Shown here piece by piece: positions 1-55,027 of a DNA stretch of 55,027 bases (its first letter is position 1; every line of letters begins with the position of its first letter). The position numbers were made by a program, and so were the translations under genes. Source of the stretch: Bacteroidales bacterium (GTDB lineage: Bacteria > Bacteroidota > Bacteroidia > Bacteroidales > UBA932); assembly GCA_017634595.1 (NCBI GenBank), contig JAGBNC010000028.1, positions 1-55,027 on the forward strand, in the 5' to 3' direction. The notes beneath the pieces were generated by a model. It searched no databases, was not told the origin of the DNA, and was given only the letters and a program-made list of their open reading frames with translations.

Positions 1-1079
1 CAAAGCAGGGCCTCAGCGAAATCAAGTCTTTCGACCAGATTGACAACGCTCCTGAGGAGAAGGAGCGCGGTATCACCATCAACACTGCTCACATCGAGTA
101 CCAGACCGCCAATCGTCACTATGCGCATGTCGACTGTCCGGGTCACGCTGACTACGTGAAGAACATGGTTACCGGTGCAGCCCAGATGGACGGCGCTATC
201 CTCGTGGTCGCTGCTACTGACGGCCCCATGCCTCAGACCAACGAGCACGTGCTTCTCGCAAAGCAGGTTAACGTTCCTAAGATGGTCGTATTCCTGAACA
301 AGGTCGACCTCGTGGACGATGAGGAAATGCTGGACCTCGTGGAAATGGAAGTCCGCGACCTCCTCAGCAAGTACGATTTCGACGGCGACAACGCTCCTGT
401 CATCCGTGGTTCCGCTCTGGGCGCCCTCAACGGCGAGCCTCAGTGGGAGCAGAAAGTGCTCGATCTCATGGACGCTGTTGACGAGTACATTCCCCTCCCT
501 GTACGTGAGAACGAGAAGCCTTTCCTCATGCCTATCGAGGACATCTTCTCCATCACCGGACGTGGTACTGTTGTTACCGGACGTATCGAGACCGGTACCA
601 TCCACGTGAATGATCCTGCAGAGATTGTCGGTTTCAACGACAAGCCTAAGGCCACCGTGGTCACCGGCGTCGAGATGTTCCGCAAGCTCCTCGATCAGGG
701 CGAAGCAGGTGACAATGTGGGTCTGCTCCTCCGTGGTATCGACAAGAAGGAAGTCAAGCGCGGTGAGGTTATCGCCAAGCCCGGCTCCATCAAGCCTCAT
801 TCACACTTCCTCGGACAGATCTATGTTCTGAAGAAGGAAGAAGGCGGTCGCCACACTCCTTTCCACAACAAGTATCGTCCCCAGTTCTTCATCCGTACTC
901 TGGATGTGACCGGTGAGATCTCCCTGCCCGAGGGCGTCGAGATGGTCATGCCTGGTGACAATGTGGAAATCAATGTCCAGCTCATCACTCCTGTTGCTCT
1001 GAACGAAGGTCTTCGTTTCGCAATCCGTGAGGGTGGCCGTACAGTCGGTGCTGGTCAGGTCATCAAGATCCTCGACTAA
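1..1079 (+). CDS. tuf: Elongation factor Tu (5' end cut by window)
   Basis: GTPase that delivers aminoacyl-tRNA to the ribosome. The window opens inside the gene: the reading frame is open from base 3 with no start codon, and the first residues already correspond to the region just upstream of switch I. Visible motifs are RGITI (switch I), DCPGH (G3) and NKVD (G4), followed by the two beta-barrel domains up to the usual C-terminus (GAGQVIKIL). The P-loop (GHVDHGKT) lies outside the window. Comparison with E. coli EF-Tu suggests that roughly the first 35-40 residues are missing. The gene heads the conserved tuf - tRNA-Trp - secE - nusG - rpl - rpoBC block and ends just before a strong hairpin with a T-run. 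Confidence 0.98.
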
Positions 1080-1097
1080 TACCAAAAGTAATTTCCG

Positions 1098-1127
1098 GCG
1101 GGCTGCCTAAGGGCTGGCCCGCTTTTT
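1098..1127 (+). terminator. Intrinsic terminator after tuf
   Basis: GCGGGC (1098-1103) pairs with GCCCGC (1117-1122) and five T follow (1123-1127). The T-run touches the first base of tRNA-Trp at 1128, so the tRNA and the genes below depend on read-through or on an unseen promoter. Confidence 0.8.
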
Positions 1128-1201
1128 AGGGGAATAGAACAAGGGTAGTTCAGCGGTCTCCAAAACCGTAGATGTGGGTTCGAATCCTGCTTCCCCTGCC
1201 A
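1128..1201 (+). tRNA. trnW: tRNA-Trp (anticodon CCA)
   Basis: A complete cloverleaf is readable. The acceptor stem AGGGGAA (1128-1134) pairs with TTCCCCT (1191-1197). The anticodon stem GCGGT/ACCGT encloses the loop CTCCAAA with anticodon CCA at 1160-1162. A T-arm with GGTTCGAATCC follows, and CCA is encoded at 1199-1201. A tRNA-Trp between tuf and secE is the standard arrangement in Bacteroidota. Confidence 0.97.
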
Positions 1202-1281
1202 TATCAAGGGTTACGACTTGATAATGTTTAACAGATGCCGCGTCCTCAGCTTCCATTTCACGGCATCCTTTAAATGTAAAA

Positions 1282-1470
1282 ATGAGAAAGTTAATCAACT
1301 ACTGCAAAGAGTCCTTCGTGGAACTCACCAAGAAGACCACATGGCCCACTTGGGAGAAGCTTCAGAGCTCCGCCCTGCTGGTGCTGGTCACTACGGTTAT
1401 TCTTGCAGCCGTGCTCTGGGTCGTGGACTTCGCGCTCCAGAAGCTGATGACGCTAATCTACACTTTGTAA
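1282..1470 (+). CDS. secE: Preprotein translocase subunit SecE
   Basis: A 62-residue inner-membrane protein that clamps SecY in the Sec translocon. It shows the short amphipathic N-terminal helix with the family signature around ELTKKTTWPTWEKL, then one transmembrane segment (about residues 30-50, LLVLVTTVILAAVLWVVDF). Length and single-span layout match the short SecE form found outside enterobacteria. It lies between tRNA-Trp and nusG, the classical place. No convincing own promoter was found in the 80 bp upstream, so it is probably transcribed with the tRNA. Confidence 0.97.
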   Translation: MRKLINYCKESFVELTKKTTWPTWEKLQSSALLVLVTTVILAAVLWVVDFALQKLMTLIYTL

Positions 1471-1489
1471 CAATATCATCGCGACTCCA

Positions 1490-2056
1490 ATGGGCGAAAT
1501 GAAATGGTACGTGCTGCGCACAGCAGGCGGCAAGGAGAAAAGGGCAAAAGAATATCTGGACAAGGAAATCGACCGCAACGGTCTGCGTGACCAGGTCGGC
1601 CAGGTACTCGTGCCGGTCAAAAAGGAAATTGTCACCAAGAATGGCAAGAGGAAAGCAGTTGACAAGCTGCTTTATCCTGGTTATGTACTCATACAGGCCG
1701 AGCTCAGCGCCATGCTTGAGAACATCATCCGCAACAATGTACCGGGTATGTCCGGTTTCCTCACCGAGAAGCGTGCCACAAGCGGAACCCAGTTCGAGAG
1801 AGTCCCTGTGCCTATCCGCGAGGACGAGGCACAGAGGATACTCGGAGTCCAGGATGAAAACATCGACAGTGCAGCCGAGACCATCGTCGATTACGAGGTC
1901 GGCGAGTCTGTCCGCATCACGGACGGCCCGTTCAGCGGCTTCAACGGCACTGTGGACGAAATCCTGCAGGATCGCAGCAAACTGAAGGTTATCGTAGTCA
2001 TCTTCGGAAGGAAGACACAGCTCGAACTCAATTTTACACAAGTAACAAAAGAATAA
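1490..2056 (+). CDS. nusG: Transcription termination/antitermination factor NusG
   Basis: Binds RNA polymerase through its N-terminal NGN domain and couples it to Rho or the ribosome through its C-terminal KOW domain. The NGN domain begins with the typical KWYVLRTAGGKE and includes the PGYVLIQ segment. The KOW domain (about residues 135-185) contains VRITDGPFSGFNGTVDEI. It is 188 residues from the ATG at 1490; the ATG at 1499 (MKWYV) is an equally good or better start because the conserved sequence begins there. It lies 19 bp after secE and 9 bp before rplK. Confidence 0.97.
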   Translation: MGEMKWYVLRTAGGKEKRAKEYLDKEIDRNGLRDQVGQVLVPVKKEIVTKNGKRKAVDKLLYPGYVLIQAELSAMLENIIRNNVPGMSGFLTEKRATSGTQFERVPVPIREDEAQRILGVQDENIDSAAETIVDYEVGESVRITDGPFSGFNGTVDEILQDRSKLKVIVVIFGRKTQLELNFTQVTKE

Positions 2057-2065
2057 GATTCCATT

Positions 2066-2509
2066 ATGGCAAAAGAAGTTACCGGATTTATTAAGCTCCA
2101 AATCAAAGGTGGAGCCGCAAATCCTGCACCTCCGGTAGGACCGGCCCTCGGTTCCAAAGGCTTGAACATTATGGACTTCTGCAAGGCTTTCAATGCAGCT
2201 ACGCAGGCCCAGGCAGGCAAGACCCTTCCAGTGGTCATCACTGTCTATTCCGATAAGTCATACACGTTCGAAGTCAAGCAGCCGCCTGTAGCGGTCTCTC
2301 TTAAGGAAGCAGCCAAGATCAGCACTGCATCCGGCGAGCCCAACCGCAAGAAGGTGGCATCAGTTACCTGGGATCAGGTACGTACAATCGCCGAAGGCAA
2401 GATGCCGGACCTCAACTGTTTTACACTTCGCTCCGCGATGAAAATGGTTGCCGGAACAGCAAGAAGTATGGGTATCACCGTCAGCGGTGAATTCCCCCAG
2501 GACCTTTAA
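2066..2509 (+). CDS. rplK: 50S ribosomal protein L11
   Basis: A component of the GTPase-associated stalk base; it binds 23S rRNA and the stringent-response factor. It is 147 residues, the family length. The N-terminal domain contains the proline-rich switch [16 protein letters not shown] and the C-terminal rRNA-binding domain ends with [10 protein letters not shown]. It is the first ribosomal gene of the rplKAJL string, 9 bp after nusG and 12 bp before rplA. Confidence 0.98.
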
Positions 2510-2521
2510 ATCACACGCATT

Positions 2522-3226
2522 ATGAGTAAGTTAACAAAGAACCAGAAAGCCGTGGAGGCCAAATTCGACCACACCAAGGCATATTCGCTCAGTGAAGCGT
2601 GCGCACTTGTAAAGGAAATATCATACACCAAGTTCGATGCAACTGTCGAGCTTTCCGCAAATCTGGGTGTTGACCCTCGTAAGGCCAACCAGATGATTCG
2701 TGGCGTTGTCACTCTCCCTCACGGCACAGGTAAAGTTGTCCGCGTCCTTGCACTCTGTACTCCCGACAAGGAGGCCGAAGCAAAGGAAGCCGGCGCAGAT
2801 TACGTGGGCCTCGACGAGTACGTCGAGAAGATCAAGGCAGGCTGGACTGACGTGGACGTCATCGTCTGTACCCCTTCAGTTATGGCAAAGGTCGGTGCCC
2901 TTGGTAAGATCCTCGGACCCCGTGGCCTCATGCCTAACCCCAAGACCGGCACCGTGACCATGGAGATCGGCAACGCAGTCAAGGAAGTAAAGGGCGGTAA
3001 GATCGATTTCAAAGTTGACAAGACCGGTATTATTCATACGGGCATAGGCAAAGTGTCCTTCACCGCCGAGCAGATTTATGAGAATGCTGCCGAGGTGCTG
3101 AACGCCATCGCAAAACTCAAGCCTCAGGCCCTCAAGGGCACCTACATGAAGAGTGCAGCCATCTGCTCTACCATGAGCCCCGGTATTAAAGTTGATCTCA
3201 AGGCATTCCTCAACGGTGCTGAGTAA
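2522..3226 (+). CDS. rplA: 50S ribosomal protein L1
   Basis: Forms the mobile L1 stalk at the ribosomal E site, and in many bacteria represses its own operon. It is 234 residues, full length. The family signature around [15 protein letters not shown] is present at about residues 127-141, followed by [17 protein letters not shown]. Spacing to rplK (12 bp) and rplJ (12 bp) indicates one transcript. Confidence 0.98.
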
Positions 3227-3238
3227 AAATTCAATATT

Positions 3239-3823
3239 ATGAAAAAAGAACTTAAAGGTCAGATTATTGAAAGCATCTCAGCGCAGATCAAGCAGTATCC
3301 TAACTTCTACATTACGGATATCGCAGGCCTGAATGCCGGACAGACAAGTAAGCTCCGTCGCGAATGCTTCGAGGCTGGAATCATTCTCAACGTGGTCAAG
3401 AACACCCTGTTCGCACACGTTCTGAACGCCAGCGGCAACGAGGATATGAAGTCCCTCAGTGAGACCCTCGTAGGTAACACTGCTATCATGTACACGGAGG
3501 TTCCCTCCGCCCCTGGAAAGCTCATCAAGAAGCTCCAGAGGGAAGGTTTCCAGAAACCTGTTGTAAAGGGCGCATACGTCCAGGACTGCGTCTTCATCGG
3601 TGAAGACAAACTGGATCAGCTCGCAAGCATCAAGACCAAGGAAGAACTCATCGGCGACATCATCGCCCTCCTGCAGTCTCCTATCCAGAGAGTTATCTCC
3701 GGACTCGAGAATGCTTCCGAAGGCAAGGCCGACGACGAGAAGGTCGGTTCCGCCAAACCGGCGGCCGAGGCAGCTCCCGCAGAAGAGGCTCCCGCAGCCG
3801 AAGCTCCTGCAACTGAAGAGTAA
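3239..3823 (+). CDS. rplJ: 50S ribosomal protein L10
   Basis: Anchors the L7/L12 dimers to 23S rRNA. The N-terminal rRNA-binding domain (about residues 1-130) is normal, with GLNAGQTSKLRRECFEAGI and VVKNTLFAHV. After the helix that carries L7/L12 (about residues 140-160) there is an extra acidic, Ala/Pro/Glu-rich tail of about 30 residues (AAEAAPAEEAPAAEAPATEE). The protein is therefore longer than the E. coli form (194 against about 165 residues). Such tails occur in other Bacteroidota and are probably disordered. Confidence 0.97.
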   Translation: MKKELKGQIIESISAQIKQYPNFYITDIAGLNAGQTSKLRRECFEAGIILNVVKNTLFAHVLNASGNEDMKSLSETLVGNTAIMYTEVPSAPGKLIKKLQREGFQKPVVKGAYVQDCVFIGEDKLDQLASIKTKEELIGDIIALLQSPIQRVISGLENASEGKADDEKVGSAKPAAEAAPAEEAPAAEAPATEE

Positions 3824-3853
3824 AATATTAACAATTTAAAAAAATAAACAATT

Positions 3854-4231
3854 ATGGCAGATGTTAAAGCCCTTGCAGAAGAGTTGGTAAACCTCTCTGT
3901 AAAAGACGTTCAGGAACTCGCTAAGATCCTCAAGGAAGAGTACGGTATCGAGCCCGCAGCCGCAGCAGTCGTTGTTGCAGCAGATGGCGCCGGTGCAGGT
4001 GCAGCCGCAGAGGCAGAGCAGACCGAATTTGATGTTATCCTCACCGCAGCCGGACAGGCCAAGCTCAATGTTATCAAGGTCGTCAAGACCGAGCTCGGAC
4101 TGGGTCTGAAGGAAGCTAAGGATCTCGTCGACGGCGCTCCTTCCACGATCAAGGAGAAAATTTCCAAGGCAGAGGCCGAGGCCCTCAAGGCAGCTCTCGA
4201 GGAAGCCGGCGCTGAGGTTGAGATTAAATAA
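3854..4231 (+). CDS. rplL: 50S ribosomal protein L7/L12
   Basis: The multi-copy stalk protein that recruits translation factors. It is 125 residues, standard length. The N-terminal dimerisation domain is followed by a flexible Ala/Gly-rich hinge (about residues 37-55) and a C-terminal domain with [28 protein letters not shown] strong hairpin with a T-run follows 35 bp downstream and separates it from rpoB. Confidence 0.98.
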
Positions 4232-4265
4232 TTCAGCCTCTTCCCTGCTGCTTAGGGAACAAACA

Positions 4266-4303
4266 GGTTTAGAGCCGGGGTTAATAGGCTCTAAACCTTT
4301 TTT
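4266..4303 (+). terminator. rplL-rpoB attenuator/terminator hairpin
   Basis: GGTTTAGAGCC (4266-4276) is perfectly complementary to GGCTCTAAACC (4287-4297), with a 10-nt loop and six T (4298-4303). Its place between rplL and rpoB matches the known attenuator position that sets ribosomal protein to polymerase ratios; leaky read-through is inferred. Confidence 0.85.
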
Positions 4304-4338
4304 CCGTCTTTAAAGTTTTTCTCCATATAAACCAAAAT

Positions 4339-7300
4339 ATGTCAAAAAAGACAGCCCCAAAGCGCATCAACTTCGCAACTTCGAAAATTCTGGAGTACCC
4401 CGACCTTCTGGAGGTACAGCTCAAGTCTTTCCGGGACTTTTTCCAGCTTGAGACTACCCCCGAGAACAGGAAAAATGAAGGTCTCTACCAGGTATTCCAG
4501 GAGATTTTCCCTATCGAGGACACGAGGAACAACTACAAGTTGGAGTTCATCGACTACTTCGTAGATCCTCCCAAGTACTCGATCGAGGAGTGCTTACAGC
4601 GCGGACTTACTTACAACGTCCCGCTCAAGGCCAAGCTCAGGCTTTCCTGCACTGATCCTGAGCACGAGGATTTTGACACGAGGGTCCAGGACGTGTACTT
4701 GGGAGACATTCCCTACATGACACCAGGCGGCACCTTCGTGATTAATGGCTCGGAGCGAATCGTCGTTTCGCAGCTGCATCGTTCGCCTGGCGTTTTCTTC
4801 GACCAGAGCATGCACGCCAATGGAACCAAACTCTATTCGGCGCGCATTATCCCGTTCAAGGGCTCATGGATTGAATTCGCCACGGACATCAACAACGTGA
4901 TGTACGCGTACATCGACCGCAAGAAGAAGCTGCCCGTGACCACCCTCCTGAGGGCCATCGGATTCAATTCCGACAAGGACATCATCGACATCTTCGATCT
5001 TGCAGACGAGGTAGAGAACAATGAGGAGGTCCTGAGGGCCAACGCCGGGCGCAAGCTCGCCGCCAAGGTGCTCAAGACATGGACGGAGGATTTCGAGGAC
5101 GAAGATACCGGCGAAATCATCCCTATCGAGCGTACCAAGGCAATAGTGGAGCGCGGCGAGATTCTCGACGACAACACTATCGCTGCTATCACCGACACTG
5201 AGTGCAAGTCCATCCTCCTCCAGAAAGACGAGGCCAACTCCAACGAGTACGCCATCATCTTCAACACTCTCCAGAAAGATCCCACCAACACCGAGCTGGA
5301 AGCTGTCAATTACATCTACAAGCAGCTCCGCAACTCGGAAGCTCCCGATGAGAGCACGGCAAGGGACGTCATCGACAAGCTGTTCTTCTCCGAGAAGCGC
5401 TACGATCTCGGAGCGGTAGGCCGCTACCGCCTCAACAAGAAGCTCAGCCTGAGCATTGGTCCGGACGTGAGGGTTCTCACCAATACGGACATCATCGAGA
5501 TCATCAAGTATCTCATCCAGCTCATCAACTCCAAGGCTACCGTAGATGATATCGACCACCTGAGCAACCGCCGCGTGCGCTCCGTAGGAGAGCAGCTGGC
5601 CAACCAGTTCAGCGTGGGCCTGAGCCGTATGGCACGTACCATACGTGAAAGGATGAACGTTCGCGACAGCGAGCAGTTCAACCCCATCGACCTCATCAAC
5701 GCCAAGACGCTCTCCAGCGTCATCAACTCCTTCTTCGGCACCAGCCAGCTGAGCCAGTTCATGGACCAGACCAACCCGCTGGCGGAGATCACTCACAAGA
5801 GGCGTCTCTCCGCTCTCGGCCCCGGAGGTCTGAGCCGCGACCGTGCAGGATTCGAGGTCCGCGACGTGCACTACACGCACTACGGACGTCTCTGCCCTAT
5901 CGAGTCTCCTGAAGGCCCGAACATCGGTCTGATCTCTTCGCTCTGCGTTTACGCCCGCATCGACGCGCTCGGATTCATCGAGACTCCGTACCGCGACGTA
6001 CATGACGGAAAAGTGGACCTGAGCGCCGCCGGCTGCCACTACATGAGCGCCGAAGAAGAGGAGAACAAACTCGTATCTCTTGCCAACGTCCGCATGGACG
6101 ACGACGGCAACATACTCGAAGAGCGCCTGCAGTGCCGTATGGAGGCCGACTTCCCCGTTGTTTCCAAGGAAGAAGTCGATTACATGGACGTCGCTCCTAA
6201 CCAGATGGCTTCCGTGGCAGCATCACTCATCCCGTTCCTGGAGCATGACGATGCCCACCGCGCCTTGATGGGAGCCAACATGATGCGTCAGGCCGTTCCC
6301 CTTCTGAGCCCCGAGGCCCCTATAGTGGGCACCGGTCTGGAGGAGAGGGTCTGCATCGACTCCCGTACCCAGTACATTGCTGAGCGCAAGGGTGAAGTCA
6401 CTTACGTAGATGCCAAGGAAATACGCATCAAGTACGACCGCACCGATGACGAGCGCTTCGTGAGCTTTGCTCCCGAAGAAGTCATCTACAAGCTCCCCAC
6501 CTACCGCAGGACCAACCAGAGCACCACTATCAACCTCAAGCCTATCGTGCGCAAGGGAGAAAAGGTGGAAAAGGGCCAGGTCCTCACCGAAGGCTATGCC
6601 ACACAGGGCGGCGAGCTTGCACTCGGCCGCAACCTCAAGGTGGCGTTCATGCCTTGGAAGGGTTACAACTACGAGGACGCCATCGTGCTGTCCGAAGAGA
6701 TGGTCAAATGGGACATTCTCACTTCCATCCACGTTGACGAGTACCTCACCGAGGTGCGCGACACCAAGCGCGGCATGGAGGAGCTCACCTCCGATATCCC
6801 GAACGTGAGCGAGGACGCCACCAAAAACCTGGACAAGAACGGTATCATCCGTATCGGCGCCCATATCGAGCCGGGCGACATCATGATAGGCAAGATCACC
6901 CCTAAGGGCGAGAGCGATCCTTCACCGGAGGAAAAACTCCTCAAGGCCATCTTCGGCGACAAGGCCGGCGATGTCAAGGACGCCTCACTCAAGGCCAATC
7001 CTTCGCTTAGCGGAACCGTAGTAGGCACAGCCCTCTACACCAAGCTCGCCAAGGAAAGCAGCCGCAGAGGTGCCACCAAGGCCGATCAGAAGGCCCGTCT
7101 GGAGCTCCGTCAGCAGGAGTTCGATGCCAAGGCCACCAAGCTTCTCGAAGACCTGGTGAGCAGGCTCAGCGTTCTCACCAAGAACCGCAAGAGCGCCGGC
7201 ATCAGCGACCTTTACAATGTGGAAATAGTACCCAAGGACAAGAAGTTCACTCCCGAGCTTCTGCGCAGCATTGACTACCAGAACATCAACACTGGCAAGT

Positions 7301-8160
7301 GGACTGCAGACAAGGATACCAACGCCATGATACGCGACCTTATCAACAACTACTGCATCACCCTCAAGACAGAGGCCGCAGCCTTCAAGCGCGAAATCGA
7401 CAAGATGAAGGTTGGCGACGAACTGCCCAACGGAGTCATGCAGCTGGCAAAGGTCTATATCGCCAAGAAGCGTAAGATCACCGTGGGTGACAAGATGGCA
7501 GGACGTCACGGTAACAAGGGTATCGTGGCCAAGATAGTCCGCCGCGAGGACATGCCGTTCCTTGAGGACGGAACTCCCGTGGACATCGTGCTTAACCCTC
7601 TGGGCGTGCCTTCCCGTATGAACCTCGGACAGATCTATGAGACAGTCCTCGGTTGGGCAGGAAGCAGGCTCGGACTCAAGTTCAGCACCCCTATCTTCGA
7701 CGGTGCAAGCATCGAAGAGATCTGCTCTTACACCGACAAGGCAGGCGTTCCACGCTTCGGTAAGACCCAGCTCCGCGACGGCGGCACAGGCGACTTCTTC
7801 GACCAGCCCGCTACCGTAGGCGTGATCTACATGATCAAGCTCGGACACATGGTTGACGACAAGATGCACGCCCGTTCCATAGGTCCCTACTCCCTCATCA
7901 CCCAGCAGCCTCTCGGCGGTAAAGCCCAGTTCGGCGGCCAGAGGTTCGGAGAGATGGAGGTATGGGCTCTGGAGGCCTTCGGCGCTGCCAACACCCTGCA
8001 GGAAATCCTTACCGTCAAATCCGACGATGTAACCGGCCGTTCCAAGACCTACGAGGCCATAGTGAAGGGCGATCCCATGCCGCCGGCAGGTATCCCCGAA
8101 TCCCTGAACGTGCTTCTGCACGAGCTTCGCGGTCTCGGACTTAAAGTTACTCTGGAATAA
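4339..8160 (+). CDS. rpoB: DNA-directed RNA polymerase subunit beta
   Basis: The second-largest RNA polymerase subunit, 1273 residues, the usual length in Bacteroidota. The rifampicin-pocket region reads [20 protein letters not shown] then [14 protein letters not shown]. The residues matching E. coli D516, H526 and S531 are D476, H486 and S491, all in the wild-type state. Downstream motifs [14 protein letters not shown] and [22 protein letters not shown] are intact, and the C-terminus ends soon after the anchor region that packs on beta'. rpoC follows after 20 bp. Confidence 0.99.
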
Positions 8161-8180
8161 ATCATTGAACGATACGAAAT

Positions 8181-12467
<4,287 letters not shown>

Positions 12468-12489
12468 AGCTCATCCGATTATATTGAAG

Positions 12490-12524
12490 TGAAGCCGACG
12501 CCCTACGCGCCGGCTTCATTTTTT
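12490..12524 (+). terminator. Intrinsic terminator after rpoC
   Basis: TGAAGCCG (12490-12497) pairs with CGGCTTCA (12511-12518), followed by a run of six T. It closes the large ribosomal/RNA polymerase operon. Confidence 0.85.
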
Positions 12525-12528
12525 GTTG

Positions 12529-12560
12529 TTTGCATTTCTCAGGCAAACTTACTAACTTGG
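12529..12560 (+). promoter_or_regulatory. Bacteroidota-type promoter for the prolyl oligopeptidase gene
   Basis: TTTG (12529-12532), a 20-nt spacer, then TAACTTGG (12553-12560), one mismatch from TAnnTTTG. It ends 14 nt before the ATG at 12575. This argues against a start further upstream. Confidence 0.5.
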
Positions 12561-12574
12561 CATGTTTAGAAGCC

Positions 12575-14671
12575 ATGAAAAAGTTTAGCCTTATTGCAAT
12601 GTGCGCCTTAGCCATCGCCTCCTGCGCGCCTCAGATGCCGCAGACACGCAAAGATGCCACCGTGGATGATTATTTCGGAACTCAGGTACCCGATCCGTAC
12701 AGGTGGCTCGAAGATGATCTTTCTGAAGAGACAGCCTCCTGGGTGGAGGCCCAGAACAAATACACCAACCACTATCTGAAGGGCATCCCATTCCGCGACA
12801 AGCTTCTGGAGCGCCTGAAGCAAGTAAACGATTACGAGAAAGTGGGCGCGCCAATCCGCCGCAAGAACGGCAAATGGTACTTCTCCAAGAACGACGGCCT
12901 GCAGAACCAGAGCGTATTGTATGAGATGGACACGCCTGACGGCGAGCCCCGCGTACTGCTCGACCCCAACACCTTGAGCGACGACGGCACCGTGGCGCTC
13001 AAAGGGGTGTACTTCAGCAATGACGGCAAGTACCTGGCCTACAGCATCTCCCGCAGCGGCAGCGACTGGCAGGAGTTTTACGTCATGGATGCAGCTACAC
13101 ATGAGCTGCTGGAAGACCATATCGTATGGGCCAAGTTCTCCGGCGCCGCCTGGCGTGGAGACGGCTTCTACTACAGCGCCTATGACGCTCCGATCGATGG
13201 AGTCGGCGCCTACAGCGGCAAGAACGAAGTCCAGAAGATCTATTATCACAAGATAGGCACGCCCCAGAGCGAAGACGAACTGTTCTACAGCAACCCCGCC
13301 GAGCCCCTGCGCTTCTACATGGTCTCCATCAATGAAGAAGAGACAATGGCATTCCTGTTCGAGAGCGGTGCAGATGTAGGCAACAACCTGTATGTCAAGG
13401 ACCTGCGGCGCGGCGGCGACTTTGTGCTCATGACAGCCGACATGAAGAACAACAGCAGCCCCATAGAGACTGACGGCGACACCATCTACATATTCACCAA
13501 CTACGGAGCGCCCATGAACCGGCTCGTTACCGCCGATGTACGCAAACCGCATTGCAGCAACTGGCGCGACCTCATCCCTGAGCGCGAGTGTGTGCTGGAG
13601 GATGTCACATTCGTGAGCGACAAGATCATCGCTTGCTACAATCAGGACGCCTCCACACATGCTTATATATGCAACGCAGACGGTTCTGCGATGGAAGAAA
13701 TACAGCTGCCCGGAGTAGGCAGCGCCGGCTTCAACGGACGCAGAGGAGAGCCCTGGTGCTACTATTCATACTCCTCCTTCACCACCCCAGGCACCATCTT
13801 CAGTTTTGACAGTCAAAGCCGCGAGAGCAGCATCTACAAGGAGCCGCGCACCAACTTTGACCTGACTGAGCTCGAGACCGTGCAAGTGTTCTTCCCGTCC
13901 AAGGACGGCACCCGCATCCCCATGTTCCTAACATACCGTAAAGGACTGGAACTCAATGGAAAGAATCCTGTATACCTATACGGCTACGGCGGATTCGACA
14001 TCTCCCTCTCTCCGGGATTCTCTGCAACTCGCGTACCCTTCCTGGAGTCTGGTGGCATTTACGCTCAGGTCAACCTTCGCGGAGGCGGAGAATACGGCGA
14101 GGCCTGGCACATGGCCGGCACGCAGATGCACAAACAGAATGTGTTCGACGACTTCATTGCCGCTGCCGAATGGCTCCATGCCCAAGGCTACAGCAGCCCG
14201 GACAAAACTGCCATCGTGGGAGGTTCCAACGGAGGTCTGCTGGTGGGTGCTTGTATGACACAACGTCCAGACCTGTATGCCGTTGCCATTCCACAGGTAG
14301 GAGTGATGGACATGCTCCGCTACCACAAGTTCACCATAGGCTGGAACTGGGCGCCCGACTACGGCACCAGCGAGGACAGCAAGGAGATGTTTGAATACCT
14401 ACTGGGATACTCCCCTCTCCATAACCTCAAGCCCGGCACAGCATATCCGGCCACTCTAGTCACCACCGCCGATCACGACGACCGCGTGGTACCAGCACAC
14501 TCGTTCAAATTCGCTGCAACCCTCCAGGAGTGCAACGCAGGGCCGAATCCAACTCTCATCCGAATAGACACCAAGGCCGGTCACGGCGGCGGCAAGCCCA
14601 TGGCCAAGGTCCTGGAAGAGCAGGCTGACATATATTCATTCATCATGTACAATCTCGGAATGGAGTTCTGA
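12575..14671 (+). CDS. Prolyl oligopeptidase family lipoprotein (S9A)
   Basis: A serine peptidase cutting after proline in short peptides. The start at 12575 gives a lipoprotein signal peptide, MKKFSLIAMCALAIASC, with the lipid-modified Cys at 17, so the enzyme is probably membrane-anchored outside the cytoplasm. The seven-bladed propeller domain covers roughly residues 60-420. The alpha/beta-hydrolase domain follows with nucleophile Ser551 in GGSNGG, the acid region TADHDDRVVP and the His in KAGHGGGKP. At 698 residues it has the family's full length. It is the first gene after the rpoC terminator and has its own promoter. The sigma-factor gene follows after 22 bp and could be partly co-transcribed. 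Confidence 0.95.
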   Translation: MKKFSLIAMCALAIASCAPQMPQTRKDATVDDYFGTQVPDPYRWLEDDLSEETASWVEAQNKYTNHYLKGIPFRDKLLERLKQVNDYEKVGAPIRRKNGKWYFSKNDGLQNQSVLYEMDTPDGEPRVLLDPNTLSDDGTVALKGVYFSNDGKYLAYSISRSGSDWQEFYVMDAATHELLEDHIVWAKFSGAAWRGDGFYYSAYDAPIDGVGAYSGKNEVQKIYYHKIGTPQSEDELFYSNPAEPLRFYMVSINEEETMAFLFESGADVGNNLYVKDLRRGGDFVLMTADMKNNSSPIETDGDTIYIFTNYGAPMNRLVTADVRKPHCSNWRDLIPERECVLEDVTFVSDKIIACYNQDASTHAYICNADGSAMEEIQLPGVGSAGFNGRRGEPWCYYSYSSFTTPGTIFSFDSQSRESSIYKEPRTNFDLTELETVQVFFPSKDGTRIPMFLTYRKGLELNGKNPVYLYGYGGFDISLSPGFSATRVPFLESGGIYAQVNLRGGGEYGEAWHMAGTQMHKQNVFDDFIAAAEWLHAQGYSSPDKTAIVGGSNGGLLVGACMTQRPDLYAVAIPQVGVMDMLRYHKFTIGWNWAPDYGTSEDSKEMFEYLLGYSPLHNLKPGTAYPATLVTTADHDDRVVPAHSFKFAATLQECNAGPNPTLIRIDTKAGHGGGKPMAKVLEEQADIYSFIMYNLGMEF

Positions 14672-14693
14672 TACTTCATGCCTTTTGCTGCAA

Positions 14694-15236
14694 ATGAGCC
14701 CAAACAGCGACATAGAGCTATTTAGACGGATTGGCAGGGGCGACCGCTACGCGTTCGACTCGCTTTTCCGCAAATGGTATCCATCGCTGGTGGCTTTCGC
14801 TGAAGGATTTCTGGAGCGCGAGGAGGCAGAAAACGCCGTCCAGGACGTGATGATGAGACTCTGGTCCGGAGCTGCCGGGATCGAGCTGCGGTCGTCAGTA
14901 TCTTCGTACTTGTTTACCGCTGTGAGAAACAGGTGTCTGAATGCAATGGAAAGGCGTGAAATTCAGCAGAAATACATTTCCGCCGTCCGCCTTTCCATCA
15001 TGGAGGCCGTGGCTCCCACCGACCTTCATTCCATGAAAGAAATCAACATTCACCTACAGAGCTCCCTTAGGGAGTTACCTCCTGAGCAGCGCGAAGCATT
15101 TGAGCTGAGCCGCTTCGAGGGACTCAAGTACGAAGAGATCGCCGCGCGCACCGGCGTATCCGTCAAAACAGTAGAATACCGCATCTCGCAAGCCCTGAAA
15201 ACCCTGCGCGCCGCCCTCTCCGACTGGCTTAAATAA
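14694..15236 (+). CDS. ECF-type RNA polymerase sigma factor
   Basis: A sigma-70 family extracytoplasmic-function sigma factor of 180 residues from the ATG at 14694; a TTG at 14685 is less likely. Region 2 covers about residues 20-90 (AFDSLFRKWYPSLVAFAEGF, then EAENAVQDVMMRLW). Region 4 covers about residues 120-175, with the helix-turn-helix YEEIAARTGVSVKTVEYRIS. The next gene is a FecR-type anti-sigma factor and the one after that an STN-bearing SusC receptor, the standard three-part cell-surface signalling arrangement of Bacteroidota. I infer that it directs transcription of the downstream locus. No recognised promoter lies in the 22 bp upstream. Confidence 0.95.
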   Translation: MSPNSDIELFRRIGRGDRYAFDSLFRKWYPSLVAFAEGFLEREEAENAVQDVMMRLWSGAAGIELRSSVSSYLFTAVRNRCLNAMERREIQQKYISAVRLSIMEAVAPTDLHSMKEINIHLQSSLRELPPEQREAFELSRFEGLKYEEIAARTGVSVKTVEYRISQALKTLRAALSDWLK

Positions 15237-15266
15237 ACTGTCTGGTCCTGAGACCTGAAAAAGTTG

Positions 15267-15298
15267 GCCAAGCGCTTTAGGGGAAAAGCGGGCTTGGC
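15267..15298 (+). other. Hairpin between sigma and anti-sigma genes
   Basis: GCCAAGCGCTTT (15267-15278) can pair with AAAGC (15285-15289) plus GCTTGGC (15292-15298), with a 2-nt bulge. No T-run follows, so it is more likely an RNA processing or attenuation structure than a terminator. It sits in the 94-bp gap before the FecR gene. Confidence 0.35.
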
Positions 15299-15330
15299 TG
15301 TCTATATTATATATCAACACTAGAACTGAT

Positions 15331-16350
15331 ATGATAGAGCACAAAGATATCGAATCATTGCTGCCGGACTATTTCCGCGGCAACCTGAGCGAAGCCGAAT
15401 GCAAACTGGTAGATGAATGGATATGCTCCGGGCAGAAGAACCGCGAAATTGCCGAAGAAATATGTCTCCTCGAGCAGGCGGCCTCCCGCATAGGCGTGCA
15501 GGAATACAGCGACACCGAGTCGCGGCTCCGCACAATCCACCGGAATATGCGTCGCAGCAGAATCAGACACATTTACTCTTCTGTCCAGCGCTGGGCTGCA
15601 ATACTCAGCATCCCGCTGCTGCTCGCCACTGCCTGGTTTGCATTTCAATTTTTCCGTCCGCAGGCCAATCCTCCCATTGAGCTCCGCACCGCCAGCGGGA
15701 TGACCTCCTGCACCACCCTGCCCGACGGCAGCCGCGTATGGCTCAACTCCAATTCCACACTTACCTACCCTTCACGATTTGCCAACACCCGAGAGGTCAC
15801 CCTCGACGGCGAGGGTTTCTTCGAGGTCGCCAAGGACAAGGGGAGAAAGTTCCTTGTCCATGCCGGAACAGCCACCCTGGAAGTGCTGGGCACTAGTTTC
15901 AACGTGGAGGCGTACTCCGACATCAGCAAAGAGATACGCACCACCCTGCTCTCCGGATCAGTGCGTTTCCGCTGTCCCGGAAACGATGGACGCGAAAAAA
16001 GCATCCTGATGCACCCGGGCGAGTGTATCACATATTTACCTGAGACCGGCCGTGCATCTCTTGCCAAGAAAGATGGCATGGACGTTATAGCATGGAAGGA
16101 CGGCAAGACCGTTCTGGACAATACCAGCCTCGAAGACGCCTTGCGCGCCATAGGCAACCGCTTCAACGTGGAATTCCTGGTACGCAACGACAAGCTCCTG
16201 GCCAACCGTTACACTGGAACCTTCAGCGGCCAGACGCTGGAAGTCGTGCTGGAGCACTTCAAACGCACCACCGATATCCATTTCGACACTAATCTAAAAA
16301 CAGCGGATCCCGACAATGTATCGGGCCGTCAAATAATCATCGTCTATTAA
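15331..16350 (+). CDS. FecR-family anti-sigma factor
   Basis: An inner-membrane regulator that holds the neighbouring ECF sigma factor until the outer-membrane receptor signals. The N-terminal cytoplasmic part (residues 1-85) contains LLPDYFRGNLSEAECKLVDEW. One transmembrane segment lies at about residues 88-110 (AAILSIPLLLATAWFAFQFF). The periplasmic FecR domain (about 120-225) contains LPDGSRVWLNSNSTLTYP and VTLDGEGFFEVAKD. A C-terminal DUF4974-like domain (about 260-330) contains LEDALRAIGNRFNVEF. At 339 residues it is complete. Only 7 bp separate it from the receptor gene. Confidence 0.95.
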   Translation: MIEHKDIESLLPDYFRGNLSEAECKLVDEWICSGQKNREIAEEICLLEQAASRIGVQEYSDTESRLRTIHRNMRRSRIRHIYSSVQRWAAILSIPLLLATAWFAFQFFRPQANPPIELRTASGMTSCTTLPDGSRVWLNSNSTLTYPSRFANTREVTLDGEGFFEVAKDKGRKFLVHAGTATLEVLGTSFNVEAYSDISKEIRTTLLSGSVRFRCPGNDGREKSILMHPGECITYLPETGRASLAKKDGMDVIAWKDGKTVLDNTSLEDALRAIGNRFNVEFLVRNDKLLANRYTGTFSGQTLEVVLEHFKRTTDIHFDTNLKTADPDNVSGRQIIIVY

Positions 16351-16357
16351 TAACACT

Positions 16358-19300
16358 ATGGGAAGAATCCTCAGAATTCCGACGGTACTTGCACTGCTGG
16401 CATGCCTCCTGGCTGCATCGCTGCAACTTGGGGCCCAGAACCGCAAGATCTCCGTCAACGCCGACAACCAGACTGTGTCGGCAGTGCTCAAAGCCATTGA
16501 GCAACAGAGCGGATACACCTTCTTCTACAATGACGCAGCCTTCGACAAGTCGAGGCGGGTGTCCATCAACGCCCGCGACAAAGATGTGCTGGACATCCTC
16601 GAAGAAGTTTTCCGCGGGACAGATGTAAAGGCTTCGATCATCGAGGGCAACATTGTCCTGAGCAGCAAAGCGCAAACTAACCAACAAGTCCAGGCGCAGA
16701 ACAGACCTATGATTACCGGACGCGTCCTGGATGCCGAAGGATTAGCTTTGCCTGGAGCTTCTGTCTTTGTAAAGGGCACCACCAACGGCACGGTGACAGA
16801 CGATAACGGCTACTTCTCCATTGAAGCCCGCGAAGGTGATGTACTGTCATTCTCGTTCCTGGGCTTCTCCAATGAGGAAGTGAAGGTAGGCAAAAAGAGC
16901 CAGTACAGCGTCAACCTCCAGACAGACGCTGAATTCCTGGAAGATGTCGTAGTGGTTGGTTACGGCACTCAGAAGAAAGTAAATCTGACCGGAGCAGTGG
17001 GAGCCATATCCTCCGAAATTCTTGACAACAAGCCCATTACGCAGGCATCTACCGCGCTGCAGGGCAGCATCCCGGGAGTCACCGTGACCACCAATGGAGG
17101 CGGCCCCGGCGCCGACACCGGTAATATCCGCATCCGCGGTATCGGCACCTTCGGCGGCTCTAGTGCAGCACCGCTGGTACTTATCGACGGAATAGAAGGA
17201 AGCATCAACTCAGTAGATGCTACGCAGATAGACAAAATCTCCGTGCTCAAGGATGCAGCATCTTCCGCCATCTACGGTTCCCGTGCGGCCAACGGTGTGA
17301 TACTCATCACCACCAAGCGTGCCGACAAAGGCAAATCAAGCGTGAGTTATCGCGGCTACGTGGGCTGGCAGACTCCTACCACCACCCCCGATACCGTTGG
17401 TCCCATCGACTACATGATACTCAACCGCGAGGCTACCGAGAACGACGGAGGCACCTCCATCTACACCGACGAATACATCAACAATTACCTGAAGAACAAC
17501 TGGCTGGATCCGGACAACTATCCTATAGTCAACTGGAAGCAGCATGCACTCAACGGCAGCGGCCTCATGCACCAGCACAACCTGAGCCTGAGCGCTTCTT
17601 CAGGCAAGATACGCACACTCACCAGCCTTGGCTTCCTCGACCAGAAAGGTATAGTCAAGAGTGCCGACTACAGGCGCTACAACTTCCGCAACAACATGAA
17701 CGTAGAGATCAACGACAAGTTGTCCATGCGCTTCGACCTGTCCGGAAGTTACGGTCTGAGGCATCACCACCCCAACCAGAGCGGCTTCTTCAACATGATG
17801 AACGCACGCGACCCGCTCTTCCTGGCCCAATGGTCCAACGGCACATACGCTCCGTTCACCGGCGGTACCGTCAACACCCTGCCCATGATGGATCTCGGTG
17901 TAGGCGGACAAGTCACCAACGAAGCTTTCCGCCTGGCGGGAGCTCTGGCCCTCAGTTACAAGCCTTGGAAGTGGCTCACCCTGGAAGGCACGCTGGCACC
18001 CCGGTTCACTCAGAGCGAGACACACACCTTCAACGACCTTGTAACCTACTACTCAGACGCTTACGGCACTGTATCCCCCATCAAGAACAGGGAATACAAC
18101 TCGCTGCGTGAATCCTTAAGCCGCACCATTTACGGCAATTATCTCTTTACCGCCAAGGCGCACCACAAGTTTGCCGCCGCGCACGATGTTACCCTGCTCG
18201 CAGGTGCATCCTACGAGGATATGGACAATCGTACTTTGGGTGCCTACAGGCGCGACTTCCAGTATCCCCAGTACCATACCATAGACGCCGGTGCCGACAA
18301 CGAACTCAAGGAAAACAACGGCGCCAGATACCAGTGGGCGCTAGCCTCATTCTTCGGAAGGCTCAACTATAACTACAAGGAACGCTACCTGTTCGAAGCC
18401 AATATTCGCTTCGACGGTTCTTCCCGCTTTGCCAAAGGGCGCAGATGGGGCATTTTCCCTTCTGCATCAGCCGCATGGCGCATCACAGAAGAGCCTTGGA
18501 TGCAAAACGTTAAGAAAACGGTCAACGAGCTGAAAATCCGAGCCTCCTACGGTCAGCTGGGCAACCAGAACCTTAGAGATGACTACTACCCTACTATCCA
18601 GAGGCTTACAATTTCCAGCATCTCGGCCAACGACATCATCTACCCCATCGTGGGTCTGAACAACCTGGCCAACGAAGAGATCACATGGGAGACCTCCGAG
18701 ATGTACGACATCGGTATCGACGGCACCTTCTTCGACAAGCTCAGCCTCACAGCCGACTGGTACTACAAGACCACCTACGGTATTCTGATGGAGCTTGACA
18801 TCCCCGCCAGCATAGGTCTCAACGCTCCTTACCAGAACGCCGGAATAGTGCGCAACATAGGTTGGGAGCTCGGTATCGGCTACCACGACCACAAAGGAGA
18901 CTGGAACTGGGGCGTGGACGCCAACCTCAGCGACGTGGTGAACAGAATCATCGACATGAAGGGCACAGCTTCCGGCTCGCTTCTGCGCAACGAGGAAGGA
19001 TATGCCATCAATTCAATCTACGGTCTCAAGTGCATTGGAATGGCCCGCAGCCAGGAGGAGGCCGACCAAGTAAATGCTTCCTGCCCGCAATACGGAATGG
19101 AGACCCGGCCGGGCGACCTCATCTACGAAGACATTGCAGGCGATACCGATCCTGACGGCAACCCCATTCCCGATGGCAAAATCGACGACCAGGACCGCCA
19201 GATAATCGGCAGCACCATCCCTCGCTACACCTTCGGAACCACCCTTAGCATAGGCTGGAAGGGCATCAACCTGAGCGCCCAGTTCCAGGGCGTGGGCAAG

Positions 19301-19720
19301 CTGAACGCCTACCTCAACGGTTACTACACCCAGCCTTGCGTGCAGGGAGGTACATTCCGCACAGAGCACCTCAACCGCTGGACTCCCGACAATCCCGACG
19401 GACATTTCCCCCGTCTGAGCTACGCCAGCGAACTGAGCAAGAAAAACTCCAGCTTCTGGATGGCGGATGCATCATATTGCCGTCTGAAGAACCTGCAGCT
19501 CAGCTACACCTTCCCCAAGAAGTTGATGAAGAAGGCCAAGATCAGCAATCTGACGCTCTTCGCCAATGCTACCAACCTCTTCACCCTCACCAATTACTGG
19601 CAGGGTTACGACCCGGAGAACATGTTCACCACCAGCGGAGACGGCGTACAGGCCGGGGCTACCGCCACGAACTACCCTCTGGTCGCTACCTATACCTTCG
19701 GAGTGGACATTAAATTCTAA
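16358..19720 (+). CDS. SusC/RagA-type TonB-dependent receptor with STN signalling domain
   Basis: A 1120-residue outer-membrane transporter. Domains in order: signal peptide (about 1-26, ending near LQLGAQ); STN domain (about 30-100, ISVNADNQTVSAVLKAIEQQ), which in the family contacts the anti-sigma factor; carboxypeptidase-like domain (about 118-200, with GRVLDAEGLALPGASVFVKG and GTVTDDNGYFSI); plug (about 205-340, including VVVVGYGTQKKVNLTGAVG and DAASSAIYGSRAANGVILIT); beta-barrel to the C-terminus (TYTFGVDIKF). It is paired with SusD five bp downstream and preceded by sigma and FecR genes. I infer that it imports a substrate and also signals its presence. The substrate cannot be read from the sequence. 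Confidence 0.96.
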   Translation: MGRILRIPTVLALLACLLAASLQLGAQNRKISVNADNQTVSAVLKAIEQQSGYTFFYNDAAFDKSRRVSINARDKDVLDILEEVFRGTDVKASIIEGNIVLSSKAQTNQQVQAQNRPMITGRVLDAEGLALPGASVFVKGTTNGTVTDDNGYFSIEAREGDVLSFSFLGFSNEEVKVGKKSQYSVNLQTDAEFLEDVVVVGYGTQKKVNLTGAVGAISSEILDNKPITQASTALQGSIPGVTVTTNGGGPGADTGNIRIRGIGTFGGSSAAPLVLIDGIEGSINSVDATQIDKISVLKDAASSAIYGSRAANGVILITTKRADKGKSSVSYRGYVGWQTPTTTPDTVGPIDYMILNREATENDGGTSIYTDEYINNYLKNNWLDPDNYPIVNWKQHALNGSGLMHQHNLSLSASSGKIRTLTSLGFLDQKGIVKSADYRRYNFRNNMNVEINDKLSMRFDLSGSYGLRHHHPNQSGFFNMMNARDPLFLAQWSNGTYAPFTGGTVNTLPMMDLGVGGQVTNEAFRLAGALALSYKPWKWLTLEGTLAPRFTQSETHTFNDLVTYYSDAYGTVSPIKNREYNSLRESLSRTIYGNYLFTAKAHHKFAAAHDVTLLAGASYEDMDNRTLGAYRRDFQYPQYHTIDAGADNELKENNGARYQWALASFFGRLNYNYKERYLFEANIRFDGSSRFAKGRRWGIFPSASAAWRITEEPWMQNVKKTVNELKIRASYGQLGNQNLRDDYYPTIQRLTISSISANDIIYPIVGLNNLANEEITWETSEMYDIGIDGTFFDKLSLTADWYYKTTYGILMELDIPASIGLNAPYQNAGIVRNIGWELGIGYHDHKGDWNWGVDANLSDVVNRIIDMKGTASGSLLRNEEGYAINSIYGLKCIGMARSQEEADQVNASCPQYGMETRPGDLIYEDIAGDTDPDGNPIPDGKIDDQDRQIIGSTIPRYTFGTTLSIGWKGINLSAQFQGVGKLNAYLNGYYTQPCVQGGTFRTEHLNRWTPDNPDGHFPRLSYASELSKKNSSFWMADASYCRLKNLQLSYTFPKKLMKKAKISNLTLFANATNLFTLTNYWQGYDPENMFTTSGDGVQAGATATNYPLVATYTFGVDIKF

Positions 19721-19725
19721 GTGTC

Positions 19726-21528
19726 ATGAAAAAGTACATCATATTGATTCTTGCATCGGCACTTGCCTTTGCATCATGCGACAAAGCCCTGGAGCGCTAT
19801 CCGCTCAACGGCCCTTCCACCGGCACATTCCCCGCCAGCGAAGAAGAAGCCCTGGCCGGAGTTCTGGTAAGCTATAAGAATCTTGCCAATTCCGTCAGCC
19901 AATATAGCTCATATCCATGGCGCTTCGTGGACAACCTTACCGACATAGGCACCACCCGTATCGGTCTCAGCAGCTGGAATCAGCTTGTGACTTCCACCGC
20001 GACCCAGACCACCAGCGCCGCCACCATTCTTTATACCAGAATCTACAAGACCGCCGGACGTATCCATCTTGTCCTGGACAATCTCGACAACATAAAGGAC
20101 AAAATGTCGGAAGAGACCTACCTCCAGTTCAAAGCCGAACTGCTCTGTCTGAGAGCCTTGGTATATGATATGGGCTGCCAGTACTACGGAGACATTCCCT
20201 TCATCGACCATTGCCTGACTCTCAAGGATTATGAGTACCCGCGCGAGCCCAAGGAACAGGTCATCAACCGTCTCCTCGAAGACATGGACGACGAGCTCCT
20301 GGATGCACTCCCTGTCCGCTGGGACAAGAACACCTGGGGCAGCGCCCGCCTGGGCAGGGCGGCAGCTTATACTCTCAAAGCCCGTATCTGCCTCAACTGG
20401 GGGCGCTTCGAAGAGGCTGCAAAGTACTCCAGAAAGGCCATGGAGCTCTCGGAAGGCGTGTACAAACTTGAGCCCCTCGACTGCACCTACTACCCCAATG
20501 CGGCCGCCGACGGCGAGCCCTCAGCGTCCAACCTCTATGGTTTCAAGGGAGAGAAAAGTGATGAGTGGATGTGGGCCATACAGTTCAACAAACTTGCGGC
20601 ATCCAACACACATGCAATGGTTTATACCTACTCATCCCGTGTGCACAACGGAGCCGCCGGCTGCGGCCCTTCCCAGGCTCTCATGGATACATTCCAGTGC
20701 ACCGACGGCAAGTCCATCAGCGAGTCGCCTCTCTACAACTGGCAGGATCCATGGAACCACCGCGACCCCAGGCTCGACCTGTTCTGCCTGAGGCCCGACA
20801 CCCGCTACAACGGCGTAGAATACACCACTAACCCCAATGCAAAGCAGGTCCGCGACTACAATACCGGGGCCATGGTCAACAACAACGACGTCTATGGCAA
20901 CAAGAGCGAGTATGGTCCCAACGGCACCAAGGGGCCCGGCGGCTATCTGTGGCGCAAATTCGGTGACAAGGCCTACTACGGAGCGACCCTTACCAATACC
21001 TACGAGGACGACCTCGACGTATGTATCATGCGCTACGCTGAACTGCTGCTGATCGACGCAGAAGCTAATATTGAGATGGACGGCGGCGACCTCAAGCGCG
21101 CCCAGAACGATATCAACCAGATACGTCAGAGGGTCAAGATGCCGAAGATCACCGTCCTCGACCGCGCCGGACTACGCAGCGCACTGCGCTACGAGCGTAC
21201 CGTCGAACTCTGCGCCGAAGGATTCCGCTGGTTCGACATACGCCGCTGGAAGATGGCGGACGGCAGGGCTATCGCCGAGAAGGTAATGAACGGCCCCCAG
21301 TATGCGCCTGGCTTCAAGAATATCATCTCCAACGCCATCCCGACCATAGACGAGAACTGGACCGTCAGCTACGATCCGTCCAAGACTTGGGACGGAAAGG
21401 CATTCAATCTCCGTACTCTTATCAACATGTACTACCAGCCCGGCAAGGACGAGCTCTGGCCGCTTCCCGACAGGGAAATCCGCACCAACAAAGCCATTGG
21501 CCAAGAGAATCAGAATCCCGGATATTAA
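19726..21528 (+). CDS. SusD/RagB-family nutrient-binding lipoprotein
   Basis: The surface lipoprotein partner (lid) of the SusC-like receptor, 600 residues. The signal peptide MKKYIILILASALAFASC has lipobox Cys18. TPR-like helices are visible (for example RAAAYTLKARICLNWGRFEE at about 206-225). The SusD C-terminal signature is present, ERTVELCAEGFRWFDIRRWK, and the protein ends with LWPLPDREIRTNKAIGQNxxQNPGY-like sequence. It lies 5 bp after the receptor gene and 12 bp before the next lipoprotein gene. Confidence 0.96.
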   Translation: MKKYIILILASALAFASCDKALERYPLNGPSTGTFPASEEEALAGVLVSYKNLANSVSQYSSYPWRFVDNLTDIGTTRIGLSSWNQLVTSTATQTTSAATILYTRIYKTAGRIHLVLDNLDNIKDKMSEETYLQFKAELLCLRALVYDMGCQYYGDIPFIDHCLTLKDYEYPREPKEQVINRLLEDMDDELLDALPVRWDKNTWGSARLGRAAAYTLKARICLNWGRFEEAAKYSRKAMELSEGVYKLEPLDCTYYPNAAADGEPSASNLYGFKGEKSDEWMWAIQFNKLAASNTHAMVYTYSSRVHNGAAGCGPSQALMDTFQCTDGKSISESPLYNWQDPWNHRDPRLDLFCLRPDTRYNGVEYTTNPNAKQVRDYNTGAMVNNNDVYGNKSEYGPNGTKGPGGYLWRKFGDKAYYGATLTNTYEDDLDVCIMRYAELLLIDAEANIEMDGGDLKRAQNDINQIRQRVKMPKITVLDRAGLRSALRYERTVELCAEGFRWFDIRRWKMADGRAIAEKVMNGPQYAPGFKNIISNAIPTIDENWTVSYDPSKTWDGKAFNLRTLINMYYQPGKDELWPLPDREIRTNKAIGQENQNPGY

Positions 21529-21540
21529 TATCACTGAAGC

Positions 21541-23475
21541 ATGAAAAGAAGTATCATATTTTTCGCTGCAGCAGTTCTGTTGACCGCAGGCTGCAAAGAC
21601 TACAGCTATGAGACATGGAGTCCCGACGGCACATTGTCCCGCACCGGCGAAGTGTCATTGCTCGCGACCTTCGAGAACCTTCATACCAAGGTCTATGTGG
21701 ACGAAAAAGGACACGGGACCTGGGACAGGGGCGACGAGATTGCAGTCGCCTGCTCTGACGGCAGCTTCGTCAATTTCTCCCTGGACGGGACAGGTGACAC
21801 CAAGCGTGCCGTGTTCAAGGGCACAATTCCTTCCGGCAAGCAGCTTGGCTCGGTGGCAGTATTCCCCGCTTCCGCAGCAGTAAGCCTTTCCGGCTCCGAT
21901 CTCACCCTGAAACTCAATGAATCCATTGCCGCTGCAGTTTCTTCCACCTATCCCGGCGTGCTCGTGGGCGCGATCGGCGAAACCTGGGAGGTCAACTTTA
22001 AGCAGGCCGTAGGATTCCTCAACCTGGCCATAGGGAACTTCCCTGCCGAGGCCACCAAGATCATACTTTCCAGCCCCGACGGCTCCCTGAGCGGTACGTT
22101 CAAAGCATCTGTGCAGGACATTCTGGAGAATGGCATCAAGCCATCCGACGCAGTGTCCGGCAGCGGCATCACCCTTAATGTCAAAGCCACAGGCAAGACA
22201 GTCTATGCACTTGTGCCTGTCCCGGTGGCCGACTACAGCACCATCAACGCCTCTCTTCGTGACAGCCAAGGTACGGCAGTAGTGGAGCAGCCTCTGAGCG
22301 ATTATGCAACCGGCGTCGCCCGGGCAGAGCTACACTCGATGAACGTCGAATGCGCCGAAGTGGCTGCACCTCCTTGCCGCATCAACATCGGCGGCGAGCG
22401 CACCGTGATGCAGGAATCGGCTCCCGGAGTGTATGAAGGTGAGTTTGAGGTGCCCGCGTCCACCAGCTTCTACGCTGAGTTCGATGGCGTCCCGTACGGC
22501 TTCGCCACTTCTTCCGGTGCCGGCGGGCTCGGCACTATCAAGTCGGACAATTCAGCTCTCCCAGTGGAGAAAATCAAGAACGGCGGCAAGAGCAAGAGGA
22601 CCTATTACGTCAAGCGTGCACAGGGCACAATGGCCAGCACCGAAATTGCCAACAATCCTTTTACCGTTGATCTTGAGAGCCCCGGCAAGATGCATGTCGT
22701 ATTCGACAATTCCAACCCGGGTTCTCCCAGATACAAACTATGGCTTGTAGAAGCTCCCGATCCGTCGATAATCTTCCATGAAGATTTTGACCTGTGTGTA
22801 TTCGGCGGCGATTATCTGGCTCCCGCTGACGGGAAAACCTGCTCCGTCGATGTCTATGACGGATTCCTTCCTGCTACCGGCACCGTGACGCAGAACAATC
22901 CTTGCTTCGCCTTTGACTATCCGGTCAAGGTCGCAAGCAGCGAGCCCAAGCCTGAATATCTGGAAGCATATGGACTCAAAGACTGGGTCTTTGTTCAGGC
23001 CGGCGAGCGCCCGAGCGGAATACAGCTCTGCTCCGGAACAGCTCCCGGCAGCATGACCACCCCTGCACTAAGCAACATTGAAGGGAGCACCGATGCGGTT
23101 ATCGAAATCGACATCGCCCGTTTCTCGACCTCCTCAGTGGATCCCGTGTTCGTGCGCCTGCTCAACGGCGGAAAGTTCGTCTCCGGCAGCGTTACACGCG
23201 ATGCCTATGATGCTGCAAGCCAGGCAGGAGCGCACTATGCCGAGGCATCCACCAGCTACAGCAGTTTCGAGGGTGACGGGAGCAGTTTCAGCATGGCCGA
23301 TGACGAGTATTTCCCGCATTCCCTCAACAATGCCGACGTCGATAAACCGGTATCGCACTACCGCTTCGAGGTCACAGGGCTTACAGCTTCCACCAAGATC
23401 ATGATTGACGCACCCAAGGGGGCCAAGAATGCACCCCGTCTGTTCGTCTTCGACATAAAAGTGAGTAAAAAATGA
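21541..23475 (+). CDS. SusE/F-position lipoprotein with fimbrillin-like N-terminus
   Basis: A 644-residue lipoprotein (signal MKRSIIFFAAAVLLTAGC, Cys18). Residues about 45-250 resemble the fimbrillin/Mfa-like beta-sandwich: they carry the W-x-x-GDEIAV pattern (TWDRGDEIAVACSDG) shared with three later genes of this locus. A middle module (about 280-410) is rich in beta-strands. The C-terminal module (about 415-644) begins IIFHEDFDLCVFGGDYLAP and resembles surface carbohydrate- or glycan-binding domains in general shape only. By position after SusD it would be an outer surface binding protein. The 3' end overlaps the next gene by 4 bp (ATGA), suggesting translational coupling. Exact function is unknown. 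Confidence 0.75.
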   Translation: MKRSIIFFAAAVLLTAGCKDYSYETWSPDGTLSRTGEVSLLATFENLHTKVYVDEKGHGTWDRGDEIAVACSDGSFVNFSLDGTGDTKRAVFKGTIPSGKQLGSVAVFPASAAVSLSGSDLTLKLNESIAAAVSSTYPGVLVGAIGETWEVNFKQAVGFLNLAIGNFPAEATKIILSSPDGSLSGTFKASVQDILENGIKPSDAVSGSGITLNVKATGKTVYALVPVPVADYSTINASLRDSQGTAVVEQPLSDYATGVARAELHSMNVECAEVAAPPCRINIGGERTVMQESAPGVYEGEFEVPASTSFYAEFDGVPYGFATSSGAGGLGTIKSDNSALPVEKIKNGGKSKRTYYVKRAQGTMASTEIANNPFTVDLESPGKMHVVFDNSNPGSPRYKLWLVEAPDPSIIFHEDFDLCVFGGDYLAPADGKTCSVDVYDGFLPATGTVTQNNPCFAFDYPVKVASSEPKPEYLEAYGLKDWVFVQAGERPSGIQLCSGTAPGSMTTPALSNIEGSTDAVIEIDIARFSTSSVDPVFVRLLNGGKFVSGSVTRDAYDAASQAGAHYAEASTSYSSFEGDGSSFSMADDEYFPHSLNNADVDKPVSHYRFEVTGLTASTKIMIDAPKGAKNAPRLFVFDIKVSKK

Positions 23476-24647
23476 TCCTTAGTTTGCTCGCAAGTATCGC
23501 TGCTTCAGCGTTTATCGTAGGTTCCCCCCTGCCCCAGTGGCAGGAGGGCTGCCTCGACATTCATGCCATCAATTCCGGACGTGGAGAATGCACTTTCTTC
23601 ATTCTCCCCGACGGCACCACCATGCTCGTCGATGCCGGAGAATGGATTAAGTACAAAAGTAAAAAATACGACTGGACGCCGGCCCGGCCCAGCGCAGACG
23701 TGCGTCCCTGCGAGGTGTATGCCAGATACATACGCCACTTCATGCCCCGGCGGGCCAAGGGCGCACTCGACTACGCCCTCATAACCCACTACCATCTCGA
23801 CCATTTCGGGACGGTGGAAGATTGGATGCAGCCCGATCCTGAACGCGGATACGTTCTCACGGGCATCGCTGCACTCCAGAGAGAAATCCCCATACGGACA
23901 CTGATAGACCGGTCTTACCCTGAATATGAGAGCGTATGGCTCCCGTCCAGTTCCAAGAGCGATTTCTATCCCAAATTCGTCCGCTATGTCACCGCCCGCG
24001 ACGGAATCCACGCCGAGAGCTTCAGGGTGGGCGACAGTAAGCAGCTGCGCCTGCGCCACAGGCCTTGCCGATACCGCAACTTCAAGATAATGAACTATGC
24101 AGCAAGCGGAATCGTGTGGAACGGCAAAGAAGCAGTCAATGCATACGAGGGAGAAGTCCTGCGCGAGAATGGGGCCTCCTGCTGTTTCCTGCTAAGCTAC
24201 GGCGACTTCGACTACTATACAGGAGGCGACGCCGGCGGCAATACAAGGGTGGCTCTTCCCGTGGCTCAAGCCATCGGGCGCCCCATTGAAGCCATGAAGG
24301 CCGACCACCACCTGTCCTACCATACCATGAAGAAAGAGACCATGGACATATATCAACCCATGGTAGTAGTAACGCAGAGTTTCACGGAACGGGAAATTCA
24401 GCCCGACATCGAGACTCTTACGAGGCTGTTTTCAGAGCAGTCATACCACTGCCGTTACTATTTTTCGAACATCGGGCCAGTCCAGAGATCAGCGCATGCC
24501 GACCTGTACGACCAAGCTGCGGGCATCAACGGGCATGTGGTGATAAGAGTGATGCCTGGAGGGCACGAGTTCTACGTCATTATGCTTGACGATACCAACT
24601 TTGAATACAAGATTAAATCAGTAGACGGACCTTTTAAATGCAAATGA
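23472..24647 (+). CDS. Exported metallo-beta-lactamase-fold hydrolase (copy 1)
   Basis: A 391-residue protein with a Sec signal peptide (about 1-18, hydrophobic LLASIAASAFIV). The core has the metal-binding motif H106-x-H108-x-D110-H111 (THYHLDHFG), preceded by GECTFFILPDGTTMLVDAGE. Later conserved pieces are YYTGGDAGGNTR, which likely gives the bridging Asp, and EAMKADHHLSYH, which gives a further His. The overall pattern resembles the soluble MBL domain of ComEC/Rec2-type proteins, which includes phosphodiesterases, but the substrate is not known. It overlaps both neighbours by 4 bp (ATGA). Two relatives lie in the same locus. Confidence 0.85.
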   Translation: MILSLLASIAASAFIVGSPLPQWQEGCLDIHAINSGRGECTFFILPDGTTMLVDAGEWIKYKSKKYDWTPARPSADVRPCEVYARYIRHFMPRRAKGALDYALITHYHLDHFGTVEDWMQPDPERGYVLTGIAALQREIPIRTLIDRSYPEYESVWLPSSSKSDFYPKFVRYVTARDGIHAESFRVGDSKQLRLRHRPCRYRNFKIMNYAASGIVWNGKEAVNAYEGEVLRENGASCCFLLSYGDFDYYTGGDAGGNTRVALPVAQAIGRPIEAMKADHHLSYHTMKKETMDIYQPMVVVTQSFTEREIQPDIETLTRLFSEQSYHCRYYFSNIGPVQRSAHADLYDQAAGINGHVVIRVMPGGHEFYVIMLDDTNFEYKIKSVDGPFKCK

Positions 24648-25915
24648 AAAAGCTTTTGATATTTTCCCTTGCCGTCATGATGATGGCGGCATGTGGCAAA
24701 AAACCGGAAAATGGCGGCAATGAGCAGCAGAAGCCAAGCAAAGCCCCCAACGAAGCTGTAGTGGGAGAGCCCCTTCCCCAATGGGCCGAGGGCTGGATGG
24801 ATATTCACGCCATCAGCACCGGGCGCGGCGAATGCACTTTCTTCGTGCTTCCCGACGGCACCTCTATGCTCATCGACGCCGGCGAGGTGGTGACTTCCAC
24901 CACTTCCCCTGTATCCGTTGCCCAGAGGCCCAATAGCACCACGCGTGCTTATTTCACCCAGTCGCGGTACATGAAGCATTTCCTGGAAGCCACGGGTCAC
25001 AATTATCTGGATTATGCCATCATGAGTCATTTCCACATTGACCACTTCGGCACCCCTAAGGGAAAAGGTTTCATCGTCAGTTCCGAGGGATACACACAGA
25101 CCGGCCTCATGGCCCTCTACACCACCCTGCCCTACAAGAAATTGCTGGACCGGGCTTGGAGCGCCGATGATCCGGAGTATGAGTTTGTCAAGGCCAGTTC
25201 CAAAGAATACAGTTCCAGCATGCACGGAGACTATACCAACTTCGTGAAGTACGCTACCTCCAAGAAAGGTCTGGTCATGGAGCGCTTCAAGGCAGGTACC
25301 GACCAGCAGATCACACTCCAGTACGATAAGGCCAAGTATCCTACATTCAAGGTCTTCAATTATGCTGTCAACGGCGAGTATTGGAACGGCAGTTCGATAG
25401 TGGATGCCTATGGCAACAGTACTCCTTACGAGAACGGAACCAGCTGCATCTCACTGATAAGCTACGGCAAGTTCGATTATTATACGGCCGGCGACGCCGG
25501 TGGCAACACCAAAATGGCAGACCCTGTGGCCAAGGCAATTGGCAGGCCGATTGAAGCCATGAAGGCCGACCATCACATGTCGGTCAACTGCATGACTCCC
25601 GCTCAGATGGGAATACTCAAGCCCAAGGTGATAGTAACCCAGAGCTTCGCCCAGCGCACCGACCAGCCCATGCTCAGCACTGTCGAGGCCCTGCTCAATG
25701 GTTCATACTACAATTCGGGTGTATCACTGTACTTCACCTGCATCGACCCGGTCATCGCCACTCCCAACCAGGAGCTTTACAATAACTGCCATATCAACGG
25801 GCACGTGGTGATACGTGTGGCCCCTGGCGGCGACCGCTTCTGGGTGTACCAGCTCGACGACACCAACAACTTCTATAACGTAAAATCGGTCGAGGGGCCC
25901 TTTGAATGCGAATAA
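24644..25915 (+). CDS. Metallo-beta-lactamase-fold lipoprotein (copy 2)
   Basis: A 423-residue paralogue of the preceding gene. The start at 24644 is chosen over an ATG two codons upstream because it gives an ATGA overlap with the previous stop and a clean lipoprotein signal (MKKLLIFSLAVMMMAAC, Cys17). After a short Gly/Asn/Lys-rich linker, the MBL domain begins at PLPQWAEGWMDIHAISTGRG. The metal motif reads SHFHIDHFG, followed by YYTAGDAGGNTK and EAMKADHHMSVNC. It would sit on a membrane surface. The substrate is unknown. Copy 1 has a plain signal peptide instead, so the two may act in different places. Confidence 0.88.
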   Translation: MKKLLIFSLAVMMMAACGKKPENGGNEQQKPSKAPNEAVVGEPLPQWAEGWMDIHAISTGRGECTFFVLPDGTSMLIDAGEVVTSTTSPVSVAQRPNSTTRAYFTQSRYMKHFLEATGHNYLDYAIMSHFHIDHFGTPKGKGFIVSSEGYTQTGLMALYTTLPYKKLLDRAWSADDPEYEFVKASSKEYSSSMHGDYTNFVKYATSKKGLVMERFKAGTDQQITLQYDKAKYPTFKVFNYAVNGEYWNGSSIVDAYGNSTPYENGTSCISLISYGKFDYYTAGDAGGNTKMADPVAKAIGRPIEAMKADHHMSVNCMTPAQMGILKPKVIVTQSFAQRTDQPMLSTVEALLNGSYYNSGVSLYFTCIDPVIATPNQELYNNCHINGHVVIRVAPGGDRFWVYQLDDTNNFYNVKSVEGPFECE

Positions 25916-25936
25916 TTAATAACCAACAATATTAAC

Positions 25937-26068
25937 ATGAACGGAAAACACTACTGTGCACCTCAAATCTGCACTGTGCTGGGGACCTCGGAGCAGGTCA
26001 TATGCACATCCAACGTCGATGATATGGAATATCGCGACGGCGAATGGGATTCCGACCTAGTTTTTTAA
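25937..26068 (+). CDS. 43-residue microprotein, first of a pair
   Basis: A small gene between MBL copy 2 (21 bp) and a fimbrillin-like lipoprotein gene (4 bp). It starts M-N-G-K-H-Y-C-A-P and carries V21-I-C23-T-S-N-V27, E31, G35 and W37-D38. A second small gene at 27865 in the same position before the next paralogue shares Y-x-A-P, V-(I/L)-C-x-S-N-V, E, G-x-W-D with almost the same spacing. Such conservation, placement and lack of a signal peptide argue that both are translated. Short proteins with a Y-x-x-P start near Bacteroidota surface-protein genes are common but uncharacterised. Function unknown. Confidence 0.65.
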   Translation: MNGKHYCAPQICTVLGTSEQVICTSNVDDMEYRDGEWDSDLVF

Positions 26069-26072
26069 TGCT

Positions 26073-27854
26073 ATGAAACGGATTCTCACTATTTTCGCTT
26101 GCCTGGCGATGGCAGCCACCGCCTGCAACAAAGCTCCCGTAGAGACTCCATCTGCGGCTGATTCTAAGACACTTACCATCTCTGCCACCCTGCCGCTCAC
26201 CAAACTTGCCGCAGACCATGGCAAGATAACTTGGACCGACGGGGATGCAATCGCCGTGTACAACACCTCCGGCGACAAATTCGTACTCACCCTTTCACAG
26301 GGCGCCGGCACCAACTACGGCAAGTTCAGCGGCAGCTTCGACGGCACCATAGGCACCGACATTGCAGTCTATCCAGCCGATTACGCCGGTGTGACTCCCG
26401 GCCTGGTAACCATACCAAAGTATGTAGAGCTCAGCGACAACGTTCCTGCCGTAATGGCCTCCGCCCTGGAGATTAACGGCAGCGAAGTCGAAGCTACATG
26501 CTTCCATCATCTGATGTCCGTCATGGAATTCACCCTTAAAGACGTACCTGCCTACGCCTGCGCCTTCAAGCTGTTCTCCAAAGAAGGAGCCCAGCTAAAT
26601 GGCACTTACACAGTCAAGCCGACCCTCGACGGAGTATCTTTCCAGACAGGAAGTTCGGAAGAAGGGACCAACGACCGCGTGGTGTATTTCCCTTACAAGA
26701 CCGCCTACGGCTCCGACGCATCTGTAAAGATCTGCGTTCCTGTGCCTGCTTTCGACTACACTGACCTCAAAGTCAGGGTTCTCGACGGCGATGAGAGCGT
26801 TATCGAAGGCACTGGCATCGGCGTGTCCGCAGCCACCGCTTCACTCAAAGTGGGCGACTACGTGGCCATGCCTGCACTCAACGTACGCTCACTTGTAGGC
26901 TCGGCACGTGACAAGTTTGTCAAGGTGGAAGGCATCAAATGGGCACTCGGCAACCTCCGCGCCTGCAAGAAAGGCACCACTGGCGAAGGCTGGCAGAACG
27001 GATGGAATATCTACGACCATCAGTGGGAAAGCCAGTACATGCTGCTCGGAGAGACCGTGGACGGCACATCGCAGTCATTCTCACTCCAGGACGAAGCTTA
27101 CATGGACGGTGATGTTTACGCTCACTGGGACTACTTCAGCTGGGGCACCATAGGACGCGCCTCTCGAGTTCACAACCAGCAGTTTATCAGCACCGTCAGC
27201 AACTTTGACATCTGTGGCAAAGTGTTCTCCGCACCCCGCGAAGGCACAGAAAAAGTGGATATCTCTACCTGCTCTGAACTCGAAGGCGAAGCACGATTCG
27301 CTGCAGACGATACCTTCAGCAGCACCAACGGCCGTCTCGGAGGAGACCTGGCTTTCTGGGCCAGCAAAGGGCAGTATCGCATGCCCACCAAGGGCGAGGT
27401 CAACAACCTCTACGCCAAGAACTTTGCAGGCAACGGGAGCGACCACGCCAATCTTCAGGCCGGCTACATCATGGTTGACGGCAAGAAGGTCAACGGCATA
27501 CTGTTCACCTCCTGTCCTTCATGGAGTACCACAAGCTATGAGACCACGGCCATCGAGTTGACCGAAGCCGACCTCGAAAGCGGACTGTTCCTCCCCAAGA
27601 TAGGCGAAAGGAATACAAACAAGGATCCCAACACCTACAACTCCAAAGGAGTAGTGTATTTCAATAGCTGGGGTGCCTACTGGTCAGGCACTTACGGCGG
27701 CCTGAACTCCGGCTTCGAAGACTGTGCCGTACACATCTTCTTCACCGGTTCCAACGCCATGAACTACGGCTACACCGGCAAACCCAGCAAGACCATCTCC
27801 GGCCAGACCCTCCTCGGCAATGCCATCCGGCCGGTCTATATACCCCAAGAATAG
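26073..27854 (+). CDS. Fimbrillin-like lipoprotein with FISUMP-like C-terminal domain (copy 1)
   Basis: A 593-residue lipoprotein (MKRILTIFACLAMAATAC, Cys18). The N-terminal half (about 30-270) resembles fimbrillin/Mfa-like beta-sandwich proteins and contains ITWTDGDAIAVYNTSGDKF. The C-terminal half (about 280-590) follows the outline of the Fibrobacter-succinogenes-major-paralogue (FISUMP) domain, a C-type-lectin-like fold: VKVEGIKWALGNLRAC, then WASKGQYRMPTKGEVNNLY, then AYWSGTYGG, then the terminal GNAIRPVY. No catalytic motif is seen. It may be a surface scaffold or ligand-binding subunit. Two paralogues follow in the locus. Confidence 0.75.
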   Translation: MKRILTIFACLAMAATACNKAPVETPSAADSKTLTISATLPLTKLAADHGKITWTDGDAIAVYNTSGDKFVLTLSQGAGTNYGKFSGSFDGTIGTDIAVYPADYAGVTPGLVTIPKYVELSDNVPAVMASALEINGSEVEATCFHHLMSVMEFTLKDVPAYACAFKLFSKEGAQLNGTYTVKPTLDGVSFQTGSSEEGTNDRVVYFPYKTAYGSDASVKICVPVPAFDYTDLKVRVLDGDESVIEGTGIGVSAATASLKVGDYVAMPALNVRSLVGSARDKFVKVEGIKWALGNLRACKKGTTGEGWQNGWNIYDHQWESQYMLLGETVDGTSQSFSLQDEAYMDGDVYAHWDYFSWGTIGRASRVHNQQFISTVSNFDICGKVFSAPREGTEKVDISTCSELEGEARFAADDTFSSTNGRLGGDLAFWASKGQYRMPTKGEVNNLYAKNFAGNGSDHANLQAGYIMVDGKKVNGILFTSCPSWSTTSYETTAIELTEADLESGLFLPKIGERNTNKDPNTYNSKGVVYFNSWGAYWSGTYGGLNSGFEDCAVHIFFTGSNAMNYGYTGKPSKTISGQTLLGNAIRPVYIPQE

Positions 27855-27864
27855 TAATAGCACA

Positions 27865-27990
27865 ATGAACACCAATAGTTTATATACCGCACCGCTGCTT
27901 AAGGTTCTCATAGTGGGCTCCGCAGGAGTTCTTTGCGAGAGCAATGTTCAATCTCGTGAGATGATTGAAGGCAGCTGGGATGAAGAATAG
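27865..27990 (+). CDS. 41-residue microprotein, second of a pair
   Basis: Relative of the microprotein at 25937. It starts M-N-T-N-S-L-Y-T-A-P and keeps V22-L-C24-E-S-N-V28, E32, G36 and W38-D39. It begins 10 bp after the preceding paralogue's stop codon and ends 13 bp before the next lipoprotein start. The spacing between conserved residues matches the first copy after a single one-residue shift. No signal peptide or membrane segment is evident, though residues 11-24 are hydrophobic. Confidence 0.65.
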   Translation: MNTNSLYTAPLLKVLIVGSAGVLCESNVQSREMIEGSWDEE

Positions 27991-28003
27991 AAGGAATCGA
28001 CTC

Positions 28004-29803
28004 ATGAAAAAGCAGATTATTATTGCTTGCATAGCGATGGCAGCCATCGCATGCAACAGAGAGATGATTCCTGTTGAGAATCAACCTGACAGCACCAGGA
28101 CCATTACACTCACAGCTTGTATTCCGGACACAAAAGTGTCGGTTGCGAGCAATGGTAAGGTCACATGGAGCAGTGATGACGAAATTGCCGTCTATAACAC
28201 CGATGGCCAGAAATTCATTTTCACTGTAAAGAGTGGGGCTGGCACCGGCAACGCCACTTTTGAATGCTCAACTTTCTCAGGTTCGATAGGCGATGTTGCC
28301 GTGTATCCATCGGAATGGGCTGGAGATACTGCCGGAGAAATTGTTATCCCGGAGTACATTGAACTCTCTGACAAGATTCCGGCCGTGATGGCCTCAAGTG
28401 TTGAAAACGGTGACGGCAATGAAGTTGCCCCCCTCTATTTCAATAGTCTTATGGCTATCGCCGAGTTCACGCTGAAAGATGTCCCGGCTTACGCCTGCGC
28501 ATTCAAGCTTTGGTCAAAAAGTGGTGCTATATTACACGGCACTTACACTCTGAACTCCACTAGAGATGCTTTTGATTCCTTACCTACAGGTAATTCATCA
28601 CAAATCATCTATTTCCCTTATAAGACCGCATATGGTCCCGACGCCACGGTTAAGATCTACGCAGCTGTGCCTGCATATGAATATACCGACCTTGCTGTCA
28701 GGGTCCTTGATGGAGATGAAGACGTCATAGAAGGCACCGGAAAAGTTATCCCCTCAAAGAATTTCAGCGGAATCAAAGCAAATGCCTACCTGCAGATGCC
28801 CACACTCAACATCCGCTCCATGGTCGGCTCCGCTCGCGACAAGTTTGTCAAGGTGGAAAAGGTCAAGTGGGCCAAGGGGAACCTGCGGGCCTGGAAAAGC
28901 GGCGGAGATGAAGGCTCCGGCAACGGCTGGGTTGAAGGATGGAATGTCTATAAACACCAATGGGACACTCAATATGCTTTAGTAAATGAGACTGTTACCG
29001 GTTCATCTGTCTCTTATAGTATTAATAGCGCCAACTATAAGGAAGATAACGTTTATACCCATTGGGATCATTTTAGTTGGGGAACATTAGGACGAGCATC
29101 AAGAGTACACAACTGCCCTATTATATGTGAAACACAAGAATATCAACTATATAATAAGGTTCTTGATCTTGGTTCAGCAACATCAGGCACAATTACTTCA
29201 GCCACAGCCGTATTAACCGGAGATAGCCAATGGGTCGAAATCGAAACATTCGGAAGTAATAATCCTACATACGCTGGAGACATTGCATATTGGGCCAGCA
29301 AGGGACAATATAGAATGCCTAAAAGCAGCGAGATAGTCAAGCTGTATAGCAAAGCTGGAGAAACGAATGAAAGAGCTAATATGCAAGCTGGCTACTACAT
29401 GGATGGTGATAAAAGAATTAATGGGCTTCTGTTTACTTCCACTCCAATTCATTGGAATTCTGCCCCCAGTTACAATAAAGAAGCAATCGAATTAACTCTA
29501 GCGGATATTGAGTCAGGATTATTCCTTCCATCAAATGGAATCCGTGGAGATATCGGCACCTCTCCTGGGACATTCTCGGCAACAAATGTTACGGGATACA
29601 ATGTTTGGGGAGGTTATTGGTGTGGTAGTTTCGGTGGAGACATAGAAGACAGCAATTATAAGAATAACGCCAGATGCATTGGTTGGAAAACTGACAATGC
29701 TCTAATGTATGGCTACACAGTTTCAATCTCCAATAGCAAGGGGTGCCTTTATCTTGGAAACACAAAAGTTGGCAACTGCATTCGCCCAGTGTATAATCAA
29801 TGA
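28004..29803 (+). CDS. Fimbrillin-like lipoprotein with FISUMP-like C-terminal domain (copy 2)
   Basis: A 599-residue paralogue of the previous lipoprotein. The start at 28004 gives MKKQIIIACIAMAAIAC with lipobox Cys17. The N-terminal half contains VTWSSDDEIAVYNTDGQKF. The C-terminal half contains VKVEKVKWAKGNLRAW, WASKGQYRMPKSSEIVKLY, GYWCGSFGG and the ending GNCIRPVYNQ. From about 28950 to the stop, codon choice is clearly more A/T-rich than in its neighbours (many ATA, TTA, AAT, GAA codons), while the region just before is GC-rich. This points to a recombinant or recently acquired C-terminal half. Confidence 0.75.
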   Translation: MKKQIIIACIAMAAIACNREMIPVENQPDSTRTITLTACIPDTKVSVASNGKVTWSSDDEIAVYNTDGQKFIFTVKSGAGTGNATFECSTFSGSIGDVAVYPSEWAGDTAGEIVIPEYIELSDKIPAVMASSVENGDGNEVAPLYFNSLMAIAEFTLKDVPAYACAFKLWSKSGAILHGTYTLNSTRDAFDSLPTGNSSQIIYFPYKTAYGPDATVKIYAAVPAYEYTDLAVRVLDGDEDVIEGTGKVIPSKNFSGIKANAYLQMPTLNIRSMVGSARDKFVKVEKVKWAKGNLRAWKSGGDEGSGNGWVEGWNVYKHQWDTQYALVNETVTGSSVSYSINSANYKEDNVYTHWDHFSWGTLGRASRVHNCPIICETQEYQLYNKVLDLGSATSGTITSATAVLTGDSQWVEIETFGSNNPTYAGDIAYWASKGQYRMPKSSEIVKLYSKAGETNERANMQAGYYMDGDKRINGLLFTSTPIHWNSAPSYNKEAIELTLADIESGLFLPSNGIRGDIGTSPGTFSATNVTGYNVWGGYWCGSFGGDIEDSNYKNNARCIGWKTDNALMYGYTVSISNSKGCLYLGNTKVGNCIRPVYNQ

Positions 29804-29869
29804 TTGTCACCCGTGAGCGGGCAAGGTCCGGTTTTAGATCGGGGACCTTACCCGCCGGGATCGCTGATA

Positions 29870-29913
29870 AACGCCGGTCGTCCTCACCAGAGGCCGATTT
29901 TGAGGACGGAGGA
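29870..29913 (+). repeat. 44-bp hairpin repeat, copy 1
   Basis: Begins AACGCCGGTCGTCCTCACCA and contains CGTCCTCA pairing with TGAGGACG. An identical 44-bp copy follows 51 bp further on. Confidence 0.85.
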
Positions 29914-29920
29914 GGGAAAT

Positions 29921-29964
29921 AACGCCGGTCGTCCTCACCAGAGGCCGATTTTGAGGACGGAGGA
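29921..29964 (+). repeat. 44-bp hairpin repeat, copy 2
   Basis: Identical to 29870-29913 over 44 bp, with the same 8-bp stem CGTCCTCA/TGAGGACG. It ends 25 bp before the next start codon. Just upstream (29819-29855) is a third, unrelated hairpin, GGGCAAGGTCC with GGACCTTACCC. Confidence 0.85.
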
Positions 29965-29989
29965 CAAAGGTCTGGTTTAGAAGAAAAAT

Positions 29990-32938
29990 ATGAAAAGAGT
30001 TATATCGTTATTATTATCAGCAAGTTTGCTGGCGGCCATAACGGCCTGCAGCAGGGAGCCGGCGGGGCGTGAGACCCCGGAGGAGGCCACTGAAGGCCGA
30101 ACGCTGGTGCTTACGGCGTTCGCCCCGGCGCAATCCGAAAACGAAGCCCACTCCGCCACGGCCACACCATCCCCGTCCACCAAAGTCAGCGTTGCCTCCA
30201 CCGGCAAAGTGACCTGGAGCGAAGGAGACGAGATAGCACTTTATAACTCATCAGGGCAAAAGTTCAAAGCCACTCTCACCGGCGGCGCCGGCACTGCTGA
30301 AGGCACATTTACCTGCAGCAGTTTCAGCGGGACCCCCGGCACGACGGCCGTCTATCCTTACGCATTGGCAGGAGACGCACCCGGCACCATCAACATTCCG
30401 AACATCCAGGAGCGCACCCAAGACATCCCCTCGCTCATGGCATCGGCATACGAGATCAGCGGCAGCAGCCCCATTAAGCTCTACTTCAAGCATATAGCCC
30501 CAGTCATCGACTTCACCCTCGTTGACATCCCGGCGTACGCAAGAGCCCTGGTGCTCAACGCCGACGGCCCCCGTATCTGCGGCAGCTTCACATTCGATCA
30601 GGATAGCCTCGGGCCTCTGGCCGCAGAGCCGAGCACATCGTCACAGATCATAAGCTTCCCCAGCGGCGAAGGCTTCGGCACAGAGCTGCATTTCCGCCTA
30701 GCCATCCCCGCCGGAGAATATACCTCCCTGTCTATCAGCATCCTTGACGGCGACGAGACACCGATCGAAGGCCTCGAATCCATCAAAATCGGCACCAAGG
30801 TCCTTGGCGCAAGGGACTACGTCGCCATGCCTCCCCTTGACATCCGCTCAAAATGTACCCGCAGCAGCTCCATCCGCAAAGTAGAAGGCACGCCGTGGGC
30901 CGCCGGCAACCTGATTGCCGAAGCCTCAGGGGCCACCTCCGACGGCTTCCAGAGCGGGTGGAGGATAGCAGCACAGCAGTACGAATTCCTTGGCTGTGAC
31001 AAACTTGACGGAAGCGGCACTGCGGCCACATTTACCCAGAGCGCCACAGCCTTCGACCGCTTCAACTGGGGCGGAATCGCCGGCGACGCCTGGCTTCCGA
31101 GCGCAGGCTATATGCTCCCGTCCGATGCCAAATTCAACATAAGCGGACGCATTTTCACTTTGGCAAGCGGCAGCGGCGAAGATCTAGAAGCCTCGGAGCT
31201 TAGCGGCGACGACTGTTTCGCAGCACCTGCCGGCGGCTCTTTTGCCACCGGATCCACGCTCCACGGCGACGTTGCCTACTGGGCCAGCAAGGGGCAGTAC
31301 CGCATGCCCACGGCAGCTGAGATCTCAGTGCTCAGACCCGGCACTTCAGCAACCAACGCCAGCGGCAAAGCGGGTTACGTTATCGTAAACGGCAGCCGCA
31401 TCAACGGAGTGTTGCTGACCTCAACTCCCTCTTGGGAGACTTCCACCCTCAGCACCGAAGCCGTAGAGCTGACGCCGGCAGACCTTGAGAGCGGGCTCTT
31501 CCTGCCCAAAGCAGGGAGGGGCAGGCTCATATCCGGAAGCAACTCTTCCACAATCAATTACGCCAACGCCCAGGGCTACTACCGCACCGCCACATTCTCC
31601 GGACTCGACCTGAACAAGTACCCCGACTCCGACCATTCCACTACCGTGCTCGGTTTCCGCGCCGCCAACAGCTGCGACTACGGCTACACGGTACATCTCA
31701 ATTCCGACGCGGCATACGGTGTCGGACACGTGCAGAAGTGCCTCCCGATACGCCCTGTGCTGTGCAGCGAAGGTTCAGCGCCGGTGCCGGATCCCATTCC
31801 CCAGCCCGATGCAAACTCGCTCCCGGCATGGAGCCCGGGCTACCTTGACATACACGCCATCAACTCCGGCAGAGGCGAATGTACCCTGGTCATCATGCCC
31901 GACGGGACCTCGATGATGATAGACGCAGGCGAGTACTTCACAAGTTCAGCCAAAGCCGTAGAACAGAAGCCATCGACGGCAGTAAGGCCCTACAAGGTCT
32001 ATACGGCATACGCAAAATACTTCCTGAGGGCTACAGGTCACGACTGGCTCGACTACTTTCTGCTGTCGCACTACCATGTGGACCACATGGGCCAGCACCG
32101 GAGCTCATACGGGACCTCCGGCAATGGCTACTGCCGCAGCGGAGTAATGGCAGTGTATGATGACTTACCCATCAAGAAACTGGTGGACCGATGCGGGCCT
32201 TCCGCTACACCTGCCACCGACGACTACAGTCAGGCCGTTTACGACGACTTCCGGCAGTTCGCCCAATACCGTAAAGACACCGACGGCATGGCGTGGTACG
32301 CCATCAATCTCAACGCATCCGGCAACTACAAGAAGCAGTTTGTGCCCAAGTACGACAGTTCCTACGACTTCACTGTGTACAACCTCGGTGCCAACGGCAA
32401 ATATTGGAACGGCAGCGGTTTCAGTACATATTCCGGCAATCTTACCGAGAACGGCGAATGCGCAACAGTGCTGATCTCCTACGGCTCGTTTGACTACTAC
32501 AGCGGCGGCGACTGCGCCTGTCAGACCGGCGTCATGCAGCGTATCGCACAAGGCATTGGCAAAAAGGTGGAGGCAATGAAAGCCACCCACCACATGTACT
32601 ACAACACCATCGACGCCGCTACCGCAGCGATTCTCCAGCCTAAGGTGACAGTGGCCCAGATCTTCGATTCCGACAAGCCAGGCGACCCTGCATTCAGCCT
32701 CCACCGGCAGTACGGAGACGTTTTCATATCCAACATACATAGCGGACGTCTGGACAATACTGCATCGATCAAGGGCGGCACCGGCGTGGAGGACCTTGCT
32801 TCCAAAGTCAAAGACTACGGGGGGCACTTCGTGATAAGGGTATCTCCCGGAGGAAAGCAGTTCATGGTGTACAAACTGAGAGATTCTGACTTCTCTTATA
32901 GCGTCGAAGCATCCTACGGACCTTACAGTTGCTATTGA
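29990..32938 (+). CDS. Fusion lipoprotein: fimbrillin-like + FISUMP-like + metallo-beta-lactamase
   Basis: A 982-residue lipoprotein (MKRVISLLLSASLLAAITAC, Cys20). It combines modules found as separate proteins upstream. The fimbrillin-like part (about 35-290) contains VTWSEGDEIALYNSSGQKF. The FISUMP-like part (about 295-595) contains RKVEGTPWAAGNL, WASKGQYRMPTAAEIS and LPIRPVLC. A short Pro-rich linker (about 600-610) precedes an MBL domain (about 612-982) with LPAWSPGYLDIHAINSGRGE, the metal motif H694-x-H696-x-D698-H699 (SHYHVDHMG), YYSGGDCACQTG and EAMKATHHMYYN. The fusion links scaffold and enzyme functionally. In the bridging region GGDAGGN is replaced by GGDCACQ, and the later ADHH is ATHH. 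No microprotein precedes this copy; two hairpin repeats do. Confidence 0.85.
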   Translation: MKRVISLLLSASLLAAITACSREPAGRETPEEATEGRTLVLTAFAPAQSENEAHSATATPSPSTKVSVASTGKVTWSEGDEIALYNSSGQKFKATLTGGAGTAEGTFTCSSFSGTPGTTAVYPYALAGDAPGTINIPNIQERTQDIPSLMASAYEISGSSPIKLYFKHIAPVIDFTLVDIPAYARALVLNADGPRICGSFTFDQDSLGPLAAEPSTSSQIISFPSGEGFGTELHFRLAIPAGEYTSLSISILDGDETPIEGLESIKIGTKVLGARDYVAMPPLDIRSKCTRSSSIRKVEGTPWAAGNLIAEASGATSDGFQSGWRIAAQQYEFLGCDKLDGSGTAATFTQSATAFDRFNWGGIAGDAWLPSAGYMLPSDAKFNISGRIFTLASGSGEDLEASELSGDDCFAAPAGGSFATGSTLHGDVAYWASKGQYRMPTAAEISVLRPGTSATNASGKAGYVIVNGSRINGVLLTSTPSWETSTLSTEAVELTPADLESGLFLPKAGRGRLISGSNSSTINYANAQGYYRTATFSGLDLNKYPDSDHSTTVLGFRAANSCDYGYTVHLNSDAAYGVGHVQKCLPIRPVLCSEGSAPVPDPIPQPDANSLPAWSPGYLDIHAINSGRGECTLVIMPDGTSMMIDAGEYFTSSAKAVEQKPSTAVRPYKVYTAYAKYFLRATGHDWLDYFLLSHYHVDHMGQHRSSYGTSGNGYCRSGVMAVYDDLPIKKLVDRCGPSATPATDDYSQAVYDDFRQFAQYRKDTDGMAWYAINLNASGNYKKQFVPKYDSSYDFTVYNLGANGKYWNGSGFSTYSGNLTENGECATVLISYGSFDYYSGGDCACQTGVMQRIAQGIGKKVEAMKATHHMYYNTIDAATAAILQPKVTVAQIFDSDKPGDPAFSLHRQYGDVFISNIHSGRLDNTASIKGGTGVEDLASKVKDYGGHFVIRVSPGGKQFMVYKLRDSDFSYSVEASYGPYSCY

Positions 32939-32964
32939 CGATACGCCCAAAATTATTATCTTTG
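32934..32964 (+). promoter_or_regulatory. Promoter for the SPFH gene, inside nested inverted repeats
   Basis: ATTG (32934-32937), 19-nt spacer, TATCTTTG (32957-32964), ending 28 nt before the ATG at 32993. The -33 box overlaps the stop of the preceding gene. TGACGATAC (32936-32944) and GTATCGTCA (32982-32990) form a perfect 9-bp inverted repeat around it, and TATCTTT/AAAGATA (32957-32963 / 32971-32977) an inner one. Confidence 0.65.
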
Positions 32965-32992
32965 GTGGTTAAAGATAAACTGTATCGTCATT

Positions 32993-33835
32993 ATGAAGGT
33001 AAACAAAACTCTCAGCATCGTAATCGTAGCGCTCATCGCTTTCGTAGCACTCATTTTCAGTTGCACCAAGATGGTGGACAACTCCGAGATCGGCATCAAG
33101 TTCAAGAAGTTCTCTCTTACCGACCAGGGGCAGTTGATAGCCACAGAAGTCACAGGACTTATATTCTACAACCCTATAACCACCAGGGTATTCACCTACC
33201 CCGTGTACATCCAGAGGGTTGACTATCATCCATTTACCGTCACCACCAAGGACGCTGCCGAGTTCACCATGGACCCTATGTTGGCATACCAGCTCGAAAG
33301 GGACAAGGCTTCGTACGTATTCAACAAGTACCGCCGCGACCTGCGCGAGATTGAGAACGGCTATATGCGCACCTGCATCTATGACGCCTACCGCATCAGT
33401 GCCAACAACTACACCTCCGACGAGCTCATGGCCAACCGCGCCAAATTTGAGCAGGAAGTGCGTCAGATGCTGGTGGGGTCGCTCGGAAGCGAAGGTTTCA
33501 ACGTACAGGAGTTCACATCCCGCATCACCCCTCCCGCGTCGCTGAGCGCTGCCATCGAAGCCAAGAACCAGGCTATCCAGGAGGCACTCAAGGCTGAGAA
33601 TCTGGTCAAGCAGGCCGAAGCAAACGCCCAGATAGCCATCGCTAAAGCCAAGGGAGAAGCCGAGGCCACCAAGGTCAAAGCCGATGCCGAGGCTTACTAC
33701 AACCGCACCATCTCCGCATCACTCAGCCCCCTCATTGTACAGGAAGACTGGATTGAGAAATGGGACGGCAAGCTGCCAGAGGTGATGAGCCAGGGCAACG
33801 GCCTCATGATGAATCTCCCTGCACTGAACAAGTGA
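32993..33835 (+). CDS. SPFH/band-7 domain membrane protein
   Basis: A 280-residue membrane-anchored protein of the prohibitin/HflC-like superfamily. A hydrophobic N-terminal anchor (about 8-26, SIVIVALIAFVALIFSC) is followed by the SPFH domain (about 28-190: DNSEIGIKFKKFSL, VTTKDAAEFTMDPMLAYQLE). A long charged coiled-coil comes next (about 190-240: AIEAKNQAIQEALKAENL, QAEANAQIAIAKAKGEAEAT). The Cys at 24 might be lipid-modified, but the segment looks more like a stop-transfer anchor. Such proteins form large membrane assemblies with proteases or transporters. It has its own promoter and precedes a metallophosphoesterase gene by 10 bp. Confidence 0.9.
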   Translation: MKVNKTLSIVIVALIAFVALIFSCTKMVDNSEIGIKFKKFSLTDQGQLIATEVTGLIFYNPITTRVFTYPVYIQRVDYHPFTVTTKDAAEFTMDPMLAYQLERDKASYVFNKYRRDLREIENGYMRTCIYDAYRISANNYTSDELMANRAKFEQEVRQMLVGSLGSEGFNVQEFTSRITPPASLSAAIEAKNQAIQEALKAENLVKQAEANAQIAIAKAKGEAEATKVKADAEAYYNRTISASLSPLIVQEDWIEKWDGKLPEVMSQGNGLMMNLPALNK

Positions 33836-33845
33836 TAGTACCGTT

Positions 33846-34961
33846 ATGAGAAGATTAATCGCTTGCATAATAGCTGCGGCGCTGCTTTGCATATCCGCTG
33901 GTGCACAGGACCGGGCGGACAGGCAGTCGCTGAGCGTCCCTGGCGGATCTACCATGATACTTCTCGGAGACCCGCAAGGATATGAAAAATACGACATCAA
34001 CCAGGGTATCTTCGAAATCTGTACGGCATGGATACGTGACAATGTGGAGCATCTGGGCATTAAGGCGGTGCTCTGCACCGGCGATCTGGTGGAGCAGAAC
34101 GACAACAACGCCCTGAACCGCCGCATGCTCAACCAGACTTCGCGGCAGATGTGGGAATCCGTGTCCCGCGCGTTTGAGAGGCTGGACGGAGTGGTCCCTT
34201 ATATCACATCTCCCGGCAACCACGACTATGGATTCAAGGCGTCGGAAGACATCCACACATTCTTCCCTGATTACTTCACTTCGGAGCGACAGGGGCAGGC
34301 GCTGCTAGACGTGCTGGTGAGCGAGCATCCAAACCGCGAAGGCAGGGCGTCAATAGAGAACAGCGCCACGCGCTACACTCTTCCCGGATGGGACCATAAA
34401 ATATTGGTAATCAGCTCCGAATTCAGCCCGTCCGATGCCGTGCTCGCCTGGGCGAAGGGACTCTGCGAGAAGTATTCCGACGACTACGTGATCTTCCTGA
34501 CGCATTCCTATATGAAGTGCGCCGGCCGCTGCGGCAACGAACGTTACAACAAGCCCGAGAAATACCCCCTCTGCCAGGACCCGTCCAACAATTGCGGCCA
34601 GCAGATCTGGGACAAACTGGTGAATGAAGTGCCCAACCTGCGCCTGGTGCTCTGCGGGCATCATGGCCACAGCGACTTCCGCAAGACACACGTCGATGAT
34701 TACGCGGCCAACATGGGCTGGCGCGTGGACAAGAACAAAGCGGGCTTCAACGTGGGCCAGATGATGTTCAACGTGCAGACCCTCGGCGGCGGTTGGGAAG
34801 GCAACGGCGGCGACGGCTGGCTCCGCATCCTCGAGTTCCTGCCCGATGGCAAGACCATGCGCGTCAGCACCTACTCCCCCCTCTTCGGCATCTCCCCACT
34901 CACCAAACACCTCTCCCACCTCACCGACGAGCTGAACCAGTTCGAGTTTGTGTTTGAATAG
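33846..34961 (+). CDS. Exported calcineurin-like metallophosphoesterase
   Basis: A 371-residue protein with a cleavable signal peptide (about 1-20, IIAAALLCISAGAQ). The family's metal-binding blocks are in order: LLGDPQG (Gln in place of the more common His in GDxH), CTGDLVEQNDN, SPGNHDYG, FLTHSY and LCGHHGHSD. It probably hydrolyses phosphomonoesters or diesters outside the cytoplasm; the substrate is not readable. It follows the SPFH gene by 10 bp and shares its promoter. A structured terminator-like region lies about 115 bp after the stop. Confidence 0.9.
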   Translation: MRRLIACIIAAALLCISAGAQDRADRQSLSVPGGSTMILLGDPQGYEKYDINQGIFEICTAWIRDNVEHLGIKAVLCTGDLVEQNDNNALNRRMLNQTSRQMWESVSRAFERLDGVVPYITSPGNHDYGFKASEDIHTFFPDYFTSERQGQALLDVLVSEHPNREGRASIENSATRYTLPGWDHKILVISSEFSPSDAVLAWAKGLCEKYSDDYVIFLTHSYMKCAGRCGNERYNKPEKYPLCQDPSNNCGQQIWDKLVNEVPNLRLVLCGHHGHSDFRKTHVDDYAANMGWRVDKNKAGFNVGQMMFNVQTLGGGWEGNGGDGWLRILEFLPDGKTMRVSTYSPLFGISPLTKHLSHLTDELNQFEFVFE

Positions 34962-35074
34962 AACCTTGGTGTTTTAACAACGCCAACGGAGAGACAGTTC
35001 TCCAGCCGGTCATTTCAAAATCAAACACAAAAAGCTACTGCCCCACAGAAATCAGATTTCTTTGTTCATTGCCC

Positions 35075-35136
35075 AAGGCCAGACAAGAGATCAATGATCA
35101 AGGTCTTTAAACTCCTTGTCCGACTCGGCCTTTTTT
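35075..35136 (+). terminator. Terminator-like structure after the metallophosphoesterase gene
   Basis: AAGGCC (35075-35080) and GACAAG (35082-35087) pair with GGCCTT (35127-35132) and CTTGTC (35115-35120). A T-run spans 35131-35136. The internal loops make it weaker than the operon terminators above. Confidence 0.5.
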
Positions 35137-35269
35137 CTTAGAAATCAGATCGCTGCCACCGGCCTCCAGCCACTCCACGCGCTGTTTGGGAGTCCGGTGG
35201 GTAAGAAAAAAGCCGGTATTGATGCGACGCCATTGTTACGCGTATCCTTGTAACTATCAATAACATCTA

Positions 35270-35305
35270 AGATTTCGGGTGCTCCGTTTGGAGCACCCGA
35301 AATCT
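35270..35305. repeat. Perfect 16-bp inverted repeat hairpin
   Basis: Left arm 35270-35285 (AGATTTCGGGTGCTCC) and right arm 35290-35305 are perfectly complementary, with loop GTTT. No T-run on either side, so it is not an ordinary terminator. It lies between two convergent genes. Confidence 0.9.
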
Positions 35306-35459
35306 GCAAAAGCCTCATGCTCAATGACTAACGCAAAACGGCCTTTCAGACCATATCCGACTCGGCTTCTCTGAAGACGAAAAAGAGGCCAGTTTTTGGT
35401 CTTCGCGGATGTGGAATGGAGGGAAGTAAGGCGAAAATGCTGTAGCACTACCGGCACCA

Positions 35460-35996
35460 TCAGTGGCTAAGGCTAGAACCGCCACAAGCACCACTGCCAC
35501 CAACGCGACCACCAGCACCACTGCCGCCAGCGCCAGCACCAACAGAACCACCACCAGCGTCACCAGCCATCAGCCGGGAATTCTCGGCGGCGGCCAGGGT
35601 CTCGGTGCAGAGATTGTCGCAGTGTTCCTGCCAGCGGGCGCCGCAATGGCTGCGAACCCATTGAAATTCAATCAGGAGCTTCTTGCGCCTCACCATCTGC
35701 TTGTAAAGCATCAGCAGGTCCACATCGGGCTGGTTCTTACGTCTTGGAGCACGTCCCAGCGACAATGTAGCCGCGAGGCAATCGGTACATACCCTGGCGC
35801 AGCAGCGGTCGGGCAGTGCATCAATTGCGGCCAGAATAGCCTTGAGCTCAGCCCTCTGGCTGGTCTCTTTACGCAAGACGAATGAATTTTGGGTCAAGAG
35901 GGTCTGCCCGTCGGATTTAAGAATGACATAAGCTGCCGATCCGACATTGTTGCTGCTAGAATAACCTCCGTCTGTGTATATTATGTAGTCGAGCAT
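35460..35996 (-). CDS. RNase H-fold protein with glycine-rich tail
   Basis: A 178-residue protein starting at 35996 (MLDYIIYTDGG). This start is fixed by a promoter box just upstream. The RNase HI active-site pattern is present: D in IIYTDGG, E in SQRAELKAI, D in VCTDCLAA and D in the late HCDNLC, with the WVRSHCG segment in the position of the substrate-handling loop. It probably degrades RNA in RNA-DNA hybrids. The last 35 or so residues are an unusual low-complexity Gly/Ser/Ala tail (GGGSVGAGAGGSGAGG), absent from standard RNase HI. It is convergent with the metallophosphoesterase gene. Confidence 0.8.
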   Translation of the reverse strand: MLDYIIYTDGGYSSSNNVGSAAYVILKSDGQTLLTQNSFVLRKETSQRAELKAILAAIDALPDRCCARVCTDCLAATLSLGRAPRRKNQPDVDLLMLYKQMVRRKKLLIEFQWVRSHCGARWQEHCDNLCTETLAAAENSRLMAGDAGGGSVGAGAGGSGAGGRVGGSGACGGSSLSH

Positions 35997-36013
35997 TAAT
36001 ACTGAACTGTGTC

Positions 36014-36045
36014 CAAATATACAAAAGATATTCGACATCAGCAAC
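36014..36045 (-). promoter_or_regulatory. Promoter for the RNase H gene
   Basis: On the minus strand: GTTG (36045-36042), 20-nt spacer, TATATTTG (36021-36014), ending 17 nt before the ATG at 35996. Confidence 0.5.
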
Positions 36046-36187
36046 TACTGCTCCGGCTTAATGCATTGGCTCCGGATGCCGCAGGTGGAAAACCACCTCG
36101 GAAACTGGATGCGCCTGCGCGAGGGCAAAGCTCAACATATAGATTTTTTCATTAAATTAGCGGATTAGAATAAAAGAACTGCAATAT

Positions 36188-37603
36188 ATGAAAAATATCA
36201 GCATCCTTCTAGCTGCCGCAGCATTCATGTTCTCGTCCTGCGGCAACCCCAATGAAGTCAAGCTCAGTGTAACACGCACCTTCGACTGCGACGTGCTCGT
36301 GGTGGGCGGAGGCCCCGCAGGCATAGGATCAGCGGTGTGTGCTGCACGCCACGGCGCCAAGACCATACTTGCCGAACGCGGCGGATACCTGGGCGGGATG
36401 GCTACCGCCGGACTCGTGGCCCCGTTTATGTCAAGCACCACCCCCGACGGTAAAACCATGCTGATACGCGGTTTCTACGAGGAACTAGTGAACCGCATGG
36501 AGGCCCAGGGCGGCGCCATCCACCCGCTGAACGCACAGATAGGCTCCTTCTCCGCATACCGCGACAAGGGTCATCACGGCCTCACCACCTTCGACTACGA
36601 GTGCCTCAAGCGCACCACCGAGGAATTCTGCAAGGAGGCCGGAGTGGACCTGATGTACCACCTGCTGTTCGTCAAAGCCGACACCAAGGGAGGCAAAATC
36701 AGCGCTGCATACTTCGCCACCAAGGAAGGCATCTGGAAAATCACGGCCAAGGTGTACATCGACTGCACCGGTGACGGCGACGTGGCATGGCAGGCCGGAG
36801 CTCCTTATGTGTACGGCGACGGAGAAGGCGACATCCAGGCCAGCAGCCTCTTCTTCGTCGTGCGCGGGGTGGACTGGAAGGCAATGGACGCCCACAACGA
36901 GGCCTGCAAGAGAGCGGACGACTTCGAGGGACAGTTCTACATGAGGGAAATAATCGCCGCACGCGAGGCCGGAGAGTTCCCCATGTGGAGGCAGAAAATA
37001 GCTCTGTTCCAGAACCTTGACGGCACCGCCACCGTAAACATGGCACAGAGCGACGGCGTGGACGGACTGGATCCCAAGCAGGTAACGGACGCCGAAATTG
37101 ACGGCAGGGCGCAGGCTGCAATCATTGTCAAGTTCCTCCGCAAGTATGTCAAGGGCTGCGAGAACTGCGAACTGGCATCGACGGCAGAGCAGCTCGGCGT
37201 ACGCGAAACCCGCCGCATTGTGGGCGAATACACAGTCACCACCGAAGACGCCAAGAACTCGGTCAAGTATCCCGATCCAGTGTTCTGCTGCGCCAACCAC
37301 ATGGACATACACCGCAAAGGATTCGTAGAATACGTGGCCCGCAACACCAATGACCCTTACTACTTCCCCTACAGGGCACTGCTGCCCAAGAAAGTTGACA
37401 ATCTGCTCTGTGCCGGCCGCTGTGCCGCTGCAGAACGCCCCGTGATGGCAGCCATCCGCGTCATACCTCCTTGCTTTGCCATGGGCCAGGCGGCAGGTAC
37501 GGCTGCAGCACTCGCGGTCAGCGAAGGAGTCGGTCCCAAGCAACTCGACCCCGCACTGCTGGTCAGCACCCTCAAGGCCGACGGAGTATATCTGCCAGAG
37601 TAA
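36188..37603 (+). CDS. Exported FAD-dependent oxidoreductase (lipoprotein)
   Basis: A 471-residue flavoprotein. It begins with a lipoprotein signal, MKNISILLAAAAFMFSSC (Cys18). The FAD-binding Rossmann motif DVLVVGGGPAGIGSAVCAA follows at about residues 35-53, with GGYLGGMATAG at about 63-73, and a C-terminal FAD-contacting part ends LLCAGRCAAAERPVMAAIRV. It belongs to the FAD-dependent oxidoreductase group that resembles FAD_oxidored (PF12831). Flavoproteins of this type in Bacteroidota are often exported, but the electron partner and substrate are unknown. pfkA follows after 21 bp, possibly in one transcript. No canonical promoter was found upstream. Confidence 0.85.
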   Translation: MKNISILLAAAAFMFSSCGNPNEVKLSVTRTFDCDVLVVGGGPAGIGSAVCAARHGAKTILAERGGYLGGMATAGLVAPFMSSTTPDGKTMLIRGFYEELVNRMEAQGGAIHPLNAQIGSFSAYRDKGHHGLTTFDYECLKRTTEEFCKEAGVDLMYHLLFVKADTKGGKISAAYFATKEGIWKITAKVYIDCTGDGDVAWQAGAPYVYGDGEGDIQASSLFFVVRGVDWKAMDAHNEACKRADDFEGQFYMREIIAAREAGEFPMWRQKIALFQNLDGTATVNMAQSDGVDGLDPKQVTDAEIDGRAQAAIIVKFLRKYVKGCENCELASTAEQLGVRETRRIVGEYTVTTEDAKNSVKYPDPVFCCANHMDIHRKGFVEYVARNTNDPYYFPYRALLPKKVDNLLCAGRCAAAERPVMAAIRVIPPCFAMGQAAGTAAALAVSEGVGPKQLDPALLVSTLKADGVYLPE

Positions 37604-37624
37604 TCATCCAAAACTGAATTAGTT

Positions 37625-38617
37625 ATGCCGATAAGGACAATAAATACCATTGGTGTTCTTACCTCCGGCGGAGACGCCCCGGGCATGAATGCCGCAATAC
37701 GTGCAGTGACCCGCACCGCCAGATACCATGACATCAACGTAGTCGGTATTATGCGCGGCTACCTCGGGCTGATAGAAAAAGAATTCGTCAAATTCACTTC
37801 CTCGTCCGTTTCAAATACCATCCAGAGAGGAGGGACCATACTCAAGACCGCCCGCTGCGGCGAATTCCTCACAGCAGAAGGACGCCGCAAAGCCTACGAC
37901 AACATGAAGGAGGCAGGCATCGACGCACTGGTGGTCATAGGCGGCAACGGGTCGCTTACCGGCGCCCAGTTGTTTGCCCAGGAATACGACATCCCGATTA
38001 TCGGCCTGCCCGGCACCATTGACAACGACCTGTACGGCACCGACTATACCATTGGCTACGACTCTGCACTCAACACAATAGTGCAGTGCGTGGACAAGAT
38101 ACGCGACACCGCCAACAGCCACGACCGCATCTTCTTCATCGAGGTCATGGGGCGCGACGCCGGCTTCCTGGCGCAAAACAGCGCCATTGCCTCCGGAGCC
38201 GAAGCCGCCATCATCCCCGAAGGAGATACAGACGTGGATCAGCTTGCAGCATTCATCGAAAGAGGCAAGCGCAAGAGCAAGAACAGCGCCATAGTGCTGG
38301 TGAGCGAAGCCCAGAAAAACGGGGTCGGCGGAGCCATGTACTATGCCGACCGCATACGCAACGAGTATCCCCAGTTCGATGCCCGCGTAACTATCCTCGG
38401 ACACCTGCAGCGCGGCGGCATGCCGAGCGCATACGACAGGATTCTGGCATCTCGCATGGGCTACGCCGCCATTGAGGCTCTGCTCGAAGGGCAGCGCAAC
38501 ATTATGATAGGCATCAAGAACGATGAGATAGTGTACGTTCCGTTCGCCAGGGCCGTCAAAAACAACAAACCAATAGACGCCGAGCTCATATCCGTACTCA
38601 ACGTCTTATCTATGTAG
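37625..38617 (+). CDS. pfkA: ATP-dependent 6-phosphofructokinase
   Basis: The committed glycolytic step, fructose 6-phosphate to fructose 1,6-bisphosphate, in the cytoplasm. At 330 residues it is full length. Motifs: [15 protein letters not shown] (nucleotide site), [20 protein letters not shown] (catalytic TIDND), [11 protein letters not shown] and [15 protein letters not shown]. The Gly that distinguishes ATP- from PPi-dependent enzymes is kept (G109). The Mg-binding Asp of GGDGS (E. coli D103) is replaced by Asn (N108, GGNGS). It lies 21 bp after the flavoprotein gene and 4 bp before a Tat-exported phosphoesterase gene, so these three are likely co-transcribed. Confidence 0.95.
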
Positions 38618-38621
38618 CATT

Positions 38622-39758
38622 ATGGACAGAAGAGATTTTTTGAAATATTCTGCTGCCGGAATTGTAGGGCTCAGCCTCATGGACCGTCTGCAGCCGGCCA
38701 TGGCCCACGGCTCGGCCGATGAACGTTATTCCGTTGTAATTCTGGGAGATACGCATTACGATGCCGCCGACCCAGAGAAGTACCATGCCGGCTATACCGA
38801 CCCTAATCCCAAACGCGAAGCCCTGCACCGCAGAGAGTTCAAACGCAACGGAGACATGTGGGCGGGACGCTGCAAGGACCTTGTCAAAAGGGCCTCCTGC
38901 CTGGTGGATGACGACACTAGGTACGTGTTCCAGATGGGCGACCTGATCCAAGGAGACACAGCCGACTACGACACCCACAAGCGTTTCCTCCAGGACGCCA
39001 TGGACCTCTTCAAATCGGAACTGGCTCCGGGACTGCCCTTCCTTACAGTGGCCGGCAACCACGACCTGAGAGGCAACGACGATGCCGTGTGCGCCCGTGC
39101 ATACGCCGATTACATGGTACCTCGCCTCTCGCAGGAGCTCGGGCAGACGATTGGCAGCACCAACTTCATGTTCCGCTCCGGCCCCGATGCATTCGTGTTT
39201 ATCAACTTCTCCAAACCCGATGTGCCCGCCATCGAGAAGCTGCTCACAGAGGCCCGCGAAGCAAGGCACACTTTCGTTGTGGTTCATAGCCCCGTATTCC
39301 CTTACGACGACCCCAAGTACTTCTGGTGGTTCCTCCTCGGCAACCGCAAAGATTCCCACGCAGAGGAGCGCCGCCGCATGCGCAAACTGCTGGCCTCCTG
39401 CAACGCGATAGTGCTCTGCGGACACGTCCATCAGACCGAATTCCTGGACTGGGAGGGAGACGGAGGACGGATCACCCAGATGACTATGAGCAGCGTATGG
39501 GCAAAGGAGTCGCAAGGCACTTACAAGGAACTAGCCAACGGACGCGACGCCTACGGGACCCTCTTGTTCGAGAAGGATCCGTCGCTCAAGACCGACGCAA
39601 ACATTAGTCTTTTCAACGAGTACCGTCAAGGCATACGCGCCTACAGCATGGCCAACGCCGCCGGATCGTACAAGCTCGTAGTCAACGGCACCAAGGTCTT
39701 TGTAGATTTCTACGCCGGAGACTCTTCACGTCGTACTAAGCGATTTGTTTTAAGGTGA
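38622..39758 (+). CDS. Tat-exported metallophosphoesterase
   Basis: A 378-residue calcineurin-like phosphoesterase. The N-terminus MDRRDFLKYSAAGIVGLSLM is a twin-arginine (Tat) signal, which implies export in the folded, metal-loaded state. Metal-site blocks: ILGDTHYDA, FQMGDLIQGD, VAGNHDLRGND, VVHSPVFPYDD and LCGHVHQTE. It starts 4 bp after pfkA. The substrate is unknown. It is unrelated in signal type to the Sec-exported phosphoesterase at 33.8 kb. Confidence 0.92.
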   Translation: MDRRDFLKYSAAGIVGLSLMDRLQPAMAHGSADERYSVVILGDTHYDAADPEKYHAGYTDPNPKREALHRREFKRNGDMWAGRCKDLVKRASCLVDDDTRYVFQMGDLIQGDTADYDTHKRFLQDAMDLFKSELAPGLPFLTVAGNHDLRGNDDAVCARAYADYMVPRLSQELGQTIGSTNFMFRSGPDAFVFINFSKPDVPAIEKLLTEAREARHTFVVVHSPVFPYDDPKYFWWFLLGNRKDSHAEERRRMRKLLASCNAIVLCGHVHQTEFLDWEGDGGRITQMTMSSVWAKESQGTYKELANGRDAYGTLLFEKDPSLKTDANISLFNEYRQGIRAYSMANAAGSYKLVVNGTKVFVDFYAGDSSRRTKRFVLR

Positions 39759-41179
39759 AAAAGCTGGTTTCCATTCTCCCGCTGCTGCTGGCCTGCTCCC
39801 TTCAGGCCAAAGTCACTCTCCCGTCCTTCTTCAGCGACAACATGGTTCTGCAGCAGAAGCAGGACGTGGCCATTTGGGGCTGGACCGACCGAGCCCGTAC
39901 CGTGACCATACGTCCGTCGTGGACCCGGCAGGCATACAAGGCTACGCCCGACTCTGACGGCAAATGGATTACACGCATCCCGACGCCAGAAGCCGGCGGC
40001 CCCTGGACCATATCTTTCAACGACGGCGACAAGACTCAGATTCAGAACGTACTCACGGGCGAAGTGTGGTTCTGCTCCGGACAGTCCAACATGGAAATGC
40101 CTGTCAAGGGCTTCCACGGGCAGCCGGTGGAAGGATCTGCCGATGTTATTCTGTCGGCCAAGCCTTCCGTGCCCATCAGAATATGCACCATTGCCAAGAA
40201 GTACTCGCTGACCGTGCTGGACAAGTGCAGCGGCTCATGGCAGGAGCACACTCCCTCGGCAGTAGCTGACGCCAGTGCAGTAGCATATTTCTTCGCCCTC
40301 AAGTTGCATGAAGTGCTGGGCGTACCAGTAGGACTGCTCATCAGCGACTGGGGCGGAACTCCTATTGAGACATGGATAAACCGCGAGACTCTCGACCGTG
40401 AATTCCAAGGCGAATTCAACATGTCCCACCTGGACCACGGCATCGTCCCTGACAAATATCCCAACTGCTCCCCATGTATGCTCTTCAATGGGCAGGTCGC
40501 ACCGCTCGTGCCTTTTACTTTCAAGGGGATGCTATGGTACCAGGGCGAGAGCAACCGTGACCGCGCGCAACAGTACGCACGCCTCCAGCCGGCCTACGTC
40601 AGAATGATGCGCGAAATCTTCCACAACCCCGAGGCACCTTTCTACTTCGTCCAGATTGCACCGTACGACTATAGCAAGAACCCGGCGACACTTTGCGGCT
40701 ACTTCTATGAAGCACAGGAAGCTACACTTGCACTCATTCCCCACAGCGGCATGGCCGCCACCGTAGACATTGGCGAGCAGCGCTGCATCCACCCGGCGGC
40801 GAAACGTCAGGTGGGGGACCGTCTGGCCTATATGGCCCTGGCCGATGAATATGGGGTGCGAGGCATTGAGGAGCGCAGTCCGTCGTACAAGAGCGTGGAA
40901 TTCAAGGACGGCAAAGCCGTTGTAACATTCAACGTTGGGCCGCTGGGACTCGCCCCGCTGAGGCAGGAGATCGACGGCTTCGAACTTGCTGGCTCTGACA
41001 GGGTTTTTCATCCCGCCAAAGGCATTCCGCAAGGAGACAAGGTCACGGTCCACTCCGACGAGGTCCCGGATCCGGTGGCTGTACGCTACTGCTTCCGCAA
41101 CTGGTGCCGCGGCACCCTGTTCAACAGCTACGGACTCCCGGCACTCCCCTTCCGCTCCGACGACTGGCAGGACATTTAG
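39755..41179 (+). CDS. Sialate O-acetylesterase-like SGNH hydrolase
   Basis: A 474-residue exported esterase of the SASA (DUF303) type, which removes O-acetyl groups from sialic acids or other glycans. It starts at GTG 39755, overlapping the previous stop (GTGA). The signal peptide is about residues 1-18 (LVSILPLLLACSLQAK). The nucleophile motif FCSGQSNMEMPV lies at about residues 107-118, after an N-terminal beta-domain (LPSFFSDNMVLQQKQDVAIWG). WYQGESN and the late ERCxHPxxK-like region (EQRCIHPAAKRQ) fit the family. With the surrounding hydrolases it suggests glycan scavenging, but no sialidase or nan genes are in the window. Confidence 0.88.
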   Translation: MKKLVSILPLLLACSLQAKVTLPSFFSDNMVLQQKQDVAIWGWTDRARTVTIRPSWTRQAYKATPDSDGKWITRIPTPEAGGPWTISFNDGDKTQIQNVLTGEVWFCSGQSNMEMPVKGFHGQPVEGSADVILSAKPSVPIRICTIAKKYSLTVLDKCSGSWQEHTPSAVADASAVAYFFALKLHEVLGVPVGLLISDWGGTPIETWINRETLDREFQGEFNMSHLDHGIVPDKYPNCSPCMLFNGQVAPLVPFTFKGMLWYQGESNRDRAQQYARLQPAYVRMMREIFHNPEAPFYFVQIAPYDYSKNPATLCGYFYEAQEATLALIPHSGMAATVDIGEQRCIHPAAKRQVGDRLAYMALADEYGVRGIEERSPSYKSVEFKDGKAVVTFNVGPLGLAPLRQEIDGFELAGSDRVFHPAKGIPQGDKVTVHSDEVPDPVAVRYCFRNWCRGTLFNSYGLPALPFRSDDWQDI

Positions 41180-41197
41180 ATTAACCCGCTGCCGCGG

Positions 41198-41229
41198 TTC
41201 GGCCGAACGAGTTTTTATTATTACCTTTG
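41198..41229 (+). promoter_or_regulatory. Promoter for xth, overlapping a palindrome
   Basis: TTCG (41198-41201), 20-nt spacer, TACCTTTG (41222-41229), ending 6 nt before the ATG at 41236. A perfect 12-bp palindrome GTTCGGCCGAAC (41197-41208) covers the -33 box and could be an operator. Confidence 0.6.
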
Positions 41230-41235
41230 TGAGTT

Positions 41236-41985
41236 ATGAAATTCATCAGCTGGAATGTAAATGGCCTGAGGGCTGTGGCGGGCAAAGGATTTGCCGATAT
41301 ATTCGTAGAACTGGATGCCGATTTTGTATGCCTCCAAGAGACCAAGCTCCAGGCAGGCCAGATCGACCTTAACTTCCCGGGGTACGAGTCCTACTGGAAC
41401 TACGCCGAGAAGAAAGGGTACTCTGGCACATGCATTTACACCAAGCACTCACCTCTGTCGGTCAGTACCGGCATCGGAATTCCCGAACACGATACCGAGG
41501 GGCGCGTGGTCACTCTTGAGTTTCCAGACTTTTACCTGGTCAATGTGTACACCCCCAATTCTCAGGACGGCCTCAGGCGCCTTGACTACAGGATGCAGTG
41601 GGAGGATGCTTTCCGGGCCTATCTCAATGGCCTCAACAAGAGCAAGGGCGTAATAGTCTGCGGTGACATGAACGTTGCCCACGAACCCATCGACCTTAAA
41701 AATCCCGACACCAATCACTTCAACGCCGGTTTTTCCGATGAGGAACGGGCCAAGATGACAGAGCTTCTGGCCTCCGGGTTTACCGACAGCTGGCGCCTCC
41801 AGCACCCCGGAGAGGCCAAATATTCATGGTGGAGCTACCGCATGGCCGCCCGCGAGAGGAACGTGGGGTGGCGCATAGATTACTTCTTGGTTTCCAACGA
41901 CTTGGCTGGCCGCATCGAATCCACTGAAATCCATAACGAAATCTACGGCTCCGACCATTGTCCGGTAGAGCTTGTACTGCGATGA
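41236..41985 (+). CDS. xth: Exodeoxyribonuclease III
   Basis: An AP endonuclease and 3'-5' exonuclease of base excision repair, 249 residues. Family blocks: MKFISWNVNGLRA (metal-binding Asn), FVCLQETKLQ (catalytic Glu), NVYTPNSQDGLRRLDYR, VCGDMNVAHEPIDL (catalytic Asp/Asn), WRIDYFLVSN and the C-terminal YGSDHCPVEL (Asp-His). Cytoplasmic. The promoter box ends 6 nt before the ATG, so the mRNA is probably leaderless or nearly so. The stop overlaps the next start by 4 bp (ATGA). Confidence 0.96.
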   Translation: MKFISWNVNGLRAVAGKGFADIFVELDADFVCLQETKLQAGQIDLNFPGYESYWNYAEKKGYSGTCIYTKHSPLSVSTGIGIPEHDTEGRVVTLEFPDFYLVNVYTPNSQDGLRRLDYRMQWEDAFRAYLNGLNKSKGVIVCGDMNVAHEPIDLKNPDTNHFNAGFSDEERAKMTELLASGFTDSWRLQHPGEAKYSWWSYRMAARERNVGWRIDYFLVSNDLAGRIESTEIHNEIYGSDHCPVELVLR

Positions 41986-43373
41986 AACGTCTGCTCACTA
42001 TTCTTCTGCTTATCAGCTTTGCTGCGGCCTGCAAACCTGATACACCCGTATTCCCTAATCCAGAACCCCAACCCGAGCAAAAGCCGGAGCCGGAGCCCGA
42101 GCCAGAGCCTGAGCCCGAGCCGGAGCCTGAGCCAGAGCCGCCGAAGTCTTTGGAAATCAGCATCACGGGGCCCTTCATTGATCTGTATCCCGGAGAATCG
42201 GCGGAGCTAGGGTTTTCACTTTCGGGCGGCGCCTACGACCCCGCCAAGGAGTACAAGGTACGCTTCACTTCGTCTGATTCCAGCGTGGCCACGGTTGACC
42301 AGAGCGGCCGCGTAACAGCACGCAAGGCCGGAAGCACCATCATCAGGGCCACCGAGATTGACTCCGAGGCCTCCGCTGAGCGCAAGGTCTATGTCGTGAA
42401 CCTCAGCCAGATCAAGCAGGCATACAGCAAATCGCTGCAGTTAACCTGCGGACACACCCTATACTACAAGTCAGTGGTGCAGTCGTGGGACTTCTTCGAT
42501 GACTGCATGTACGCATGCCAGGTTTGCGGCAGCCCCCACACCCTCACTTTCACCCGCAAGCCCGTATTGGCACAAGGCCCACAGGAGTATATGCACCTGA
42601 AGTACTTCGGTCATGGGGACAATATATTCGTGGAGCGCTGCCCGGACGGCGACTGGCTATGGGTGTCGAACTACGGTACCCTGGAAAGCGGGCAGACCAA
42701 CCGTTACGCCGATTCGCAGGTGCTCTCCCGCGTCCGTTTCACTGCCGGCCGCACTATTCTGCCCGCCGAAGCCAACTTCAACTTCGTCATCCCGGGCATG
42801 AAACGTATCTGCGCCTCCTACGACCCCGACAATGGCAGCATAGGCATCTGGTGCCGTGACTCCGAAGGCAAGGCTTGGTTCTATGTGTATGATATCGAAG
42901 AGGTTAAAGCCGCTCCGCGCAGCAGCATCAGGCTCAGTTACGATATCAGCTATGGCAGTCCGGTGCGCACCGAGAGGCCGACGGTCACAGCCGCCAACCT
43001 CTCCAATCTGACGCCGCTGTATAAGTTCAAGATGCCTTTCAACAATGTGCCGCAAGGCTACGACTGGCACCATGGCAAGGTCTGGTTCTTCAGGGGCGGC
43101 GGTGCCGAAGCTGAGGCCGTAGCTGCCGGGACGGGCAAGAACTGGGCTACGGCGTATCTAGTCAGCCCAGAGGGCAAAAAGCTCACCACGGTATCCGTGC
43201 CATGGGTCGCCGATCTTGATCTTCTTGCCTCCGAGGGCATTACCGATCTCGGATACTTCGAAGCGGAGGGCATAAAGGTCAAGGACGGAGTGCTTTACCT
43301 GGGCTTTGCAAGCAAGGACGCCGGCAGCTCGCCAAACAGGCGCGTCAACATTTTCCAATATCCCTTGGACTGA
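41982..43373 (+). CDS. Ig-like (BIG2) lipoprotein with Pro-Glu linker
   Basis: A 463-residue lipoprotein. The start at 41982 gives MKRLLTILLLISFAAAC (Cys17) and an ATGA overlap with xth. After the anchor comes a Pro-Glu/Pro-Gln linker (about residues 25-54) encoded by an imperfect 6-bp repeat. A bacterial Ig-like group 2 domain follows (about 58-142: SSVATVDQSGRVTARKAGST). The remaining 320 residues are beta-rich with no motif I can name; KYFGHGDNIFVERCPDGDW and SYDPDNGSIGIWCRD repeats suggest a propeller-like shape, loosely like helveticin-J-type proteins. It probably faces outward. Function unknown. Confidence 0.75.
   Translation: MKRLLTILLLISFAAACKPDTPVFPNPEPQPEQKPEPEPEPEPEPEPEPEPEPPKSLEISITGPFIDLYPGESAELGFSLSGGAYDPAKEYKVRFTSSDSSVATVDQSGRVTARKAGSTIIRATEIDSEASAERKVYVVNLSQIKQAYSKSLQLTCGHTLYYKSVVQSWDFFDDCMYACQVCGSPHTLTFTRKPVLAQGPQEYMHLKYFGHGDNIFVERCPDGDWLWVSNYGTLESGQTNRYADSQVLSRVRFTAGRTILPAEANFNFVIPGMKRICASYDPDNGSIGIWCRDSEGKAWFYVYDIEEVKAAPRSSIRLSYDISYGSPVRTERPTVTAANLSNLTPLYKFKMPFNNVPQGYDWHHGKVWFFRGGGAEAEAVAAGTGKNWATAYLVSPEGKKLTTVSVPWVADLDLLASEGITDLGYFEAEGIKVKDGVLYLGFASKDAGSSPNRRVNIFQYPLD
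42082..42141 (+). repeat. 6-bp tandem repeat encoding (Pro-Glu)n
   Basis: Runs of GAGCC(N)-type hexamers encode about ten Pro-Glu pairs in the lipoprotein linker. Third-position variation shows it is not a perfect microsatellite, but copy number could still vary. Confidence 0.85.
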
Positions 43374-43374
43374 G

Positions 43375-43932
43375 ATGAGCGGAACCAATAAAGTATCACT
43401 TCTGCAAATATTCGGGGTGTTCGCCAAGATAGGGGCGTTCACCATCGGCGGCGGCTACGCCATGATCCCCATCATCCAGAGGGAAATGTCACGCCGAGGA
43501 TGGATTTCCGATGAGGAACTGCCTGACATAGTGGCACTTTCGCAGAGCGCTCCGGGAGTTATGGCCGTCAACATTTCCATTTTTGCAGGATACCGCATGC
43601 GGGGCATCAAGGGCAGTATTGCAGCAACCCTCGGCTCTATCACCCCCTCCTTCCTCATCATTCTGGCGCTCGCCATGTTCTTCTCTGCTTTCAAGGACAA
43701 TCCCTGGGTGGAACGTGCATTCAAGGGCATCAGGCCGGTGGTGATTTCGCTTATCGCAGTGCCCATGATCAACATGGCACGCAAGTCATGCACCACTTGG
43801 TGGAAATGGCTTCTCGCCATAGCTGCGCTGCTGCTGGTAGCGTTTCTCAATGTATCGCCCATCTATATACTGCTGGTGGTAATAGTGCTGGGCTTCAGTG
43901 TAACCTATTATAACGAGAAATGGAGACACTGA
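43375..43932 (+). CDS. Chromate transporter family protein, N-terminal-type half
   Basis: A 185-residue inner-membrane protein of the CHR family, short-chain form. The start at 43375 lies one base after the previous stop and gives MSGTNKVSLLQIFGVFAKIG. The CHR signature FTIGGGYAMIPIIQREM is at about residues 22-38, followed by five or six hydrophobic segments (for example SFLIILALAMFFSAF and WLLAIAALLLVAFL). In Bacteroidota these proteins come as adjacent gene pairs that together equal one long ChrA. The real substrate is uncertain; chromate resistance is shown only for some members. It overlaps the second half-gene by 13 bp. Confidence 0.9.
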   Translation: MSGTNKVSLLQIFGVFAKIGAFTIGGGYAMIPIIQREMSRRGWISDEELPDIVALSQSAPGVMAVNISIFAGYRMRGIKGSIAATLGSITPSFLIILALAMFFSAFKDNPWVERAFKGIRPVVISLIAVPMINMARKSCTTWWKWLLAIAALLLVAFLNVSPIYILLVVIVLGFSVTYYNEKWRH

Positions 43933-44522
43933 ACCTTCTGCTGCAGCTTGCCTGGACCTTCTTTTTGGTCGGCGCCTTCACCTTCGGGGGCGGCTATGCC
44001 ATGCTGTCGTTGATACAGACGCAAGTGGTGGTGGCGCACCAATGGATAAGCGAGAGCGCATTTACCGATATCGTTGCTATATCTCAGATGACTCCTGGCC
44101 CGATTGGAATCAATTCTGCCACCTACGTGGGCTACAGCGTGTTGTACGAGGCAACCGGAGTGCATCTGATGGGAGTGCTCGGGTCGGCGGTAGCGACGCT
44201 CGCCCTAGTGCTGCCTTCGTTCCTGATAGTCCTGGCGATAGTCCGATTCTACACTAAGTTCAAGGGCAACAGCCTTTTCGACGGCACAATGAGCTGGCTG
44301 CGGCCGGCTGTCGTGGGCTTGATTGGCGCCGCAGCCGTTATCTTGATTGTCCGCACTTCATGGGACGGGCTTATGCCCACGCTCTCAATCGTCAGGGAGA
44401 ACTTCGTGGACTGGAAGAGCTGGTGCCTGCTGGGGGCCGCCTTCGTAGCTTCCTTCTGGGGCAAAGTCAACCCCATCCTCGTCATCATCGGCGGTGCCCT
44501 GCTGGGACTAGTGCTTTACTAG
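43920..44522 (+). CDS. Chromate transporter family protein, second half
   Basis: A 200-residue partner of the preceding gene. It carries its own CHR signature, FTFGGGYAMLSLIQTQV, at about residues 21-37, plus the motif QMTPGPIGINSATYVGY (about 57-73), and ends in two hydrophobic segments. Start 43920 lies inside the previous gene, indicating translational coupling and a heteromeric transporter. It is the last gene before a repeat-rich region. Confidence 0.9.
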   Translation: METLNLLLQLAWTFFLVGAFTFGGGYAMLSLIQTQVVVAHQWISESAFTDIVAISQMTPGPIGINSATYVGYSVLYEATGVHLMGVLGSAVATLALVLPSFLIVLAIVRFYTKFKGNSLFDGTMSWLRPAVVGLIGAAAVILIVRTSWDGLMPTLSIVRENFVDWKSWCLLGAAFVASFWGKVNPILVIIGGALLGLVLY

Positions 44523-44865
44523 CTCCGCCGGGCCGGCAGCCAGCGAGCAGACGGCGAGCTTTGAAACAGGCGGCCGGGGCAACAAGCCACTGAGCGGGTC
44601 CGAGGGCACATCAGCCCGGCCGGTCTCCCCGCCAGCTCGACACCGGCCGGACCACCAAGCGCTAAATAATTGATAATCAGCAACAGTACAACAAAACACC
44701 CGGCCACTCATTTCAAAACAATCCCTGCACCGTCAGTTTTTTGGCAAGGCCCTGCTGGAGGCTGAGCTTTATTCGTTTCCTCCGCGCTGGCACGAGGCAG
44801 GCAGGGAGGCAGGCAGCAAGAAGACGGCGAGCAAAGGCTAGGCAGTCTAAAGCCTGAAGGCATTT
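44523..44865. other. 343-bp repeat-bearing intergenic region
   Basis: Holds the left 160-bp repeat (44560-44719). GC-rich iterations follow between 44795 and 44840 (GGCAGGCAGGGAGGCAGGCAGC and AGACGGCGAGC, the latter also at 44549-44559). No gene seen. Confidence 0.7.
44560..44719 (+). repeat. 160-bp direct repeat, left copy, with inverted ends
   Basis: Aligns without gaps to 45944-46103 (constant offset 1384 bp, mostly identical). Its ends are imperfect inverted repeats: TTTGAAACAGGCGGCCGG at the left against the complement of CCGGCCACTCATTTCAAAA at the right. Confidence 0.85.
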
Positions 44866-45750
44866 CTATATTCTGTCCTTTAACTGATCGTACGGCAATT
44901 GCACAACCCTTGCCAATTGCTTCCTAGAACATTGGTACTTATATCTCAGTGACTTAGCCAGCTGTAACCGTTCATCGACAGACAGATCTCTAAGCCTTCC
45001 CTTCCCGAACATGGGCATTATCATTTCATCACGGAGCGAACGCAATTCACTGTCTTTCATAAACAATTCATGCCAGTCACCCATATCCTTCTCCATCTCA
45101 TCATCTTTATTGAGCGACAGAAAATACATAAACGACCTTGGCGTTTTAAACAAATCCTCCACCGCTTTGACCGGCACATAATTCTGAGGCAGTATGACAC
45201 CATCGGACACAATCCAATCACCGGGAATCTTCACCTTTGTCCGGAACCGCCGTCTCCTTTCATCCACGCTCAGATCCCCAACCCTGTAAACTGCTGCTCC
45301 TTGGCATGGAAATGAGCGAAAATACAAGCTCCCGGTCCCCCATCGGTACTCATAAAACATGGCTACGCGAGCTTTGGTCGGGTTCTTGATTATATAACAC
45401 AGAAGGGCCCGCACATAGTCTTCATCCTCTACAGGGATAACTTGCACAGGCAGGGACACGAGGGCATTTCTCCCTCCACCCTGACTAGCAATGTATTGCC
45501 CGGTCATTCGTTTGAATTCATTGGCAAAGCGGACGCATGATTCGTAATCCTTAGCATAGACCTCGAAGTGAAAGTGATTGTCCATCAAGACGAAGGCCAC
45601 AATGACAACACCCGTTTTGAACGCGCACACGGCCACACGGTTCATGGCCGCTTTGAAGTCTTCTTCAGTCTGGAAGATACAGGAAGAGAAATTCCCATCA
45701 GAGCAGATATGATAATACCCTGCCGAACGGTTGTAATGAAGTTTTTCCAT
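44866..45750 (-). CDS. REP-associated tyrosine transposase (Y1, IS200-like)
   Basis: A 294-residue single-strand DNA transposase. The HUH metal motif is H59-x-H61 in MDNHFHFEVY and the likely catalytic Tyr is Y86 in EFKRMTGQY. These occupy residues 1-125, the Y1 transposase domain. The protein continues well past the usual IS200 length and ends in a helix-turn-helix-like segment (about 255-292: ERLQLAKSLRYKYQCSRKQL, then ARVVQLPYDQLK), which could bind the flanking palindromes. Composition is more A/T-rich than the neighbours. It appears intact. Confidence 0.88.
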   Translation of the reverse strand: MEKLHYNRSAGYYHICSDGNFSSCIFQTEEDFKAAMNRVAVCAFKTGVVIVAFVLMDNHFHFEVYAKDYESCVRFANEFKRMTGQYIASQGGGRNALVSLPVQVIPVEDEDYVRALLCYIIKNPTKARVAMFYEYRWGTGSLYFRSFPCQGAAVYRVGDLSVDERRRRFRTKVKIPGDWIVSDGVILPQNYVPVKAVEDLFKTPRSFMYFLSLNKDDEMEKDMGDWHELFMKDSELRSLRDEMIMPMFGKGRLRDLSVDERLQLAKSLRYKYQCSRKQLARVVQLPYDQLKDRI

Positions 45751-45823
45751 TGTTTATCATGTCTTTATCCTGACATGCAGGTGTTTAATGTTTAACTTAA
45801 CAGCCTTTCAAAGAAGGCGGAAG

Positions 45824-45855
45824 CAAAGTTTGTAACATTTATCCGATTTTGCAAA
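45824..45855 (-). promoter_or_regulatory. Promoter for the REP-associated transposase
   Basis: On the minus strand: TTTG (45855-45852), 20-nt spacer, AAACTTTG (45831-45824), one mismatch from TAnnTTTG. It leaves a leader of about 70 nt before the ATG at 45750. Confidence 0.5.
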
Positions 45856-45943
45856 TTATTCGTCTGGGCGTTGTCACGGCTTTGGCGGCCACGCTGTATG
45901 GTGGATATAAAAAAAACGAACGGGCGGCAAGTAAACGGCCAGT

Positions 45944-46103
45944 TTTGAAACGGGCGGCCGGGGCAACAAGCCACTGAGCGGGTCCGAGGGCACATCAGCC
46001 CGGCCGGTCTCCCCGCCAGCTCGACACCAGCCGGAACGCCAAGCGCTAAGTAGCTGATAATCAATAGCAGTTAAACTAAACGTCCGGCCACTCATTTCAA
46101 AAC
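45944..46103 (+). repeat. 160-bp direct repeat, right copy, with inverted ends
   Basis: Partner of 44560-44719. Here the ends match 17 of 20 positions when inverted: GTTTTGAAACGGGCGGCCGG (45943-45962) against the complement of CCGGCCACTCATTTCAAAAC (46084-46103). Confidence 0.85.
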
Positions 46104-46244
46104 CAGCCCAGCACCAGCTGTTTTCCAGCCCTTCCACTTCAAAACCCGTCTCAAACCGACCGTCTTCCATCAACTCTGTCCTCAAAAGGGCTCGCACAAG
46201 GACGGAACGCAGCAAACTACCAAGCATTACTCAGCCAGGCGGAA

Positions 46245-46297
46245 AAAGGGCGACCGACCGGTAGTTGTGGGGAGAACCTACTGGAATGGCTGGCTAG
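46245..46297 (+). repeat. Tandem repeat unit 1 (73-bp period)
   Basis: Contains AAAGGGCGA, then a 40-bp core starting CCGGTAGTTGTGGGGAGAAC. Unit 2 begins 73 bp later. Confidence 0.9.
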
Positions 46298-46317
46298 CAA
46301 TAAGCAGCTGGGCAGAG

Positions 46318-46370
46318 AAAGGGCGAGCTGCCGGTAGTTGTGGGGAGAACCTACTGGAATGGCTGGCTAG
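46318..46370 (+). repeat. Tandem repeat unit 2 (73-bp period)
   Basis: Its 40-bp core (46331-46370) is identical to 46258-46297. Only the four bases before the core differ (GCTG against CCGA). Confidence 0.9.
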
Positions 46371-46434
46371 TTACCGATGACCAGGGCGGACGGTGACCAG
46401 AACCGCCGGAACCGCCAGCGCGGACGGCGGGAAG

Positions 46435-46466
46435 TTTGGAAAAAAGAGCAGGATAGGTTATCTTTG
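46435..46466 (+). promoter_or_regulatory. Consensus Bacteroidota promoter for cysS
   Basis: TTTG (46435-46438), 20-nt spacer, TATCTTTG (46459-46466): an exact match. It ends 6 nt before the ATG at 46473, which fixes the start and predicts a leaderless or near-leaderless mRNA. Confidence 0.85.
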
Positions 46467-46472
46467 CATTCT

Positions 46473-48002
46473 ATGCGACAACTCAGACTTACCAATACGC
46501 TTACGCGTACCAAGGAGCTTTTCAAGCCCATACAGGAAGGACATGTGGGGATGTATGTGTGCGGTCCCACCGTGTACGGAGAGGCCCACTTGGGTCATGC
46601 CCGCCCGGGAGTAACTTACGACGTGCTCAGCAAACTGCTGCGTCATCTGGGCTACAAGGTCCGTTACGTACGCAATATTACGGACGTCGGTCACCTTGAG
46701 CACGATGCCGACGAGGGAGAGGACAAGATTGCGAAGAAAGCCCGCCTGGAGCAGCTTGAGCCCATGGAAGTGGTACAGACCTACACACTCCGCTACCACG
46801 AAGCCATGCGTCTCCTCAACTGCGCGCCGCCTTCCATCGAGCCGCGCGCCAGCGGGCACATAGTGGAGCAGATCGAGGCTATCAAGAAAATACTCGACGC
46901 TGGCTACGCATACGAATCCAACGGAAGCATCTACTTCGACGTGCAGAAGTACAACCGCGACCACCACTACGGAATCCTGAGCGGCCGCAACCTCGATGAC
47001 ACCCTCGAAGGCACCCGCAGCCTCGACGGGCAGAGCGACAAGCGTGCCCCGTTCGATTTCGCACTTTGGAAAAAGGCTGAGCCCCAGCATATTATGCGTT
47101 GGCCCTCACCTTGGGGCGAAGGTTTCCCCGGCTGGCACCTCGAGTGCTCGGTGATGGGCGAAAAGTATCTGGGAAGCGAGTTCGACATACACGGTGGCGG
47201 CATGGACCTCATGTTCCCCCACCACGAGTGCGAGATAGCCCAGAACGTGGCATGCCGTCACACGCAGGGCGTACACTATTGGGTACACAACAATCTGATC
47301 ACCATCGGCGGGCAGAAGATGGGCAAGAGCCTGGGCAACTTCATCACCCTGCCCCAGCTCTTCAGCGGCGACCATCCCAAGCTGGAGCGCGCCTACACCC
47401 CCATGACGGTGCGTTTCTTCATACTTCAGGCCCACTACCGCGGCACTCTGGACTTCTCCAACGAAGCCCTGCAGGCCGCTGAGAAAGGACTCGCCCGCGT
47501 GCTCCAGGCGGCCCGCGACCTTTACGCCATGGCCGGCCGCAAGGCCCCAGACTACAAGTACGGAGAGGAAACATTCGGCACGGCGCCAGACAGTTGCAAC
47601 GCCGAATCAGAAGCCGTGCGCAAAGTATTCGACGGTATCTACGACGCTCTGTGCGACGACATGAACACCCCGGTTGCCCTGGCCCACATTGCCGATGCAG
47701 TAAGGATCATCAATTCAGCCAAAGCAGGCCAAATCAAGCTCGGTCAGGGCGACACCGACACTCTCTGCCAGCTGTTCGACGACATTGTATTCGGCGTGCT
47801 TGGCCTCAAGGACGAAGAGACCGGTTCCGAAGGCGCACGCAAGGTAATCGACGGTCTCATGGGCATGGTGCTCGAACAGCGCGCCGCAGCCAAAGCCGCC
47901 AAAGACTGGACCACTTCGGACCATATACGCGACTCCCTCAAGGCCCTCGGCATACAGGTCAAGGACACCAAGGACGGAGCAGAGTGGACGTTGTCAGAGT
48001 AA
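46473..48002 (+). CDS. cysS: Cysteinyl-tRNA synthetase
   Basis: Charges tRNA-Cys in the cytoplasm; class I synthetase, 509 residues from the ATG at 46473. A longer frame extends upstream, but the promoter box lies inside it. Zinc-site Cys30 is in [20 protein letters not shown], which also holds the HIGH-like HLGH. The other zinc ligands are expected in LECSVMG and HHECE. The KMSKS loop reads KMGKSLGNF. The C-terminal anticodon-binding helices are complete. A flippase-like membrane protein gene follows after 15 bp. Confidence 0.97.
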
Positions 48003-48017
48003 GTCAGGACCGCTGTT

Positions 48018-48989
48018 ATGAAAAAGAACACAGTCAAATACATTCTGTCATTCATTCTGGCCGGCGTGCTGGTATTCTTCGCCTTCAGGGGAGTGGACTG
48101 GAGCGCATTCTGGAATGGCCTCCAGCAGACCCGCTGGGGCTACGTAGGATTGTTCATTTTGTTCTCCGTGCTGGCGCTTGTCCTCCGCGAAGAACGCTGG
48201 AGAGCACTTATCCGTCCTTTCGACGCACAAGCGCGGCGCCTTGACATCTGGGATGCCAACAATGTGGGCAACCTCGTCAACGTAGTGCTCCCGGGCGCCG
48301 GCGAGTTCGTCCGCTGCGGCTACGTGTCGCGAAGGGGCCTGAGCTACGACAAGGCACTTGGCACTGTGGTATGCGAGCGCGTGTGCGACTTCATTGCCAT
48401 TATCCTGCTGTTCGCCGGCGCCCTCATTGCATCGTGGGACAAGTTCGGCGTCTTCTTCATGGAGCAGATCTGGGGACCTTTGACCGGGCGCTTGAGTTTC
48501 TCCATCTGGTGGATTCTGGCCGGCGTGCTGCTGCTGCTCGGCGGCGGCATCTGGGCCATCTTCCATTGGAGCGGTTCCAATAAGTTCTGCGGCAAGATTG
48601 CAGAGTGGATAAAAGGCTTGGGCGCAGGCTTCGCCAGCATGGGACGCATGGAGCACAAATGGCTGTTCGTTCTATACACCGTCGGCATTTGGGCAATGTA
48701 CGTGATGATGAGCTGGTCGGGGCTCAAAGCCCTGCCAATGCTCAGTTCGCTTGGGGTCACGGACGCCCTGTTCATATCGGCCGTGGGCAACATTGCATCG
48801 GTGATTCCGGTTCCGGGAGGGATCGGGGCCTACCATTATCTGGTGGCGCTCACCCTGCAATCGATTTTCGCTGCCACATGGGACACCGGCATACTCTACG
48901 CCACCCTCTGCCACGAGACTCACGCCATACTCATCATCATACTCGGCATCGCCTCCTATATTCGCATAACACTGCGCAAGAAGTCATAA
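48018..48989 (+). CDS. Flippase-like/LPG-synthase-type integral membrane protein
   Basis: A 323-residue inner-membrane protein with seven or eight hydrophobic segments (for example YILSFILAGVLVFFAFRG, VGLFILFSVLALVL, WWILAGVLLLLGGGIWAIF). It resembles the lysylphosphatidylglycerol synthase transmembrane (PF03706, YbhN-like) family. Family hallmarks are VNVVLPGAGEFVRCGYV (about residues 87-103) and VIPVPGGIGAYHY (about 262-274). There is no soluble aminoacyl-transferase domain, so it is more likely a lipid-linked transport protein than a full MprF. Exact substrate unknown. It probably shares the cysS promoter. Confidence 0.85.
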   Translation: MKKNTVKYILSFILAGVLVFFAFRGVDWSAFWNGLQQTRWGYVGLFILFSVLALVLREERWRALIRPFDAQARRLDIWDANNVGNLVNVVLPGAGEFVRCGYVSRRGLSYDKALGTVVCERVCDFIAIILLFAGALIASWDKFGVFFMEQIWGPLTGRLSFSIWWILAGVLLLLGGGIWAIFHWSGSNKFCGKIAEWIKGLGAGFASMGRMEHKWLFVLYTVGIWAMYVMMSWSGLKALPMLSSLGVTDALFISAVGNIASVIPVPGGIGAYHYLVALTLQSIFAATWDTGILYATLCHETHAILIIILGIASYIRITLRKKS

Positions 48990-48998
48990 AAAATTACT

Positions 48999-49006
48999 AT
49001 CTTTGC
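48999..49006 (+). promoter_or_regulatory. -7 box for tRNA-Arg
   Basis: TATCTTTG, 9 nt upstream of the tRNA 5' end. No clear TTTG is seen at the expected -33 position. Confidence 0.55.
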
Positions 49007-49015
49007 AGTCCCTCT

Positions 49016-49092
49016 GGTTCCGTAGCTCAGTTGGATAGAGCAACAGCCTTCTAAGCTGTGGGTCTTGGGTTCGAGTCCCAACGGAATCACCA
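49016..49092 (+). tRNA. tRNA-Arg (anticodon TCT)
   Basis: Acceptor GGTTCCG (49016-49022) pairs with CGGAATC (49082-49088, one G-T pair). D-arm GCTC/GAGC. Anticodon stem ACAGC/GCTGT with loop CTTCTAA and anticodon TCT at 49050-49052. Variable loop, T-arm TTGGGTTCGAGTCCCAA, discriminator A and encoded CCA at 49090-49092. Confidence 0.97.
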
Positions 49093-49094
49093 AC

Positions 49095-49108
49095 ACCTGA
49101 TATCAGGT
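49095..49108. repeat. 14-bp perfect palindrome beside tRNA-Arg
   Basis: ACCTGATATCAGGT begins 3 bp after the tRNA CCA end. It may be a short RNA hairpin that helps 3' processing, or a protein site. Confidence 0.8.
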
Positions 49109-49111
49109 TTC

Positions 49112-49154
49112 ACGGACAGGTTCTCGCCCCTTTTCTGTCCGTTCGGGGGTTTTT
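49112..49154 (+). terminator. Terminator after tRNA-Arg
   Basis: ACGGACAG (49112-49119) pairs with CTGTCCGT (49135-49142); TCGGGGG and five T follow (49150-49154). CCCC in the loop (49127-49130) could also pair with GGGG at 49146-49149. Confidence 0.65.
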
Positions 49155-49190
49155 CAGGCCATCCGGACAGGTTTTTGCCGGTTTTCTGCT

Positions 49191-49479
49191 TTAAACTCCG
49201 CGATCATCGAATCGGCCGTATTCTACAGCCTCTGTGGTGAAACTCCTCACGTCTCCTACGCTATATGTGCCGCCGACATTTAGAAACGCCTTATAGTAGT
49301 ACTTGGTCCCATGGGACAATTGTTTAGCCTCGACGGAGAACTTGTTATTCTTGTCAAGCTCTCTGCTTACGAATTTGGTTCCATTCTCCGGTATTGATTG
49401 GAACCGGCTGCTCACTATTCTCCGCGTCACAAGAAACCAGAAGAAGCGAGAACGCTGCAAAAATAGATAATCTTTTCAT
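49191..49479 (-). pseudogene. Decayed lipoprotein gene with FN3-like end
   Basis: Reading from ATG at 49479 gives a good lipoprotein signal peptide (MKRLSIFAAFSLLLVSC, then DAENSEQPVP), which stops after 41 codons. A second frame, shifted by one base and open down to the stop at 49191-49193, encodes a fibronectin-III-like end: LSHGTKYYYKAFLNVGGTYS and VRSFTTEA, typical of Bacteroidota surface lipoproteins. The frames join near 49385-49410, so the gene has a frameshift and most likely a large internal deletion. It lies 17 bp downstream of the S15 hydrolase stop codon on the same strand. Confidence 0.7.
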
Positions 49480-49496
49480 GATGGAATATGTTATTA

Positions 49497-51338
49497 TCAG
49501 TTGGTTGGCGATAAAGGCAAGCCAATCCATGAATCATTCCACACCGTGACGCGGCAGGACCGATAGTCCGAGGCCGGGACGGTGTAGGGATTGGACTGAA
49601 AGAACTGCGGAGATACAGCCATGATAGGGTACCAGGACGACTGGACCTGGACCACCATTCTGTGCCCCCGCTGGAAAATGTGGGCTATGTCATTGAGGAC
49701 AAAATCAATAGATGTTCGCTCCCCCGGCGTGACGGGCTCCGGAGCCAGAAAATCGTGGCGATAGCGGGCGCGGAAAACATCGCCCCTGACAAGCATCTGA
49801 TAACCGTCCGGACGTTCGTCAATGAGCTTGACAATGAAATCGGCATCGGTAGTAGAAAGGGTGACATCCAGATGGACCCGCACAGGACCCTCGGCAAGTA
49901 TATCCTCTTCAATCAGCTCGCCCCTATAGGTCAGCACGTCAGCCCTCGCCTCGGCAAAACGCTGATCGGCAGCCATATAGTTCTTGCTCCTGCCGTTGGT
50001 CAGATGCTCCATGTACGGCACGGGATTATCCGGATCCGACACATAAGAGCGTGAGCGCAGGGTCCGGGGAGCATGGCCCTGATCAAGTAAACGGCCGGCG
50101 TCAAAGTAGTAACGCCGCTCAAGCATGTCAGATACCGGCCAATCGGGATAGCTGTGCCAATCCTGCCTGGAATCATACTCGGAGCCCGCTTCCAAAGCCC
50201 TGGAAGGAAGCACGTTAACCCTTGCCGGAGGGTTCCCTTTCCCTTCCAGATACCAGGCGAAAAACGGATACTCGATCTCTTCCATGAAGTAATCCGTCGA
50301 ACCTTCGCCGAAGTACGAGCTGCCCAGGCCCGTGTATCCAGAGTCCCGCCACCCACCATGCGACCAGGGGCCATAGACGAAATATGCTTCAGTCAGCGGT
50401 GACTGGCGCCGCAGGGCAGCGTAAGTTTCAATTGCCCCGTAGCAGTCGTCCGTATCGTAATTGCCTCCCACCACCAGGACGGCCGGTTTCACATCATATA
50501 GCCTGTCCGCTACGTTCCGCTCTCTCCACCAGTCGTCGTAATCAGGGTGCCGGAGCATTTCTTCCCAGAAAGGGATACGCTCTCCAAAATTCGCCGTCAG
50601 CGATTGAAAATCAGGGAATTGCCTGAAGAAGCTATAAATATCCCGGTCTATTTTAACAAGCGACTCGGGCCCCTTGTCGGAAGGTTTCTCACGCACTCGG
50701 AAGAAAGACGAGGCGAATGTGTACATGTCCAGCATCCATACACCATTGTGGTGCACATCATCTCCGCGCCACCAGTCAGTGACCGGGGCCTGCGGCGATA
50801 CCGCCTTCACCGCCGGGTGCCCGCAAAGCCCTGCGAGAGTGGCGTAAAAACCCGGATACGATACGCCTTTCACACCCACGGCTCCGTTAGTCCTGGTATT
50901 CTGCAACAGCCATTCTACCGTATCATAGGTGTCCGTGGCTTCGTCTGTCTGCATCCAAGAGGAACCCGCAGGCTTCGGCGGCCTGATATTCTCATACTCT
51001 CCCTCGCTAAGATAAGTCCCGCGAACGCTTTGGAACACAATAATATACCGGTTAATGGAGAACATCCGCATCCAGGTGCGCAGGCTCCCGGGGAACTTCT
51101 CCCCGTAAGGCCCTACACCATAGGGCGTACGTATCATGATAACCGGGTGCGGCAGTGTATCCGCCGGCTCAAATACAGCTGCATGCAGCCGTACGCCGTC
51201 CCGCATTGGCATATACACCTCACGCTTGGTATAATTCTTCTTCAGCCAGTCTTCGGTCAACTGTGAAGAAGCGGCTCCAGCGAGCACATTCCCCGACGCC
51301 ATCCATAGCAGGGACAAAGCCAATAACAATCTTTTCAT
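49497..51338 (-). CDS. Exported CocE/NonD (S15-type) hydrolase
   Basis: A 613-residue alpha/beta-hydrolase of the X-Pro dipeptidyl-peptidase/CocE group, acting on proline peptides or on acyl esters and amides such as glutaryl compounds. The signal peptide is about residues 1-20 (LLLALSLLWMASGNVLAG). The nucleophile is Ser160 in GVKGVSYPGFYA, preceded by MPMRDGVRLHAAVFEP and VFQSVRGTYLSEGEY. The cap region and C-terminal jelly-roll domain (from about residue 390; GPVRVHLDVTLSTTDADFIV at about 500) complete the family layout. Whether it cleaves peptides or esters cannot be told. Confidence 0.92.
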   Translation of the reverse strand: MKRLLLALSLLWMASGNVLAGAASSQLTEDWLKKNYTKREVYMPMRDGVRLHAAVFEPADTLPHPVIMIRTPYGVGPYGEKFPGSLRTWMRMFSINRYIIVFQSVRGTYLSEGEYENIRPPKPAGSSWMQTDEATDTYDTVEWLLQNTRTNGAVGVKGVSYPGFYATLAGLCGHPAVKAVSPQAPVTDWWRGDDVHHNGVWMLDMYTFASSFFRVREKPSDKGPESLVKIDRDIYSFFRQFPDFQSLTANFGERIPFWEEMLRHPDYDDWWRERNVADRLYDVKPAVLVVGGNYDTDDCYGAIETYAALRRQSPLTEAYFVYGPWSHGGWRDSGYTGLGSSYFGEGSTDYFMEEIEYPFFAWYLEGKGNPPARVNVLPSRALEAGSEYDSRQDWHSYPDWPVSDMLERRYYFDAGRLLDQGHAPRTLRSRSYVSDPDNPVPYMEHLTNGRSKNYMAADQRFAEARADVLTYRGELIEEDILAEGPVRVHLDVTLSTTDADFIVKLIDERPDGYQMLVRGDVFRARYRHDFLAPEPVTPGERTSIDFVLNDIAHIFQRGHRMVVQVQSSWYPIMAVSPQFFQSNPYTVPASDYRSCRVTVWNDSWIGLPLSPTN

Positions 51339-51350
51339 CTCTCTGTGTAC

Positions 51351-51358
51351 AAAAATAA
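51351..51358 (-). promoter_or_regulatory. -7 box for the S15/CocE hydrolase
   Basis: TATTTTTG on the minus strand, ending 12 nt before the ATG at 51338. No clear -33 box. Confidence 0.4.
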
Positions 51359-51365
51359 CATCCCG

Positions 51366-52265
51366 CTACGCCGCCGATGCAGCACGGCTGCGGCTTACGA
51401 GCACCACGCCACCCACGACCAAGGCCGTAGCGAGGCACTTCTGCCAACTCAACACATCCATACCGACCGCTATGCTTATGATGGCGGCTATGATTGGCTG
51501 CAGGTACGTGTACATGCTCACAAGAGTGGGCCGTATGCGCTTTTGTCCGAACGGTATGAGGAAGTAGGCGAAGAAGGTAGCAAAAACTATCAGGTAAGCA
51601 ATCTCCCACCGCACATCAACGGGCACCGCGGCGTAATCTGTTGTAACCAAGCCCTTTGCGGAGAACGGGAGCGACAGCAGCAGAGAGAAAAGAAACATCC
51701 ACTTCATGAATGTCACCACACTGTACTTTGAGATCAGCGGCCTGAACACACCCAGGTAGAAGGAGAAACTGATGCTGTTCAAGAGCAGCAGCGCTATGCC
51801 CAACGGCGACGAAGCCTGTGCCCCTCCCGAGTGTACGGAGTTGAAAATCAGGAAGATGATCCCGGCAAAGCTCAACGCCACCCCGCCGGCCTTTTTGCCG
51901 GTGATAGGCTCTCCAAGGAAGAGGAAAGCGAAGAGCATCGTGAAGATGGGACCAAGGGTCCCGAGGACGGCAGTATCGATGGACGAGGACATCGTAATGG
52001 CCACCAGGAAGGTCATCTGCGGAATGAACAGGCCTGTGGCGGATGCTGCGGCAATCTTGAGAAAGTCCCCCTTGTCAATGCGTTCCTTTGGAAGGAATAA
52101 CGATATAAGCCAGAACAGCGCCGACGCACCGACAGCCCGCAGAGTAAACAGCACCACCGGCGAGACCACCGCACTATTTGCGATGTCTTTGCAGAACACT
52201 ATATTCAGACCAAATATGGTGTATGCTGCTGCAATAGAGAGGTGACCTGTTAGCTTATCTTTCAT
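51366..52265 (-). CDS. DMT-superfamily (EamA) transporter
   Basis: A 299-residue inner-membrane protein with ten predicted hydrophobic helices arranged as two EamA repeats (about 8-135 and 150-290). Typical sequences are AAYTIFGLNIVFCKDIA, TAVLGTLGPIFTMLFAFLFL followed by GEP, and the matching second-half TLVSMYTYLQPIIAAIISI. It probably exports or exchanges a small metabolite such as an amino acid. Start 52265 (MKDKLTGH) is preferred over 52310 because the -7 box lies between them. Divergent from the C69 dipeptidase gene. Confidence 0.92.
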   Translation of the reverse strand: MKDKLTGHLSIAAAYTIFGLNIVFCKDIANSAVVSPVVLFTLRAVGASALFWLISLFLPKERIDKGDFLKIAAASATGLFIPQMTFLVAITMSSSIDTAVLGTLGPIFTMLFAFLFLGEPITGKKAGGVALSFAGIIFLIFNSVHSGGAQASSPLGIALLLLNSISFSFYLGVFRPLISKYSVVTFMKWMFLFSLLLSLPFSAKGLVTTDYAAVPVDVRWEIAYLIVFATFFAYFLIPFGQKRIRPTLVSMYTYLQPIIAAIISIAVGMDVLSWQKCLATALVVGGVVLVSRSRAASAA

Positions 52266-52276
52266 CAATGTTCCGC

Positions 52277-52284
52277 CAAAGGTA
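52277..52284 (-). promoter_or_regulatory. -7 box for the DMT transporter
   Basis: TACCTTTG on the minus strand, ending 11 nt before the ATG at 52265. It fixes the start; the -33 region is weak. Confidence 0.55.
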
Positions 52285-52293
52285 CGACATAAT

Positions 52294-52325
52294 CTTGATT
52301 CCCTGCGCAATTTTGCTTAATTTTG
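52294..52325 (+). promoter_or_regulatory. Promoter for the C69 dipeptidase
   Basis: CTTG (52294-52297), 20-nt spacer, TAATTTTG (52318-52325), ending 7 nt before the ATG at 52333. Divergent from the DMT transporter promoter. Confidence 0.6.
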
Positions 52326-52332
52326 GGGCAAT

Positions 52333-53874
52333 ATGATCATGAAAAAGTTAATCCTTCTCCTATCTCTTTTTTCCATTCCCCTCTTCGCTCAGGAGGAATA
52401 TCCAGGTCAGAGTTGCACATCGATAATGGTAGGCCGCAAAGCTTCCGCCGACGGATCGGTCATCACGTCCCACACCTGCGACGGGCGCTACCGCACATGG
52501 GTCCAGATGGAACCGGCAGCCGACCACGAGGCCGGAGCCATGCATCAGGTGCTCCGGGGCACGATGAAAACCGCGTTCAGGGGAGACACCACCGGAGTCA
52601 AGCTCATGGGGGAGATCCCCGAGGCGGTGCACACTTACGCCTACCTCAATACGGCCTATCCCTGCTTCAACGAGAAGCAGCTGGCTATAGGAGAGACGAC
52701 ATTCGGCGGCCCCGACACGCTCGTCAACCCCGCGGGCTGGTTCACCATCGAAGAACTGGAAAGAGTGGCGCTCCAGCGCTGCGACAACGCCCGTGACGCC
52801 ATCCGGCTGATGGGCTCGCTCGCCTCGCAGTACGGCTATGGCGACGGCGGCGAATGCCTCACGGTGGCCGACAAGAACGAAGTCTGGCAGTTTGAGATTG
52901 TGGGTGTAGGGAAAGACAAGATCGGAGCGGCATGGGTGGCCCGGCGGGTGCCGGACGAGCACGTGGCGGTATCGGCCAATATCCCCCGCATCGGGAGAAT
53001 CAACCGCAAGGACAAAGATATGATGGCGTCACCTAACGTGGAGCAGGTGGCCATCGACAACGGTCTCTGGGATGGAAAGGGAGATTTCATCTTCTGGAAA
53101 TGTTTCAATACTGACTATGCTAAGGGCAAGAACTTCAACGACAGGGAGTTCTTCCTCCTGAATCATTTCGCACCGTCGCTCGGGCTGAGCTACGATATGG
53201 ACGAGCTCCCCTTCTCTGTCAAGCCCGACAAGAAGGTGGATGTGCGGGAGGTTATGGCCCTGTACAGAGAGACTTATGAAGGCACGGACTTCGACATGAC
53301 AAAGGGCGTCAAGCTGGCCCGGACCGCGAACAAGAAGCACCCTGCAGACACCATCGTGAGTCCTGTTGCCAACCCCTGGCTCACTACCACCATGCGTAAC
53401 ACGCTCAATACCATCGCCCCAGGGACGGTGGAATTCAGAAGGACAGTGGCTGTGGCCTGGTGCGCTTATTCCCATGTGACTCAGCTCCGCTCGTGGCTCC
53501 CCGACAGCATCGGCGGTGTGTGCTGGATATCGGTTGACAACCCCGGGCAGAGCCCCAGGATCCCCGTGTTCTCAGGTACCACTTCCCTGCCGCAGAATTT
53601 CGAAATATGCGGTCAGAAGCAGTACGTCCCTGACTGTTACTTGTGGCAATTCCGCCGCGCCAACAAGCTCGCCACCCTGGCCTGGCAGCTCACCAAAGAA
53701 GGGTTCAACCAGGAGATCCTGCGGCTGGAAGGCCTTGCCTTTGAGGGACTTCCGGCAGACGACCTGCCTTCCGCCGCCCTCAACGCTTATACGGAATACA
53801 TCTACCACGAGAGCGTCCGCACGTGGAAGGCCCTCGAGGACAAATACTGGCTCCAGTTCGGCATGGGGTTCTAG
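52333..53874 (+). CDS. Secreted C69-family dipeptidase
   Basis: An N-terminal-nucleophile dipeptidase (PepD-like), 513 residues from 52333 or 511 from the ATG at 52339. The signal peptide (KKLILLLSLFSIPLFAQ) is followed within ten residues by the catalytic Cys28 in QSCTSIMVGRKASADGS, so maturation would expose a near-N-terminal Cys as in the family. Further conserved parts are GETTFGGPDTLVNPAGWFT, EECLTVAD-like GECLTVADKNEVWQFEIVG and VSANIPRIG. It probably trims dipeptides outside the cytoplasm. Confidence 0.93.
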   Translation: MIMKKLILLLSLFSIPLFAQEEYPGQSCTSIMVGRKASADGSVITSHTCDGRYRTWVQMEPAADHEAGAMHQVLRGTMKTAFRGDTTGVKLMGEIPEAVHTYAYLNTAYPCFNEKQLAIGETTFGGPDTLVNPAGWFTIEELERVALQRCDNARDAIRLMGSLASQYGYGDGGECLTVADKNEVWQFEIVGVGKDKIGAAWVARRVPDEHVAVSANIPRIGRINRKDKDMMASPNVEQVAIDNGLWDGKGDFIFWKCFNTDYAKGKNFNDREFFLLNHFAPSLGLSYDMDELPFSVKPDKKVDVREVMALYRETYEGTDFDMTKGVKLARTANKKHPADTIVSPVANPWLTTTMRNTLNTIAPGTVEFRRTVAVAWCAYSHVTQLRSWLPDSIGGVCWISVDNPGQSPRIPVFSGTTSLPQNFEICGQKQYVPDCYLWQFRRANKLATLAWQLTKEGFNQEILRLEGLAFEGLPADDLPSAALNAYTEYIYHESVRTWKALEDKYWLQFGMGF

Positions 53875-54214
53875 AGGCCGGCGTGCTGTCCGCCCGGCAT
53901 GGGGCCAACGGCGGGACTCCTCCCCACTACGTGGGTCCCTTCCCTTTTCGGGAGCCAAAGGTCCCGCCGTCAGCCCCCTACAGGGCGGATAACATGCCGC
54001 TGAACGGCTTAAGTACTACAGGTTGGTCGGGAGTTGGGCGGGCCGGGAGCGTAAAAGCCCCGATTTGCCGCAGGTCCGCCCATCAAAAGACCAACCTGCG
54101 GCAGAAGAACATTCATCGGGGCCCCTACAGCGCCATCATAATGAACTTGATCACAGATTGCTTCGTTGTCCCCAAAAAGCCTCAAAGGAATACTGCTATT
54201 ATCGCGTGAATAAT
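53875..54214. other. 340-bp non-coding region before the insertion sequence
   Basis: No gene seen. It holds GC-rich sequence with short repeats (GGTCCC/GGGACC-type) and a large nested inverted repeat at 54057-54122. Confidence 0.7.
54057..54122. repeat. Nested inverted repeat
   Basis: GCCCCGAT (54057-54064) pairs with ATCGGGGC (54115-54122). Inside it, TGCCGCAGGT (54066-54075) pairs with ACCTGCGGCA (54094-54103). No T-run follows. Confidence 0.85.
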
Positions 54215-54942
54215 GGATCACGTCCAAAAGTATGTGTTTAGGCATAGGTATTCTGTAGCCTGAAAAGGAAGTTGTTTATATCTGATACCCCTCTAAGTTG
54301 AGCACGGAAGGTCTTGATTTTACAGTTGAAGGATTCTGCAGAGGCGTTTGTAGCGCGGTTGTCAAAGAAGTTGATGATTTCCGTTTCCCTGTCCCTCAGT
54401 GTGGCTGTAATAACATTGAAGGCATTAAAGCCTGAGTTCTCTACTTCCACATACCATTTGGCCAGACGGGTGTTTGCCAATGACCTCCTTGGCGTATTCG
54501 CATAGATCATCCTGAGTTTATGTGTCAGCCAGTATGCCTGCTCCCGGTCCGGATACTGTTCGAAGAGTATCTTTGCTCTTTCCTTCTGGGAGTCTGTCCA
54601 CTTATCCGCAGACTTGAACAGGAGATACCTGCTTCTTACGAGTAGCTGTGGCCTGGTATCACCATTCGAGAAGACTTCCGGAGTGCGGAACTCATTGTGC
54701 TCATCCAGGTGAATGATCACCTCGCCACGCTCGAGCCCCTTGCGCTCTTTCTCGCCTATGGCTCGCTCTTCTACACGGACTACATCAAAATAATCAAGAA
54801 TGGTGGGTGGAAGCATCAAACTTACCAACTCCTGAAGGGCGGATAATGATGACATATTTGAATACCTTTTTGTAACGTTCCTACAAAGGTACTCACTTAT
54901 TCTCATTTGCAATCTTTAACACAGGGTTTTGGACTTGGTCCC
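54215..54942. mobile_element. Internally deleted insertion sequence (ISL3/ISAon1-like)
   Basis: Left end 54215-54242 (GGATCACGTCCAAAAGTATG onward) matches the complement of the right end 54914-54942 (GGGACCAAGTCCAAAACCCT onward) at about 21 of 29 positions. These flank a shortened transposase frame. At about 730 bp it is far shorter than a full element of this kind. No clear target duplication was seen. Confidence 0.7.
54238..54855 (-). pseudogene. Truncated transposase, N-terminal region joined to C-terminal end
   Basis: An open frame of 205 residues from ATG 54855 (224 from 54912). The first 65 or so residues (LPPTILDYFDVVRVEERAIG, VIIHLDEHNEFRTPE) resemble the separate N-terminal-region protein of ISAon1-type elements. 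From PQLLVRSRYLLFK onward it matches the C-terminal end of a DDE transposase of the ISL3 type: ILNFFDNRATNASAE-like IINFFDNRATNASAESFNCK, IKTFRAQLRGVSDINNFLF. The middle, which would carry the first two catalytic acids, is missing. The two parts seem joined by an in-frame deletion, so it is not an active transposase. Confidence 0.7.
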
Positions 54943-55027
54943 TCATAGCTATAGTAAGGGGGTTATGATGGTTTTCATCCAGACGGGCATGAGGAGGACA
55001 TCGCTTCGGAATGCGTCCTTGTCCGGA
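54943..55027. other. Right edge, no gene seen
   Basis: 85 bp beyond the insertion sequence to the window end. No coding region is recognisable. Confidence 0.5.

Follow-up and report, generated by a model that had tools for sequence, protein, structure and literature searches.

A sigma-regulated SusCD locus in Bacteroidales carrying three predicted metallo-beta-lactamase-fold enzymes of the Pce/ComEC branch

Polysaccharide utilisation loci of the general type controlled by an ECF sigma factor and FecR cluster the sigma factor, FecR, a SusC transporter with an STN domain, SusD and surface lipoproteins. The metallo-beta-lactamase (MBL) enzyme Pce has as its target the teichoic acid on the surface of pneumococci. 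In the Flavobacterium Pus loci, as presented in the main text of their description, a SusCD-like pair is found beside phosphodiesterases and phosphatases instead of carbohydrate enzymes, and phosphate depletion is the inducer (PMC8115612). Here, we analyze a window of 55,027 nucleotides from a Bacteroidales bacterium, in which a locus at 14694-32938 appears comparable to Pus, with enzymes and regulation differing. Its SusCD pair stands next to enzymes that resemble phosphodiesterases by predicted fold. A calcineurin-like phosphoesterase (PF00149), described within Flavobacterium PUSI, here lies just downstream of the locus as a possible accessory (33846..34961, + strand, Pfam Metallophos 1e-8). 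An ortholog of this gene adjoins the fusion gene described below in one relative (L121). In contrast to Pus as described there, our locus has an ECF sigma/FecR/STN switch, Pce/ComEC-type MBLs, fimbrillin-like lipoproteins and microproteins, and the main text of the Pus paper contains no word starting with 'metallo' (PMC8115612). The ECF/FecR switch suggests control other than phosphate depletion. The locus shares the sigma factor, FecR, STN-SusC, SusD and surface lipoproteins with the general type, but its hydrolases are MBLs.

All genes of the locus lie on the + strand. An ECF sigma factor of the TIGR02985 type (14694..15236; NCBIfam Sig70_bacteroi1, 152 bits against a cut-off of 126) is followed by a FecR-type anti-sigma regulator (15331..16350; Pfam FecR 3e-16, FecR_C 6e-14), a SusC/RagA TonB-dependent transporter (16358..19720; TIGR04056, 935 bits) with an N-terminal STN domain at residues 53-104 (E 6e-13), and an adjacent SusD-like lipoprotein (19726..21528; Pfam SusD_RagB 1e-45). 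Next come a lipoprotein and two MBL enzymes, then two pairs of a microprotein with a lipoprotein, and last a lipoprotein-MBL fusion. A sequence-only reading had claimed this gene set and common direction, and Pfam and NCBIfam confirm its sigma factor, FecR, STN-SusC and SusD. The very short gaps that it described hold for most junctions (94, 7, 5, 12, -4, -10, 21, 4, 10, 13 and 186 nt in gene order) but not for the 94 nt between sigma factor and FecR or the 186 nt before the fusion. The latter gap (29804..29989) contains predicted hairpins (z -2.95) and two exact 44-nt repeats. A separate Rfam search yielded the two tRNAs and no other RNA. It was also correct that no glycoside hydrolase (GH) or lyase is present, by Pfam, among the ten proteins of 14694-32938, which places the cluster outside polysaccharide utilisation loci in the strict sense, defined by a GH or polysaccharide lyase in the cluster.

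The three MBL proteins are enzyme A (P0006, 23472..24647), enzyme B (P0007, 24638..25915) and the fusion lipoprotein P0010 (29990..32938), in which a fimbrillin-like part precedes a C-terminal MBL domain (aligned residues 607-969). By eye, P0006 has a signal peptide and P0007 a lipobox. They represent three orthologous groups, each kept separately, with support of 0.999, 0.991 and 1.0, respectively. P0006 scores 24.6 bits for Pfam Lactamase_B, barely above the cut-off of 22.7, and P0007 and P0010, without a Pfam family match, were assigned to the MBL superfamily by profile search and AlphaFold2/Foldseek. An alignment profile was needed for PDB matches, given that phmmer with the single P0007 sequence gave chance-like matches only. 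The best sequence-profile match in the PDB is Pce (Pce/CbpE; 1wra, 2bib), with which the MBL fold is shared over about 275 residues at about 20% identity, and the highest structural Z (27.4) is to the C-terminal MBL nuclease domain of ComEC (9ic4); both score well above the other listed MBLs, by fold and by sequence. Predicted fold and sequence profiles together place the three proteins with Pce, which is a phosphorylcholine esterase of teichoic acid, and with the nuclease domain of ComEC. Unlike Pce, they are encoded by a Gram-negative, within a SusCD locus, and whereas ComEC is a membrane channel protein, the MBL domain here sits in small exported or fimbrillin-fused proteins.

If the MBLs were ComEC-like nucleases, the locus would scavenge extracellular DNA or RNA and import the oligonucleotides via SusCD. 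Motif II of ComEC is HxDxDH (PMC12455585), but 201 of 207 MBLs carry HxHxDH as in Pce and 6 the D variant; all seven of our own MBLs have HxHxDH and none HxDxDH. As to the motif III histidine, none of the histidines lying between H136 and D286 is conserved in all sequences. Pce also ranked first in the profile search, and nucleoside transporters or nucleotidases are absent from the 18 annotated neighbor proteins, a minority of all neighbors. We therefore regard the nuclease reading as improbable.

Lipoprotein P0005 (21541..23475), with a lipobox seen by eye, has no Pfam family at E<=0.01 and nothing past the cut-off even at E<=10, and its homologues are weakly like the fimbrillin-like paralogues. 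A DNase assignment of P0005 was rejected, as the NCBIfam NF052644 match spans 44 residues (474-517) and is far under the cut-off. P0008 (26073..27854) matches a fimbrillin-like profile over its first 494 residues; its paralogue P0009 (28004..29803), with the start set at the ATG at 28004 instead of 27965, has just 41% GC in its 3' part. The P0010 model matches a fimbrillin-type fold in Foldseek (3ufi E 4e-6, 3t2l, 4dgu and Mfa2 5nfi E 6e-3), all adhesins that we take to be fimbrillins; Foldseek gave no model range, and the fold was given to the N-terminal half by exclusion of the MBL part. The fimbrillin-like label of the sequence-only reading hence gains structural support for P0010, the one fimbrillin-like lipoprotein modelled, and its FISUMP-like label finds no confirmation, as P0008-P0010 are without a Pfam match even at E<=10.

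The two microproteins (43 aa, 25937..26068; 41 aa, 27865..27990), which pair with lipoprotein genes, belong to one family with the pattern Y..P...C.S. Their dN/dS is about 0.07-0.37, and both look like genes under purifying selection. Searches against Pfam and NCBIfam gave chance-level matches only (E 0.06 or worse), and by these comparisons the family is uncatalogued. The gene after a microprotein encodes a fimbrillin-like lipoprotein in 34 of 36 cases, compared with 26 of 467 control genes.

Close MBL relatives are accompanied by the same gene set, whole or partial, on 15 other Bacteroidales contigs, and a lipoprotein gene adjoins the MBL gene in 14 of the 14 that span that junction. MBL genes lie within six genes of SusC/SusD in 44 of 65 cases in loci of the genus and 97 of 142 in other loci, against a chance expectation of at most about 14%, estimated from SusD density. 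MBL genes therefore do not usually occur alone within Bacteroidota, and, together with the domain matches, this proximity supports a regulated SusCD surface locus that includes the MBL genes. In 58 of 93 loci, with some contigs counted twice, a SusD gene is found no more than seven genes from an MBL. No SusC/SusD is seen in 13 of 41 genus loci, 4 of which are contig pieces with SusCD on another piece, or in 23 of 71 other loci; these SusC/SusD-less loci include ones of Acidobacteria, Planctomycetes and Gemmatimonadales. A homologous SusCD-MBL locus is present in Bacteroides oleiciplenus YIT 12058 (L029).

These counts rest on a simple longest-ORF script, in which starts are often too early, short genes are missed and some calls, probably including L040 9755-12730, are on the wrong strand. 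Contig ends truncate several loci, and L147 was left out because the call recovered no MBL there. The loci include pairs of pieces from a single contig, and also apparent duplicates of one contig present in two collections (L017/L120, L035/L121, L021/L113-L114, L034/L119, L033/L117-L118 and L038/L115-L116).

The relatives' lipoproteins are adhesin-like, with several per locus and type and number differing. These features, like the surface action of Pce on teichoic acid, would suit a display or attack system whose MBLs, anchored by fimbrillin-like lipoproteins, alter host mucus or the envelopes of neighboring bacteria instead of feeding the cell. The frequent SusCD association and the SusC-coupled sigma system argue for uptake instead, and we consider such a system highly improbable.

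For the substrate, a phosphate-ester ligand as proposed from the sequence fits the Pce/ComEC fold, but the excess of phosphoester or polyol-phosphate genes near MBLs over SusD control loci is weak and not significant across whole loci, at 10/41 genus loci versus 4/40 controls (p 0.14; controls taken from the top of a list, non-random) and 16/72 other loci (p 0.13). Restricting to polyol-phosphate genes on the same strand within five genes, a test chosen after the data were seen, gives 11/112 versus 0/39 (p 0.067), with a lower true weight because L063/L073 and L029/L031 are near duplicates. PF12831 FAD-oxidoreductases neighbor 11/41 genus loci versus 5/40 controls (p 0.16) and 23/72 other loci (p 0.024, a taxonomically unmatched comparison with the genus controls). 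In the sister locus L063/L073 the MBLs are followed by a glycerol-1-phosphate-dehydrogenase (G1PDH)-like gene, a GlpT/UhpT-like transporter and a HAD phosphatase, labels that denote similarity to proteins which fall short of NCBIfam's G1PDH and GlpT cut-offs. This lead is suggestive. We rejected it as substrate proof, as G1PDH-like genes are widespread (88 of 200 genus genomes) and none of 20 further genus loci of 6.3-18.0 kb (18 of the best matches outside the locus and two of the own genome) has an MBL nearby. Of two 100%-identical G1PDH matches, L232 has an MBL and the short L233 none visible.

Five relatives have GH2-type genes downstream and some have mannonate dehydratase (UxuA) genes there, which speaks for a sugar or uronic-acid component of the substrate; the earlier suggestion of a non-glycan ligand is therefore unsupported. 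The same locus type could serve an ordinary glycan, with the MBLs stripping ester, sulfate or lactone decorations and GHs elsewhere in the genome. We think this rather unlikely, as the MBLs group with Pce/ComEC well above other MBLs and the ten proteins of the locus include no GH.

Our preferred explanation, to which we give an even chance, is a self-regulated SusCD locus in which three non-redundant exported Pce/ComEC-branch MBLs cleave a phosphate-containing polymer for uptake. Gene content, locus conservation, the three MBL groups, the predicted fold and the intact Pce-type motif II are what the analysis shows; catalysis on phosphodiesters, a surface location, the class of substrate and induction by it are inferred, and the many chemistries hosted by the MBL fold count against the explanation. 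STN-SusC would signal through FecR to the ECF sigma factor across the envelope and switch the locus on. At the cell surface, phosphodiester bonds would be cleaved by the MBLs, of which two are lipoproteins, one with a fimbrillin-like stalk, and SusD and the lipoproteins would capture the fragments for import by SusC. Because the MBLs resemble enzymes that cleave phosphodiester bonds of teichoic acid and DNA, the polymer used as food probably contains phosphate, and the likeliest candidate is a glycopolymer substituted with polyol phosphates or phospho-head-groups. A bolder version, in which three exported Pce-type metallo-phosphodiesterases replace GHs in a recurrent, Gram-positive-wall-harvesting class of Bacteroidota loci using teichoic-acid-like phosphoglycopolymers, we hold to be unlikely.

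In the open-access literature, we found no report of Pce-type MBLs in SusCD loci and nothing combining PUL, teichoic acid and SusD, or 'MBL fold' and SusD. SusD with metallo-beta-lactamase leads to Elizabethkingia or Tenacibaculum papers, and among the matches listed for ComEC with SusC, which also matches 'susceptible', none is by title on SusC transporters.

The microprotein family beside fimbrillin-like lipoproteins is a separate question with clear genetics. Gut and rumen Bacteroidales loci are usually interpreted via their GHs, and GH-less uptake loci therefore go unread. Should the MBLs prove to be phosphodiesterases, a recurrent set of these GH-less loci could be interpreted as harvesters of phosphate-containing polymers, and B. 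oleiciplenus YIT 12058 offers a named species in which the phosphodiesterase reading is testable.

The gene set at 14694..32938 on the + strand, which a sequence-only reading had proposed as a substrate-induced surface locus, is a real, conserved locus that relatives keep whole or in part in their gene order, and it ranks as a variant SusCD uptake locus, not as a system of a new type. The window, contig C27 in an assembly of 36 contigs and 2.59 Mb, opens with a truncated Tuf-like ORF (by eye) and tRNA-Trp, followed by L11 (by eye), L1, L10, L7/L12, rpoB, rpoC and prolyl oligopeptidase before the locus at 14694. Pfam and NCBIfam confirm the ECF sigma factor, FecR, STN-bearing SusC and SusD, after which come a lipoprotein (P0005), MBL A (P0006), MBL B (P0007), microprotein 1 (25937..26068), lipoprotein P0008, microprotein 2 (27865..27990), lipoprotein P0009 and a fimbrillin-like/MBL fusion lipoprotein (P0010). 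Most intergenic gaps are as short as first described (-10 to 21 nt), but not those between sigma and FecR (94 nt) and between P0009 and P0010 (186 nt). Because the latter folds better than shuffled sequences (z -2.95), co-transcription of the fusion with the rest of the locus is uncertain. The gap preceding the fusion gene also holds two exact copies of a 44-nt sequence with hairpin potential (29870-29913 and 29921-29964), the 41-nt core of which has no further copy in the same genome at up to 3 mismatches.

Scanning the collection with an alignment of the genome's seven MBLs gave 72 loci, with the 80 top-ranking places retained out of 530 confirmed, and 15 of these loci contain a close P0007 relative (68-82% identity). 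A P0005 homologue lies directly beside an MBL gene in all 14 loci that span the junction (L043 begins inside the MBL), and SusD is 5' of P0005 in 11 of 11 relatives spanning that stretch. MBL A was found in 12 of 14 relatives, the exceptions being L012, which lacks it, and L040, which has a different second MBL, and the fusion was recognised in 10 of 15, with four contigs ending before its position and an ambiguous gene call in L040. The genomic position of the locus looks old, since rpoC-like sequence (by eye) lies near it in L012, L116 (G047) and L120 (G048), as in the window. The regulatory end varies: sigma is divergent from FecR in four genomes (L011, L021/L114, L116 and L118), and the SusC of L012 has no adjoining sigma and FecR. 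An extra MBL gene of ~700 aa, absent from the window, stands beside sigma, FecR or SusC in L012, L114, L116, L118 and L120; its MBL groups with one from the SusCD locus on contig C34 of the window's own genome. Two calcineurin-like phosphoesterases are encoded 3' of the locus (33846-34961 and 38622-39758), the second with homologues near the locus in four genomes (L033/L117, L035/L121, L113 and L115).

The surface part looks mosaic, because fimbrillin-like lipoproteins differ in number and type among relatives and the 3' part of P0009 (29101-29803), apparently a surface segment that is mosaic or was replaced recently, has 41% GC against ~55% around it. P0008, P0009 and P0010 have repeated, paralogue-like stretches in common. 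The predicted P0010 model (pLDDT 77, pTM 0.55) resembles 'putative cell adhesion' structures of Bacteroides, among them 3ufi (E 4e-6), and also Mfa2 5nfi (E 6e-3); as the MBL domain occupies residues 607-969, we assign these predicted adhesion-type matches to the N-terminal half. The label 'FISUMP-like' found no confirmation in the Pfam search.

The two microproteins share a Y..P...C.S motif and define a family of ~38-60 aa with an acidic tail and often a W, encoded upstream of fimbrillin-like lipoprotein genes. Matches to Pfam and NCBIfam were at chance level, leaving the family uncatalogued there, and no clear signal peptide was seen by eye. Purifying selection seems to act on both (dN/dS ~0.07-0.37 over eight pairs, one near-identical pair excluded; dS saturated for microprotein 2). 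The family model finds 12 places in the same genome (E<=0.1) and matches in 29 of 41 genus genomes (E<=0.01); at E<=0.001 this genome alone matched among 60 order-wide genomes, 58 from other families. From 40 matched loci (including genus loci L204-L231), two had no ORF by the pattern and two no downstream gene in the piece; in the remaining 36 the next gene matched the fimbrillin-like profile 34 times, compared with 26 of 467 control-locus genes, although seed loci are not independent in this count, the model having been seeded from members beside lipoprotein genes. Our guess is that the microproteins serve the lipoprotein as a leader or in coupling.

The genome's seven MBLs of the scanned group are spread over three contigs. 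The MBL contig C34 also carries SusC, SusD and sulfatase-like genes, and C12 carries SusC and SusD (by eye); both SusD genes fall in the SusD cluster of the neighbour-gene clustering. An MBL match occurs in 28 of 61 genus genomes (in G053 over 22 positions only). SusC or SusD lies at most six genes away for 44 of 65 MBL genes in the fetched genus loci (own genome included, window excluded) and for 97 of 142 in the scan loci, the two sets sharing some loci; neither was seen in 13 of the 41 genus loci or in 23 of the 71 scan loci. Given the SusD density of 19 genomes (420 genes over ~47.7 Mb, sizes rounded), chance proximity is estimated at no more than ~14%. MBL homologues of Acidobacteria, Planctomycetes and Gemmatimonadales occur without SusCD. 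Many of the MBL loci, for example L029, L057 and L066, also have an FAD-dependent oxidoreductase (PF12831) nearby, with a single cluster present in 33 of 93 loci; the window has its own at 36188-37603.

Signalling from SusC-STN through FecR to sigma is an established regulatory type. Here, the STN-bearing SusC would relay the presence of substrate to FecR and sigma, the three MBLs would cleave phosphodiester bonds outside the cell or at its surface, and SusCD would take up the pieces. The MBLs are predicted enzymes whose branch (Pce/ComEC) is identified with good confidence, and their substrate class is a proposal: judging from fold, motif II (HxHxDH) and the published Flavobacterium PusCD precedent for phosphate-type SusCD loci (PMC8115612), it is probably phosphodiester-containing. 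Neighbouring genes lend weak support to phosphate, with phosphoester genes near MBLs in 10 of 41 loci versus 4 of 40 controls (p 0.14) and same-strand polyol-phosphate genes in 11 of 112 versus 0 of 39 (p 0.067, a test chosen post hoc). A sister locus (L063/L073) has G1PDH-like, organophosphate-transporter-like (GlpT/UhpT-like) and HAD phosphatase genes 3' of the MBLs on one strand, together with a microprotein and an FAD oxidoreductase, and in L073 both SusD and a fimbrillin-MBL fusion; G1PDH-like genes elsewhere had an MBL nearby in 0 of 20 loci fetched. In Bacteroides oleiciplenus (L029), alkaline-phosphatase-like, SusC, SusD, GDPD (by Pfam), FAD oxidoreductase, MBL, transporter, esterase and sulfatase genes stand in a row, the other labels being by similarity. 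Downstream of the locus, relatives carry GH2-type genes (L011, L016, L041, G023 and G011; one cluster) and UxuA (L016, L036, G023 and G011), both assigned by Pfam on L016 only. These count against a pure phosphodiester diet, and we therefore prefer a glycopolymer carrying phosphate as the substrate.
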